DNA from: Dechloromonas sp. H13
GTDB lineage: Bacteria; Pseudomonadota; Gammaproteobacteria; Burkholderiales; Rhodocyclaceae
Direction: 5' to 3'
NCBI RefSeq assembly: GCF_009469615.1
Contig: NZ_SSXX01000002.1
Span: 547,001 to 611,000 of the forward strand
Length of the DNA: 64,000 nt
The notes under the pieces are model-generated. The model saw nothing but the letters and a program-made list of their open reading frames with translations, did no database searches and was not told where the DNA came from. Made by a program: the position numbers and the translations under genes. How positions within the stretch are numbered: position 1 is the first letter of the stretch; each line of letters begins with the position of its first letter. Below are positions 1 to 64,000 of the stretch, piece by piece.

Positions 1-115
1 GGGCGGCACCAAGACCCGGGTACGGGCGGGCCCCTTCGCGAGCCGCGAGGCAGCCGAGAAGGCGCTCGAGAAGATGAAGCAGGCCGGCGTGTCCGGCGTG
101 ATTTCCGGCAAGTGA
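1..115 (+). CDS. SPOR-domain protein, C-terminal end only
   Basis: The reading frame is open from base 2 and ends at the TGA at 113-115; the start lies outside the window. The 37 visible residues include TRVRAGPFASREAAEKA, which is typical of the last strand and helix of a SPOR (sporulation-related) domain. This domain binds denuded septal peptidoglycan. In betaproteobacteria a DedD-like SPOR membrane protein commonly sits just upstream of cvpA, and here the stop overlaps the cvpA ATG by one base (TGATG), so the two are very likely co-transcribed and translationally coupled. Identity beyond the SPOR domain cannot be read from this fragment. Confidence 0.75.
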   Translation, partial: GGTKTRVRAGPFASREAAEKALEKMKQAGVSGVISGK

Positions 116-606
116 TGGCGACCTTCGACTATGTCGTCCTCGGCATCGTCGCCATCTCCCTGGTGATTGGCTTGTGGCGGGGCGTGGTGAGCGAACTGAT
201 CGCGCTGGCCGCCTGGGTGCTGGCCTTCATGGCGGCGCTCGAGTTCGGCGCCGCCAGCGGTCAGGCAGTGTTCGCCGGGATCGTCGATCCGGCGCTGCGT
301 GCGCTGGCCGGCTGCGTGCTGGTCTTCGTCGGCGTGCTGGTCGCCATGTCGCTGGTGCGGCTGGCCGTGCGCAGCATGGTCAAGGCGCTCGGGCTGAGCC
401 TTTCGGATCGTCTGCTCGGCATGTTCTTCGGCCTGGCGCGCGGCATCCTGCTGGTGATGCTGCTGGTCGCCGCCGGCGGCATGACCTCGGCGCCGCAGCA
501 GCCGTGGTGGAAGGATGCGACGCTGGCCCCCCCCCTGGAAACGGCCGTTCTGGTAGCCAAACCCTGGCTGCCGGACGATCTGGCAAAAAAGATTCGATTC
601 AGTTAG
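115..606 (+). CDS. cvpA: CvpA family inner-membrane protein
   Basis: A 163-residue hydrophobic protein with about four membrane segments (near 5-20, 27-44, 60-85 and 100-118), the normal size and layout for CvpA, named for its need in colicin V production and linked in other bacteria to envelope stress. I chose the ATG at 115, which overlaps the upstream TGA; a GTG three bases earlier is also possible. It lies 13 bp before purF, the standard cvpA-purF arrangement. Its molecular role is poorly understood in the family. Confidence 0.9.
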
Positions 607-619
607 GCAGGAAGAAACT

Positions 620-2158
620 ATGTGCGGGATTCTCGGTGTGATGGCGACGACGCCGGTCAACCAGTTGCTATACGACGGACTGATGGTGCTCCAGCACCGC
701 GGCCAGGACGCGGCGGGCATCGCCACGGCGGAAGGCAACACCTTCCATCTGCACAAGGGGCCGGGGCTGGTGCGCGACGTCTTCCGCACGCGCAACATGC
801 GGGCGCTGCCCGGCAACTGGGGGATCGGCCACGTCCGCTACCCGACCGCCGGCTCGGCCTACAACTTCGCCGAAGCCCAGCCGTTCTACGTCAATTCGCC
901 GTTCGGCATCGTCCTCGGGCACAACGGCAACCTGACCAACGCCGAACAGCTGAAAGGCGAGATGTTCCGGCTCGATCGCCGGCACATCAACACCAATTCC
1001 GATTCCGAAGTCCTGCTCAACGTGCTGGCGCACGAACTGCAATCCGCCGCACACGGCTATGAGCTCGATGTCGACAGTATCTTCCAGGCGGTCGCCGGCG
1101 TGCATCGCCGCTGCCGTGGCGCCTATGCCGTGGTGGCGCTGATCGCCGGCTACGGCCTGCTCGCCTTCCGCGATCCCTACGGCATCCGCCCGCTGGTCTA
1201 TGGCCAGAACGAGACCGAGGCGGGGACCGAATATCTGGTCGCCTCCGAATCGGTGGCGCTCGACACCCTGGGCTTCAAGATGGTGCGCGACATCGAGCCG
1301 GGCGAGGCGGTGTTCATCGACCTCAACCACCAGTTCCACAGCCGCCAGTGCGCGCAACAGCCGACCTACGCACCGTGCATCTTCGAATACGTCTATCTGG
1401 CGCGGCCGGATTCGGTGATTGACGGAGTCTCGGTCTACGAAGCGCGCCTGGCGATGGGCGAGCTGCTGGCCGAGAAGGTGCGCAAGAACATCCCGGTCGA
1501 CGAGATCGACGTCGTCATCCCGATTCCCGATTCGAGCCGGCCGTCGGCCATGCAGCTGGCGCAGACGCTGGGCATTCCGTTCCGCGAAGGCTTCGTCAAG
1601 AACCGCTACGTCGGCCGCACCTTCATCATGCCCGGCCAATCGATGCGCCGGAAATCGGTGCGCCAGAAGCTCAATACCGTCGGCCAGGAGTTCCGGGGCA
1701 AGCGCGTGCTGCTGGTCGACGATTCCATCGTGCGCGGCACGACCAGCCGGGAAATCGTCGAGATGGCGCGGGCCGCCGGCGCAATCAAGGTCTACTTCGC
1801 CTCGGCGGCGCCACCGGTGCGCTTCCCCAACGTGTATGGCATCGACATGCCGACGCGCGCCGAACTGATCGCCACCGGGCGGACGGATGCCGGCATCGCC
1901 GCCGAGATCGGCGCCGATGCGCTGGTCTATCAGGATATCGACGCCCTCAAGCAGTCGGTGACGACGATCCGTTCCGACCTGACCGTCTTCGAAGCCTCAT
2001 GCTTCGATGGCTGCTACATCACCGGCGACATCGACGAGTATTACCTCGATGCCGTCGAGGGCAATCGCGGCGGCAAGGCGGCCAAGAGCGACGAGGACGG
2101 CGACGGCAAGGCCTCGCAGCAGCTCGTGCTCGGCCTGGCGGCCGGGGGGCAGGACTGA
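620..2158 (+). CDS. purF: Amidophosphoribosyltransferase
   Basis: Catalyses the first committed step of purine synthesis: PRPP plus glutamine to 5-phosphoribosylamine. The 512-residue protein starts MCGILGV, so Cys2 becomes the N-terminal nucleophile of the class II glutamine amidotransferase domain (roughly 1-240). The phosphoribosyltransferase domain carries the PRPP loop [11 protein letters not shown] near residues 365-375. Length agrees with the family. A purine-rich AGGAAGAA lies just before the ATG. The stop overlaps the metZ start (TGATG), so the two form one unit. Confidence 0.97.
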
Positions 2159-3351
2159 TGGCCGGTTTCGACGACGCCACGCCGGCCTACCGCCCGGAGA
2201 CCCTGGCCGTGCGTGCCGGCCAGGAGCGCAGCCAGTTCGGCGAGCATGCCGAGGCGCTCTACCTGACCTCGAGCTTCGTCTTCAAGAGCGCGGCGTTGGC
2301 CGCCAAGCGCTTTTCCGGCGAGGAGGAGGGCAACGTTTACTCGCGCTTCACCAACCCGACCGTCACCATGTTCGAGGAGCGCCTCGCCGCCCTCGAAGGC
2401 GCCGAGGACTGCGTCGCCACGGCCAGCGGCATGTCGGCGATCATGGCGCTGGTCCTCGCGCACCTCAAGAGCGGCGACCACATCGTCGCCTCCAGCGGTC
2501 TGTTCGGCGCCACCGTGCAGTTGTTCTCGAATATCCTGGCGCGTACCGGCATCGCCACCACCTTCGTGCCGCAGACCGACCCGACGGCCTGGGAAGCGGC
2601 GATCCGCCCGGAAACGAAGCTGTTCTTCCTCGAAACGCCGTCCAACCCGCTGACGGAAATCGCCGATATTTCGGCGTTGACCGCAGCAGCCCATGCCCGG
2701 GGCATTCTGGTCGCCGTCGACAACTGTTTCTGCACGCCCATCCTGCAGCGTCCGCTCGAACTGGGCGCCGACCTCGTCGTCCATTCGGCGACCAAGTTTC
2801 TCGATGGCCAGGGGCGCGTGCTCGGCGGTGCCGTGTGCGGCCCGAAACGGCTGACCGAGGAGGTCTTCAAGTACCTGCGTACCGCGGGCCCGACGCTTTC
2901 CGCCTTCAACGCCTGGGTCCTGCTCAAGGGCCTGGAGACGCTGAAGATCCGCGTCGAGGCGCAGTCGGCCAATGCCCTGCAACTGGCGCGCTGGCTCGAA
3001 GCCCATCCGAAAGTGGCGCGCGTCTTCTACCCCGGCCTGCCGTCGCATCCGCAGTATGAACTGGCGCAGAAGCAGCAGAAGGGCGGCGGCGCCATCGTCT
3101 CGTTCGAAGTGCAGGGCGCCCGCGAGCAGGCCTGGCAGGTCGTCGACCATTGCCGGCTGCTGTCGATCACCGCCAACCTCGGCGACACCAAGACCACCAT
3201 CACCCATCCCGCATCCACCACGCACGGCCGCATCCCCCCGGAAGCCCGGGCGGCGGCCGGCATCGGCGAGGGCCTGCTGCGCATCGCCGTCGGCCTCGAA
3301 GCCGTCGAAGACCTGCAGGCCGACCTCGCGCGCGGCCTCTCCCTCATCTGA
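2158..3351 (+). CDS. metZ: O-succinylhomoserine sulfhydrylase
   Basis: A PLP-dependent Cys/Met metabolism enzyme of 397 residues that makes homocysteine from O-succinylhomoserine and sulfide. The PLP lysine is K213 in [10 protein letters not shown]; the SNPLTE and VDNCFCTPI segments fit the MetZ subgroup. The start overlaps the purF stop by one base. purF-metZ is a common betaproteobacterial pair. Residues 166-177 ([12 protein letters not shown]) are encoded by a copy of the dispersed repeat described elsewhere, yet they still fit the family at this position. A cystathionine gamma-synthase role is possible but less likely from the motif set. Confidence 0.93.
2653..2689 (+). repeat. Dispersed repeat copy 1, inside metZ
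   Basis: The copy starts ACGGAAAT, has the hairpin GCCGA-TATT-TCGGC, and ends with the core GTTGACCGCAGCAG at 2676-2689. It differs from copy 7 (hemH, opposite strand) at only two positions over about 33 bases up to the end of the shared core. It is translated in the metZ frame. Confidence 0.8.
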
Positions 3352-3361
3352 CATTCAGGCG

Positions 3362-3383
3362 GCACCCGGCGCACGCCGGGTGC
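3362..3383 (+). other. Intergenic hairpin between metZ and rhlE
   Basis: Perfect 9-bp stem GCACCCGGC / GCCGGGTGC with a 4-base GCAC loop. No T-run follows on either strand, so a strong intrinsic terminator is unlikely. It may stabilise the metZ transcript end or reduce read-through into the helicase gene. Confidence 0.5.
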
Positions 3384-3400
3384 TCCGCCACGGAGTTCCC

Positions 3401-4681
3401 ATGCATTTTTCCGACCTCGGCCTCAAGGCCGAAATCCAGCGCGCCGTTGCCGAACAGGGCTACGACACGCCGACCCCGATCCAGCAGCAGGCGATTCCCG
3501 CCGTGCTCGCCGGTCACGACCTGATGGCCACGGCGCAGACCGGCACCGGCAAGACCGCCGGCTTCACGCTGCCCATCCTGCACCGCCTGGCCTCTGGTCC
3601 GAACGACCGCCTGACCCGCGTCGCCCGCACGCCGCGCGTGCTGGTGCTGACGCCGACCCGCGAACTGGCGATCCAGGTCGAGGAAAGCGTGCGCACCTAC
3701 GGCAAGCACCTGCCGATCAATTCGCTGGCCGTCTTCGGCGGCGTCGGCATCAATCCGCAGATCGCCAACCTGCGCCGCGGCGTCGATATCCTGGTCGCCA
3801 CGCCTGGCCGCCTGCTCGACCACGTGCAGCAGAAGACGGTCGACCTCGGCAGCATCGAGATCTTCGTCCTCGACGAAGCCGACCGCATGCTCGACATGGG
3901 CTTCATCCGCGACATCCGCAAGATCATCGCGCTGCTGCCGAAGCAACGGCAGAACCTGATGTTCTCGGCCACCTTCTCGCCGGAAATCCGCGAACTGGCG
4001 GCCAGCCTGTTGCACCAGCCGGTATCGGTCGACGTCGCGCCGCGCAACACGGCCGCCGAGACGGTGACGCAGAAGGTCATCGAGACCAACCGCGAGCAGA
4101 AGAAGGACCTGCTCAAGCACCTGTTCGAGTCGCGCGGCCTGCACCAGGTGCTGGTCTTCGCGCGCACCAAGCACGGCGCCGACGCGCTGGCCCGCACGCT
4201 CGACAAGGCCGGCATCAAGTCGGCGGCCATCCACGGCGACAAGTCGCAGGGGGCGCGCACGCGCGCGCTGGGCGACTTCAAGGACGGCAAGCTGGTCGCG
4301 CTGGTCGCCACCGACATCGCCGCGCGCGGCATCGACATCGACGCGCTGCCCTACGTCATCAATTACGAACTGCCCAATGTCGCCGAGGACTACGTGCACC
4401 GCATCGGCCGCACCGGCCGCGCCGGCATGGAGGGCGAGGCCATCTCGCTGGTTTGCCACGACGAGCGGCCGCAGCTGAAGGACATCGAGAAGCTGATCAA
4501 GCGCAGTCTCGAACGCGTGGTGATCGCCGGCTTCGAGCAATCCGCTACCGCCGCACCGCGCCCCGTGCCGCCGCCGCGCGGCCCGCGCAAGCAAACTGCG
4601 TCGGGCAAGCCGCAAAGCCAGAAAATGGGCCAAAAATCCGGTCGACCGCAGCAGCATCACAGCGGCAGCCGGCACCGCTAG
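3401..4681 (+). CDS. rhlE: DEAD-box ATP-dependent RNA helicase, RhlE type
   Basis: A 426-residue RNA helicase. In order: Q motif (TPIQQQAI), motif I AQTGTGKT near residue 45, PTRELA, DEAD at about D158, [11 protein letters not shown], and HRIGRTGR in the second RecA lobe. The tail after residue 385 is basic and rich in Pro, Gln and Gly, as in RhlE proteins that act on ribosome assembly and mRNA decay. The last 20 residues include a translated copy of the dispersed repeat ([13 protein letters not shown]). I chose ATG 3401 because the family begins at this MHFSDLGL-like segment; a longer open frame runs upstream through metZ in another frame. Confidence 0.92.
4621..4654 (+). repeat. Dispersed repeat copy 2, 3' end of rhlE
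   Basis: GAAAATGGGCC, an A-rich spacer, then the core GTCGACCGCAGCAG at 4641-4654. It is translated as part of the helicase tail and lies 27 bp before the stop codon. Confidence 0.75.
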
Positions 4682-4775
4682 AAAACCTGCATCCGGCCAG
4701 GTCTGATCGCTTGGGCGCAGTATTGACCGTCCAACTCGGCTACCATGGATTTCCCTTGCCAGAGGAGGAGCCACC

Positions 4776-5459
4776 ATGCAGCCATCCAGCCTCGCCGGAA
4801 AGCGCATTCTCGTCACGCATGCCGATGCCTTCATGGGCCCGGTCCTATGTGAGGTGTTCAGGGAGCACGGTGCGACCGTCATCGCCAACGTGCTCCGACT
4901 GCTGGCGCCGGACGAACCGGCCCGCGCGCTGGCCGAGGCCGGCCAGGTCGACGTGCTGGTCGCCAACCTGGCGATCGAGGCACCCACGACACCGGTCGCC
5001 GATGCGGATGACCAGGAGTGGGGTTCCGTATTCAATGCGCTTGTGACGCCATTGCCGCGCCTGGTGCGGGCCGTCCTGCCACAGATGATCGGGCGCCGCA
5101 GCGGCAAAATTCTGGTCATGGGCAGCGCTTCGGCCCTGCGCGGCATCAAGCGGGCTTCCACCTACAGCGCCGCGCGGGGCGCCCAGCTGGCCTATGTGCA
5201 ATCGGCTGGCGTCGAACTGGCGCCGTATAACATCCAGATGAATGCCATTGCCCAGAACTTCGTCGACAATCCGACCTATTTCCCGGCCGAGGTGCAAGCC
5301 AATCCTCGCTTTCAGGAGCGACTGAAGCGCGAGGTTCCGCTGGGGCGGCTGGTCGGCGCCCGCGAGGATGCCGAATTCGCGGCGTATCTCTGCGGCGAAT
5401 CAGCCAACTGCTTCGTCGGGCAGGTCTTTCCCGTGTGTGGCGGCTGGGTGGCCCGCTAG
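4776..5459 (+). CDS. Probable halohydrin dehalogenase (SDR fold)
   Basis: A 227-residue protein of short-chain dehydrogenase fold without the NAD(P)-binding glycine motif. Instead it has T14-x4-F19-x-G21 (THADAFMG), and its catalytic set is S117-x12-Y130-x3-R134 with Arg in place of the SDR Lys. These two patterns together are the published signature of halohydrin (haloalcohol) dehalogenases, which close vicinal halohydrins to epoxides and release halide, and run the reverse ring-opening with small anions. Length also fits. AGAGGAGGAG lies six bases before the ATG. It stands alone between rhlE and the convergent recQ, with no obvious pathway partner. Substrate is unknown; an inactive SDR is the alternative. 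Confidence 0.8.
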   Translation: MQPSSLAGKRILVTHADAFMGPVLCEVFREHGATVIANVLRLLAPDEPARALAEAGQVDVLVANLAIEAPTTPVADADDQEWGSVFNALVTPLPRLVRAVLPQMIGRRSGKILVMGSASALRGIKRASTYSAARGAQLAYVQSAGVELAPYNIQMNAIAQNFVDNPTYFPAEVQANPRFQERLKREVPLGRLVGAREDAEFAAYLCGESANCFVGQVFPVCGGWVAR

Positions 5460-5501
5460 CCGCGTAGCGTCGATGATGGATATTCCGCGAGCGGCCCCGT
5501 T

Positions 5502-7322
<1,821 letters not shown>

Positions 7323-7323
7323 T

Positions 7324-8061
7324 TCAGGGCCGATTTTCAGGCAGCACGGCTTCGCGGGCCAGCGTCGCGCCGTCCCAGACCAAGCATTCGCCGCGCTCCT
7401 CGTGCCAGTCGGCGAGTACCCAGCGTTCGACGTGGATGCCGTCGACGATGTGGTCGTGCGTCGCCGGGCGATGCGTGTGGCCGTGGATGAAGGTGGCGTA
7501 GGCGTGGTCGCGCAGGAAATCGTCGGTCGCGGCACCCTGCAGGTCGCTGTACGGCGGGTTCATGGCCTGTTGGCGTGAGCGGCTGCGCCAGCGCATCCAG
7601 CGCGCCACGAGGCGGCGCAGGAAACGCGGGCGGCCGAGCATCCTTGCCTGCCATTCGGGCGTGCGGACGCGGGCGCGGAAGGCCTGGTAGGCGGTGTCGT
7701 CCAGACACAGCGCGTCGCCGTGCGAGAGGACGAAGCTCCATTCTGGAAGCTGCAGGTCGCAGGGGTCGGGTAGCAGGCGGACGCCGCTGGCGGCAGCGAA
7801 CCCTTCGCCGAGCAGGAAATCGCGGTTGCCGTGCTGGAAATAGATCTTCACGCCGGCGTCGCTGGCGGCACGCAGCGCGGCGACGATCTGCGCGTGGTAG
7901 GGGTCGTCGATGTCGTCGTCGCCGATCCAGACCTCGAACAGGTCGCCGAGGATGTAAAGCGCGTCGGCCTGGCGGGCACGGCCGGCCAAAAAGCGGAGGA
8001 ACAAACAAGTCGCCCCGGGTGACCGGGGCGACAGGTGCAGATCGGAGATGAAGAGGATCAA
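7324..8061 (-). CDS. lpxH: UDP-2,3-diacylglucosamine hydrolase
   Basis: A 245-residue metallophosphoesterase of lipid A synthesis that cleaves UDP-2,3-diacylglucosamine to lipid X and UMP at the inner membrane. Metal-binding motifs in order: DLH (7-9), [20 protein letters not shown], and HGHTHRP. The start is a TTG at 8061 that overlaps the ppiB stop (TTGA). It is supported by [10 protein letters not shown] matching the family N-terminus and by the lack of an upstream in-frame ATG. Translation is therefore probably coupled to ppiB. Confidence 0.94.
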
Positions 8062-8549
8062 ACGATCTCGGCCTTCTCGATGATCACGTCTTCCTTCGGG
8101 ACGTCCTGGTGGAAGCCCTTGTTGCCGGTGGCGACGGCGCGGATCTTGTCGACCACGTCCATGCCCTCGACGACCTCGCCGAACACGCAGTAGCCCCAGC
8201 CCTGGCCGGACGGCGCCTTGAAGTCGAGGAAGTCGTTGTCGACGACATTGATGAAGAACTGGGCGGTCGCCGAATGCGGGTCGCCGGTGCGCGCCATGGC
8301 GATGCTGCCGCGCTTGTTCTTGAGGCCGTTGGCGGCTTCGTTCTCGATCGGTGCCCTGGTCGCCTTCTGGTTCATGCCCGGCTCCATGCCGCCGCCCTGG
8401 ATCATGAAGTTCTTGATCACGCGGTGGAAGACGGTGTTGTCGTAGTGGCCGGCCTCGACGTAGGCGACGAAGTTGGCGACCGTCTTCGGGGCTTTCTCGG
8501 CGTTCAGTTCGAGCGCGATGACGCCGTGGTTGGTGGTGAGCTTGATCAT
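8058..8549 (-). CDS. ppiB: Cytoplasmic peptidyl-prolyl isomerase (cyclophilin B)
   Basis: A 163-residue single-domain cyclophilin without signal peptide that catalyses cis-trans isomerisation of X-Pro bonds. Catalytic-site residues are seen in [14 protein letters not shown] and the FFIN and GWGYCVFG segments. It lies 9 bp after the secreted paralogue and overlaps lpxH by four bases. The ppiA-ppiB-lpxH-recQ order suggests one transcript on the minus strand. Confidence 0.95.
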
Positions 8550-8558
8550 TGGGAGTCC

Positions 8559-9131
8559 TTATTTCTCGGAAATGATGGTGACGCTTTTGATGATGACCGG
8601 CGTCGTCGGCACGTTCTCGTACATGCCGGCGTTGCCGGTCGGCACCCTGGCGATCTTGTCGACGACGTCCATGCCCTGGGTGACGCGGCCGAACACGGCA
8701 TAGCCGTAGCCGCGCGGGTCGGCCGCCGTCTTGTGGTTGAGGAAGTCGTTGTCCTTCAGGTTGATGAAGAACTGGACGCGCGCCGAATGCGGATCCTGCG
8801 TGCGCGCCATGGCGATCGTGCCGCGGTCGTTCCTGAGGCCGTTCGCCGCCTCGTTCTGCAGGGCCGGGGTGCGTGTCTTCTTCTCCTCCATCGCCGTGCT
8901 GAACCCGCCGCCCTGGATCATGAAGCCGTCGATGACGCGGTGGAAGACGGTGCCTTCGTAGAAGCCATGCTTGGCGTTGTAGAGGAACATCTCGACTGTC
9001 TTGGGCGCCTTCTCGGCGTTGAGTTCGAGCGTGATCTTGCCCAGCGAGGTGGTCATTTCGACGGTCGGCGCAGCCCAGGCGGAGAGGGCGATGAGCAGGC
9101 CGGCGGCGAGGGTGGAGACTTGCTTCAGCAT
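8559..9131 (-). CDS. ppiA: Periplasmic peptidyl-prolyl isomerase (cyclophilin A)
   Basis: A 190-residue cyclophilin with a cleavable signal peptide (MLKQVSTLAAGLLIALSAWA, cleavage probably after the AWA at about 20), so it folds proteins in the periplasm. The mature part closely resembles its neighbour PpiB, with the same VFHRVIDGFMIQGG active-site segment. The two probably arose by tandem duplication. Confidence 0.93.
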   Translation of the reverse strand: MLKQVSTLAAGLLIALSAWAAPTVEMTTSLGKITLELNAEKAPKTVEMFLYNAKHGFYEGTVFHRVIDGFMIQGGGFSTAMEEKKTRTPALQNEAANGLRNDRGTIAMARTQDPHSARVQFFINLKDNDFLNHKTAADPRGYGYAVFGRVTQGMDVVDKIARVPTGNAGMYENVPTTPVIIKSVTIISEK

Positions 9132-9160
9132 CGGGGAATTCCTTCGCGGTGAATGGTCGA

Positions 9161-9769
<609 letters not shown>

Positions 9770-9774
9770 CGCTA

Positions 9775-9783
9775 TGCTATACT
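9775..9783 (+). promoter_or_regulatory. Extended -10 promoter candidate for cysS
   Basis: TGCTATACT matches the extended -10 form TGnTATAAT with one mismatch. It lies about 93 bp before the cysS ATG and just outside the start of the divergent TPR gene. No convincing -35 box is visible, as is allowed for extended -10 promoters. Confidence 0.4.
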
Positions 9784-9875
9784 CGGCGCCGGTTTACAAT
9801 CGTTCGATTCTACCAAGAACGCCGGCCTTTCCAAAGCTTCCAGACGGCTGACGGCGTTGCCGGAACTCCCTTCCC

Positions 9876-11249
9876 ATGCTCAAAATCCACAACTCCCTGA
9901 AACGGGAAAAGCAGCTCTTCACGCCCATCGAACCGGGCAAGATCCGCATGTACGTGTGCGGGATGACCGTCTATGACTACTGCCATCTTGGCCACGCCCG
10001 CGTCATGGTCGTCTTCGACATGGTCTATCGCTGGCTCAAGGCCAGCGGCTACGACGTGACCTACGTGCGCAACATCACCGACATCGACGACAAGATCATC
10101 AAGCGCGCCAGCGAGAACGGCGAGACGATTCAGCAGCTGACCGACCGCTTCATCGCCTGCATGCACGAGGACGCCGACGCGCTGGGCGTGCTGCGCCCGG
10201 ACCACGAGCCGCGCGCCACCGAGTACGTGCCGGAAATGCTCGACCTGATCGGCAAGCTGGAGGGCAACGGCCTCGCCTACCGGGCGGCGGACGGCGACGT
10301 CAATTACGCGGTGCGCAAGTTTCCCGGCTACGGCAAGTTGTCCGGCAAGTCGCTCGACGACCTGCGCGCCGGCGAGCGGGTCGAGGTCGATTCGGCCAAG
10401 CAGGACCCGCTCGACTTCGTGCTGTGGAAGCACGCCAAGGCGGGCGAGCCGGCCTGGCAATCGCCGTGGGGTGACGGCCGGCCGGGCTGGCACATCGAGT
10501 GTTCGGCGATGAGCTCGAAGCTGCTCGGCCAGCATTTCGACATCCACGGCGGCGGCCAGGATCTGCAGTTCCCGCACCACGAGAACGAGATCGCCCAGTC
10601 GGAAGGCGCCAACTGCTGCACCTTCGTCAATTACTGGATGCACAACGGCTTCGTCCGCGTCGACAACGAGAAGATGTCGAAGTCGCTCGGCAACTTCTTC
10701 ACCATCCGCGAGGTGTTGCAACGCTACGATGCCGAGGTGGTGCGCTTCTTCATCCTGCGCGCCCACTACCGCAGCGCGCTGAACTACTCCGACGCGCATC
10801 TCGACGACGCCAAGCGCAGTCTGGACAGCCTCTACTTCGCCCTGCGCGACGTGCCGCCGGTGGCCGTGGAGATCGACTGGACGCAGGGCTTCGCCGCCCG
10901 CTTCGCGGCCGCGCTGAACGAGGATTTCGACTCGCACGGGGCGATCGCCGTGCTGTTCGAGCTGGCCGGCGAGGTCAATCGCCAGCGCAGCGGCGAGCTC
11001 GCCGGTCTGCTGCAGGCGCTGGCCGGCGTCATCGGTCTGCTTGAACGCGCGCCGACGGCCTATCTGCGCGGCGGCGGCGCGGCGGCTGGCGGGCTGGACG
11101 AGGCGGCCATCGAGCGCATGATCGGCGACCGCGCGGCGGCCAAGAAGGCGCGCAATTTCGCCGAAGCCGATCGCCTGCGCGACGAACTGAAGGCGGCCGG
11201 CATCGCGCTCGACGACAGTCCGCAGGGAACGACCTGGCGGCGGCTCTGA
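9876..11249 (+). CDS. cysS: Cysteinyl-tRNA synthetase
   Basis: A 457-residue class I aminoacyl-tRNA synthetase that charges tRNA-Cys. The HIGH-type motif is HLGH in [11 protein letters not shown], with the zinc-binding Cys in [11 protein letters not shown], and KMSKS is intact in EKMSKSLGN. The DALR-type C-terminal helical part ends [11 protein letters not shown], typical of the family. Length agrees with E. coli CysS (461). A divergent promoter region separates it from the TPR gene and it ends at a strong bidirectional terminator. Confidence 0.97.
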
Positions 11250-11252
11250 AAT

Positions 11253-11284
11253 GAAAAACGGCCTGTGAAAACAGGCCGTTTTTT
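11253..11284. terminator. Bidirectional terminator between cysS and the binding-protein gene
   Basis: Stem ACGGCCTGT / ACAGGCCGT with a GAAA tetraloop, flanked by A-run and T-run so it can act for both converging genes. It lies four bases after the cysS stop. Confidence 0.9.
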
Positions 11285-11301
11285 CTGGTCGACCGCAGCC
11301 G
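11267..11301 (+). repeat. Dispersed repeat copy 4, overlapping the cysS terminator
   Basis: GAAAACAGGCCGTTTTTTCTG followed by the core GTCGACCGCAGCCG at 11288-11301. The A-rich and T-rich parts coincide with the terminator arm and T-run, and the core ends three bases before the stop of the convergent binding-protein gene. Confidence 0.75.
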
Positions 11302-11304
11302 GGC

Positions 11305-12444
11305 CTACTTGAGCACCTTGCCGCCCGGGCCGACGACCGTCAGTTCGACGAAGCGCGAGCCCTGCCGGTTGGTGGCGCTGTAGGCGACCTTGAGGCCCCC
11401 CATGTCCAGGCTGGTGCTTTCCAGCGCGGCCATGTACTTCTCGCGGGTCAGGTCCTTGCCGGCGCGCTTCAGTGCATCGACCGTGACGCGCGCCATGGCA
11501 TAGGCCTCGATGCCGTAATACGAGTAGCCGCCCTTGCTGCCAACCAGCTTCTGGTAGTCGCGCACCATCGGCACGATGTCGTTCCACGGATACGGCATGA
11601 CCTGCGAGATGCCGATGCCGCGGGCGTCGGGGCCGAGCTCGGCGACCAGCTGTTCGGTGCCGACCGGCGACAGGGTCATGAACATCGGGCTCTGGTTGAT
11701 CTTCTTCATCGCCTTGACGAAGGCCGCCGTCGGCTTGTACAGCGTGACCATGACCACCGCCTGCGGCTTGGCCTTGGCGATCGCTTCGACCGCTGCCGTC
11801 ACCTCGACCGAGTTGCGTTCGACAGTGGCGGCGACCGACGGGGCGAGGTTGTGCTTCTTCAACGAGGCGGTGACGCCGTCCAGCCCGGACTTGCCGAAGC
11901 CGTCGTTCTGGTAGAAGACGGCGATGTTCTTGAGGCCGAGCGACACCAGCTGGTTGACGATGGCCTCGGTTTCGTCGGCATAGCTGGCACGCACGTTGAA
12001 CATGTAACGGCCGTTCGGATTCTGGGAAATCGGTTCGCGCAGGGTGCCGGCGCCGGAAATCGTGCCGACCAGCGGCACCCGGGCCGGGCCGAACACCGTG
12101 TTCATCGCCTCGGTCGTCGGGCTGGAACCGTAGGAGGCGAGCAGGCCGAAGACGTTCTTCTCGTTGATCAGGGCCTTGGTGTTGGCCACTGCGCGGTCGG
12201 TTTCATAGCCGTCGTCGAGCGCCACCAGGTTGATCTTGCGGCCATTGACGCCGCCGGACTTGTTGACCTGGTCGAAATAGGCCTGGATCACCTGGCGCAT
12301 GTCGGTGCCATAGACGCCGTTGGTTCCCGAGAACGGCGAGGTCATGCCCAGCGTGATCGCGTTGTCGGTGACTCCCGGCTCGGCCGTCGCCAGCGTTGAA
12401 ACGGTGATGGCTGCGACAGCCAGCAGTTGCTTCAGGAATTGCAT
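11305..12444 (-). CDS. Periplasmic branched-chain-amino-acid-type binding protein
   Basis: A 379-residue type 1 periplasmic binding protein (LivJ/LivK-like family) with signal peptide MQFLKQLLAVAAITVSTLATA, then EPGVTDNAITLGMTSPFSGT. Such proteins deliver amino acids, amides or small acids to an ABC importer. No permease or ATPase gene is adjacent, so this is an orphan receptor that either serves a transporter elsewhere or acts in sensing. The ligand cannot be read from sequence. It lies downstream of dnaJ on the same strand but has its own promoter candidate. Confidence 0.85.
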   Translation of the reverse strand: MQFLKQLLAVAAITVSTLATAEPGVTDNAITLGMTSPFSGTNGVYGTDMRQVIQAYFDQVNKSGGVNGRKINLVALDDGYETDRAVANTKALINEKNVFGLLASYGSSPTTEAMNTVFGPARVPLVGTISGAGTLREPISQNPNGRYMFNVRASYADETEAIVNQLVSLGLKNIAVFYQNDGFGKSGLDGVTASLKKHNLAPSVAATVERNSVEVTAAVEAIAKAKPQAVVMVTLYKPTAAFVKAMKKINQSPMFMTLSPVGTEQLVAELGPDARGIGISQVMPYPWNDIVPMVRDYQKLVGSKGGYSYYGIEAYAMARVTVDALKRAGKDLTREKYMAALESTSLDMGGLKVAYSATNRQGSRFVELTVVGPGGKVLK

Positions 12445-12471
12445 TGTTCGTCCCCCCTGTTGAGTGCGCAG

Positions 12472-12480
12472 ATTCTAACA
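12472..12480 (-). promoter_or_regulatory. Extended -10 candidate for the binding-protein gene
   Basis: Minus-strand TGTTAGAAT fits an extended -10 element, about 28 bp upstream of the ATG. A G-rich ribosome site (GGGGGGA) lies in between. No clear -35 is visible. Confidence 0.4.
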
Positions 12481-12508
12481 GCCGAAAGGCGGCGGGGGGA
12501 ACAGGGCA

Positions 12509-12534
12509 GGTGGCCGGCACGGGCGCCGGCCACC
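12509..12534 (-). other. Strong hairpin between dnaJ and the binding-protein gene
   Basis: Perfect 10-bp stem GGTGGCCGGC / GCCGGCCACC with loop ACGGGC, directly abutting dispersed repeat copy 5. No T-run follows, so termination would have to be factor-assisted; it could instead protect the dnaJ mRNA 3' end. Confidence 0.5.
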
Positions 12535-12571
12535 GGTTGCGGTCGACACCCGAAAAGTGCCGAAAATGCAG
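12534..12571 (-). repeat. Dispersed repeat copy 5, downstream of dnaJ
   Basis: Minus strand: GCATTTTCGGCACTTTTCGGGT, core GTCGACCGCAACCG. It is fully intergenic, starting about 8 bp after the dnaJ stop. Confidence 0.8.
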
Positions 12572-12578
12572 GGCGGGG

Positions 12579-13712
<1,134 letters not shown>

Positions 13713-13736
13713 GTCGTCTACCCGTCAAGTGACAAA

Positions 13737-13777
13737 GGCGCCGAGCGCCGCCGGAGTTTTCCGGAAGGCTCGGCGCC
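13737..13777 (-). other. Intercistronic hairpin between dnaK and dnaJ
   Basis: Outer stem GGCGCCGAGC / GCTCGGCGCC plus an inner CCGGA / TCCGG helix. No T-run follows. In a dnaK-dnaJ message such a structure would be expected to protect the dnaK 3' end or lower dnaJ expression; this is inference. Confidence 0.65.
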
Positions 13778-13795
13778 GGGCTGATGCTTCAGGAC

Positions 13796-15727
<1,932 letters not shown>

Positions 15728-15794
15728 GTTCGTTTTCCTAGATGTGAATGACTGATGTTCGTGAATTGGGGGCGGTGCCCCCGATTTCAAGCGT

Positions 15795-15832
15795 CTGCCG
15801 CGGTCGACCGCGGAAATCGCCGGTTTTTCATT
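15795..15832 (-). repeat. Dispersed repeat copy 6, grpE-dnaK junction
   Basis: Minus strand: GAAAAACCGGCGATTTCCGCG, core GTCGACCGCGGCAG. It is the only good copy with G instead of A after GACCGC, giving a longer palindrome CCGCGGTCGACCGCGG. It covers the grpE stop codon. Confidence 0.75.
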
Positions 15833-16388
15833 TGCCCTTGGCGACCATGACCAGCGCCGGGCGCAGGACGCGCTCGGCGATCAGATAACCCTTCTGGAGG
15901 ACGGTGACGACGGTGTTGGCGTCCTGCTCGGAATCGACCATGCCGATTGCCTGGTGCTTGTGGGGGTCGAACTTCTCGCCGGCCGGATTGACCTCGACCA
16001 GGGCGTTCTTCTCGAAAGCCGAAACCAGTTGCTTGAGGGTCAGCTCGACGCCCGACTTGAAGCTGTCGACGGTCTGTTCCGGCACGGCCAGCGCGGCTTC
16101 CAGGCTGTCCTTGACGGCCAGCAGTTCGCCGGCGAATTTCTCGACGGCAAACTTGTGTGCCTTGGCGATGTCTTCCTGGGCGCGGCGGCGGATGTTCTCG
16201 CCCTCGGCCTTGGCGCGCAGCCAGGCGTCGTAGTGCTCGGCGGCCTTCAGTTCGAGGGCGCGAAACTGTTCCTCGACGCTCGGCAGCGTATCGGTGTGCT
16301 CGTGCTCGTGCGCGGCGGGCGCGGGGCTCGCCTCGGTGGCGGGTTCGTTGCCCAGCAAGGGTTCCTGGGGGGTTTCCGGGGTGGACAT
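15828..16388 (-). CDS. grpE: Nucleotide exchange factor GrpE
   Basis: A 186-residue DnaK nucleotide-exchange factor. The charged, disordered N-terminus (about 1-40, with EHEHT) is followed by the long coiled-coil helix and the C-terminal beta domain ending [13 protein letters not shown], as in the family. First gene of the heat-shock unit: a sigma-32-type promoter lies 31 bp upstream. Downstream it is separated from dnaK by 100 bp holding repeat copy 6 and a GGGGGC/GCCCCC hairpin. Confidence 0.95.
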
Positions 16389-16418
16389 GGACGCTTCTCC
16401 AAAAAAGTTGGTGGATAG

Positions 16419-16444
16419 TTGGGGGCGCCATTTTGCATTTCAAG
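16419..16444 (-). promoter_or_regulatory. Sigma-32 (heat-shock) promoter of grpE-dnaK-dnaJ
   Basis: On the minus strand CTTGAA (16439-16444), a 14-base spacer, then CCCCAA (16419-16424). This is close to the sigma-32 consensus CTTGAA-N(13-15)-CCCCAT. It lies 31 bp before the grpE ATG. No CIRCE operator is visible although hrcA lies 3 kb away. Confidence 0.8.
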
Positions 16445-16538
16445 AGGCGACTGCAAATATTCGGCAGGCGGTCGGCGAATGGCCGGCGCGCGGGCCGCGT
16501 GCTACGATCGTTCCCTTGATCGGATCAGCACGAGGCGC

Positions 16539-17909
<1,371 letters not shown>

Positions 17910-17946
17910 GTGTTTCCGCAGCGTTCCCGTCGCGACTGGCGGGGTG

Positions 17947-18381
17947 TTACAGGTGCGCCCGGACCCAGCGCCGCAGCGTCGCCGCATCGACGGCCCCGCT
18001 CTGGCGGGCGATTTCGCGTCCGTTCCGGAAAATGGCCAGGGTCGGAATGCTGCGGATGTTGAAGCGGGCCGCCAGTTGCTGCTGGCTTTCGGTGTCGACC
18101 TTGGCCAGGCGGACGGCGGGTTCCAGTTCGCCGGCGGCGCGGGCGAAGGTCGGCGCCATGGCCCGGCAGGGGCCGCACCACGGCGCCCAGAAATCGACGA
18201 CGACGGGCAGGTCGCTGCGCCCGATGTGGCGATCGAAATTGGCGGCGGTCAGGTCGACCGGCTGTCCGGCAAAGATCGCCTGTCCGCACTGTCCGCACTT
18301 GGGGTTCTCGGCGAGCCGGCCGGCCGGTAGGCGATTGACGGCGTCGCAATGCGGGCAGACGACGTGCAGGGTGTCGTTCAT
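17947..18381 (-). CDS. trxC: Thioredoxin 2 (zinc-containing)
   Basis: A 144-residue thioredoxin with an N-terminal zinc ribbon (CPHC and CGQC, residues about 9-33) and the redox site WCGPC in VDFWAPWCGPCR. This is the TrxC architecture, a disulfide reductase often induced by oxidative stress. Length matches E. coli TrxC (139). It lies upstream of hemH on the minus strand with a 51-bp reverse-order gap, so it is probably the last gene of hrcA-hemH-trxC. Confidence 0.94.
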   Translation of the reverse strand: MNDTLHVVCPHCDAVNRLPAGRLAENPKCGQCGQAIFAGQPVDLTAANFDRHIGRSDLPVVVDFWAPWCGPCRAMAPTFARAAGELEPAVRLAKVDTESQQQLAARFNIRSIPTLAIFRNGREIARQSGAVDAATLRRWVRAHL

Positions 18382-18432
18382 GGTGTTTTCCCGGTATCAG
18401 AAAACCCTGATATTTGGTCGGTGGCGCCTATT

Positions 18433-19536
18433 TCAAGTCCTGGCGCCGAGCGCCCTGGCCCGCTGGGCGGTTGCGGTCGACGCCGAAATATCGGCAATTT
18501 CCGTCGTGCTCCAGCCGCCGAGATGGCGTTCGACGAGCGACGCCAGCGCCGCGATCCAGCCGGGGTCTTCGTTGAGGGCGGGAATGTAGTGGTATTCCTT
18601 GCCGCCGCTCGACAGGAAGATGGTCTTGCCTTCCATGGCGATCTCTTCCAGGGTTTCCAGACAGTCGGCGACGAAGCCGGGGCAGATGACGTCGACGCGG
18701 CGGGTGCCGGCCTTGCCGAGCGCTTCGAGGGTCGGCGCGGTGTACGGCTGCAGCCATTCAGCCTTGCCGAAGCGCGACTGGAAGCAGATTTTCACCTGCT
18801 CGGCCGGGAGATTCAGGTTTTCGGCGAGCAGGCGGCCGGTCTTCATGCACTCGCAGTGGTAGGGGTCGCCGAGATCGAGGCTGCGCCGGGGCAGGCCGTG
18901 GAAGCTGATGAGCAACTGGTCACCGGCTTCCAGCCGCCCGTGCTTCATCCAGTGGCTGCGCACAGTCTGCGCGAGCGCAGCGATGTAGGCGGGGTCGTCG
19001 TGGAAATTGCGCACGAAGCGCATCTCCGGCTGGTTGCGCCGGGCCAGTAGCCAGTGGCAGGCCGCGTCGACCACGGTGGCGGTGGTGCTCGCCGAATATT
19101 GCGGATACATCGGCAGCAGCAGGATGCGCGTCGCGCCGTCCGCCTTGAGCCTGTCCAGAACGTCGGCAATCGACGGCGCGCCGTAGCGCATGGCCCATAC
19201 GACCGTCACGCGGTGCCCGCGCTCGCCCAGGTACCCGGCCAGCAGCTTGGTCTGGCGCTCGGTGTGGACCTTCAGCGGCGAGCCTTCGGGCAGCCAGACC
19301 GCGGCATATTTCTCGGCCGACTTCTTCGGGCGGGTGTTGAGGATGATGCCGTTCAGGATCGGCCACCACAGCGCGCGCGGAATCTCGACGACGCGCCGGT
19401 CGCCGAGGAACTGGCGCAGGTAGCGCTTGAGCGCCGGCGCGGTCGGCGCCTCGGGTGTGCCCAGATTGACGAGGACGACGGCGGTGCCGGGGACGCTGCC
19501 GTGCTGGTAGGGTGGTTCCGGCTGGAAACGTGGCAT
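18433..19536 (-). CDS. hemH: Ferrochelatase
   Basis: A 367-residue enzyme that inserts Fe2+ into protoporphyrin IX, the last heme step. Seen: [11 protein letters not shown] at the N-terminus, [26 protein letters not shown] with the catalytic His, and [15 protein letters not shown]. The final 25 residues after HLGGW extend past the usual end and are encoded largely by dispersed repeat copy 7 ([13 protein letters not shown]). The start is 3 bp from the hrcA stop, so the two are coupled. Confidence 0.95.
18468..18504 (-). repeat. Dispersed repeat copy 7, hemH 3' end
   Basis: Minus strand: ACGGAAATTGCCGATATTTC, GGC, core GTCGACCGCAACCG. Nearly identical to copy 1 in metZ and read in the same codon phase (TEIADIS in both proteins). 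Confidence 0.85.
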
Positions 19537-19539
19537 CGG

Positions 19540-20565
19540 TCAGTTCTGCGGGTTGGATAGGGCGCTGGACAGCAGCTTGGCGGTGATGTCCACGATCGGG
19601 ATGACGCGCTCGTAGGCCATACGGGTCGGCCCGATGACGCCGACCGAGCCGACGATCTGGCCGTCGACGGTGTAGGGCGCGGCGATGACGCTGCATTCGT
19701 CGAGCGTGGCGATGCCCGACTCGCCGCCGATGAAGATCCGGACGCCGGCGGAGCGGTGCGAGACGTCGAGCAGGCGCATCAGGCTGGAGCGCTGCTCGAA
19801 GAGGTCGAACAGCTCGCGCAGGCGCTTCATGTTGGAGGAGAGTTCCTCGACGTCCATCAGGTTGCGCTCGCCGGAAATCACGTAGGGCGCCGGGCTGGCC
19901 GACAGCGCCTCGTCGCCGGCTTCGAGCGCCAGCGTCATCAGCGGCTTGATGTCGTCACGCAGTTGCTGGATTTCCGCCGACAACCGCTGACGGATCTGCT
20001 CGAAATCCATGCCCGCGTAATTCTGGTTGAGGTAGTTGGCGGCCGTCACCAGTTCGGCCGCCGAGTAGGCGCGCTCGGTGGTCAGGATGCGGTTCTGCAC
20101 GTCACCGTCGGTGGTGACTATGATCAGCAGGATGCGCTTCTCGGTCAGATTGAGAAACTCGATCTGGCGGATGCGGCTGACCGAACGGCGCGGCGCCATG
20201 ACGACGCCGGCGAAATGCGTGAGGCTGGACAGCAGTTGCGAGGCATTGGCGATGACCTGGTTGGCCGGCCGACCGTGCAGGGCGTCTTCCATCTGGTCGA
20301 GTTGTCGCGCTTCGAGCGGGCGCATGGTCAGCAGGGTGTCGACGAACAGCCGGTAGCCGCGCGGCGTCGGGACGCGCCCGGCGGAGGTGTGGGGGCTGGC
20401 GACGAAGCCGGCTTCCTCGAGGTCGGCCATGACGTTGCGGATGGTCGCCGGCGACAGGTCGAGGCCGGAGAACTTCGACAGCGCGCGCGAGCCGACCGGC
20501 TGACCGTCGGCGATGTAGTGTTCGACCAGGGCCTTGAGAAGTGTGCGGGAGCGATCATCGAGCAT
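19540..20565 (-). CDS. hrcA: Heat-inducible transcription repressor HrcA
   Basis: A 341-residue repressor that binds CIRCE operators, classically of groESL. The N-terminal winged helix is seen in [26 protein letters not shown] and the conserved [18 protein letters not shown]; the rest is the GAF-like regulatory domain. I chose the ATG at 20565 (MLDDRSRT) over an in-frame start 18 codons upstream whose basic stretch does not fit the family. No CIRCE site is visible in this window, so its targets lie elsewhere. Confidence 0.94.
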
Positions 20566-20630
20566 GGCAGGGCATTGTACAAAAAAGCGCGGGCGGCGCG
20601 CGCGGCCATTTTTATGCAAGAATTCGGCCC

Positions 20631-21542
20631 ATGAAATCCAGCTTCGGCTCCTCTCGCTCGCCCAAGACCATCGCGCTGGTCGGCAAGTACCATAGCCTCG
20701 AAATTGCCGAATCCCTGCGCGGGCTGGCGGAGTACCTCCACGAGCGCGGCGTTTCGGTATTCATCGAACGCGAGACGGCTGAGCATGTCGGGCGCCAGGT
20801 CGATCTGGCGCGCTGGGTGACCTGCGGCTTCAACGACATCGGCGCCCATGCCGACCTCGCCATCGTCATCGGCGGCGATGGCACCATGCTCAACGCGGCG
20901 CGTCGCCTGTCGCGCTATCGCGTGCCGCTGGTCGGCGTCAACCAGGGGCGGCTCGGCTTCATGACCGACATCGCGCGCTGCGACATGCTGACCTGCATGG
21001 ACGATCTGCTCGACGGGCGCTTCACCGCCGAGAACCGCATGCTGCTTGACGCCGAGGTGGTGCGCGACGGCAGGGAGATCGCCGCCAACCAGGCGCTCAA
21101 CGACGTCGTCGTGGACAAGGGGGCGATCGGCCGGATGATCGAGTTCGAGCTCTTCATCGACGGCGAGTTCATCTACAACTTGCGCTCCGACGGCCTGATC
21201 GTGTCGACGCCGACCGGATCGACCGCGTATTCGCTCTCGTCGGGCGGGCCGATCCTGCACCCGACCCTGACCGGCATCGCGCTGGTCCCGCTGTGCCCGC
21301 ATGCGCTGACCAACCGGCCGATCATCGTCAATGACCGCGCCGACATCGAACTGCGCGTCACCCATGCCGAAGACCCGCGCGTGCACTTCGACGGCCAGGT
21401 CACCCTCGACCTGAACCCCGGCGACAGCGTTCGCCTGCGCCGTTCGGAATACACCATCTGCTTCCTGCACCCGCCGGGCTACAGCTATTTCGCGATGCTG
21501 CGCCAGAAACTGCGCTGGAGCGAGGGACCCAAGGGCGTCTGA
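20631..21542 (+). CDS. nadK: NAD kinase
   Basis: A 303-residue kinase making NADP+ from NAD+ and ATP or polyphosphate. The hallmark GGDGTML appears in [14 protein letters not shown], followed by NE/D-type and [15 protein letters not shown] motifs. I chose ATG 20631 for its fit to the family; an open extension upstream overlaps hrcA. It is divergent from hrcA and its stop overlaps the recN ATG (TGATG). Confidence 0.95.
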
Positions 21543-23215
21543 TGCTGCGTCACCTTGCGATTCGCGATTTCGTCATCGTCGACCGGCTGGAACTCGAGTT
21601 CGCGGCGGGTTTCGGCGCGCTGACCGGGGAAACCGGCGCCGGCAAATCGATCCTCATCGACGCCCTGGCCCTGGCCCTCGGCGAGCGTGCCGATGCCGGC
21701 GTCGTGCGCGCCGGCTGCGACAAGGCGGAAGTGGCGGCGACCTTCGACATCACCGGTCTGCCGGCGGCCGGCGAGTGGCTTGCCGCCAACGATCTCGACG
21801 CCGAAGACGAATTGATCCTGCGTCGCGTGCTCGATGCCGGTGGCCGTTCGCGCGGCTACATCAACGGTTCGCCGGCGACCGCCCAGCAGTTGCGCGAAGT
21901 CGGCGAGTTCCTGGTCGACATCCATGGGCAGCATGCCCACCAGTCACTGCTGCGCGCCGATGCGCAGCGCGCGCTGCTCGACAGCCATGCCGGGCTGACC
22001 GGGGCCGTGCAGCAGGTCGCGGCTGCCTACCGGGCCTGGCGCGAGGCGACGCAGCTTCTGCAGTCGGCGGCGAGTGGCGCCGACGCGCTGGCGCGCGAGC
22101 GCGAGCAGCTCGAATGGCAGGTGCGCGAGCTCGACAGCCTGGCTTTCAGCGCCGGGGAATGGGCCGAACTGGAGGTCGAGCACCGCCGTCTCGGGCATGC
22201 CGCCAGCCTGATCGAAGGCGCGCAGTTCGCGCTCGATGCGCTGGCCGACGGCGAAGCGGCGTGCACCGGCCAGGTCGACCGCGTGGCGGCGCGGCTGGAC
22301 GGGCTGGCCAGCTACGATCCCGCGTTGCAGGAGGTCGCCGGCCTGCTGCAGTCGGCGCAGGCCGAGCTGGCGGAGGCGGTATCCACCTTGCGCCGCTATG
22401 CCGATCGCGTCGATCTCGATCCGGCGCGCCTGGCGGAAGTCGAGCGGCGCATGGAAGCGGTCCTCGCCTGCGCCCGCAAGTACCGCGTGTCGCCGGTCGA
22501 GCTGCCGGCCTTGCTGGCCGATGGGCAGGCGCGCCTGGCGACGCTGAATGCTTCGACCGACCTGGCGGCACTTGCCGCCCGCGTTGATGCGGCCCACGCC
22601 GACTACCTGAAGCAGGCCCGGGTCCTGTCCGCCGGACGGCAGCGCGTTGCCGGCGAAATGGGTGCCGCGGTCAGCGCGCTGATGCAGCAGCTGGCGCTGG
22701 CTTCCGGGCGCTTCGAAGTGGCCTTGCCGCCGCTCGCCGAAGGCGCCGCCTACGGCCTGGAGCAGGTCGAATTCCGGGTCGGCGGTCTCGCCGGCCAGGA
22801 GGCTAGGCCGCTGGCCAGGGTGGCGTCGGGCGGCGAGTTGTCGCGCATCAGCCTGGCCATCCAGGTCCTGACCTCGCGGTCGGCCAGCGTGCCGACGCTG
22901 ATCTTCGACGAGGTCGACGTCGGCATCGGCGGCGGCGTCGCCGAGATCGTCGGCCGTTTGCTGCGCGAACTCGGCGGCGAACGTCAGGTGTTGTGCGTGA
23001 CCCACCTGCCGCAGGTCGCGGCGCGCGCCGAATGGCAATGGCAGGTCAGCAAGGAAACCCGCGACGGTGCGACCCTGAGTTCCATCCGGCCGCTCGGCGA
23101 AGAACAGCGCGTCCGCGAAATCGCCCGCATGCTGGGCGGCGTCGAGGTCACCGACATCACCCTGGCGCACGCCGGCGAGCTGCTGCGGTCGACCCCGGTA
23201 ACGGGGCAAAAATGA
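21542..23215 (+). CDS. recN: DNA repair protein RecN
   Basis: A 557-residue SMC-like ATPase acting in double-strand break repair. Walker A GETGAGKS near residue 30, long central coiled coils (about 150-370), ABC signature VASGGELSRISLA, and Walker B LIFDEVDVGIGGG. One base overlap with nadK suggests coupling, a common nadK-recN pair. The last codons (LRSTPVTGQK) are encoded by repeat copy 8. The stop abuts the stop of the convergent gene in the palindrome TGATCA. Confidence 0.96.
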   Translation: MLRHLAIRDFVIVDRLELEFAAGFGALTGETGAGKSILIDALALALGERADAGVVRAGCDKAEVAATFDITGLPAAGEWLAANDLDAEDELILRRVLDAGGRSRGYINGSPATAQQLREVGEFLVDIHGQHAHQSLLRADAQRALLDSHAGLTGAVQQVAAAYRAWREATQLLQSAASGADALAREREQLEWQVRELDSLAFSAGEWAELEVEHRRLGHAASLIEGAQFALDALADGEAACTGQVDRVAARLDGLASYDPALQEVAGLLQSAQAELAEAVSTLRRYADRVDLDPARLAEVERRMEAVLACARKYRVSPVELPALLADGQARLATLNASTDLAALAARVDAAHADYLKQARVLSAGRQRVAGEMGAAVSALMQQLALASGRFEVALPPLAEGAAYGLEQVEFRVGGLAGQEARPLARVASGGELSRISLAIQVLTSRSASVPTLIFDEVDVGIGGGVAEIVGRLLRELGGERQVLCVTHLPQVAARAEWQWQVSKETRDGATLSSIRPLGEEQRVREIARMLGGVEVTDITLAHAGELLRSTPVTGQK

Positions 23216-23217
23216 TC
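23180..23217 (-). repeat. Dispersed repeat copy 8, recN 3' end
   Basis: Minus strand: ATTTTTGCCCCGTTACCGGG, core GTCGACCGCAGCAG. The spacer contains a perfect CCCCG-TTA-CGGGG hairpin. It covers the recN stop codon. Confidence 0.8.
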
Positions 23218-23812
23218 AGAGCAGACGGCTCGCAGCAAAGGCCGCCAGCAACAGGAAAAAGACGCCGCTGATCCGGTGGATCCACAGCAGCGGCAGCCGG
23301 TTGAGCAGCTTGCGCCCGGCGAAGACGCCGAGTGCCGAGGTGGTGGCCAGGGCGGCGGTCGCGCCGGCCCACACGGCGGACGGTTCGCCGGTGCTGCCGA
23401 GGCCGGCGACGGCGAGCTGTGTCTTGTCGCCGAACTCGGCGAGGAAGATCAGCAGGAAGGTAGTCGCGACGACGCCGTGTCCGGGGGCTTCCTCGACCTT
23501 GTCGTCCTCGTCTTCCTCCTCGTAGCGCAGGGCGCTGACGCCGAACCCGGCGAAGAGGACGGCGACCGCCAGCGTGACCAGCCATTCCGGCAGCCAGGCG
23601 GCGACGGCGGCACCGAACAGGACGGCCAGCAGGTTGAGGATGGCGAACGCCGCGACCGCGCCGATGACCACCGGCAGGCCGCGATGGCGGGCGGCCAAGG
23701 TCATGCAGACCAGTTGGCTCTTGTCGCCGAATTCGGCCAGACCGACGAGCAGGAAGGTCGTCCCGGCCGATGCCAGCCACGGCCCGGAGAGGACCGACGA
23801 GAAATCAGGCAT
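23216..23812 (-). CDS. UPF0016/GDT1-family cation transporter
   Basis: A 198-residue membrane protein of two homologous halves, each with the family signature E-x-G-D-K-(S/T): AEFGDKSQL near residue 27 and AEFGDKTQL near residue 127. About six transmembrane segments; an acidic loop (YEEEDEDDK) links the halves. Relatives export Mn2+ or Ca2+ and bacterial members such as MneA are manganese exporters, so manganese efflux is a reasonable inference. It neighbours fur on the same strand, 11 bp downstream of the fur stop. Confidence 0.85.
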   Translation of the reverse strand: MPDFSSVLSGPWLASAGTTFLLVGLAEFGDKSQLVCMTLAARHRGLPVVIGAVAAFAILNLLAVLFGAAVAAWLPEWLVTLAVAVLFAGFGVSALRYEEEDEDDKVEEAPGHGVVATTFLLIFLAEFGDKTQLAVAGLGSTGEPSAVWAGATAALATTSALGVFAGRKLLNRLPLLWIHRISGVFFLLLAAFAASRLL

Positions 23813-23823
23813 TGCCGTTCAGA

Positions 23824-24264
23824 TCAGGATTTGCCGGATTTTTCCCGGTTGGGGCAGGCGGATTTGGTGCAGTGGGCGTAGAGGTAGAGCGCGTGATCGT
23901 GGATGGCGAAGCCGCGTTCCTTGGCGATCAGGTTTTGCCGGCGCTCGATTTCCGGGTCGTAGAATTCCTCGACCACGCCGCAATCGACGCAGACCAGGTG
24001 GTCGTGGTGATTGCCGCGGTTGATCTCGAAGACCGCCTTGCCGGATTCGAAGAAATGGCGTTCGAGAAGCCCGGCCTGCTCGAACTGCGTGAGCACCCGG
24101 TAAACGGTGGCGAGGCCGATGTCCATGTTTTCGGCAATGAGCATCCGGTAGACGTCTTCCGCGGTCATGTGACGCACGGTGGCCTTCTCGAACAGTTCGA
24201 GTATCTTGAGGCGCGGGAAAGTCGCTTTCAGCCCCATGTTCTTGAGGCTTTGCGGGTCGCTCAT
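23824..24264 (-). CDS. fur: Ferric uptake regulator
   Basis: A 146-residue metal-dependent repressor. The winged helix covers about residues 10-85 ([34 protein letters not shown]) and the dimerisation domain has the metal-binding [10 protein letters not shown] and a C-terminal Cys/His set (HCTKSACPN). I chose the ATG at 24264 ([12 protein letters not shown]), as in beta- and gammaproteobacterial Fur; the open frame upstream contains the promoter. Fur is divergent from bamE, the usual order in betaproteobacteria. Confidence 0.96.
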
Positions 24265-24310
24265 TGTTTTGTGTCCGTTGGTGGTTGGGGCAGAGCCGCC
24301 GGTGATTTCG

Positions 24311-24323
24311 GGTATGATATACC
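24311..24323. promoter_or_regulatory. Palindromic -10 region shared by fur and bamE
   Basis: GGTATGATATACC is an inverted repeat (GGTAT/ATACC) that reads TATGAT on the plus strand and TATCAT on the minus strand, so it could serve both divergent genes. -35 boxes are not clear. Confidence 0.4.
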
Positions 24324-24358
24324 GCTTCAAAGATGTTTGAGAAACTTCGGATTCGCGT

Positions 24359-25650
<1,292 letters not shown>

Positions 25651-25728
25651 GCGTCGCCCGGGTGTCCTGGCGGGCCCGTTCCGGGCTTGAATCGCTCCCG
25701 TTGCGACCGGGGCGAGGGGTTCCGCCGT

Positions 25729-25758
25729 TTGCCTGAACAACCCCTTTTCGGCTAGAAT
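25729..25758 (+). promoter_or_regulatory. Sigma-70 promoter of carAB
   Basis: TTGCCT (25729-25734), 18-base spacer, TAGAAT (25753-25758). It is followed at 25777 by a strong leader hairpin and at 25843 by the carA start. Confidence 0.6.
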
Positions 25759-25776
25759 AACAAGGTTAAAAAGCAC

Positions 25777-25804
25777 AAGCGGGGAGGCGCAAGCCTTCCC
25801 GCTT
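25777..25804 (+). other. Stable hairpin in the carA leader
   Basis: A 12-bp stem AAGCGGGGAGGC / GCCTTCCCGCTT (one G-U pair) closed by a GCAA tetraloop of GNRA type. It lies between the predicted transcription start and carA and is not followed by a T-run, so it is not a simple terminator. A regulatory or stabilising role is inferred. Confidence 0.65.
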
Positions 25805-25842
25805 GGCACATGAATAAGCAGAAAATTCTAGGAGAGCCGGTC

Positions 25843-27000
25843 GTGTCGTTGCTGCCCTCATTTACTCCCGCCATTCTCGCCCTCGCCGACGGGACGGTTT
25901 TCAAGGGGCAATCCATCGGCGCAGACGGCGTGACCAGCGGCGAGGTGGTATTCAACACCGCGATGTCCGGCTATCAGGAAATCCTGACCGATCCCTCCTA
26001 CTGCCGCCAGATCGTCACGCTGACCTATCCCCACATTGGCAATACCGGGTGCAATGCGGAGGATTTCGAATCCGACGCCAACTACGCCGCCGGCCTGGTC
26101 ATTCGCGACCTGCCGCAGGTCGCTTCCAGCTGGCGCAGCGAGGGCGACCTGTCGTCCTACCTGAAGAAGCATGGCATCGTCGCCATCGCCGGTATCGATA
26201 CGCGCAAGCTGACCCGGATCCTGCGCGAAAAGGGCGCCCAGGCCGGGTGCATCCTGGCCGGCGAGGTCGATGAGGCGAAGGCGCTGGCGCTGGCCAGGTC
26301 TTTCCCCGGACTGGCAGGCATGGATCTGGCCAAGGTGGTTTCGGCCAAGGCAGGCTATGCCTGGACCGAGGCCGAGTGGACGCTGAAGGGCTACAGGCAG
26401 CGCAGCGAAGAACGTTTCCATGTTGTCGCCTACGACTTCGGTGTCAAGCGCAACATCCTGCGCATGTTGGCCGAGCGCGGCTGCCGCCTGACCGTGGTGC
26501 CGGCCCAGACGCCGGCCGCCGACGCGCTGGCGATGAATCCGGACGGCATCTTCCTGTCGAACGGCCCTGGCGACCCGGAGCCGTGCGATTACGCCATCGC
26601 GGCGATTCGCGAATTCCTGGCGAGCGGCAAGCCGGTCTTCGGCATCTGTCTCGGTCATCAGCTGCTGGCCCTGGCTTCGGGGGCGCGGACGGTCAAGATG
26701 AAGTTCGGTCACCATGGTGCCAATCATCCGGTCAAGGACTTGGATAGCGGCCAGGTGTTGATCACCAGCCAGAACCACGGCTTCGCTGCCGATGCCGACT
26801 CGCTGCCGGCCAATGTCCGGGTAACGCACGTTTCGCTGTTCGATGGTTCGCTGCAGGGGATCGCCCGCACCGACGTGCCGGCCTTCTCCTTCCAGGGGCA
26901 CCCGGAAGCGAGCCCGGGGCCGCACGACGTTGCCTACCTGTTCGACCGCTTCATCGACACCATGACGCGCGGCGTGGCTGCGCTCAACAACGCGCAATAA
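25843..27000 (+). CDS. carA: Carbamoyl-phosphate synthase small chain
   Basis: Glutaminase subunit that feeds ammonia to CarB for arginine and pyrimidine synthesis. The 385-residue protein has the CarA N-terminal domain and a class I glutamine amidotransferase with the nucleophile in FGICLGHQ and the catalytic His in [12 protein letters not shown] favour GTG 25843, because AGGAGA (25830-25835) sits seven bases before it and the family begins near [12 protein letters not shown]. An in-frame ATG at 25810 just after the leader hairpin has no clear ribosome site. Confidence 0.93.
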
Positions 27001-27027
27001 GCAGCGGCACTCAGAGAGATACACAAG

Positions 27028-30234
<3,207 letters not shown>

Positions 30235-30245
30235 GACCAATCCAA

Positions 30246-30287
30246 GCCGCCGGGTCGCTCCGCAAGGGCGCCGGCGGTTTGCTTTTG
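30246..30287 (+). terminator. Hairpin between carB and greA
   Basis: Stem GCCGCCGG / CCGGCGGT around a long internal loop, followed by TTTGCTTTT. It is probably a partial terminator after carB; greA begins 13 bp later. Confidence 0.45.
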
Positions 30288-30299
30288 CTGGAATAGAAA

Positions 30300-30776
30300 A
30301 TGAGTAAAGTTCCGCTGACCGTGGCCGGTGCCGAAAAATTGCGCGCAGAACTGCAGCGCCTGAAGACGATCGAGCGACCGAACGTCATCGCGGCGATCGC
30401 CGAGGCGCGTTCGCACGGCGACCTTTCGGAAAATGCCGAATACGATGCCGCCAAGGAGCGTCAGGCCTTCGTCGAAGGGCGCATCCAGGAGGTCGAGGGC
30501 AAGTTGTCGAACGCCCAGATCATCGACCCCAAGCTGCTCGATGCCGATGGTCGTTGTGTCTTCGGTGCCACGGTGGAGATCGAGGACCAGGATTCCGGCG
30601 ATGCCGTGATCTACCAGATCGTCGGCGAGGATGAGGCCGACATCAGGAACGGCAAGCTGTCCGTCGCTTCGCCTATGGCGCGGGCGCTGATCGGCAAGTA
30701 TGCTGGCGATATCGCCCAGGTCCAGGCGCCGGGCGGCCTTCGGGAATACGAAATCATCGACGTGCGTTACGAGTAG
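30300..30776 (+). CDS. greA: Transcription elongation factor GreA
   Basis: A 158-residue factor that rescues backtracked RNA polymerase by stimulating transcript cleavage. The N-terminal coiled coil carries the acidic tip in [15 protein letters not shown], and the C-terminal FKBP-like domain ends in [14 protein letters not shown]. Length equals E. coli GreA. carB-greA is a common betaproteobacterial order. Confidence 0.96.
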
Positions 30777-30782
30777 GCAGCG

Positions 30783-31244
30783 TTGCGCAAGCTTTCCGAG
30801 GCCCTGTACCTGGCGGTCGTCACCCTTTGGGTGGGCGGGATGTGGGCGATCGGCTACATCGTGGCGCCCGTGCTGTTCGCCAGCTTGGGCGATCGCCAGT
30901 TGGCGGGCCTGGTCGCCGGCAGGCTGTTCGCGCTGCTCGGCTGGATAGGCCTCGGCAGCGCCGTCTACCTGCTGGCCTTTCTGGTCTTGCGCAACGGCAG
31001 CCAGGTATTCGGGCGTGCCGTCTTCTGGCTGGTGATGGTCATGGCGGCGCTGACGGCGGCCAGCCAGTTCGGCATCCAGCCGCTGATGGCGCAACTGAAG
31101 GCCGATGCCTTGCCGCGGGAGGTGATGGAGAGCGTGCTGCGCGACCGCTTTGCCGCGTGGCACGGCATTTCGAGCATCCTCTACCTGGTGCAGAGTCTGC
31201 TCGGGCTGTGGCTGGTCGTCTGGAGCAGCCGGGGGCTGAAGTGA
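30783..31244 (+). CDS. DUF4149 membrane protein
   Basis: A 153-residue protein with four hydrophobic segments (about 8-30, 45-68, 78-98, 130-148) and the GGMWAIGYIVAPVLF motif of the DUF4149 family. No enzyme motif; function unknown. The start is a TTG six bases after the greA stop, with the weak ribosome site GTAGG, and no better in-frame start is present. In relatives this gene lies between greA and yhbY, as here. Its stop abuts the yhbY stop in TGATCA. Confidence 0.8.
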   Translation: MRKLSEALYLAVVTLWVGGMWAIGYIVAPVLFASLGDRQLAGLVAGRLFALLGWIGLGSAVYLLAFLVLRNGSQVFGRAVFWLVMVMAALTAASQFGIQPLMAQLKADALPREVMESVLRDRFAAWHGISSILYLVQSLLGLWLVVWSSRGLK

Positions 31245-31607
31245 TCAGCCCTGGAAGCTGCGCTTGGTCTTGCGCGGTGCGCTGGCCGGGCGCCCGGTTT
31301 TTGGGCTTTTCAGGGCGTTGACCGCAGCAGCCTTGGCTGGCGCGGGACGATAGACCACCAGCAGCTTGCCGATGTGCTGAACGGCCGCGGCGCCAAGCGT
31401 GGCGCAGATCTGTTCGAGGTAGGCGAGGCGGTTTTCCCGGCTATCGCCATAGACGCGAATCTTGATCAGTTCGTGCGCCGACAGATTCACCTCGATCTCC
31501 TTGAGGACCGCCTCGGTGAGTCCGTTCTCGGCGATCGAGACGACGGGGTTGAGGTTGTGGGCACGGGCACGCAGTTCGCGGCGCTCGACAGACGATAATT
31601 GCAGCAT
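31245..31607 (-). CDS. yhbY: YhbY family RNA-binding protein
   Basis: A 120-residue protein with one CRM (CRS1-YhbY) domain over about residues 1-95, including ANGL-like AENGLTEAVLKEI and LIKIRVYG. E. coli YhbY associates with pre-50S ribosomes. The C-terminal tail is basic and Pro/Ala-rich and is partly encoded by repeat copy 9 read backwards. I chose the ATG at 31607 (MLQLSSVERREL) with AAAGG upstream. Divergent from rlmE, another ribosome maturation gene. Confidence 0.9.
   Translation of the reverse strand: MLQLSSVERRELRARAHNLNPVVSIAENGLTEAVLKEIEVNLSAHELIKIRVYGDSRENRLAYLEQICATLGAAAVQHIGKLLVVYRPAPAKAAAVNALKSPKTGRPASAPRKTKRSFQG
31294..31330 (+). repeat. Dispersed repeat copy 9, yhbY 3' part
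   Basis: CCGGTTTTTGGGCTTTTCAGGGC then core GTTGACCGCAGCAG at 31317-31330. It is antisense to the yhbY tail and runs toward the yhbY start. Confidence 0.75.
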
Positions 31608-31639
31608 CGGTAAACCTTTCAAAAACGGCATTTTAGCGA

Positions 31640-32257
31640 ATGAAAAGAACCAGAACCAGCAAGGCGTGGATGCGGGAGCATCTCAATGACCCGTATGTGC
31701 AGCTCGCCCGTAAGGAGGGCTGGCGTTCGCGGGCCGCTTTCAAGCTGATGGAGATGGACGAAAAGGACCGGCTGCTCAAGCGCGGCGAGGTGGTGGTCGA
31801 CCTCGGGGCGACGCCGGGCGGCTGGTCGCAGGTGGCGGTCAAGCGGGTCGGCGACGGCGGCTTGGTGCTGGCGCTCGATCTGCTGGAGATGGAGCCGATT
31901 CATGGCGTCGAGTTCATCCAGGGTGATTTTCGCGAGGACGATGTGCTGCGGACGCTCGAAGAAAAACTGGGCGGGCGTCAGGTCGGCCTTGTAATGTCCG
32001 ACATGGCCCCCAATATGTCCGGTGTACCGCTCGTCGATCAGGCGCGGGTCATGTACCTCGCGGAACTGGGCCTCGAGTTTTCCAAAGCCCATCTGAAACC
32101 GGATGGTGCTTTTCTGGTCAAAGTTTTTCAGGGAACGGATTACGAAAGCTTTCTTCGTTCCATGCGCGAAGCGTTCAGGACGGTTGCCGTGCGCAAGCCC
32201 GATGCATCGCGCGATCGGAGTGCCGAGCTTTATTTGCTCGGGCGTGTATTGCGTTGA
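31640..32257 (+). CDS. rlmE: 23S rRNA 2'-O-methyltransferase RlmE
   Basis: A 205-residue methyltransferase (FtsJ/RrmJ) that methylates U2552 of 23S rRNA. SAM-binding [13 protein letters not shown], the DMAPNMSG motif, and K-D-K-E-type catalytic positions are visible, with [15 protein letters not shown] at the N-terminus. In many proteobacteria it precedes ftsH, as here (55-bp gap), and both are heat-shock genes in E. coli. Confidence 0.95.
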
Positions 32258-32312
32258 AAGTTATGTATAAAATGGCGTTTTTATCGCTCGACGCTGTAGA
32301 AGGAGAGCAAGC

Positions 32313-34193
32313 TTGAACAACATGTTCAAAAACCTCGCAATCTGGCTGGTCATCGGACTCGTGCTGATGACCGTGTTCAATCAGTTCAACACCCGCCAGG
32401 TGGCGCAGGGTTCGATGGAATATTCGCAGTTCCTCGAAGAGGTCAAGCAGGGCCACATCAACAAGGTCGTCATCGAGGGTCGCACGCTGAAGGCGACGAC
32501 CACCGACGGCAAGCGCATTACTTCCTACGCGCCGCCCGACCTGTGGCTGGTTTCCGACCTGCTGAAGAACGGCGTCAAGATCGAGGCCAAGCCGGAAGAG
32601 GAGCCCTCCTTCCTGATGAACATCTTCGTCAGTTGGTTCCCGATGCTGCTGCTGATCGGCGTCTGGGTCTTCTTCATGCGCCAGATGCAGGGCGGCGGCA
32701 AGGGCGGCGCCTTCTCCTTCGGCAAGTCGCGCGCCCGGATGACCGATGAGGCGCAGAACACGATCACCTTCGTCGACGTCGCCGGTTGCGACGAGGCCAA
32801 GGAAGAGGTGCAGGAACTGGTCGACTTCCTGCGTGACCCGTCCAAGTTCCAGAAACTCGGCGGCCGCATTCCCAAGGGCGTGCTGATGGTCGGTAACCCG
32901 GGCACCGGCAAGACCCTGCTCGCCAAGGCCATCGCCGGCGAAGCCAAGGTGCCGTTCTTCAGCATTTCCGGTTCGGATTTCGTCGAGATGTTCGTCGGCG
33001 TCGGTGCCGCCCGCGTCCGCGACATGTTCGAGAACGCCAAGAAGCACGCGCCGTGCATCATCTTCATCGACGAAATCGACGCGGTCGGCCGCCATCGCGG
33101 TGCCGGCCTCGGCGGTGGCAACGACGAGCGCGAGCAGACGCTGAACCAGCTGCTGGTCGAGATGGACGGCTTCGAGGGTCATGCCGGCATCATCGTCATT
33201 GCCGCGACCAACCGTCCCGACATTCTCGACCCGGCGCTGCTGCGTCCGGGCCGTTTCGACCGCCAGGTCGTCGTGCCGTTGCCGGACATCCGCGGCCGCG
33301 AGGAAATCCTCAAGGTGCATATGCGCAAGATCCCGATGTCGGGCGACGTCAAGGCCGACATCATCGCCCGCGGCACGCCGGGATTCTCCGGTGCCGACCT
33401 GGCCAATCTGGTGAACGAGGCCGCCCTGTTCGCGGCGCGCGGCAACAAGCGCCTGGTGGACATGGAGGATTTCGAGAAGGCCAAGGACAAGATCATGATG
33501 GGCGCCGAGCGCCGCAGCATGGTCATGTCCGAGGAAGAGAAGCGCAATACCGCCTACCATGAATCCGGGCATGCCGTGGTCGCCAAGCTGGTCCCGAAAT
33601 CAGACCCGGTGCACAAGGTGACGATCATCCCGCGCGGCCGTGCCTTGGGCCTCACCATGCAGTTGCCCGAGCAGGATCGTTACGCCTACGACCGCACCTA
33701 TCTGATGAGCCGCATCGCGGTGCTGTTTGGCGGCCGGATCGCGGAAGAGCTGTTCATGAACCAGATGACCACCGGTGCTTCCAACGATTTCGAGCGGGCC
33801 ACCTCGATGGCGCGCGACATGGTGACGCGCTACGGCATGTCCGATCTCGGCGTGATGGTCTATGGCGAGAACGAGGGCGAGGTCTTCCTCGGCCGTTCGG
33901 TGACGCAGCACAAGAACGTGTCCGAGGCGACGATGCAGAAGGTGGATGCCGAAATCGGGCGCATCATCGACCAGCAATATGCGCTTGCGCGCAAGCTGCT
34001 GGAAGAAAACCGTGACAAGGTGGAGGCGATGACCCAGGCATTGCTCGAATGGGAAACCATCGACGCCGAGCAGATCGATGACATCATGGCCGGCCGGCCG
34101 CCGCGTCCGCCGAAGCCGACGCAGAGCACGCCGCGTGCCTCGACCCCGAGCGACTCGCCGGGCGCCGAGCCGAGCGCGCCGGCAACCGCCTGA
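32313..34193 (+). CDS. ftsH: ATP-dependent zinc metalloprotease FtsH
   Basis: A 626-residue membrane-anchored AAA+ protease that degrades misfolded membrane proteins and regulators such as sigma-32 and LpxC. Two transmembrane helices (about 5-25 and 100-122) flank a periplasmic domain; then Walker A GNPGTGKT (194-201), the SRH, and zinc site HESGH (416-420). I chose TTG 32313 because AGGAGAG lies five bases upstream and the next ATG (32322) would be 14 bases away. The tail is Pro/Ser-rich. Ends at a strong terminator. Confidence 0.96.
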
Positions 34194-34210
34194 CCAAGGT
34201 CTTTCATTGC

Positions 34211-34244
34211 AAGCCGGGAGTTCTCTCCCGGCTTTTCCTTTTTT
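34211..34244 (+). terminator. Terminator after ftsH
   Basis: Stem AAGCCGGGAG / CTCCCGGCTT with a TTCT loop, followed by TTCCTTTTTT. The folP ATG begins three bases after the T-run. Confidence 0.85.
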
Positions 34245-34247
34245 GCC

Positions 34248-35087
34248 ATGAGCATTCTTCATTGCGGCCGCTACAGGCTGCCACTCGATCGCCCGCTTGT
34301 CATGGGCATCGTCAATCTCACGCCGGATTCATTGTCGGGCGACGGAACGGGATCGGATGTCGGTCGCGCCATCGAACATGCCCGTCACCAGCTCGATGCC
34401 GGCGCCGACATTCTCGATATCGGTGCCGAATCGTCACGCCCCGGGGCGATTCCGACGCCGGAGGCTGAAGAATTGCGTCGGCTGATCCCGGTGCTCCGCG
34501 AAATTGCCGCCTGGAATGTGCCGGTTTCCGTCGATACCTACAAACCGGCTGTCATGCGTGCCGCGCTCGATGCGGGGGCGGCCATGATCAACGATATCAC
34601 CGCGCTTGGCCATCCTGGCGCCCTCGAAGCGGTTGCTGCAGGTGATTGTGCTGTCTGCCTGATGCACATGTCCGGCGAGCCGGGAACGATGCAGCAGGCG
34701 CCGCACTACGACGACGTGGTGGGCGAGGTGCGGGAATTTCTCGCCACGCGAGTGGCGCGCTGCCAAGCCGCGGGGATCGCCGATGATCGCCTGGTGCTCG
34801 ACCCGGGGTTCGGCTTCGGCAAAACGCTGGCGCACAATTTGGCCCTGTTTCGGGCGTTGACCGCAACCGGCAGCCACCAGCTGCCGTTGCTCGTCGGCGT
34901 CTCGCGGAAATCCATGCTGGGAGCCATTACCGGCCGGCCGGTCGAGCAGCGTCTGGCGGCCAGCGTTTCCGCCGCGCTGCTGGCGGTGCAGAAAGGTGCG
35001 AAAATATTGCGCGTGCATGACGTCGCGGAAACAAGGGATGCGCTGGCGGTGCTGGCGGCCATGGAACAGGGAGTGGAACAGCAATGA
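34248..35087 (+). CDS. folP: Dihydropteroate synthase
   Basis: A 279-residue TIM-barrel enzyme of folate synthesis and the sulfonamide target. Seen: [16 protein letters not shown] (the more usual form is TPDSFSDGG), [20 protein letters not shown], and [10 protein letters not shown]. The ATG at 34248 fits the family but has no recognisable ribosome site and directly follows the ftsH terminator. Residues around 197-207 are encoded by repeat copy 10. Overlaps glmM by four bases (ATGA); ftsH-folP-glmM is a conserved order. Confidence 0.94.
34834..34869 (+). repeat. Dispersed repeat copy 10, inside folP
   Basis: ACAATTTGGCCCTGTTTCGGGC then core GTTGACCGCAACCG at 34856-34869, with a GCCC/GGGC hairpin. 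Translated as [12 protein letters not shown], which still fits the family. Confidence 0.75.
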
Positions 35088-36436
35088 GCAGAAAATATTT
35101 CGGCACTGACGGTGTGCGGGGTCGGGTCGGTCAGGCGCCGATAACCCCCGATTTCGTGATGCGCCTCGGCTATGCGGCGGGCAAGGCGCTGCTGGGGCAG
35201 ACCGCCATGCCGGACGGCGAGCGGCCATCGGTTCTGATCGGCAAGGACACGCGGCTTTCCGGGTACATGCTCGAATCCGCGCTGGAGGCGGGTTTTTCGG
35301 CAGCCGGGGTCGACGTCTGCCTGGTAGGGCCGATGCCGACGCCGGCGGTGGCCTATCTGACGAGGGCGCTGCGTCTGCAGGCCGGGATCGTCATCTCAGC
35401 CTCGCACAATCCCTATTACGATAATGGAATTAAGTTCTTCTCGGCCCAGGGCACCAAGTTGCCCGACGAGGTCGAGCTTGCCATCGAGCAGGGAATCGAC
35501 CAGCCGATGGGTTGCGTGCCGGCTGCCGAACTCGGGCGCGCCAGGCGGATCGACGATGCGCGCGGCCGCTATATCGAATTCTGCAAGAGCACCTTTCCCA
35601 ACGATCTCGATCTGCGCGGCCTCAAGATCGTGGTCGATTGTGCGCATGGGGCAGCCTATCACACGGCGCCGAACGTCTTCCACGAGCTTGGCGCGGAAGT
35701 CGTGACGATCGGCTCGCAGCCCAATGGCCTGAACATCAACGACGGGTTCGGGGCGACGGCCCCCAAGGCCTTGTGCGACGCGGTCTTGGCGCACCGGGCC
35801 GACCTCGGCATCGCCCTCGACGGTGACGCCGACCGCCTCCAGATGGTCGATGCCGGCGGCAGGCTCTACGACGGTGACCAGTTGCTCTATGCGATCGTGC
35901 GCAGTCGGGCGCGCCATGGGCAGGTGAAGGGCGTCGTCGGCACCTTGATGACCAATCTGGCCCTGGAGCATGCCCTGGGCAAGATGGATATTCCCTTCGC
36001 GCGCGCGGCGGTTGGCGACCGCTACGTGGTCGAAATGCTGCATGAAAAAGGCTGGCTGTTCGGCGGCGAGAACTCGGGGCATATCCTTGCCCTCGATCGT
36101 CATACGACAGGCGACGGCATCGTTGCGGCGCTGCAGGTGCTTGCGGCGCTCAGGGAGGCGGGTGGCGACCTCGCCGGCCTGCTTGGCGACTTGCGCCTCT
36201 ACCCGCAGAAGCTGATCAATGTTCCTCTGGCGCGGGGTTTTCCATGGCGGGACGATGTCTCGATTCAGCGCGGACTCGGCGACGTCGAGGCGCGTATCGC
36301 CGGGCGTGGACGGGTATTGCTCCGCGCCTCCGGCACCGAGCCGCTGTTGCGGGTGATGGTGGAGGGGGAAGACCCGAAGGAGGTCCTGGCGGCGGCTGAG
36401 GAACTGGCTGCAGTGGTGCGCGAGGCGGCGCAGTGA
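35084..36436 (+). CDS. glmM: Phosphoglucosamine mutase
   Basis: A 450-residue alpha-D-phosphohexomutase converting glucosamine-6-phosphate to glucosamine-1-phosphate for peptidoglycan and LPS. The phospho-serine loop is [12 protein letters not shown] with S107, the metal loop DGDADR, and the sugar loop GGENSGH. Length 450 versus 445 in E. coli. Start overlaps the folP stop, so translation is coupled. Confidence 0.97.
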
Positions 36437-36459
36437 AGTGGTATTAATCCCTTTGATTC

Positions 36460-36489
36460 TTGACCGCAAAACCTGCCGGCCGCTATAAT
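36460..36489 (+). promoter_or_regulatory. Sigma-70 promoter of tpiA-secG
   Basis: TTGACC (36460-36465), 18-base spacer, TATAAT (36484-36489), the best promoter match in the window. The -35 continues as TTGACCGCAAAACC, resembling the core of the dispersed repeat without its upstream half. Confidence 0.75.
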
Positions 36490-36523
36490 CCTCGGGTTTT
36501 TTGCCAACGGAATGGCCTGTCAC

Positions 36524-37273
36524 ATGCGCAAGAAGCTCGTTGCTGGAAACTGGAAAATGCACGGCAGCCTCCAGGCCAATGCAGCTTTGCTCGAACGCCT
36601 GAAGGCGGGAATGCCGGGGCTTCAGTGCGAAGTGGCGGTGTGTGCGCCGTTTCCCTATCTGGCACAGCTTCAGGCGCTGCTGGCGAGTACGCAGGTGCGC
36701 TGGGGGGCGCAGTCGGTAAGTGAACATGTGTCCGGTGCCTATACCGGAGAGGTGTCGGCTGCGATGCTCTGCGAGTTCGGTTGTCGCTACGTACTGGTCG
36801 GGCATTCGGAGCGGCGCAGTCTGTTTGGTGAAAGCGATGCGGTCGTCGCGGCCAAGTTCGTGGCTGCCCGCGAGGTTGGCCTGGTGCCGATCCTCTGCCT
36901 GGGAGAAACCCTGGCGGAGCGAGAGGCGGGAGCAACGGCTGCGGTTGTTTCGCGGCAGTTGGACGCAGTGATCGATCGTGCCGGCGTTGCTGCTCTGGCT
37001 TCGGCGGTTGTCGCATACGAACCGGTCTGGGCGATAGGAACAGGTGTGACGGCGTCACCTGCCCAGGCGCAGGAGGTGCATGCGGCAATCCGGAAGCGGG
37101 TGGCTGATCTGGATGCGGGGTTGGCGGAAGGGCTGCGAATTTTGTACGGTGGTAGCGTAAAGCCGCAGAATGCGGCGGAATTGTTTGCGCAGGACGATAT
37201 CGATGGCGGTTTGATCGGTGGGGCTGCGCTGGTTGCGGATGATTTTCTTGCGATTTGCCAGGCGGCAGGTTGA
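36524..37273 (+). CDS. tpiA: Triosephosphate isomerase
   Basis: A 249-residue glycolytic enzyme interconverting dihydroxyacetone phosphate and glyceraldehyde-3-phosphate. NWKM with the active-site Lys near residue 10, GHSERR with the electrophilic His, [11 protein letters not shown] with the catalytic Glu, and YGGSVKP. I chose ATG 36524 ([12 protein letters not shown]); an ATG four codons upstream is possible. Own consensus promoter upstream; secG follows 12 bp later. Confidence 0.97.
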
Positions 37274-37285
37274 TAGGCGTAAATA

Positions 37286-37657
37286 ATGAACTGGCTTTTT
37301 TCTCTTCTTCTCACTGTCCATATTCTCGTGGCGCTGGCCATCATCGGGCTTGTGCTGATGCAGCATGGCAAGGGGGCAGACATGGGTGCGGCTTTCGGTA
37401 GCGGTGCCTCGGGCAGTTTGTTCGGCGCGACCGGGTCGGCCAATTTTCTTAGTCGAACCACCGGCATTCTGGCGGCAGTGTTCTTCATCACGAGTCTCAG
37501 TCTTGCTTATGTGGCTTCGCACAAGCCAAAAACGACTGGCAGTGTGATGCAGGAAACGGTACAATCGCAGCCGGTTTCGCAGCCTGCGGCGATGGGTGGT
37601 GAGTCGCCTGTGGCGCCGGCGGATGCGGGTTCCAAGGCAAGGGATATTCCGAAGTGA
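37286..37657 (+). CDS. secG: Protein translocase subunit SecG
   Basis: A 123-residue inner-membrane subunit of SecYEG. Two membrane segments (about 2-22 and 52-74) flank the conserved loop LMQHGKGADMGAAFGSGASGSLFG. The tail is Pro/Ala-rich. tpiA-secG-tRNA-Leu-nuoA is a well-conserved order, so secG and the tRNA are probably on one primary transcript. Confidence 0.95.
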   Translation: MNWLFSLLLTVHILVALAIIGLVLMQHGKGADMGAAFGSGASGSLFGATGSANFLSRTTGILAAVFFITSLSLAYVASHKPKTTGSVMQETVQSQPVSQPAAMGGESPVAPADAGSKARDIPK

Positions 37658-37710
37658 CGCAAGGTGCCTTGCCCGGCATGAGTCCTCGCCGGGTGGGGTA
37701 AAGAAGCAGT

Positions 37711-37795
37711 GCCGACGTGGTGAAATTGGTAGACACGCTATCTTGAGGGGGTAGTGGCGCAAGCTGTGCGAGTTCGAGTCTCGCCGTCGGCACCA
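37711..37795 (+). tRNA. tRNA-Leu (anticodon GAG)
   Basis: An 85-base class II tRNA. Acceptor arms GCCGACG / CGTCGGC with encoded ACCA end; anticodon arm CTATC-TTGAGGG-GGTAG giving anticodon GAG (reads CUC and CUU); a long variable arm; T-arm GCGAG-TTCGAGT-CTCGC. It lies 53 bp after secG and 65 bp before nuoA, a position conserved in betaproteobacteria. Confidence 0.95.
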
Positions 37796-37860
37796 AAAAT
37801 GGGGGCAGTGGCTGCATAGCACGCTGTTTCGTACAAGAAACTGAATATTGGCGGCGGATC

Positions 37861-38232
37861 ATGGAAAACTACTTTCCAATCCTGATGTTCGTTCTCGTGG
37901 GGGTCGCGATCGGCGTTTTGCCCGTGGCGATGGGTTTTCTGCTCGCTCCCAGTCGACCGGATCCCGAAAAGCTCTCGCCCTACGAGTGCGGTTTCGAAGC
38001 ATTCGAAGATGCGCGCATGAAATTCGATGTGCGCTATTACCTGATAGCCATTCTCTTCATTCTGTTTGACCTGGAAATCGCCTTCCTTTTTCCGTGGGCG
38101 ACGATTTTCAAGGATATCGTCGCGGCCGAATCCATCAAGCTGTTCGGCTTTATCGAGATGCTGGTCTTTGTTGCTATCTTGGTCATTGGTTATGTCTATG
38201 CCTGGGCCAAGGGTGCTCTGGAATGGGAATAA
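37861..38232 (+). CDS. nuoA: NADH-quinone oxidoreductase subunit A
   Basis: First of 14 consecutive genes for respiratory complex I, which couples NADH oxidation by quinone to proton export. The 123-residue membrane subunit has three helices (about 7-30, 62-85, 95-115) and the conserved PYECGFE loop and [10 protein letters not shown] segment lying by the quinone channel. Upstream 65 bp separate it from tRNA-Leu; no strong promoter is visible there, so expression may depend partly on the upstream transcript. Confidence 0.97.
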
Positions 38233-38241
38233 GGCTCCGTC

Positions 38242-38718
38242 ATGGGTATTGAAGGCGTCCTGCAGGAAGGGTTTGTCACCACGACGGCTGACAAGCTGAT
38301 CAATTACATGCGCACCGGCTCGATGTGGCCGATGACCTTCGGTCTGGCGTGCTGCGCGGTCGAAATGATTCACGCCGGCTGCTCGCGCTATGACCTCGAC
38401 AGGTTTGGTGTCGTTTTCCGTCCCAGTCCGCGCCAGTCCGACGTGATGATCGTGGCCGGCACCCTGACCAACAAGATGGCACCGGCGCTACGCAAGGTGT
38501 ACGACCAGATGGCCGAGCCGCGCTGGGTGATCTCGATGGGTTCCTGTGCCAATGGTGGTGGCTACTATCACTATTCCTACTCCGTCGTGCGCGGTTGCGA
38601 TCGAATCGTGCCAGTGGATATCTACGTGCCGGGTTGCCCGCCGACCGCCGAGGCCCTGCTTTACGGCATCATCCAGTTGCAGAACAAGATTCGTCGCACC
38701 AATACCATCGCTCGTTAA
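38242..38718 (+). CDS. nuoB: NADH-quinone oxidoreductase subunit B
   Basis: A 158-residue subunit carrying the terminal cluster N2 that passes electrons to quinone. Ligands: tandem Cys in [19 protein letters not shown] and [10 protein letters not shown], the full set. Short soluble form as in other betaproteobacteria. Part of the nuoA-N operon, 9 bp after nuoA. Confidence 0.97.
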
Positions 38719-38737
38719 TTGCCAAGGCTGATCCGAT

Positions 38738-39343
38738 ATGTCTGCCAAGCTGGAAACGCTTAGCCAAAATCTGCAGAAGCACTTCGGTGACAAGTTGCAG
38801 TCCGTCAAGCTTGCGCTCGGTGAGTTGACCATCGAAGTTGCGCCCGCCGACTATCTGGCGGTGATGACCTCCCTGCGTGACGAGCCTGATCTGGGTTTTG
38901 CGGAGATCATAGATCTTTGTGGCGTCGATTATTCGACCTATGGCGATGGCGCCTGGACTGGTCGTCGCTTTGCTGCAGTTTCGCATTTGCTGTCGATTTC
39001 CAACAACTGGCGTTTGCGCGTTCGGGTTTTTGCCGAAGATGACGAATTTCCGTCGGTGGATTCCGTGACATGTGTGTGGACCAGCGCAAACTGGTTCGAG
39101 CGCGAAGCCTTCGACCTTTTTGGTATCGCCTTTGTCGGCCACGTCGACCTGCGTCGCATCCTCACCGATTACGGTTTCATCGGCCATCCTTTCCGCAAGG
39201 ATTTCCCGATTTCCGGCCATGTCGAAATGCGCTACGACCCGGATCAGGCTCGAGTTATCTACCAGCCGGTGACGATCGAGCCGCGCGAGAATACCCCGCG
39301 CATTGTGCGCGAAGATACCTACGGGGATCCTGCCCATGGCTGA
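38738..39343 (+). CDS. nuoC: NADH-quinone oxidoreductase subunit C
   Basis: A 201-residue soluble subunit (30-kDa type) of the connecting module, separate from NuoD rather than fused as in E. coli. Family motif [29 protein letters not shown] is clear by segments ([17 protein letters not shown]). Overlaps nuoD by eight bases. Confidence 0.96.
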
Positions 39344-40589
39344 TATTCGCAATTTCACACTCAACTTCGGTCCGCAGCACCCGGCGGCGCACGGCGTTCT
39401 GCGTCTGGTGCTGGAACTCGACGGTGAGGTGGTTCAGCGCGCCGACCCGCATATCGGACTTCTGCATCGCGCCACCGAAAAGCTCGCAGAAACCCGGACC
39501 TGGGTTCAGTCCGTTCCCTACATGGACCGTCTGGATTACGTGTCCATGATGTGCAACGAGCACGCCTATTGCTTGGCGACGGAAAAGCTGCTCGGCATCG
39601 AGGTGCCGGAGCGCGGCAAGTACATCCGCACGATGTTCGACGAGGTGACGCGAATCCTCAACCATTTGTTGTGGATCGGCTGTCATGCGCTGGACGTCGG
39701 GGCGATGACGATGGCGCTCTACACGTTCCGCGAACGTGAAGATCTCATGGATGCCTACGAGGCGGTTTCAGGTGCTCGCCTGCACGCAGCCTATTATCGT
39801 CCGGGCGGCGTCTATCGTGATCTTCCGGATCGCATGCCGCAGTACGAAGAATCCACCTGGACGAGCGCGAAAAAGGCCAAGGAGTTAAACGAGAATCGAA
39901 GCGGATCATTGCTTGATTTTCTTGAGGACTTCACCAATCGCTTCCCGACCTATCATAGTGAATACCATACCCTGCTGACCGACAACCGGATCTGGAAGCA
40001 GCGTCTGGTAAATATCGGTGTCGTCTCTCCCGAGCGGGCATTGCAGATGGGCTTTTCCGGGGCGATGTTGCGTGGTTCCGGGATTGCATGGGATCTGCGC
40101 AAGAAACAGCCGTATGCAGCTTACGACAAGGTCGATTTCGATGTGCCGATTGGCGTGAATGGCGACAGTTACGATCGCTATCTGGTGCGCATGGAAGAAA
40201 TGCTTCAGTCCAATCGCATCATCAAGCAATGCATCGAATGGCTGCGCAAGAATCCCGGGCCGGTGATTACCGAAAATCACAAGGTTGCACCGCCGCCGCG
40301 CGAAAACATGAAATCCAACATGGAAGAGCTGATTCACCATTTCAAGCTCTTTACCGAGGGGATTCATGTTCCGCCGGGCGAGGCCTACGCTGCCGTCGAG
40401 CACCCAAAGGGTGAGTTTGGCATCTATTTCATCTCCGATGGCGCCAACAAGCCTTATCGCATGAAGATTCGCGCGCCGGGCTACGTTCACCTCGCGGGCA
40501 TGGACGAAATGTCCCGTGGCCACATGATTGCCGACGTCGTTACGATTATCGGTTCCCAAGATATTGTTTTTGGCGAGATCGACCGCTGA
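39336..40589 (+). CDS. nuoD: NADH-quinone oxidoreductase subunit D
   Basis: A 417-residue 49-kDa-type subunit, related to the large subunit of [NiFe] hydrogenases, which forms the quinone site with NuoB. Seen: [21 protein letters not shown] at the N-terminus and the [10 protein letters not shown] segment. I chose ATG 39336 ([16 protein letters not shown]); upstream codons in frame lie inside nuoC. The stop overlaps the nuoE ATG. Confidence 0.97.
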
Positions 40590-41062
40590 TGTTTTCCGCT
40601 GAAACCCTCCAGAAATTCGCCCGCGAGGTCGCCAAGTATCCCGCTGACCAGAAGCAGTCCGCGGTAATGGCCTGTCTTGCGCTTGCCCAGGAAGAGAAGG
40701 GCTGGTTGCCTCCGGAATGCATCGAGGCAGTCGCGGTATACCTCGGTATGCCCCCCATGGCAGCCTACGAAGTTGCTTCCTTCTACAACATGTATGACCT
40801 CAAGCCGGTCGGCAAGTACAAGATCACGGTCTGTACCAATCTGCCTTGTGCCTTGTCCGGTGGCTATCACGCCGGTGAATACGTCCAGAAGAAGCTCGGT
40901 ATCGGCTACGGTGAAACGACGCCTGACGGGAAATTCACCCTGAAGGAAGGTGAATGCATGGGCGCCTGTGGCGACGCACCGGTGATGATCGTCAACAATC
41001 GCAGCATGTGCAGCCACATGCATCCGGAGCAGATCGACAAGCTGCTGGAGGAGTGCAAATAA
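40589..41062 (+). CDS. nuoE: NADH-quinone oxidoreductase subunit E
   Basis: A 157-residue 24-kDa-type subunit with a thioredoxin-like [2Fe-2S] domain. All four ligands are visible: CTNLPC and the later GECMGACG. It forms the NADH dehydrogenase head with NuoF. Its start overlaps nuoD and its stop overlaps nuoF by one base each, so the three are coupled. Confidence 0.97.
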
Positions 41063-42390
41063 TGGCAATGCTTGGATCGATCAATGGCGTCCTGATGGAA
41101 GGACTTGATGGCGACAATACCTGGCGCCTCAAGGATTACGTTGCGCGTGGCGGCTACGCTCAGTTGCGCCGTATCCTGGAAACCAAGATGTCCCAGGAAG
41201 AGGTTATCAGCGAGGTCAAGAAATCCGTGCTGCGCGGTCGCGGAGGTGCGGGTTTCCCGACTGGCTTGAAGTGGTCCTTCATGCCGCGTTCCTTCCCGGG
41301 CGACAAATATGTCGTCTGCAATACCGACGAGGGCGAGCCCGGAACCTTCAAGGATCGGGACATCATGCGCTACAACCCTCATTCGGTGATTGAGGGGATG
41401 GCCATCGCCGCTTACGCGATGGGTGCCAACCGCGGGTATAACTATGTCCACGGTGAAGTCTGGGAAATCTACAAGCGCTTCGAGGAGGCTCTGGACGAAG
41501 CGCGCGCCGCGGGGTTCATCGGGCAGAACATTCTGGGTTCGGGATTCAATTTCGAACTTTTCGCCCACCATGGTTACGGTGCCTACATCTGCGGCGAAGA
41601 AACTGCGTTGCTCGAATCAATCGAGGGCAAGAAGGGTCAGCCGCGCTTCAAGCCGCCGTTCCCCGCCTCTTTCGGTCTCTACGGCAAGCCGACCACGATC
41701 AACAATACCGAGACCTTCGCTTCCATTCCCTTCATCTTGAAGATGGGTGGCGAGGAGTACCTCAATCTCGGCAAGCCGAACAATGGCGGTACCAAGCTGT
41801 TTTCGGTATCCGGTCACGTCAACCGCCCCGGCAATTACGAAATTCCCCTCGGTACGCCGTTCTCCACGTTGCTTGAAATGTGCGGCGGCATGCGCGGTGG
41901 GCGCAAGATCAAGGCGGTCATTCCCGGTGGTTCCTCGGCGCCGGTCATCCCCGGTGCGGTGATGATGGACACCACGATGGATTACGACAGCATCAGCAAG
42001 GCGGGTTCCATGCTGGGTTCCGGTGCCGTCATCGTCATGGACGAGACGGTATGCATGGTCAAGGCGCTGGAGCGTCTGTCATTCTTCTATTACGAAGAGT
42101 CCTGTGGTCAATGCACCCCATGCCGCGAAGGTACTGCCTGGATGTACAAGGTGGTCCATCGGATCGAGAACGGACTCGGCAAGCCTGAGGATCTGGATCT
42201 CTTGAACAGCGTGCTGGGTAACATCATGGGGCGCACCATCTGTGCCCTCGGCGATGCGGCGGCACTGCCGGTGCAGAGCTTCCTCAAGCATTTTGGCAGC
42301 GAATTCGAATACCACATCGAACACAAGACCTGCCTGGTTCCCAAGAATGTGCAGTGGGCGGGCAGCGGTTTCCACAAGGTTCAGGCCTGA
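41062..42390 (+). CDS. nuoF: NADH-quinone oxidoreductase subunit F
   Basis: A 442-residue 51-kDa subunit holding FMN, the NADH site and one [4Fe-4S] cluster. Flavin/NADH loop [10 protein letters not shown] near residue 65, [13 protein letters not shown], and cluster ligands in [13 protein letters not shown] with the last Cys in [14 protein letters not shown] 41062 lies within the nuoE stop (TAATG). Confidence 0.97.
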
Positions 42391-42441
42391 ACGAAACCTT
42401 CCAAGCGATAGATACGAAAGAACTGGCTCCAAGGTAGCGAC

Positions 42442-44775
42442 ATGCTAGAAATCGAGATCGACGGCAAGAAAGCGCAAGTACCCGACGGCAGTACGGTGAT
42501 GGATGCCGCGCAGCAGGTGGGTGTCTATATCCCGCATTTTTGCTACCACAAGAAACTTTCGATTGCCGCCAACTGCCGGATGTGTCTGGTTCAGGTGGAG
42601 AAGGCGCCGAAGCCGCTGCCTGCTTGCGCGACGCCGGTTACCAATGGCATGAAGGTATTTACCCACTCCGATCTTGCCGTCAAGGCACAGAAAGGAGTGA
42701 TGGAGTTCCTGCTGATCAATCACCCGCTCGATTGCCCGATCTGCGATCAGGGCGGCGAGTGTCAGTTGCAGGACATGTCGGTTGGTTACGGCCCAATGAA
42801 GAGCCGCTATACCGAAGAAAAGCACGTGGTATTCCACAAGAACGTCGGTCCGCTGATTTCCATGGAGGAAATGAGCCGCTGCATTCACTGCACCCGCTGT
42901 GTCCGTTTTGGCCAGGAGATCGCCGGGATCATGGAACTCGGCATGGCCAATCGCAACATGCATTCGGAAATCACCACCTTCCTGGGACGTACCGTCGACT
43001 CGGAATTGTCGGGCAACATGATCGACCTGTGTCCGGTCGGTGCGCTGACTTCCAAGCCCTTCCGCTATACCGCCCGCTCCTGGGAGTTGCAGCGCCGCAG
43101 GTCGGTTAGCCCGCATGACTCCGTCGGGGCAAATTTCGTGGTCCAGGTCAAGCACGACAATGTCATGCGTGTCCTGCCGCGCGAAAACGAGGCGGTGAAC
43201 GAGTGCTGGATTTCCGACAAGGAACGTTTCTCATACCAGGCGTTGAACTCCGATCAACGTCTCGTCAAGCCCATGGTCAAGCAGGGTGGCGAATGGCGCG
43301 AGGTCGACTGGAATGTGGCCCTCGATTACGTCGCGCATGGCCTGAAAGACGTCGCGCGGGAATTTGGCGGCGATGCGGTGGCTGCGCTCGCTGCCCAGAG
43401 TTCGACGCTTGAGGAGTTGCACCTCCTGTCGAAGGTGATGAAGGGCCTGGGAAGCGGCAACATCGATTTCCGTCCGCGCCAGAGTGATTTTGGTACGGAC
43501 TTCAAGCGCACCGGTGCACCGTGGCTCGGCATGCGGCTGGCCGATATCAAGGACCTGGATGCTGCTCTGGTTGTCGGTTCCTTCCTGCGCAAGGATCATC
43601 CTCTGATTGCCCAACGCCTGCGCCAGGCTGCCAAGAAATACACCAAGGTCAGTTTGATCTCCGTGACTGCTGACGATCAGTTGATCGATTTGCACGCCAA
43701 CCTTTCTGTTGCTCCGTCCAACCTGGCCCATAGCCTGGCGGCGGTGGTCAAGGCAGCGGCCGAGATCAAGGGGGTCGCCGTTCCGGCCGGACTGGAAAAT
43801 GTTGCCAGTGGAGAGGTTGCCAAAAAAATTGCGCAAAGCCTGCTTGAAGGTGAAAAGCGTGCGATCTTCCTTGGCAATGTCGCGACCCAGGCGGTTGATG
43901 CGACACAATTGCATGCCTTGGCGCTGGAACTCGGGAAGTTGACCGATGCGGTTGTCGGCTTCCTCGGGGAGGGGGCCAACACCGTGGGTGGCCATGTCGG
44001 CTGGGCGTTGCCCGCCGGTGCGAACGCACGCCAGATGTTCGAGCAGCCGCGCAAGGCCTACGTGCTGATGGGACTGGAGCCGGAATTCGATTGTGCCGAT
44101 CCGCAAATGGTCGTTGGTGCGCTGAAACAGGCCAGTCTCGTCGTCTATATGTCAGCCTTCAAGCATGCTCCGGCGCTTGAATACGCCGATGTGATGCTGC
44201 CGATTGCACCCTATACGGAAACCGCCGGGACGTTCGTCAATACCGAGGGTCGGGTGCAGAGTTTCAACGGCGTCGTCAAGGCGCGCGGAGACAGCCGCCC
44301 TGCCTGGAAGGTCCTGCGTGTGCTCGGCAATGTGCTGAATTTCGACGGGTTTGCTTACGAGACGAGCGAAGCGGTGCGTGATGAAATCATCGGCAAGGGA
44401 ACCGAATTTGTCTCCGGCCTGGACAATGGCTTGAGCGGTGTGGCGATCAAACTGCAGCCTTTGTCCACGAGCGGAATGGAGCGTATTGCCGAGGTGCCGA
44501 TTAACTTTGCAGATCCGATGGCGCGCCGCGCGCCGGCGCTCCAGCAAACTGCTGATTCGATAGCGCCTGCGGCCCGCATGAACGAGACGACGCTGGCCAA
44601 ACTAGGTATCGCCGGTGGGCAGCCGGTGCGTGTCAGGCAGGGAGCCGGCGAGGCGATTCTCAATGCCCAGCTCGACAACACCGTTCCCGACGAGTGTGTT
44701 CGCGTTGCGGCGGCACATCAGAGTACGGCGGGCCTAGGCGCTATGTTCGGCCTCATTTCCGTGGAGCGTGCATAA
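42442..44775 (+). CDS. nuoG: NADH-quinone oxidoreductase subunit G
   Basis: A 777-residue 75-kDa subunit. N-terminal 2Fe-2S ferredoxin domain (CYHKKLSIAANCRMC...CATP), the His-ligated cluster region (HPLDCPICDQGGECQLQ), another 4Fe-4S set (CIHCTRCVRF...CPVGAL), then a long molybdopterin-oxidoreductase-like domain without a cofactor. It wires electrons from NuoF toward NuoI. A 51-bp gap after nuoF; nuoH follows immediately. Confidence 0.97.
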   Translation: MLEIEIDGKKAQVPDGSTVMDAAQQVGVYIPHFCYHKKLSIAANCRMCLVQVEKAPKPLPACATPVTNGMKVFTHSDLAVKAQKGVMEFLLINHPLDCPICDQGGECQLQDMSVGYGPMKSRYTEEKHVVFHKNVGPLISMEEMSRCIHCTRCVRFGQEIAGIMELGMANRNMHSEITTFLGRTVDSELSGNMIDLCPVGALTSKPFRYTARSWELQRRRSVSPHDSVGANFVVQVKHDNVMRVLPRENEAVNECWISDKERFSYQALNSDQRLVKPMVKQGGEWREVDWNVALDYVAHGLKDVAREFGGDAVAALAAQSSTLEELHLLSKVMKGLGSGNIDFRPRQSDFGTDFKRTGAPWLGMRLADIKDLDAALVVGSFLRKDHPLIAQRLRQAAKKYTKVSLISVTADDQLIDLHANLSVAPSNLAHSLAAVVKAAAEIKGVAVPAGLENVASGEVAKKIAQSLLEGEKRAIFLGNVATQAVDATQLHALALELGKLTDAVVGFLGEGANTVGGHVGWALPAGANARQMFEQPRKAYVLMGLEPEFDCADPQMVVGALKQASLVVYMSAFKHAPALEYADVMLPIAPYTETAGTFVNTEGRVQSFNGVVKARGDSRPAWKVLRVLGNVLNFDGFAYETSEAVRDEIIGKGTEFVSGLDNGLSGVAIKLQPLSTSGMERIAEVPINFADPMARRAPALQQTADSIAPAARMNETTLAKLGIAGGQPVRVRQGAGEAILNAQLDNTVPDECVRVAAAHQSTAGLGAMFGLISVERA

Positions 44776-45825
44776 ATGGATGCACTGATGAATTTTGGAC
44801 AAGGGGTGTTCGGTGGTGCGTGGCCCGCCGTCTGGGCCCTGCTCAAGATCGTATTGATCGTTGCGCCGCTGATGCTTAGCGTTGCCTATCTGACTTGGGC
44901 GGAACGCAAGGTGATCGGCTACATGCAAGTGCGTATCGGCCCCAATCGTGTCGGGCCGTGGGGTCTGATCCAGCCGATTGCCGATGGTCTGAAGCTGCTG
45001 CTCAAGGAAATCATCGTTCCGAGCGGCGCCAACAAGGGTATCTTCATCATTGCGCCCATGTTGGCGATCGCTCCGGCACTCGCCGCGTGGGCTGTCGTAC
45101 CTTTCACCGATTCACTGGTCCTCGCCAATATCGACGCCAGCCTCCTGTACATCATGGCCATCACGTCGATGGGCGTGTACGGGATCATCCTGTCGGGTTG
45201 GGCCTCCAACTCCAAATATGCGTTTCTCGGCGCCATGCGCGCATCGGCGCAAATGGTATCGTACGAAATCTCGATGGGTTTTTCGTTGATCTGTGTCCTG
45301 ATGGTTTCGAACAGTCTCAATCTGGTCGAAATCGTCAATGCCCAGGATCACGGACGTTTTGCGAGCTGGGGTCTGGGGATCCTTTCCTGGAACTGGTTGC
45401 CGCTGCTTCCCATGTTCCTCGTCTATCTGATTTCCGGAATCGCCGAAACCAACCGTGCGCCTTTCGACGTGGCCGAGGGTGAATCGGAAATCGTCGCCGG
45501 TTTCCACGTTGAATATTCGGGTATGGCTTTTGCGGTCTTCTTCTTGGCCGAATATGCCAACATGATTCTGGTGTCGGCGCTGACCTCCATCATGTTCCTT
45601 GGCGGTTGGCTGTCGCCGGTCGGGTTCCTGCCCGATGGTGCACTCTGGCTGTTTGCCAAGATGGCCTTCGTACTCTTCCTGTTCCTCTGGTTCCGCGCCA
45701 CTTTCCCGCGTTACCGTTTCGACCAGTTGATGCGTCTTGGCTGGAAAGTTTTCCTTCCGGTTTGCCTCGTTTGGCTCGTCGTCGTGGGCGTCTGGATGAT
45801 GTCCCCGCTCAATATCTGGAAGTGA
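44776..45825 (+). CDS. nuoH: NADH-quinone oxidoreductase subunit H
   Basis: A 349-residue membrane subunit with about eight helices that seals the quinone chamber. Conserved [26 protein letters not shown] loop is clear by segments ([14 protein letters not shown]), as are [15 protein letters not shown] and [11 protein letters not shown]. The ATG directly follows the nuoG stop. Confidence 0.97.
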
Positions 45826-45835
45826 GGAGAGATCA

Positions 45836-46324
45836 ATGGGTTCGATGAAGGAAATCTTCAACAGCCTGCTCCTCAAGGAGCTGCTGAAGGGCATGTCGGT
45901 AACGGGCAAGTATTTCTTCGCACGCAAGATTACCGTTCAGTACCCCGAGGAAAAGACGCCCCAGAGCGCGCGCTTCCGCGGATTGCATGCCTTGCGCCGT
46001 TATCCGAATGGCGAGGAGCGTTGCATTGCCTGCAAGTTGTGCGAAGCAATCTGCCCGGCGCTGGCGATCACCATCGAGGCAGAGCCCCGTGACGACGGCT
46101 CGCGTCGTACCACGCGCTACGATATCGATCTGACCAAGTGCATTTTCTGCGGATTCTGCGAGGAGGCGTGTCCGGTGGATGCGGTCGTCGAGACGCGCAT
46201 CTTCGAATACCACGGCGAACGGCGGGGCGATCTCTACTACACCAAGCAGATGCTGCTGGCCAACGGTGACCGGTACGAGGCGCAGATCGCCAAGGATCGC
46301 GAACAAGATGCACCTTACCGATAA
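45836..46324 (+). CDS. nuoI: NADH-quinone oxidoreductase subunit I
   Basis: A 162-residue ferredoxin-like subunit with two [4Fe-4S] clusters: [12 protein letters not shown] and [12 protein letters not shown]. It bridges NuoG to NuoB. An amphipathic N-terminal helix precedes the clusters. Ten bases separate it from nuoH. Confidence 0.97.
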
Positions 46325-46336
46325 CAGGTACGAGCG

Positions 46337-46933
46337 ATGGATTTTCAGACCCTAGTCTTCTTTTTCCTGTCGGCGATCCTCATATTCGCCAGCCTGCGCG
46401 TCATTACCGCGCGCAATCCGGTGCATGCCGCATTGCACCTGATTCTCGCATTCTTCACCTGCGGGGGTATCTGGGCGTTGCTGCAAGCCGAGTTCCTAGC
46501 GATCGCGATCATTCTCGTTTATGTCGGTGCAGTCATGGTGCTGTTCCTGTTCGTCGTGATGATGCTCGACATCAACCTCGACCGGATTCGCCAGGGCTTC
46601 TGGAGTTATCTGCCGCTCGGCGCGATGCTCGGGATTCTGATGGTCATGGAAATGGGACTGGTTCTGGGCGCCAAGTATTTCCAGGTACCGGCTGCCGAAG
46701 CCATGGTTCCGGCCGGCGTGTCGAACACCAAGAGCATCGGTGCCCTGATGTTCACCGACTTCGTCTATCCGTTCGAACTGGCGTCTATCGTCCTGCTCGT
46801 CGGCATGATTGCGGCGATCGTCCTGACCTACCGCGGTCCCAAGAGGTCGAAATACACCAATCCGAATCAACAGGTCTTCGTCAAGGCGAAGGATCGTGTC
46901 CGCGTACTGCAGATGCCTGTAGAAAAAGACTGA
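46337..46933 (+). CDS. nuoJ: NADH-quinone oxidoreductase subunit J
   Basis: A 198-residue membrane subunit with five helices. The conserved third helix region ([26 protein letters not shown] by segments, [12 protein letters not shown]) contains the pi-bulge implicated in proton-pump coupling. Located between nuoI and nuoK as in all nuo operons. Confidence 0.96.
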
Positions 46934-46946
46934 ACCCGGGGCGCCA

Positions 46947-47258
46947 ATGCTTACTCTTTCCCTCTCGCATTTCCTCATTCTGGGCGCGATCCTGTTCGCG
47001 ATCAGCGTGGTCGGCATTTTCCTCAACCGGAAGAATCTTCTGGTGTTGCTGATGGCCATCGAACTGATGCTGCTTGCGGTCAACATGAATTTCGTGGCGT
47101 TTTCGCACTATCTTCAGGACCTTTCCGGACAGATCTTCGTTTTCTTCATCCTGACCGTTGCCGCCGCCGAATCGGCAATCGGCCTGGCCATACTGATCGT
47201 GCTGTTCCGCAACCTGAAGAGCATCCACGTGGATGACCTGGGTAGCCTGAAGGGTTAA
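46947..47258 (+). CDS. nuoK: NADH-quinone oxidoreductase subunit K
   Basis: A 103-residue MrpC-like membrane subunit with three helices and the two conserved membrane glutamates, in [13 protein letters not shown] and [13 protein letters not shown]. Two bases separate its stop from the nuoL ATG. Confidence 0.97.
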
Positions 47259-47260
47259 AC

Positions 47261-49300
47261 ATGGAAATGCAAAAACTCTACCTCCTGGTTCCCCTGGCTC
47301 CGTTGTTCGGTGCCATGATCGCAGGCCTTTTCTGTCGCGTGATTCCGCGCTGGGTCGCCCACACCGTGACCATCGCCGGGGTTGCCGTCGCCTTTGTCGC
47401 ATCGGTGATCATTTTCAGGGATGTGCAGGCCGGACACGTCTTCAACGGCCCGGTCTATACCTGGCTGACCAGCGGCGACTACAAATTCGAAGTGGGCTTC
47501 CTGATCGATACGCTGACCACCACGATGATGCTGGTCGTGACCTTCGTGTCGCTCATGGTGCATATCTACACGATCGGCTACATGCAGGAAGATCCGGGCT
47601 ACAACCGTTTCTTCAGCTATATCTCGCTGTTCACGTTCTCGATGCTGATGCTCGTCATGAGCAACAACTTCATGCAGTTGTTCTTCGGCTGGGAAGCGGT
47701 GGGCCTGGTTTCCTATCTGCTGATCGGTTTCTGGTATACGCGTCCGACGGCGATCTTCGCCAACATGAAGGCCTTCCTGGTCAACCGCGTCGGCGACTTC
47801 GGTTTCATTCTCGGTATCGGCCTCGTGCTGACCTACTTCGGTACGCTCGATTACGCTACCGTCTTCCAGAAGGCGCCCGAATTCGCGAATGCGACGATCG
47901 CCCTGTTCGGCGAGGGATCGAGCGTTTCGCTGATGACCGCCACCTGCATCTGTCTGTTCATCGGCGCCATGGGCAAGTCGGCCCAAGTACCTCTGCACGT
48001 CTGGCTGCCCGACTCGATGGAAGGCCCGACACCGATTTCGGCGCTGATCCACGCTGCCACGATGGTGACTGCGGGCATCTTCATGGTCGCCCGGATGTCG
48101 CCCCTGTTCGAACTCTCCACCACGGCGCTTTCCTTGGTGCTGGTCATCGGCGCCATTACCGCACTGTTCATGGGTTTCCTGGGTATCATCCAGAACGACA
48201 TCAAGCGTGTGGTCGCCTATTCGACCTTGTCCCAACTGGGGTACATGACCGTCGCGCTCGGTGCGTCGGCCTACTCGGTAGCCATCTTCCACCTGATGAC
48301 CCATGCCTTCTTCAAGGCCTTGCTCTTCCTCGCGGCGGGTTCGGTGATCATCGGCATGCATCACGATCAGGACATCCGCAACATGGGCGGCCTGCGCAAG
48401 TACATGCCGATCACGTGGATCACATCGCTCATCGGTTCCTTGGCGCTGATTGGTACGCCCTTCCTGTCCGGCTTCTATTCCAAGGATTCGATTATCGAAG
48501 CTGTCGCGTTGTCGCATATTCCAGGTGCCGGTTTCGCCTACTTCTCGGTGCTGGCCGGGGTCTTCGTGACCGCCTTCTACTCCTTCCGCATGTACTTCCT
48601 GGTTTTCCACGGCGAGGAGCGCTTTGGCAAGGCTGATGATGAGCATCACCACGAGCATCATGGCGACCACGATGACGAGGAGGTTGCCCACGACCACCAC
48701 CACGGACTGGCGCCTGGCCAGAAGCCCCACGAAACGCCGTGGGTCGTTACTCTCCCGCTCGTTCTGCTGGCCATCCCGTCCCTGGTTATCGGCTACCTGG
48801 CGATCGGCCCCATGGTCTTCGGCGACTACTTCAAGGGTGTCATCTTCATCGATCATCACGCCCACCCGGCGATGGAGCATCTTGCCGAGCATTTCCATGG
48901 CGCCGCGGCAATGGGCATCCATGCCCTGACGACGCTGCCGTTCTTCCTGGCACTGGCCGGCGTGGTGGTTTCGTGGTTCTTCTACATGAAGCGTCCCGAC
49001 ATCCCGGCTGCGATCCAGCGTCGCTTCTCCGCCATCTATACCCTCTTTGAGAACAAGTACTACTTCGACAAATTCAACGAGGTGTTTTTCGCCGGCGGTG
49101 CCCGCCTTCTCGGCAAGGTTTTCTGGCGAGGTGGCGATGTGTCGGTGATCGACGGCGTCATCGTTAACGGCTCGACCAAACTCGTTGCAATGATTTCCAC
49201 CGTGACCCGGACCTTCCAGACCGGTTACGTCTATCACTACGCTTTCACCATGATCATCGGTGTCTTTGTCCTGATGACCCTGTGGATCAACCGCGCCTAG
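47261..49300 (+). CDS. nuoL: NADH-quinone oxidoreductase subunit L
   Basis: A 679-residue antiporter-like subunit at the far end of the membrane arm, with about 16 helices and the long lateral helix. Conserved WEAVGLVSYLLIGFW and the lysine-bearing segments are present. An Asp/His-rich loop at about residues 458-482 holds ten histidines and many acidic residues; it interrupts the C-terminal part after the proton-channel core and could bind metal. Confidence 0.96.
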   Translation: MEMQKLYLLVPLAPLFGAMIAGLFCRVIPRWVAHTVTIAGVAVAFVASVIIFRDVQAGHVFNGPVYTWLTSGDYKFEVGFLIDTLTTTMMLVVTFVSLMVHIYTIGYMQEDPGYNRFFSYISLFTFSMLMLVMSNNFMQLFFGWEAVGLVSYLLIGFWYTRPTAIFANMKAFLVNRVGDFGFILGIGLVLTYFGTLDYATVFQKAPEFANATIALFGEGSSVSLMTATCICLFIGAMGKSAQVPLHVWLPDSMEGPTPISALIHAATMVTAGIFMVARMSPLFELSTTALSLVLVIGAITALFMGFLGIIQNDIKRVVAYSTLSQLGYMTVALGASAYSVAIFHLMTHAFFKALLFLAAGSVIIGMHHDQDIRNMGGLRKYMPITWITSLIGSLALIGTPFLSGFYSKDSIIEAVALSHIPGAGFAYFSVLAGVFVTAFYSFRMYFLVFHGEERFGKADDEHHHEHHGDHDDEEVAHDHHHGLAPGQKPHETPWVVTLPLVLLAIPSLVIGYLAIGPMVFGDYFKGVIFIDHHAHPAMEHLAEHFHGAAAMGIHALTTLPFFLALAGVVVSWFFYMKRPDIPAAIQRRFSAIYTLFENKYYFDKFNEVFFAGGARLLGKVFWRGGDVSVIDGVIVNGSTKLVAMISTVTRTFQTGYVYHYAFTMIIGVFVLMTLWINRA

Positions 49301-49332
49301 CGTGAATAGTTCGCAGACAAGCAAGGAATAAC

Positions 49333-50817
49333 ATGTCGACTTACCCGCTGCTATCTCTCGCAATTTGGATTCCGATCATTGCCGGACTCGTGGTACTGGC
49401 CACGGGGTCCGATCGCAATGCACCGCTGGCGCGGATGCTTGCCCTGTTCGGCGCGGTTGCCGGATTGCTCGTTTCCATTCCCTTGTGGACCGGATTCGAT
49501 ATCGCCAATGGCGGCATGCAGTTCGTCGAACTCAAAACCTGGATTCCGCGTTTCAACATCAACTATCACCTGGGTGTTGACGGCATTTCGATGCTCTTCG
49601 TCGTGCTCAACAGCTTCATCACGGTCATCGTGGTTGCCGCCGGCTGGGAAGTGATTCAGGAGAAGGTCGCGCAATACAATGCAGCGTTCCTGATCATGTC
49701 GGGCCTGATGAACGGCATTTTCAGCGCCCTCGACGGTGTGCTCTTCTATGTGTTCTTCGAGGCCTCGCTGATCCCGCTGTACCTGATCATCGGTGTTTGG
49801 GGCGGGCCGAACCGGGTCTATGCCGCTTTCAAGTTCTTCCTGTTTACGCTGTTCGGTTCGCTGCTGTTGCTCATCGCGCTGATGTACCTCTTCATCCAGT
49901 CGGGCGGCAGTTTCTCCATCCTCGACTGGCACAAGCTGCCGATCGCGCTCGGCGCGCAGATCTGGCTCTTCCTGGCGTTCCTGGTCGCCTTCGCGGTCAA
50001 GGTGCCGATGTGGCCGGTCCATACTTGGTTGCCGGATGCGCACGTCGAAGCACCGACCGGGGGCTCCATTGTGCTGGCGGCCATCGCGTTGAAGCTCGGC
50101 GCCTATGGTTTCCTGCGGTTCTCGCTGCCTATCGCGCCGGATGCCTCGCAGGAACTGTCGGGCCTGGTCGTCGCGCTTTCCCTCATCGCGGTGGTTTATA
50201 TCGGCTTCGTCGCGCTGGTGCAGGCCGACATGAAAAAGCTGGTCGCCTATTCCTCGATCGCCCACATGGGTTTCGTGACCCTGGGCTTCTTCATGTTCAG
50301 CGCCATGGGCATCGAGGGTGCGCTGGTACAGATGGTCTCCCACGGCTTCGTTTCCGGCGCCATGTTCTTCTGCATCGGCGTCATGTACGACCGTGTGCAT
50401 AGCCGGCAGATCGCGGACTACGGCGGCGTGGTCAATACCATGCCCAAGTTCGCCGCCCTGTTCATGCTGTTCTCGATGGCCAACGCCGGTCTGCCTGCCA
50501 CTTCGGGTTTCGTCGGCGAATTCATGGTCATCCTCGGGGCCGTCAAGTTCAACTTCTGGGTAGCCTTCGCTGCCGCCAGCTCGATGGTCATCGGTGCCGC
50601 CTACACCCTCTGGATGTACAAGCGCGTGATTTTCGGCGATGTCGCCAATCACCACGTGGCGGAACTCAGTGACATCAACAACCGGGAGTTCGCCATTCTC
50701 GGCGTGCTGGCCATCGGTACCCTGTGGATGGGCCTCTATCCCCAGCCTTTCACGGAAGTCATGCACGCGTCGGTCACTGACCTGCTGCGTCACGTCGCCA
50801 TCAGCAAGATTCAATAA
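49333..50817 (+). CDS. nuoM: NADH-quinone oxidoreductase subunit M
   Basis: A 494-residue antiporter-like proton-channel subunit with about 14 helices. YFFFEASLIPLYLIIG-type segment (FFEASLIPLYLIIG) with the key Glu, VKVPMWPVHTWLPDAHVEAPT, and KKLVAYSSIAHMGF are all present. 32 bases after nuoL. Confidence 0.97.
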   Translation: MSTYPLLSLAIWIPIIAGLVVLATGSDRNAPLARMLALFGAVAGLLVSIPLWTGFDIANGGMQFVELKTWIPRFNINYHLGVDGISMLFVVLNSFITVIVVAAGWEVIQEKVAQYNAAFLIMSGLMNGIFSALDGVLFYVFFEASLIPLYLIIGVWGGPNRVYAAFKFFLFTLFGSLLLLIALMYLFIQSGGSFSILDWHKLPIALGAQIWLFLAFLVAFAVKVPMWPVHTWLPDAHVEAPTGGSIVLAAIALKLGAYGFLRFSLPIAPDASQELSGLVVALSLIAVVYIGFVALVQADMKKLVAYSSIAHMGFVTLGFFMFSAMGIEGALVQMVSHGFVSGAMFFCIGVMYDRVHSRQIADYGGVVNTMPKFAALFMLFSMANAGLPATSGFVGEFMVILGAVKFNFWVAFAAASSMVIGAAYTLWMYKRVIFGDVANHHVAELSDINNREFAILGVLAIGTLWMGLYPQPFTEVMHASVTDLLRHVAISKIQ

Positions 50818-50829
50818 ACGGTAGCCGAC

Positions 50830-52308
50830 ATGTTCGACAATTTCGTTGTCCCCGATCTCCTGCCCGCCGCCCCGGAACTGTTTCTGGCGTTCATGGCGCT
50901 GGTCATTCTTCTTGTTGATCTGACGGTCAAGGACAGCCGGCGTACGCTTACCTTTGCGCTGGCCCAGCTGACGCTGCTCGGATGCGCTGCCATTCAGCTG
51001 TTCACCAGCACGGGGGACGTCGTCTATACCTTCAGCAATATGTTCGTCGACGACCTGATGGCCGATCTGCTGAAGCTCTTCCTCTACATGACGGTGATCG
51101 TCGTGTTGTTCTACTCCCGTGGCTATGTGATCGACCGCGCGGCGATGAACAAGGGCGAGTACTACGTTCTGGCCTTGTTCGCGACGCTCGGCATGATGGT
51201 GATGATCTCCGCCAATCATTTCGTCACCATCTATCTCGGCCTCGAGTTGCTCTCGCTCTCGCTCTACGCGATGGTCGCCATGAACCGCGAGTCGGTCGTT
51301 TGCTCCGAGGCGGCGATGAAGTATTTCGTGCTCGGCGCGCTGGCTTCCGGCCTGTTGCTCTACGGCATGTCGATGATCTACGGCGCCACCGGCACCCTGG
51401 AAATCACCGGTATTGCCGAGCGCCTCTATGGCGGCGGCGTGAACAAGTCGGTCCTGACCTTCGGGCTGGTTTTCCTGGTGGCCGGTCTTGCCTTCAAGCT
51501 GGGCGTGGTGCCGTTCCACATGTGGATTCCTGACGTCTATCACGGTGCCCCGACTTCTGTGACGCTGTTTATCGGTTCCGCTCCGAAGCTCGCGGCGTTC
51601 GCGATCGTCATGCGTTTGCTGGTGAACGGCCTGATCACCATGGCTCAGGACTGGCAAGCGATGCTGATCATCCTGTCGGTGCTTTCGATGGCCATCGGCA
51701 ACCTCGCTGCCATCGCCCAGACCAACCTGAAGCGCATGCTGGCCTACTCGGCGATTTCGCACATGGGCTTCATGCTGCTCGGCATCACCACCGGCGTCGT
51801 CGGTGGCGATGCCCGTTTCGCCCTGAATGCCTACAGCTCCGCGATGTTCTACGTGGTGGCCTATGTCCTGATGTCGGCCGGCACCTTCGGCGTGATCCTG
51901 CTGATGGCGCGCGCCGGCTTCGAGGCCGACGAACTCGACGACTTCAAGGGCCTCAACAAGCGCAGCCCGTGGTTCGCTGGCATCATGTTGATGCTGATGT
52001 TCTCGATGGCCGGGGTACCGTTCTTCATCGGCTTCTTTGCCAAGTTTGCGGTGCTGCAGGCAGTCGTCGCGGCCGGTTACATCTGGCTGGCGGTGGTCGC
52101 GGTGCTGTTCTCACTGATTGGCGCCTTCTATTACCTGCGCGTGGTTAAGCTCATGTACTTCGACGTGCCGGTCGATCCTTCGCCGCTTTCCGCTTCCATG
52201 GACATGCGGGTCCTCATTTCCGCCAACGGCCTGGCGGTGGCCCTGCTGGGTATCTTCCCGCAAATGATCATGTCGCTCTGTGCCTACGCGCTGTTGCGTT
52301 CCCTCTGA
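50830..52308 (+). CDS. nuoN: NADH-quinone oxidoreductase subunit N
   Basis: A 492-residue antiporter-like subunit, last gene of the operon. Seen: [17 protein letters not shown] with the key Glu, [21 protein letters not shown], and [18 protein letters not shown]. It is followed by a terminator-like hairpin and then a nudix gene. Confidence 0.97.
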
Positions 52309-52332
52309 TCGTTACCGGCAACACACAGGAAT

Positions 52333-52355
52333 GCGCCCCGGTCTTCGGGGCGTTT
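52333..52355 (+). terminator. Hairpin after the nuo operon
   Basis: Stem CGCCCCG / CGGGGCG with a GTCTT loop, followed by only TTTCC. A weak or partial terminator; the nudix gene starts 20 bp later and may be expressed by read-through. Confidence 0.5.
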
Positions 52356-52374
52356 CCATTTCTGGAGTTCGAAA

Positions 52375-52917
52375 ATGAGCCATGACAGCCACCTGATCGA
52401 ATCGGAAATCGCCAGCGAAACGGTCTTCAAGGGAAAGCTGCTGGAGGTGCGCAAGGACAGGGTCCTGCTGCCGGATGGCAAGGAGTCGCTCAGGGAATAC
52501 ATCGTTCACCCGGGCGCCGTGGTGGTTCTGGCCTTTCTCGACAACGGCAACCTGCTATTCGAGCGGCAGTTCCGTTATCCGCTGCGGCGGGTATTTCTCG
52601 AACTGCCGGCAGGCAAGATCGATCCTGGCGAGGCGATCCTCGACACGGCGCGCCGCGAATTGCTCGAGGAAACGGGCTATGTGGCCAGCGACTGGGAATA
52701 CCTGGGTGTGATGCACCCGTGCATCGGCTATTCCGACGAGCGAATCGAGATCTTCGCGGCGCGCGGGCTGCATTTCTCCGGGGAAAAGCAACTCGATCAC
52801 AACGAGTTCCTGGAGGTGGTCGAAGTGGCCCCGGAGGCCGCGAGAGCGGCCGTATGGAACGGCCAGATCACCGATGCCAAGACGGTAACCGCGCTATTCT
52901 GGCTGGATCGTCCCTGA
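52375..52917 (+). CDS. nudF: Nudix hydrolase, ADP-ribose pyrophosphatase type
   Basis: A 180-residue nudix enzyme. The nudix box G-x5-E-x7-REUxEExGU is intact in GKIDPGEAILDTARRELLEETGY (split as GKIDPGEAI and RRELLEETGY), near residues 78-100. The N-terminal strand domain and the position of the box fit ADP-ribose diphosphatases (ADP-ribose to AMP and ribose-5-phosphate). Its position after nuo suggests NAD(H) housekeeping, but that is inference. Confidence 0.85.
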   Translation: MSHDSHLIESEIASETVFKGKLLEVRKDRVLLPDGKESLREYIVHPGAVVVLAFLDNGNLLFERQFRYPLRRVFLELPAGKIDPGEAILDTARRELLEETGYVASDWEYLGVMHPCIGYSDERIEIFAARGLHFSGEKQLDHNEFLEVVEVAPEAARAAVWNGQITDAKTVTALFWLDRP

Positions 52918-52927
52918 CCGGATGACC

Positions 52928-52963
52928 TGAAAATCGCCCATTTTGGGCGGTCGACCGCAGCAG
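52928..52963 (+). repeat. Dispersed repeat copy 11, between nudF and nrdJ
   Basis: TGAAAATCGCCCATTTTGGGCG then core GTCGACCGCAGCAG at 52950-52963. The spacer has a perfect GCCCA-TTT-TGGGC hairpin. Fully intergenic, just after the nudF stop and beside the nrdJ terminator. The clearest copy of the family. Confidence 0.85.
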
Positions 52964-52966
52964 GCG

Positions 52967-52994
52967 AAAAAAAGCCCCGGGAAAACCCGGGACT
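52967..52994 (-). terminator. Terminator of nrdJ
   Basis: On the minus strand AGTCCCGGG-TTTT-CCCGGGGCT followed by a run of seven T. It lies about 25 bp past the nrdJ stop. Confidence 0.85.
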
Positions 52995-53017
52995 TCGTTT
53001 TTCGGGGTCGCCGCAGG

Positions 53018-55909
53018 TCAGCCGCAGGTTCCGACCGCGCCGCAGGCGGTGCAGAAATCGCAGCCGTCCTTGCGGATCATGGTGTGGTTGCCGCATTCGC
53101 TGCACAGTTTGCCCTGCGTCGGGTGCACCGTGTTGCTGGCGTCTTCCGGCGCCTTCAGGATGCCCATCTGCTGCAGCGGGAAACCGTATTCGTCGAGGAT
53201 GCCCAGCATCGCATAGCGATGGATGATCAGGTTGGCGATGTAGGCGACCGTGGACGGGTAGGTCTGCTGTTTGCGCGAACCGGGCACGAAGGCCATGAAA
53301 TCGCCCAACGGTTCCGGGTAGTCGAGCAGCTTGCGCAGCTTCATGCCGATCCACGCCGGGTCGAGCACTCGCATGTCGAGCGAGAGCAGCTTGCACAGGC
53401 CGTCGAGCGAGCGCGGATAGTTGCCCGAGAGCCACATTGAGTAGGGACGGGTGACGCCGTCGGGTAGCGTGATTTCCTTGAGGCCGAGGACGAAATCCTC
53501 GCCGGTGGACGGGTTGCTGACATCGACCGTCCAGGACAGCGTGCCATCGGTGCCGGTCTTCGGCTCCTTGGCGCTGAACAGCGCATCTTTCACCGGTGTC
53601 GGGCCTTCATGGCGGAGGGCGCCGAGCTGTTCGACGCGCCAGCGGATGATCTGCGCCATCGCGGAGACCACCGACGGCACGCGCTTGCGCTCGCCATGCG
53701 GCGGCATCGGCATCTCGAAGGATTCGCCCGGGGTCTTGGCCAGCGCGTCGAGCTTCATCTCGAGCCAGCCGTGGTCGTTGGCACGCATGTCCATCGACAG
53801 GGTCTTGGCGACGGCGCCCAGGCCGCGCGGTTCGGCCGGGCCGTTGGCCCAGACTTCGAAGGGCCAGGCGCGGCCTTCCGGTTCGACGTGGCCGACGAAC
53901 AGGGCGAACTTGCCGATCGGCGAATCCAGCATGTAGGTCCAGCACAGGTTGCCCTCCGGCAGGCTGGGGCGGTTCGGCCAGCGCAGGCTGGAGAGGACGG
54001 GGGCCGGCAGATCCTTGATCGACAGGCGGCGGTTGGCGTCGGAAACGAAATCCTGCGGCGCCTTGGCGTCGACCGCAACCGCCTCGACCTTGGCCGGCTC
54101 GACGGAGAGCACTGAGCCGAGAACGCTGTTCGGGCGGTAGGTCGCCAGGCCCTTGAGCCCCGATTTCCAGGCGCTCATGTAGAGATCCTGGAAGTCTTCG
54201 TAGGGGTAATCGGCCGGCACGTTGACCGTCTTGGAGATCGAGGTGTCGATATGCGGAGCGACGGCGGCCACCATGTCTTTGTGCGCCTGGGCCGAGATTT
54301 CCAGCGCCGTGACGAAATAATCCGGCAGCTTGTTCACGTCACCGCCGAGGTGGCGGTACAGGCGCCAGGCGTAGTCCTCGACTGAGTATTCCTTGAGCGT
54401 GCCGTCCGGCATGCGCTTCTTGCGGCTGTAGGTCCACGAGAAGGGCGGCTCGATGCCGTTCGAGGCGTTGTCGGCGAAGGCCAGCGAAATCGTGCCGGTC
54501 GGCGCGATCGACAGCAGGTGCGAGTTGCGCAGGCCGTGCTTGCGGATTTCGGCCTTGACCTCGTTGGGCAGGCGCGAGGCGAAATTGCCGCCCGAGAGGT
54601 AGAGCTCGGCGTTGAACAGCGGGAAGGCGCCGCGCTCCTTCGCCAATTCGACCGAGTACAGGTAGGCGGTATCGCGCATGTGCTCGGTGATGCGGGTGGC
54701 CATGGCGCGGGCTTCCGGCTTGTCGTACTTGAGGCGCAGCATGGCCAGCGCATCGCCGAGGCCGGTGAAGCCGAGGCCGACACGACGCTTGTTGGCGGCT
54801 TCCTGCTGCTGGCGCTCGAGCGGCCAGTGGGTGGCATCGAGGACGTTGTCGAGCATGCGGGTTGACACGCGGACCACTTCGGCGAAGCCATCGAAATCGA
54901 ACTCGGCCTTGTCGGAGAAGGGGTGGCGGACGTAAAGGGTCAGGTTGATCGAACCCAGGCAGCAGCAGCCGTAAGGCGGCAGCGGCTGTTCGGCGCAGGG
55001 GTTCGTCGCCTCGATCACTTCGCAGTAATTGAGGTTGTTGTCCTTGTTCATGCGATCGAGGAACAGGATGCCTGGTTCGGCATGGTCGTAGGTCGACTTC
55101 ATGACCTGGTCCCACAGGTCGCGGGCCTGGACCTTGCGGTAGACCCACAGGCCGTCCTCGCGCTGGTAGGCGCCGCCCGAACGCATCTCGGTGTTGGGCT
55201 CGGCGCGGTGGGTCAGTTCGACCTCGCCGTCGCTGTCGACCGCTTCCATGAAGGCATCGGTGACGCCGATCGAGATGTTGAAGTTGGTCAGGTCGCCCTT
55301 GTCCTTGGCGTGGATGAAGACCTCGATGTCCGGGTGGTCGCAGCGCAGGACGCCCATCTGGGCACCGCGGCGGGCGCCAGCGGATTCGACGGTCTCGCAG
55401 GAACGGTCGAAGACGCGCATGTAGGAGACCGGGCCGGAGGCGCGCGACTGGGTGCCCTTGACGTGGGCGCCCTGCGGCCGAATGCTGGAAAAGTCGTAAC
55501 CGACGCCGCCGCCGCGGCGCATGGTTTCGGCGGCCTGTGCCAGCGCTGTGTAGATGCCGGGACGGCCGTCGGTGGTTTCGACGATGGAGTCGCCGACCGG
55601 CTGCACGAAGCAGTTGATCAGCGTCGCCTGCAGATCGGTGCCAGCGGCGGAATTGATGCGGCCGGCCGGAATGAAGCCGTTTTCCTGGGCCCACTGGAAG
55701 CGGGCCTCCCAATGGGCGCGATCCTTTTCCTGCTCGACCTGGGCCAACGCGTAGGCGACGCGGCGACGTACGTCGTGGACGTTGGTTTCCTTGCCCTTGG
55801 CGTATTTTTCGATCAGCACCTCGCCGGAGATTTCCTGCTCGGGAAGCGGCGGAATTTGCGGCGGTGCGGGGATGTCGGTCAGCGACAGTTGTTCGGAAAC
55901 TGGACTCAT
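53018..55909 (-). CDS. nrdJ: Adenosylcobalamin-dependent ribonucleotide reductase (class II)
   Basis: A 963-residue class II enzyme reducing ribonucleoside diphosphates to deoxy forms with a B12 radical, independent of oxygen. Seen: [24 protein letters not shown], the active-site loop [14 protein letters not shown], and a C-terminal zinc-ribbon-like Cys set (CSECG...CDFCTACG) at the end. No radical-generating NrdB partner is near, as expected. The start at 55909 has GGAG upstream. Two NrdR-type boxes overlap its promoter. Confidence 0.95.
54047..54081 (+). repeat. Possible dispersed repeat copy inside nrdJ
   Basis: GAAATCCTGCGGCGCCTTGGC then GTCGACCGCAACCG. The core is perfect but the upstream half is GC-rich rather than T-rich, so this may be coding coincidence (AVAVDAKA on the minus strand). 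Confidence 0.4.
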
Positions 55910-55961
55910 TCTTTGCTCCTCGGCGTGGCAGGGCTGATCGTGCCTGTTGATTTTCGAATGA

Positions 55962-55990
55962 GCAATAATCTACTAGATATAGTAGGTCAA
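55962..55990 (-). promoter_or_regulatory. Sigma-70 promoter of nrdJ
   Basis: On the minus strand TTGACC (55985-55990), 17-base spacer, TATTGC (55962-55967). The ATG is about 53 bp downstream. NrdR box 1 lies within the spacer. Confidence 0.55.
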
Positions 55991-56016
55991 TGCAATATGT
56001 TGACTATATACGGGGT
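55970..56016. promoter_or_regulatory. Tandem NrdR boxes upstream of nrdJ
   Basis: Box 1 (55970-55985) CTACTAGATATAGTAG is a perfect palindrome; box 2 (56001-56016) TGACTATATACGGGGT shares the CTATATA core. They are offset by 31 bp, three helical turns, the spacing known for NrdR sites. NrdR is the ATP/dATP-sensing repressor of ribonucleotide reductase genes. Confidence 0.75.
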
Positions 56017-56062
56017 CATGTGCCTTTCAAGAAAGCTGTTTGTCATGGTGCCGGAAAGGCTG

Positions 56063-56101
56063 AAAAAACAAGGCCCCGGCGCCTTTCGGGGCCGGGGCCT
56101 G
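56063..56101 (-). terminator. Terminator of maoC-pta/ackA
   Basis: On the minus strand GGCCCCGGC...GCCGGGGCC (9-bp stem) followed by TTGTTTTTT. It lies about 18 bp after the ackA stop. Confidence 0.85.
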
Positions 56102-56118
56102 CACAGAAAATGTCGTGC

Positions 56119-57300
56119 TCAGAGGGCGAGGAGCGTCTGCGCGTGGTGGGCCATCATCCACTCCTCGTTGGTCGGGATGACCAGTACGTCGACGCTGCTG
56201 TTGCCGGCGCCGATGTGCAGGTCGTGGCGGGCGTTGGCTTCCGCATTGAGGCGGATGCCCAGCCACTCGGACTGCAGGCAGACACGGCGACGCACCTCGG
56301 CGGCATGCTCGCCGATGCCGCCGGTGAACACCAGGGCGTCGAGGCCGCCGGCGGCGGCGGCCAGCGAGCCGAGTTCGCGGACGATGCGGTAACAGAACAG
56401 GTCGACGGCCTCCTGGGCCTCCGGCTTGTCGCTGGCGAGCAGGGTGCGCATGTCCTGCGAGATGCCGGAAACGCCGAGCAGGCCGGACTCCTTGTAGAGC
56501 ATCTTCGTCATGTCTTTGACCGACAGACCCTTGGTTTCCATCAGGTGCAGCACGACGCCTGGATCGAGATTGCCGCAGCGGGTGCCCATCATCAGGCCGT
56601 CGATGGTCGAGAAGCCGAGGGTGGTGCCGAGGCACTTGCGGCCGACCATCGCCGCCATGCTGGCGCCGTTGCCGAGATGGGCGACGACGACGCGGCCTTC
56701 GGCCCGGGTCGAGTACTGGGGCAGGGCGCGGGCGATGTATTCGTACGACAGGCCGTGAAAGCCGTAGCGCTTGATGCCTTCGGCGGTGACCCAGCGCGGC
56801 AGGCCGAACAACTGGGCGACGGGGGGCTGGCTGCGGTGGAAGGCGGTGTCGAAGCAGGCGACCTGCGGCACCTTGGGCAACAGGGCCTGCAGGGCCTCGA
56901 TGCCGGCGACGTTGTGCGGCTGGTGCAGCGGTGCGAGGGGGACGAAACCGGCCAGATTGCCAAGGACCTGGGCGTCGATGATGGTCGGCGAGGAGTAGAG
57001 ATCGCCGCCATGCACGACCCGGTGGCCGACGGCGACGATTTCCCAGTCGGCGTGGCTGGCGGTGAACCATTTGAGCAGGGCGTCGAAGGCCTGCGCATGG
57101 TTGACCTGCTGGCCGGCCAGCATCTGGTCGGCAATCCGCTCGCCGGCCTGGTTCTTGGCCACCATTTTGGTGGCCGCGGTACCGATGCCGTCGATCTGCC
57201 CGGACACCTCGGCCGCCGGGGAGATGGGGCGGGCGAGGGGGAACAGCGCGAACTTGATCGACGACGAGCCGGCATTGATGGTGAGAATGCCACGTGACAT
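56119..57300 (-). CDS. ackA: Acetate kinase
   Basis: A 393-residue ASKHA-fold kinase interconverting acetate plus ATP and acetyl phosphate plus ADP. Starts MSRGILTINAGSSSIKFALF; the family motifs GHRVVHGG, FDTAFHRS, YGFHGLSYEYI and the late FTGGIGEH are present. It immediately follows the phosphotransacetylase fusion gene, so the two make or consume acetyl phosphate together, and is followed by a strong terminator. Confidence 0.96.
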   Translation of the reverse strand: MSRGILTINAGSSSIKFALFPLARPISPAAEVSGQIDGIGTAATKMVAKNQAGERIADQMLAGQQVNHAQAFDALLKWFTASHADWEIVAVGHRVVHGGDLYSSPTIIDAQVLGNLAGFVPLAPLHQPHNVAGIEALQALLPKVPQVACFDTAFHRSQPPVAQLFGLPRWVTAEGIKRYGFHGLSYEYIARALPQYSTRAEGRVVVAHLGNGASMAAMVGRKCLGTTLGFSTIDGLMMGTRCGNLDPGVVLHLMETKGLSVKDMTKMLYKESGLLGVSGISQDMRTLLASDKPEAQEAVDLFCYRIVRELGSLAAAAGGLDALVFTGGIGEHAAEVRRRVCLQSEWLGIRLNAEANARHDLHIGAGNSSVDVLVIPTNEEWMMAHHAQTLLAL

Positions 57301-58719
57301 TTATGCAACTCCCTTGATTCGGTTGGCGTGGGCGACGAGCGCGGCGATCACGCACGATGCGGTACGGGTTTCCGCGGTGTCGGCACGGCTGGTGAGGACG
57401 ATGGGTACCCGGGTGCCGAGCACGATGCCGGCAGTCAGGGCGTTGGCGAGGTATTCGAGCTGCTTGGCCACCATGTTACCGGATTCGAGATCGGGAACGA
57501 CGAGGATTTCGGCGTGGCCGGCGACCGCCGACTTGATGCCCTTGGTCTTGGCGGCAATGATGGAAACCGCGTTGTCGAAGGCGAGCGGGCCATCGAGAAT
57601 GCCACCGGTGATCTGGCCGCGGTCGGCCATCTTGCACAGCGCCGCGGCGTCGAGCGTGGACTGGATTTTCGGGTTGACCGTCTCGACCGCCGACAGGATC
57701 GCCACCTTCGGCTCCGGAATGCCGATGACGTGGGCGAGTTCGATGGCGTTCTGGATGATGTCGACCTTTTCGGCCAGCGTCGGCGCGATGTTGATCGCCG
57801 CGTCGGTGATCAACAACGGGCGGTGATAGGTCGGCACGTTCATCAGGAAGACGTGGCTGATGCGGCGCGAGGTACGCAGGCCGTTGGCGCGCGAAACCAC
57901 CTCGCCCATCAACTCGTCGGTATGCAGGCTGCCCTTCATCAGCGCCTCGGCATCGCCGGTGCGCACCAGCGAAACCGAGATGGCCGCCGAATCATGGCTG
58001 TGCCGGGCATTGACGATGCGGATGCCGTGCAGGTCGATGCCGAACTCCTCGGCGACGGAACGGATCTTGGATTCCGGACCGACCAGGATCGGTTCGATGA
58101 TCCCTTCCTGAAAGGCGATGACCGGCCCCTTGAGCGATTCCTTGTCACACGGATGGGCGACCGCCGTCGGAATCGGTTCCAGGCCCTTCACCATGCCCAG
58201 CATCTGCTGGTAGCGCTCGTGCTTGTTGTCGATGCTGACCTGCGGGCGATGCACTTCCGCCATGTGGGAGACCTTCTCGGTCGGCGCCAGGACTTCGGCG
58301 GTGCCGCGCACCACCTGCAGGTTTTCCTGGTTGGTACACACGCAGTCGAGGATGACATGCTTGTTGTGATCGAATTTCTGCTTGGCGGTCACCGTGATGG
58401 TGATCGTGTCGCCGATGGTCACCGGGCGCGCGAAGTGCAGGGAGGAGTCGACCAGGATCGTGCCGGGGCCGGGGAAGCGGGTGCCGAGCACGGTGGAGAT
58501 CAGCGAGCCGCTCCACATCCCGTGCGCCATGACCTCGCGGAACATGCCGCTTTCCGCATACTGCGGATCATTAGCGCCGGCGTTGAAATCCCCGGTCAGG
58601 ACGGCGAACAGCTTGACATCCTCGGGCATCAGCGTGCGCGTGAGGCTGGCGAAATCGCCGACCTTGATCTCGTCGTAAGTCTTGTTGACGACGTACCGTT
58701 GTTCGCTTTCTTCGTGCAT
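57301..58719 (-). CDS. MaoC hydratase-phosphate acetyl/butyryltransferase fusion
   Basis: A 472-residue fusion. Residues about 10-150 form a MaoC-like hot-dog domain ((R)-enoyl-CoA hydratase type) with the D-x5-H-type motif TGDFNAGANDPQYA...HGMWSGSL. Residues about 165-470 form a phosphate acetyl/butyryltransferase domain (VNARHSHDSAAISVSLVRTGDAEALMKG, ITGGILDGPLAFDNA). Together it may link (R)-3-hydroxyacyl/enoyl-CoA chemistry to acyl phosphate. The ATG at 58719 is preceded by GGGAG. Followed without gap by ackA. Substrate chain length is unknown. Confidence 0.88.
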   Translation of the reverse strand: MHEESEQRYVVNKTYDEIKVGDFASLTRTLMPEDVKLFAVLTGDFNAGANDPQYAESGMFREVMAHGMWSGSLISTVLGTRFPGPGTILVDSSLHFARPVTIGDTITITVTAKQKFDHNKHVILDCVCTNQENLQVVRGTAEVLAPTEKVSHMAEVHRPQVSIDNKHERYQQMLGMVKGLEPIPTAVAHPCDKESLKGPVIAFQEGIIEPILVGPESKIRSVAEEFGIDLHGIRIVNARHSHDSAAISVSLVRTGDAEALMKGSLHTDELMGEVVSRANGLRTSRRISHVFLMNVPTYHRPLLITDAAINIAPTLAEKVDIIQNAIELAHVIGIPEPKVAILSAVETVNPKIQSTLDAAALCKMADRGQITGGILDGPLAFDNAVSIIAAKTKGIKSAVAGHAEILVVPDLESGNMVAKQLEYLANALTAGIVLGTRVPIVLTSRADTAETRTASCVIAALVAHANRIKGVA

Positions 58720-58773
58720 CTCGAGCTCCCGGTAAAACTGTGCGGGCTGGGTAGTCCACATTGGCTGGTTGGT

Positions 58774-58802
58774 AGTATAGTGTGCTGCAGTGCAGCAAAC
58801 AA
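58774..58802 (-). promoter_or_regulatory. Sigma-70 promoter of maoC-pta/ackA
   Basis: Minus strand TTGTTT (58797-58802), exactly 17 bases, TATACT (58774-58779). The spacer is almost filled by the palindrome at 58783-58797. Confidence 0.65.
58783..58797. promoter_or_regulatory. PhaR-like operator in the maoC-pta promoter
   Basis: TGCTGCAGTGCAGCA is a perfect 15-bp palindrome containing CTGC-N3-GCAG, the site recognised by the polyhydroxybutyrate-sensing repressor PhaR in Paracoccus. It sits between -35 and -10, where binding would block polymerase. Confidence 0.65.
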
Positions 58803-59034
58803 TGTCGTTCGTGTAACGCGCCAGTCGGGTCAATGAAGGAATATCGCCGTTTCCGGATTGTACTCCTCCGACTTTTCAGGGCATCCGTTCTGGTGCCCTG
58901 GCAGGCGAGAGCGGGTTGGGGCGGTGGCTGTTTCCGTGCTGCGCCGCATCATCCCTGGCTGGCGGTAAGTGGATGAATATTGATCGATAAAGGGGCACAA
59001 GAAGGTCCCGATTTACTTGTTAAAGGAAAACAGC
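58803..59034. other. Intergenic stretch before fabI
   Basis: The rest of the 315-bp divergent gap. It contains no convincing promoter box that I can name. A 47-codon open frame (58833-58976, plus strand) lacks a ribosome site and looks non-coding. The fabI ribosome site AAAGGAAAA is at its right end. Confidence 0.5.
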
Positions 59035-59844
59035 ATGAACTCGATGAACGAACAGACTTCCGTGGCCGGAGCTTCGCCGGTGCTCCCCCTGGCTGGCAAG
59101 AAGGGCCTGATCACCGGTGTCGCCAACGACAAGTCCATCGCCTACGCGGTGGCCAAGGCGGTGCGCGCACTCGGTGCCGACATCGCACTGACCTACCAGA
59201 ACGAGAAAACGGCCAAATACACGCAGCCGCTGGCCGAGGCGCTGGGCGCCAGGCTTTTCGAGAAACTCGACGTGGCGCATCCGGGCAGCCTGGAGGGCGT
59301 CATCGAAAAATGCGGCGCCGAATTCGGCCAGATCGACTTTGCCGTGCATTCGATGGCCTTCTGCCAGGCCGACGACCTGCACGGTCGCGTCATCGACACC
59401 TCGGAAGCCGGCTTCGACGCGGCGATGAACATCTCCTGCCATAGCTTCCTGCGCATGGCCAAGGCGCTCGAGCCGCTGATGAGCGAGGGCGGCGCGCTGA
59501 TCACCATGTCCTACCTCGGTGCCGAGCGCGTGGTGCGCAACTATGGCGTGATGGGCATCATCAAGGCGGCGCTCGAGTCGGCCGTCCGCTACATGGCCTA
59601 CGATCTGGGGCCCAAGGGCATCCGCGTCTTCGCCGTGTCGCCCGGCCCGATCATGACGCGCGCCGCCTCCGGCATCGCGAACTTCGACAAGCTGCTCGAA
59701 GCCGATGCCGTCAAGGCGCCGCTCGGACATACGGTGACGATCGACGAAGTCGGTGCGCTGACCGCCTTCCTGTGCACTTCCGGCTCGTCGGGGATGACCG
59801 GCCAGACGATCTACGTCGATGCGGGAGCGCATATCGTCGCCTGA
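59035..59844 (+). CDS. fabI: Enoyl-ACP reductase (FabI)
   Basis: A 269-residue NADH-dependent SDR of fatty acid synthesis. The FabI-type dinucleotide motif is GLITGVANDKSIAYAVAK, and the catalytic Tyr-x6-Tyr/Lys pattern is reflected by MSYLGAERVVRNYGVMGIIKAAL. It ends with TGQTIYVDAGAHIV. I chose the ATG at 59035 with AAAGGAAAA before it. Several bacteria keep fabI next to phosphotransacetylase/acetate kinase genes, as here on the opposite strand. The enzyme is the class targeted by triclosan. Confidence 0.92.
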   Translation: MNSMNEQTSVAGASPVLPLAGKKGLITGVANDKSIAYAVAKAVRALGADIALTYQNEKTAKYTQPLAEALGARLFEKLDVAHPGSLEGVIEKCGAEFGQIDFAVHSMAFCQADDLHGRVIDTSEAGFDAAMNISCHSFLRMAKALEPLMSEGGALITMSYLGAERVVRNYGVMGIIKAALESAVRYMAYDLGPKGIRVFAVSPGPIMTRAASGIANFDKLLEADAVKAPLGHTVTIDEVGALTAFLCTSGSSGMTGQTIYVDAGAHIVA

Positions 59845-59853
59845 GCGAAAACG

Positions 59854-59885
59854 ACGGGGAAGCCTTATAGTGGGCATCCCCGTTT
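59854..59885 (+). terminator. Terminator after fabI
   Basis: Stem ACGGGGA(A)GCC / GGC(A)TCCCCGT followed by TTTGTCATTT. Imperfect but well placed, ten bases after the stop. Confidence 0.55.
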
Positions 59886-59906
59886 GTCATTTGCCCGGAG
59901 CTTGCC

Positions 59907-60485
59907 ATGCCCCCCAATTGCGGTGAACTGCTGCCCGATCCGGTACCCGTCCATCCGCTGCTCGACGGCAGGACGGAAATCGGGCGTGGCGAGAGCACCA
60001 TCGTTCTCGACGGCGACGTGGTCGATGGTGTCGCGCATGTCTTCAAAATACTGTCCTCGCCCACCGACTACGCCTATTACACGGCGCCCGACCGGCCGAC
60101 GGGCAAGCATTTCCCGGTCGTTTACGCCGATCATGGCGTCGTCGGCCGATCGAGCCGCGGCTTTCCGTTCCACATCGTCGAGGTCGAGAAGCTCTATCCG
60201 CTGCCCGGCAGCGGCGACGCCGCCGAGGTGGCGACCAAGTTGAGCACCTCGTATTTCGATGCCTGCCTGATGTGGCGCAACCTGGCGCAGGACATGGGGC
60301 GTATCGCCCTGCACCATCTGGTCGTGACGCCGATGGGGTGGAGCGAGACGGTGCAGCAGTCGCTCAAGGCGCTGGAGGTTTTTTCCACCGAGTATGGCGC
60401 CTTGCCCGACCTCATCAAGGCCGACAACCTGATGATGCGCAAGGATGGAACGCTCGTGTTCTCCGACCCGGTATTCATGGAATAA
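59907..60485 (+). CDS. Kinase-like protein of unknown substrate
   Basis: A 192-residue protein without close relatives that I recognise. It shows a reduced kinase-like pattern: a glycine-type loop GRGESTIVLDGD near residues 26-37, a candidate ATP lysine in AHVFKIL near 47, EVEKL resembling the hinge, and near the C-terminus ADNLMMRKDGTLVFSDPV, which mimics the catalytic loop Asn and the metal-binding Asp of small phage/plasmid kinases. No membrane segment. The gene ends three bases before a phosphatase-like gene, suggesting a functional pair. A degenerate, non-catalytic kinase fold is the alternative. Confidence 0.55.
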   Translation: MPPNCGELLPDPVPVHPLLDGRTEIGRGESTIVLDGDVVDGVAHVFKILSSPTDYAYYTAPDRPTGKHFPVVYADHGVVGRSSRGFPFHIVEVEKLYPLPGSGDAAEVATKLSTSYFDACLMWRNLAQDMGRIALHHLVVTPMGWSETVQQSLKALEVFSTEYGALPDLIKADNLMMRKDGTLVFSDPVFME

Positions 60486-60488
60486 GGG

Positions 60489-60977
60489 ATGACCATTCGT
60501 CAGGTGAGTTACACGTCCAGGCTGCAGGCCGAAGCGCTGGCTGCCAGCCCGCACGTCGCGGTAATCTCGATCACCGATCCGGGAACGCCCGAGGCCAGCC
60601 TCGACGCCGGCTTCAGCGATGTGCTGCGGCTGGCTTTCTTCGACGCGCTGCCCGCCGACGAGTACCTGCCGGCGCCGCTGCCCGGCCTGTTCGACCACCA
60701 GATGGCGCGTCAGATCGGCGATTTCGTGCGCGAACTGCACGCCGCGCCGGCCGACGTCTCGCTCGTGGTCCATTGCGAATACGGCGTCAGCCGTTCGGCG
60801 GCGGTCGCGCTCTTCGCCGCGGCGCATGCCGGGGCGCCGCTGGCGGCGCGCGAATTCGCCTACGACGCTAACCACTGGGTCGTCGAACTGCTCTCCCGAC
60901 TCTACCCCGAACTGTCCCTCGATATCCCGGCCCGGGAGGGTGCCAGCGAGCGCCGTGCAGTGCCGCGCGTCGCCTAG
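60489..60977 (+). CDS. Dual-specificity/tyrosine phosphatase-like protein
   Basis: A 162-residue protein with the phosphatase signature H-C-x5-R in VVHCEYGVSRSAAVA (Cys near residue 99, Arg near 105), preceded by a possible general-acid Asp region (LAFFDALPADEYLP). This places it in the Cys-based protein phosphatase superfamily of compact, DSP-like size. It follows the kinase-like gene by three bases and precedes hoxF by 100 bp. Whether it acts on proteins, nucleotides or lipids cannot be read. Confidence 0.75.
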   Translation: MTIRQVSYTSRLQAEALAASPHVAVISITDPGTPEASLDAGFSDVLRLAFFDALPADEYLPAPLPGLFDHQMARQIGDFVRELHAAPADVSLVVHCEYGVSRSAAVALFAAAHAGAPLAAREFAYDANHWVVELLSRLYPELSLDIPAREGASERRAVPRVA

Positions 60978-61076
60978 GTTTCCCGCCGACCTCGCCGGTC
61001 GTTGACCTGACGCAAGAAATTGTAATTCATTGGTGCTACGCTTCCTGCTGTCATAAGCTCTTGGCGGGAGGTTGCC

Positions 61077-62975
61077 GTGGCCCTGAACGACATGCATACC
61101 GAGGCAGTCGCCGGAATCGTCGATCGTGTGGTGACCCGCTACAGGCGCGATCCGACCTGCATGGTGCAGATTCTGCGGGAAGTGCAGGAAGCCTGCGACT
61201 GGATTCCACCGGAAGCCATCGACCGCATGCAGGCGACCCTGGGCGTGCCGCGCACCAAGATCGAAGGCGTCGCCGGCTTCTATTCCTTCTTCTACACGCA
61301 GCCGCGCGGCAAGTACCGCGTCCTGTTCTCGGACAATATCACCGACCGCATGCTCGGCAACAAGGCGATGATGGACCGCCTGTGCAGCAGCCTGTGGGTC
61401 GAGCGCGGCAAGGTGTCGGAGGACGGCCTGGTCAGCATCGGCAAGACCGCCTGTACCGGCATGTGCGATCAGGGACCGGCGATGCTGGTCAATAACTACG
61501 CCGTGGCGGGGTTGACCGCAGCACGCATCGACGAGATCGCCGAACTGATCCGCAACAAGGTACCGCTGAGCGAATGGCCGGCCGAATATTTCAGGATCGA
61601 GGACAACATCCGGCGTGCCGACATCCTGCTCGGCAGCGACCTCAAGCCGGGCGACGCGCTGCTGGCAGCGCGGGCGCGGGCGCCGAGCGACGGCCTGATG
61701 GCCTCCAACATGCGTTCCTGGCGCGAGGGACTGCCGACCGGCCTGAGCGGTCCGATCTCGATGCTTGACGAAATCAAGCGCTCCAATTTGCGCGGCCGTG
61801 GCGGCGCCGGCTTCACGACGGCGCTGAAATGGGAAGCCTGCCGCAATGCGCCGTTGAAAGCCGGGCTGCAGCGCATCGTCGTCTGCAATGCCGACGAGGG
61901 CGAGCCGGGCACCTTCAAGGACCGCGTGCTGCTCGCGAAGTACGCCGACCTCGTTTTCGAGGGCATGACGGTGGCCGCCTACGCGGTCGGCGCCACGCGC
62001 GGCTTCGTCTATCTGCGTGGAGAGTACCGCTACATGCTCGACCACCTGAACGCGGTGCTGGCGCACCGCCGCCGCGAAAACCTGCTGGGCTCGAACATCC
62101 TCGGCATCCCCGGCGCCGATTTCGACATCGAGATCCATGTCGGCGCCGGCGCCTACGTCTGCGGTGAGGAATCGGCGCTGATCGAGTCGCTCGAAGGCAA
62201 GCGCGGCACGCCGCGCAACCGCCCGCCCTTCCCGGTGACCAACGGCTATCTGGACCAGCCGACCATCGTCAACAACGTCGAGACCTTCGCCGCGGCGGCG
62301 CTGATCGCGCTGAATGGCGGCGACTGGTATGCCGGCATCGGCACCCGGCATTCGGCGGGTACCAAGATTCTTTCGGTGTCCGGCGATTGCGAGCGGCCCG
62401 GCCTCTACGAATACCCCTTCGGCGTCAGCATCCGCCAAGTGCTGGAGGATTGCGGCGCGCAGGACACCCAGGCCGTCCAGGTTAGCGGGCCGTCCGGCAT
62501 CTGCGTCGCGGCGGACGAATTCGACCGCATCATTGGCTTCGAGGACATTCCGACCGCCGGGGCGTTTACGGTATTCAACGCCACCCGCGACATGTTCCAA
62601 GTGGCGCGCAATTACGTGCATTTCTTCCAGCACGAGAGCTGCGGGTTCTGCACCCCGTGCCGGGTTGGCACCTCGCTGCTGAAGAATTTGATGGACAAGT
62701 TGGCCAATGGCGCCGGGTCGCCCTACGACTTCGCCGAAATCGAGAAACTGAACCAGCTGCTGCAGTCGATGAGCCACTGTGGCCTTGGCCACACCGCCTG
62801 CAACCCGGTGCTCGACACCATCGCCAAGTTCCGGCCGGCTTACGACAAGCGCATGATGCAGCAGGATTTCACGCCGGCCTTCGATCTCGACCGCGCGCTG
62901 GCGGCGGCGCGCCAGATGACCGGGCGCGACGATGCGGCGGCCCACCTGACCACGGAAACCGGAGGTGAAGCATGA
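61077..62975 (+). CDS. hoxF: NAD-reducing hydrogenase diaphorase subunit HoxF
   Basis: A 632-residue fusion of NuoE-like (1-170) and NuoF-like (190-610) parts, the HoxF form of soluble bidirectional [NiFe] hydrogenases that exchange electrons between H2 and NAD+. FMN/NADH loop [25 protein letters not shown], and [4Fe-4S] ligands ESCGFCTPCRVGT with HTACNP are present. The NuoE-like part keeps only the second Cys pair (TACTGMC). Start is GTG 61077 with GGGAGG five bases upstream. A formate-dehydrogenase diaphorase is excluded by hoxU-hoxY downstream. Confidence 0.93.
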   Translation: MALNDMHTEAVAGIVDRVVTRYRRDPTCMVQILREVQEACDWIPPEAIDRMQATLGVPRTKIEGVAGFYSFFYTQPRGKYRVLFSDNITDRMLGNKAMMDRLCSSLWVERGKVSEDGLVSIGKTACTGMCDQGPAMLVNNYAVAGLTAARIDEIAELIRNKVPLSEWPAEYFRIEDNIRRADILLGSDLKPGDALLAARARAPSDGLMASNMRSWREGLPTGLSGPISMLDEIKRSNLRGRGGAGFTTALKWEACRNAPLKAGLQRIVVCNADEGEPGTFKDRVLLAKYADLVFEGMTVAAYAVGATRGFVYLRGEYRYMLDHLNAVLAHRRRENLLGSNILGIPGADFDIEIHVGAGAYVCGEESALIESLEGKRGTPRNRPPFPVTNGYLDQPTIVNNVETFAAAALIALNGGDWYAGIGTRHSAGTKILSVSGDCERPGLYEYPFGVSIRQVLEDCGAQDTQAVQVSGPSGICVAADEFDRIIGFEDIPTAGAFTVFNATRDMFQVARNYVHFFQHESCGFCTPCRVGTSLLKNLMDKLANGAGSPYDFAEIEKLNQLLQSMSHCGLGHTACNPVLDTIAKFRPAYDKRMMQQDFTPAFDLDRALAAARQMTGRDDAAAHLTTETGGEA

Positions 62976-63676
62976 GCCAGACCTTCATGCTCGACGGCAA
63001 GGCCATTCCCTTCGAGGAAGGCCAGACCATCATCCAGGCCGCGTCCAAGGCCGGCGTCTTCATTCCGCACCTGTGCTACCACCCGGACTTCAAGCCGCAC
63101 GGTTCGTGCAAGCTATGCACCGTCAAGGTCAACGGGCGCCAGACGGCATCGTGCACCATGCGGGCGATGGCCGGCATGGTCGTCGAGAGCGATACCGAGG
63201 AAATCAACGCCGAGCGGCGGGCGCTGACCCAGATGCTGTTCGTCGAGGGCAACCATTTCTGCCCGTCGTGCGAGCAGAGCGGCAACTGCCAGCTGCAGGC
63301 CACCGCCTACCACCTGGGCATGATGTCGCCGCACTACGATCACTTCTTTCCGAGCCGTCCGGTCGACGCCTCGCACCCCGAGGTTTTGCTCGATTTCAAC
63401 CGCTGCATCCTGTGCTCGCTGTGCGTGCGCGCCAGCCGCGACGTCGACGGCAAGAACGTCTTCGCGCTCTCCGGGCGCGGCATCGGGACGCATCTGATCG
63501 TCAATGCCAAGTCCGGCCAGCTGGCCGACACTGATTTCACCCTGGCCGACAAGGCGGCGCAAGTCTGCCCGGTCGGCGTCATTCTCAGGAAGCGCAAGGG
63601 CTTCGCGGTGCCGATCGGCGAGCGCAAATACGACAAGGCGCCGATTTCGGCAAGCGTCGAAACGGAGGGCCGCTGA
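62972..63676 (+). CDS. hoxU: NAD-reducing hydrogenase diaphorase subunit HoxU
   Basis: A 234-residue subunit homologous to the N-terminal third of NuoG. Iron-sulfur ligands: [2Fe-2S] set in CYHPDFKPHGSCKLC...SC, the His/Cys set HFCPSCEQSGNC, and CILCSLCVRASR...CPVGVI. It links HoxF to the HoxY/HoxH hydrogenase half. Overlaps hoxF by four bases (ATGA). Confidence 0.95.
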   Translation: MSQTFMLDGKAIPFEEGQTIIQAASKAGVFIPHLCYHPDFKPHGSCKLCTVKVNGRQTASCTMRAMAGMVVESDTEEINAERRALTQMLFVEGNHFCPSCEQSGNCQLQATAYHLGMMSPHYDHFFPSRPVDASHPEVLLDFNRCILCSLCVRASRDVDGKNVFALSGRGIGTHLIVNAKSGQLADTDFTLADKAAQVCPVGVILRKRKGFAVPIGERKYDKAPISASVETEGR

Positions 63677-63677
63677 C

Positions 63678-64000
63678 ATGAACGCCCCGACCAAAAAGCT
63701 CAAGGTCGCCACGACCTCGCTCGCCGGCTGCTTCGGCTGCCACATGTCCTTCCTCGACATCGACGAGCGGCTGTTCACGCTGCTCGACTACATCGAGTTC
63801 GACCGTTCGCCGCTGACCGACATCAAGGAGTGCAGCCCGGACTGCGACATCGGCATCGTCGAGGGCGGCCTGTGCAACGCCGAGAACGTCCATGTGCTGC
63901 GCGAGTTCCGCAAGAACTGCAAGATCCTGATCGCCATCGGCGCCTGCGCCATCAACGGCGGCCTGCCGGCGCAGCGCAACCACCTGCCGCTGTCGACCAT
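63678..64000 (+). CDS. hoxY: Hydrogenase small subunit HoxY, 5' part
   Basis: Begins MNAPTKKLKVATTSLAGCFGCHMSFLD; the frame is still open at the window edge after 107 residues. The CxxC (GCFGC) and later Cys in GGLCNAEN and IGACAINGG are the proximal [4Fe-4S] ligands of the [NiFe] small subunit. One base separates it from the hoxU stop. hoxH should follow outside the window. Confidence 0.94.
   Translation, partial: MNAPTKKLKVATTSLAGCFGCHMSFLDIDERLFTLLDYIEFDRSPLTDIKECSPDCDIGIVEGGLCNAENVHVLREFRKNCKILIAIGACAINGGLPAQRNHLPLST

Follow-up and report, generated by a model that had tools for sequence, protein, structure and literature searches.

The uptake sequences of the Pasteurellaceae (USS) and of the Neisseriaceae (DUS) are the described systems closest to the repeat analysed here. 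USS have a discontinuous plan, with a short GC core and two A/T-rich segments on one side of it (the 3′ side of the core in the USS reading), whereas DUS are, in the portion of the source that deals with them, without flanking A/T motifs (PMC1626085). DUS are associated with the minor pilin ComP; the receptor of USS is predicted only. According to the accessible parts of two studies, DUS occur in hundreds of copies or more, in dialects along the phylogeny, with site-free genomes in the same family and fewer copies in islands (PMC3630211, PMC7371117), and all of these traits recur in our repeat. The available text of a further study places 65% of the H. influenzae and 35% of the N. gonorrhoeae uptake sites in ORFs, with a non-coding excess (PMC1939737). 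Among the matches listed in the open-access PMC literature, we found no title on uptake sequences in the Rhodocyclales or Rhodocyclaceae and no paper with the core letters of the repeat. A sequence-only reading of the window (the whole 64-kb stretch of DNA that was analysed) had named an uptake or recombination signal as the third of its ideas on this repeat. Its anatomy, distribution, dialects, genus restriction and depletion around integrases support that idea, and suggest with a probability of roughly 0.78 that the element serves as an uptake sequence by which self-DNA is tagged for natural transformation, analogous to USS and DUS and independent of both. We also lean towards the narrower view of a third, independently evolved self-DNA recognition system in a betaproteobacterial genus (assigned to the Rhodocyclales by the sequence-only reading), which would have converged on the Pasteurellaceae plan (two phased A/T tracts, both to one side of a CGGTC inner core).

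The repeat is genuine and occurs throughout the genome. In the window, GTYGACCGCRRCMG is matched exactly 12 times, with the twelfth match at 54068, and all eleven copies listed by the sequence-only reading are present; the starts given there mark the start of the element for copies on the + strand, and that of the core for copies on the − strand. A PWM trained solely on another contig (59 sites of C6:1-400000) gave 17 matches of at least 9 bits in the window, compared with one when the window was reversed and, on average, 0.28 (maximum 2) in 40 simulated windows. Similarly, GACCGC with both tracts occurs 12 times in the window and 55 times in contig C6, the mirror-image control giving 0 and 0, and GTCGACCGCA is the top over-represented 10-mer across 464 kb (98 copies versus 5.75 expected). 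An Rfam search of the window matched a tRNA alone and no family for the repeat. Genome-wide, the exact core is found 419 times (213 and 206 copies on the two strands) and its reversed control 11 times (2 and 9); the proposal, which was to be given up at counts no higher than base composition predicts, therefore stands. The density (about one exact core per 8.7 kb, or one tracted site per 5 kb in C6) is below the value of about one per kb that the accessible text of PMC1626085 gives for USS and DUS.

Many copies in the window do lie near gene ends (site coordinates are given with strand and PWM score). They are found near the 3′ end of a DEAD-box helicase gene (Pfam DEAD, 3401-4681 +; site 4619..4656, +, 25.3 bits), at the junction of the predicted genes 5502-7322 and 7324-7989 (7302..7339, −, 39.9 bits), at the 3′ end of the predicted gene 15828-16388 (15793..15830, −, 31.3 bits, overlapped at 15781-15818, +, by a weak partial match in inverted orientation), at the 3′ end of a ferrochelatase gene (Pfam Ferrochelatase, 18433-19536 −; 18466..18503, −, 43.1 bits), in antisense at the 3′ end of a RecN/SMC-type gene (Pfam SMC_N, 21542-23215 +; 23178..23215, −, 36.4 bits) and near the 3′ end of a CRS1_YhbY gene (Pfam CRS1_YhbY, 31245-31607 −; 31295..31332, +, 40.7 bits). 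Intergenic sites lie after a gene that we take to be cysS (9876-11249; site 11266..11303, +, 35.2 bits), at 12532..12569 (−, 36.0 bits) and at 52928..52965 (+, 44.2 bits, the top score of the window). Others are located within genes: 2654..2691 (+, 39.4 bits) in a Cys/Met-metabolism PLP-enzyme gene (Pfam Cys_Met_Meta_PP, 2158-3351 +), presumably metZ, and 34834..34871 (+, 39.3 bits) in a folP-type pterin-binding enzyme gene (Pfam Pterin_bind, 34302-35087 +). A variant site with both A/T tracts in the presumed carB gene (27028-30234 +; 28439..28476, +, 18.6 bits) was missing from the earlier list, and the nuo operon, said to hold no copy, carries a weak two-tract variant in antisense in its nuoK-type gene (Pfam Oxidored_q2; 47069..47106, −, 14.6 bits). 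In a ribonucleotide reductase gene (Pfam Ribonuc_red_lgC), the site at 54046..54083 (+, 28.4 bits) has the exact core with the distal tract only and is possibly a chance or decayed copy; the weak core match without proper tracts at 61489..61526 (+, 19.2 bits) is probably due to chance.

The logo of 71 sites, for which the exact 14-base core was required, consists of an inner core GTYGACCG, a 3′ arm (ARCMG in the dialect of this genome) and two A/T tracts upstream, one helical turn apart at about −20..−16 and −9..−5; conservation ends at about −22 and +15. The conserved bases form a discontinuous logo with no palindrome. Positions −19..−17 are 97–100% A/T over the 71 sites, in DNA of 63–66% GC. 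When the tracts were used as the sole query, with no anchor, the top hexamer was GACCGC in genomes G000, G030, G008 and G015 and GACCGT in G019; in a 20-kb sample of G020 with one site within, GACCGC was not recovered as the top hexamer. The GC hairpin ascribed to each copy by the sequence-only reading is enriched yet optional: a perfect stem of at least 4 bp is present in 21 of the 71 copies and missing in 50, the positives being 9 of 39 coding copies (11% in shuffles) and 12 of the 32 others (8% in shuffles). We therefore rejected the hairpin as the defining half of the element, the constant part of which is the pair of A/T tracts.

This is the plan of USS, with tract centres 10–11 nt apart compared with 12 in the Hin-type USS, as given in the accessible text of PMC1626085. 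The first tract is, however, farther from the core in our repeat. The own-dialect GCGGTC is common to the Apl-type 10-mer ACAAGCGGTC, but the repeat has CGGTCRAC as its inner core, along with an arm that varies, rather than AAGTGCGGT or ACAAGCGGT; the USS core ANNNGCGGT does not occur in the repeat, which has GCGGTC alone in common with it, and not in every dialect. The lineage differs as well: among the cysS matches listed, the closest is a MAG (76% identity) and the nearest named relatives are Ralstonia (74%), Zoogloea (73%) and Accumulibacter (72%). As for DUS, the sequence is unrelated, with no DUS 10-mer and a core other than CTG.

With respect to genes, 39 of the 71 sites are wholly coding, 28 intergenic and 4 partial, compared with 87.7, 8.7 and 3.6% for random positions (coding fractions based on a hexamer gene finder built for the analysis, not on annotation). 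Intergenic DNA is thus enriched in sites (39% versus 8.7%), though coding copies are the majority; those of C6 are in the sense of the gene in 25 cases and antisense in 21. In sum, the repeat and the copies reported by the sequence-only reading were confirmed, whereas the general hairpin, the majority at gene ends and the absence from nuo were wrong or overstated.

Of 76 genomes belonging to one genus, 40 have at least 50 copies of the tracted motif (at most 5 for the reversed control), and copy number varies from 0 to 753 among the species of that genus; we call genomes site-rich or site-poor on either side of 50 tracted copies, a threshold picked after the counts were known. The one-gene tree of 50 genomes, in which many forks are weak, points to several gains or losses of sites. 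Among relatives outside the genus, the scan proposed by the sequence-only reading found the repeat at background as far as searched: the own-dialect core in 393 genomes of the order, and the tracted inner core in 368 other genomes of the class. In seven genomes of other genera of the same family, 400 kb gave 0 strict and 1 loose match, compared with 33 and 82 in 400 kb of C6. Within the genus, dialect arms surround a fixed inner core, which was itself part of the search pattern: CARCMG in G000, TAGNAA-like in G464 and G457, CAG-A in G439 and TGAA-like in G342, all rough arms since each relative contributes 18–27 sites. GCGG varies across dialects and is lost where the arm starts with T (G464, G457, G342). 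A k-mer scan of 80 kb each of the site-poor G016, G035, G022 and G027 (G028, a single 3.5-kb contig, was left out) found no other uptake motif with these tracts; GAAGCGGTCG occurs 9 times in the 80 kb of G035, without tracts.

We compared orthologues at two sites. The metZ region is free of gaps in all 50 genomes aligned (50 of the 76 of the genus, made up of the 30 with the best scores and 20 others, which also gave the tree), so the site there arose by substitution; site-rich genomes have its inner core in 20 of 28 cases, and site-poor genomes in 1 of 22. The helicase site is ungapped in 20 of 30 genomes and gapped in 7 (including G020, which carries a site), the other 3 having no sequence there. 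Moreover, nine 20-kb stretches around 11 of the 14 PF00589 integrase matches of this genome (fixed segments, not delimited islands) hold 11 sites versus 35.6 expected, a threefold depletion (Poisson p = 1.5e-6). Two high-scoring matches, which we take to be XerC/XerD-like, and one under the cut-off were left out. The 33.7-kb element of G002 holds 0 sites. Like the repeat, USS occur in hundreds of copies on the two strands, both within genes and, in excess, in the DNA between them, and they share its origin by substitution and its dialects with a kept inner core.

From these features we infer a receptor, an uptake bias and a drive. A type IV pilus-associated surface receptor would bind double-stranded DNA carrying GTYGACCG (CGGTCRAC on the other strand) with the dialect arm, and the two A/T tracts, on the same face one helical turn apart, would provide a narrow, bendable stretch at which the fragment could kink through the outer-membrane pore. 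ComEC would then move one strand into the cytoplasm, and recombination would swap the resident allele. Alleles mutated closer to the tag would be taken up more often, so that biased gene conversion (molecular drive) would build up tags along the whole chromosome, within genes and between them.

The genome has an intact comEC (820-aa frame). The gene is found in 56 of 60 genomes of the genus and also in 10 of 14 control genomes, so that its presence proves little. Of the site-rich genomes, 25 of 31 have a comEC frame of at least 700 aa, compared with 19 of 29 site-poor ones (p = 0.15), a non-significant tendency, and we did not retain comEC loss as the explanation of site loss; G002 and G008 are among the six site-rich genomes without such a frame, and contig ends may account for some of these. 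A minor-pilin operon encodes a ComP_DUS-family pilin (PF16732, 48 bits for a cut-off of 27.3) and a GspH-family pilin. The ComP_DUS family occurs in 33 of 37 genomes, among them genomes from other families of the order, and is therefore no marker of sites. Close relatives of this ComP-family pilin are present in the site-poor G443 (70% identity) and G009 (64%), and the site-rich near relatives G453 and G020 gave weak matches only; the neighbouring GspH-family pilin shows the same pattern. Neither pilin tracks site abundance, and co-variation pointed to neither as the receptor.

If the repeat is a third uptake system, uptake sequences evolve repeatedly, and the physical demands of drawing DNA across the outer membrane may be what sets their plan. 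Dialects that switch and sites that are lost time and again within one genus would make it possible to trace how uptake sequences arise, drift and disappear, species by species. The genus, with its 76 genomes, its several dialects and its site-rich as well as site-poor species, would be a natural experiment on whether biased uptake is enough to spread uptake sequences or whether they are selected as mate recognition, and on which protein reads signals of the A/T-tract type.

Other functions would also account for part of these observations. Binding by a chromosome-organising or segregation protein (nucleoid-associated, MatP-, SlmA- or KOPS-like), for which regular spacing would be the function, is unlikely, even though it would fit hundreds of sites with bendable A/T tracts, 2–7 of them per 20 kb in C6. 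Spacing is slightly more regular than random (CV 0.79 versus 0.98, a value as low occurring in 1.9% of 5000 random sets), which is atypical of published uptake sequences as presented in the available text of PMC1939737. However, the sites have no orientation bias, a point raised by the sequence-only reading: the 76 genomes hold 7932 and 7922 tracted copies on the two strands, and orientation agrees with local GC skew in 45 of 82 sites of C6, a single contig. An essential organiser would not be expected to swing in copy number, with gains and losses, as widely as is seen within the genus; it leaves the dialects unexplained and would only partly predict the integrase depletion. Selection for a Chi-like recombination signal (RecBCD/AddAB), or for a restriction-modification or mismatch-repair mark, is less probable still. 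It would agree with an abundant short core in and between genes and with the GTCGAC palindrome of part of the copies, but the variant GTTGACCG breaks that palindrome, and Chi-type signals are strand-biased and without flanking A/T tracts, whereas the strands are balanced here.

The lead idea of the sequence-only reading was a REP-like element moved by a RAYT; in this view the repeat would be a palindromic element of the REP/BIME type, and a Y1 transposase would have spread it. Hundreds of dispersed, partly hairpin-forming copies and three Y1_Tnp matches in the genome recall such elements, yet more than half of the copies lie in genes, against their extragenic habit, metZ lacks any insertion in the 50 genomes aligned, the logo is discontinuous and as a rule not palindromic, and exact cores all lie more than 1.5 kb from the three Y1_Tnp loci; this origin is very improbable. 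We give just as little credit to intrinsic transcription terminators at gene ends. Some intergenic copies have a stem near Ts, and the 82 sites of C6 include two inverted pairs 31–32 bp apart and one overlapping pair; on the other hand, most copies lack a 4-bp stem, the majority are coding, and sites between convergent genes (4 of 30 intergenic sites, for an 11% share of intergenic length) are not in excess. For a repeat that acts as an uptake sequence, the use of some pairs as terminators may be secondary, as the literature reports for USS and DUS.

The exact core of the repeat occurs 419 times in the 3.66 Mb, 62-contig genome (213 forward, 206 reverse), compared with 11 occurrences of the pattern read backwards, so that the genome-wide excess anticipated by the sequence-only reading is borne out. 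In the window (C15:547001–611000), GTYGACCGCRRCMG has 12 exact copies, and 45 matches are found when two mismatches are permitted (16.7 expected). GTCGACCGCA is the top over-represented 10-mer of a 464-kb set formed by the window and positions 1–400000 of a second contig, C6 (98 copies versus a third-order Markov expectation of 5.75). With C6 as its sole training set, a weight matrix gave 17 matches of at least 9 bits in the window and one in the reversed window; in C6, its own training contig, the corresponding numbers are 156 and 2.

The logo, an alignment of 71 exact-core sites from the 464 kb, is discontinuous. The core GTYGACCGCARCMG, with a C favoured at +15, is preceded by an A/T tract at −9 to −5 (58–76% A/T), a GC-rich spacer and a second A/T tract at about −20 to −16 (97–100% A/T at −19, −18 and −17), with no conserved bases farther upstream than about −22. 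The distance between the tracts is 10–11 bp, a spacing that would correspond to one helical turn. GACCGC accompanied by both tracts has 12 occurrences in the window and 55 in C6; neither sequence contains the mirror-image arrangement. When the tracts alone were used to scan for the following hexamer, GACCGC ranked first in our genome and in three relatives (G030, G008 and G015), and GACCGT was on top in G019 (mirror control, 1 in G019 and 0 elsewhere); GACCGC was not on top in G020, where the 20-kb sample held a single site, and its signal was absent from G016, G035, G022 and G027. The hairpin, originally thought to define half of each copy, does not hold that place: a perfect stem of 4 bp or longer within −22 to −1 is present in only nine of the 39 copies wholly inside genes (11% of shuffles) and 12 of the 32 remaining copies (8% of shuffles), and stemless coding copies retain the A/T tracts. 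The hairpin is an embellishment of the repeat, more common between genes.

A search demanding the inner core GTYGACCG (18–27 sites in each relative) revealed dialects that share this inner core and the tracts and vary in the 3′ arm: CA(A/G)C(C/A)G in our genome (95 sites), TAGNAA-like in G464, TAGCA in G457, CAG-A in G439 and TGAA-like in G342, with a weak preference in G456, G030 and G019. GTTGACCGTAGCAAA with both tracts occupies one locus in G447, G448, G450 and G451. As G342 has eight exact cores and 377 tracted sites (inner core plus both tracts), the exact core is a misleading measure of abundance. Tracted counts reach at least 50 in 40 of 76 genomes of the genus, 20–49 in six and fewer than 20 in 30, with a maximum of 753 (reversed control, at most 5) and strand totals of 7932 and 7922. 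Outside the genus, GTYGACCGCARCMG never exceeds five copies per genome across 393 genomes from the rest of the order, including seven that belong to other genera of the family. The tracted pattern likewise stays at five or fewer in each of 368 genomes from elsewhere in the class, a set that includes no other genus of the family and in which the reversed control reaches 10 in some genomes. The seven family genomes, sampled over 400 kb, yielded no strict and one loose tracted site, compared with 33 and 82 in 400 kb of C6, and 80 cysS neighbourhoods (1.43 Mb) yielded none and four; dialects with another inner core were sought in these other genera by the top-hexamer scan only.

Two sites of the window were compared across the genus. 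At 2654–2691, in a gene that we take to be metZ, none of the 50 genomes aligned, out of the 76 of the genus, has a gap across the 38 columns. Of the 28 with 50 or more tracted copies (site-rich, a split chosen after seeing the counts), 20 have the inner core at this position, versus one of 22 with fewer (Fisher p = 1.4 × 10−6, the species not being independent). At 4619–4656, in a DEAD-box helicase gene, 20 of 30 genomes are ungapped, seven gapped and three without sequence; one gapped genome, G020, retains a site, and the gaps in the others were taken to reflect a variable C-terminal tail. At the metZ site the repeat arose by substitution, not insertion, an argument also used for the Haemophilus uptake signal sequence (USS) by Redfield et al. 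(PMC1626085). On a metZ tree of the 50 genomes, built with the site columns excluded, the rich/poor state requires 11 changes, at least six of them forced by well-supported branches; shuffled labels gave 16.7 changes, and one shuffle in 500 was as low. The site-rich state is clustered, yet it has been gained or lost several times.

With genes called by our own gene finder (coding fraction 0.90 in C6), 39 of the 71 sites lie entirely within genes, 28 are entirely intergenic and four are partly so; for 20 000 random 36-mers the numbers are 17 548, 1741 and 711. In C6, 25 coding sites run in the direction of their gene and 21 are antisense to it; of the intergenic sites, 21 fall between tandem genes, five between divergent and four between convergent ones. 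Of 82 C6 sites, 45 are oriented in agreement with the local GC skew. The spacing of 79 C6 sites is a little more even than random (CV 0.79 versus 0.98; a value as low arose in 1.9% of 5000 randomised sets). Around 11 of the 14 integrase matches of our genome, nine stretches of 20 kb contain 11 sites versus 35.6 expected from C6 (0–3 per stretch versus 2–7; Mann–Whitney p = 9.5 × 10−5), a low density resembling that of the DNA uptake sequence (DUS) in neisserial islands, described as DUS-poor (PMC7371117). Three RAYT-like Y1_Tnp matches of our genome (C36:155702–156412 and C6:113237–113488) do not have the repeat nearby.

At the sequence level, the repeat shows the computable hallmarks of USS and DUS: abundance, coding and intergenic placement, strand balance, origin by substitution, scarcity near integrases, dialects that keep the inner core constant, and a patchy distribution. 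It is less dense than the known cases and its spacing slightly more even. It shares with USS the core-plus-tract logo; PMC1626085, PMC7811141 and PMC12616744 describe a GCGG inner core followed 3′ by two A/T segments about 12 positions apart, and our dialect in USS orientation reads CKGYYGCGGTCRAC, then the two tracts. The repeat is nevertheless not USS by its letters, because GCGG is not retained in every dialect and the lineage is not Pasteurellaceae. These features together point to a repeat that probably works like a USS (roughly 0.78), while its letters and lineage place it outside the USS and DUS families. A 2025 paper (PMC12616744) names Neisseriaceae and Pasteurellaceae as the sole families with such discrimination, and our search of the open-access literature found no publication in which the core is printed or uptake sequences are linked to Rhodocyclales or Rhodocyclaceae.

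A minor-pilin operon at C6:264465–273185 encodes a ComP_DUS-family pilin (PF16732, 47–48 bits, cut-off 27.3) and a GspH-family (FimT-like) pilin, beside genes that we take from their sequences to be PilV/W/X/Y1-like. However, the ComP_DUS family is detected in 33 of 37 genomes, close relatives of the pilin occur in site-poor genomes and are missing from some site-rich ones, and the GspH-family neighbour shows the same lack of tracking, which weakens a simple receptor story. The uptake-channel gene comEC is full-length in our genome (820-aa open frame) and present in 56 of 60 genus genomes, likewise in 10 of 14 control genomes. Frames of at least 700 aa are found in 25 of 31 site-rich versus 19 of 29 site-poor genomes, a trend only (p = 0.15). 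The closed, site-poor genome G035 has two overlapping comEC matches (C1:1959178–1959913), and frames are also shortened in site-poor G452, G433, G029 and G018, where contig ends may account for this. In G002, the two comEC parts are separated by a 33.7-kb low-GC element (C33, about 109612–143338; integrase PF00589 at C33:120159) with no tracted sites, where the average density of that genome (570 sites in all) would predict about 4.6. G440 has a similarly split Competence domain (1–29 and 26–267, parts 32.5 kb apart). The two splits suggest an integrative element targeting comEC.

Other repeats were also encountered. A CRISPR-like array in G022 (C1:60001–80000, L124, about 7860–10310) has some 35 repeat copies with TTTCAATCCACGCCTCCCGTTGC at 71–74-bp spacing, and in G035 (C1:1–80000, L117–L120) the words GTTTCACGTG and GTTCCACGTG, which resemble parS sites, are repeated five to seven times. 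In the window, two diverged stretches at 8199–9053, 513–516 bp apart and 72–79% identical, lie in neighbouring predicted genes (163 and 190 aa) and are probably a tandem gene duplicate.
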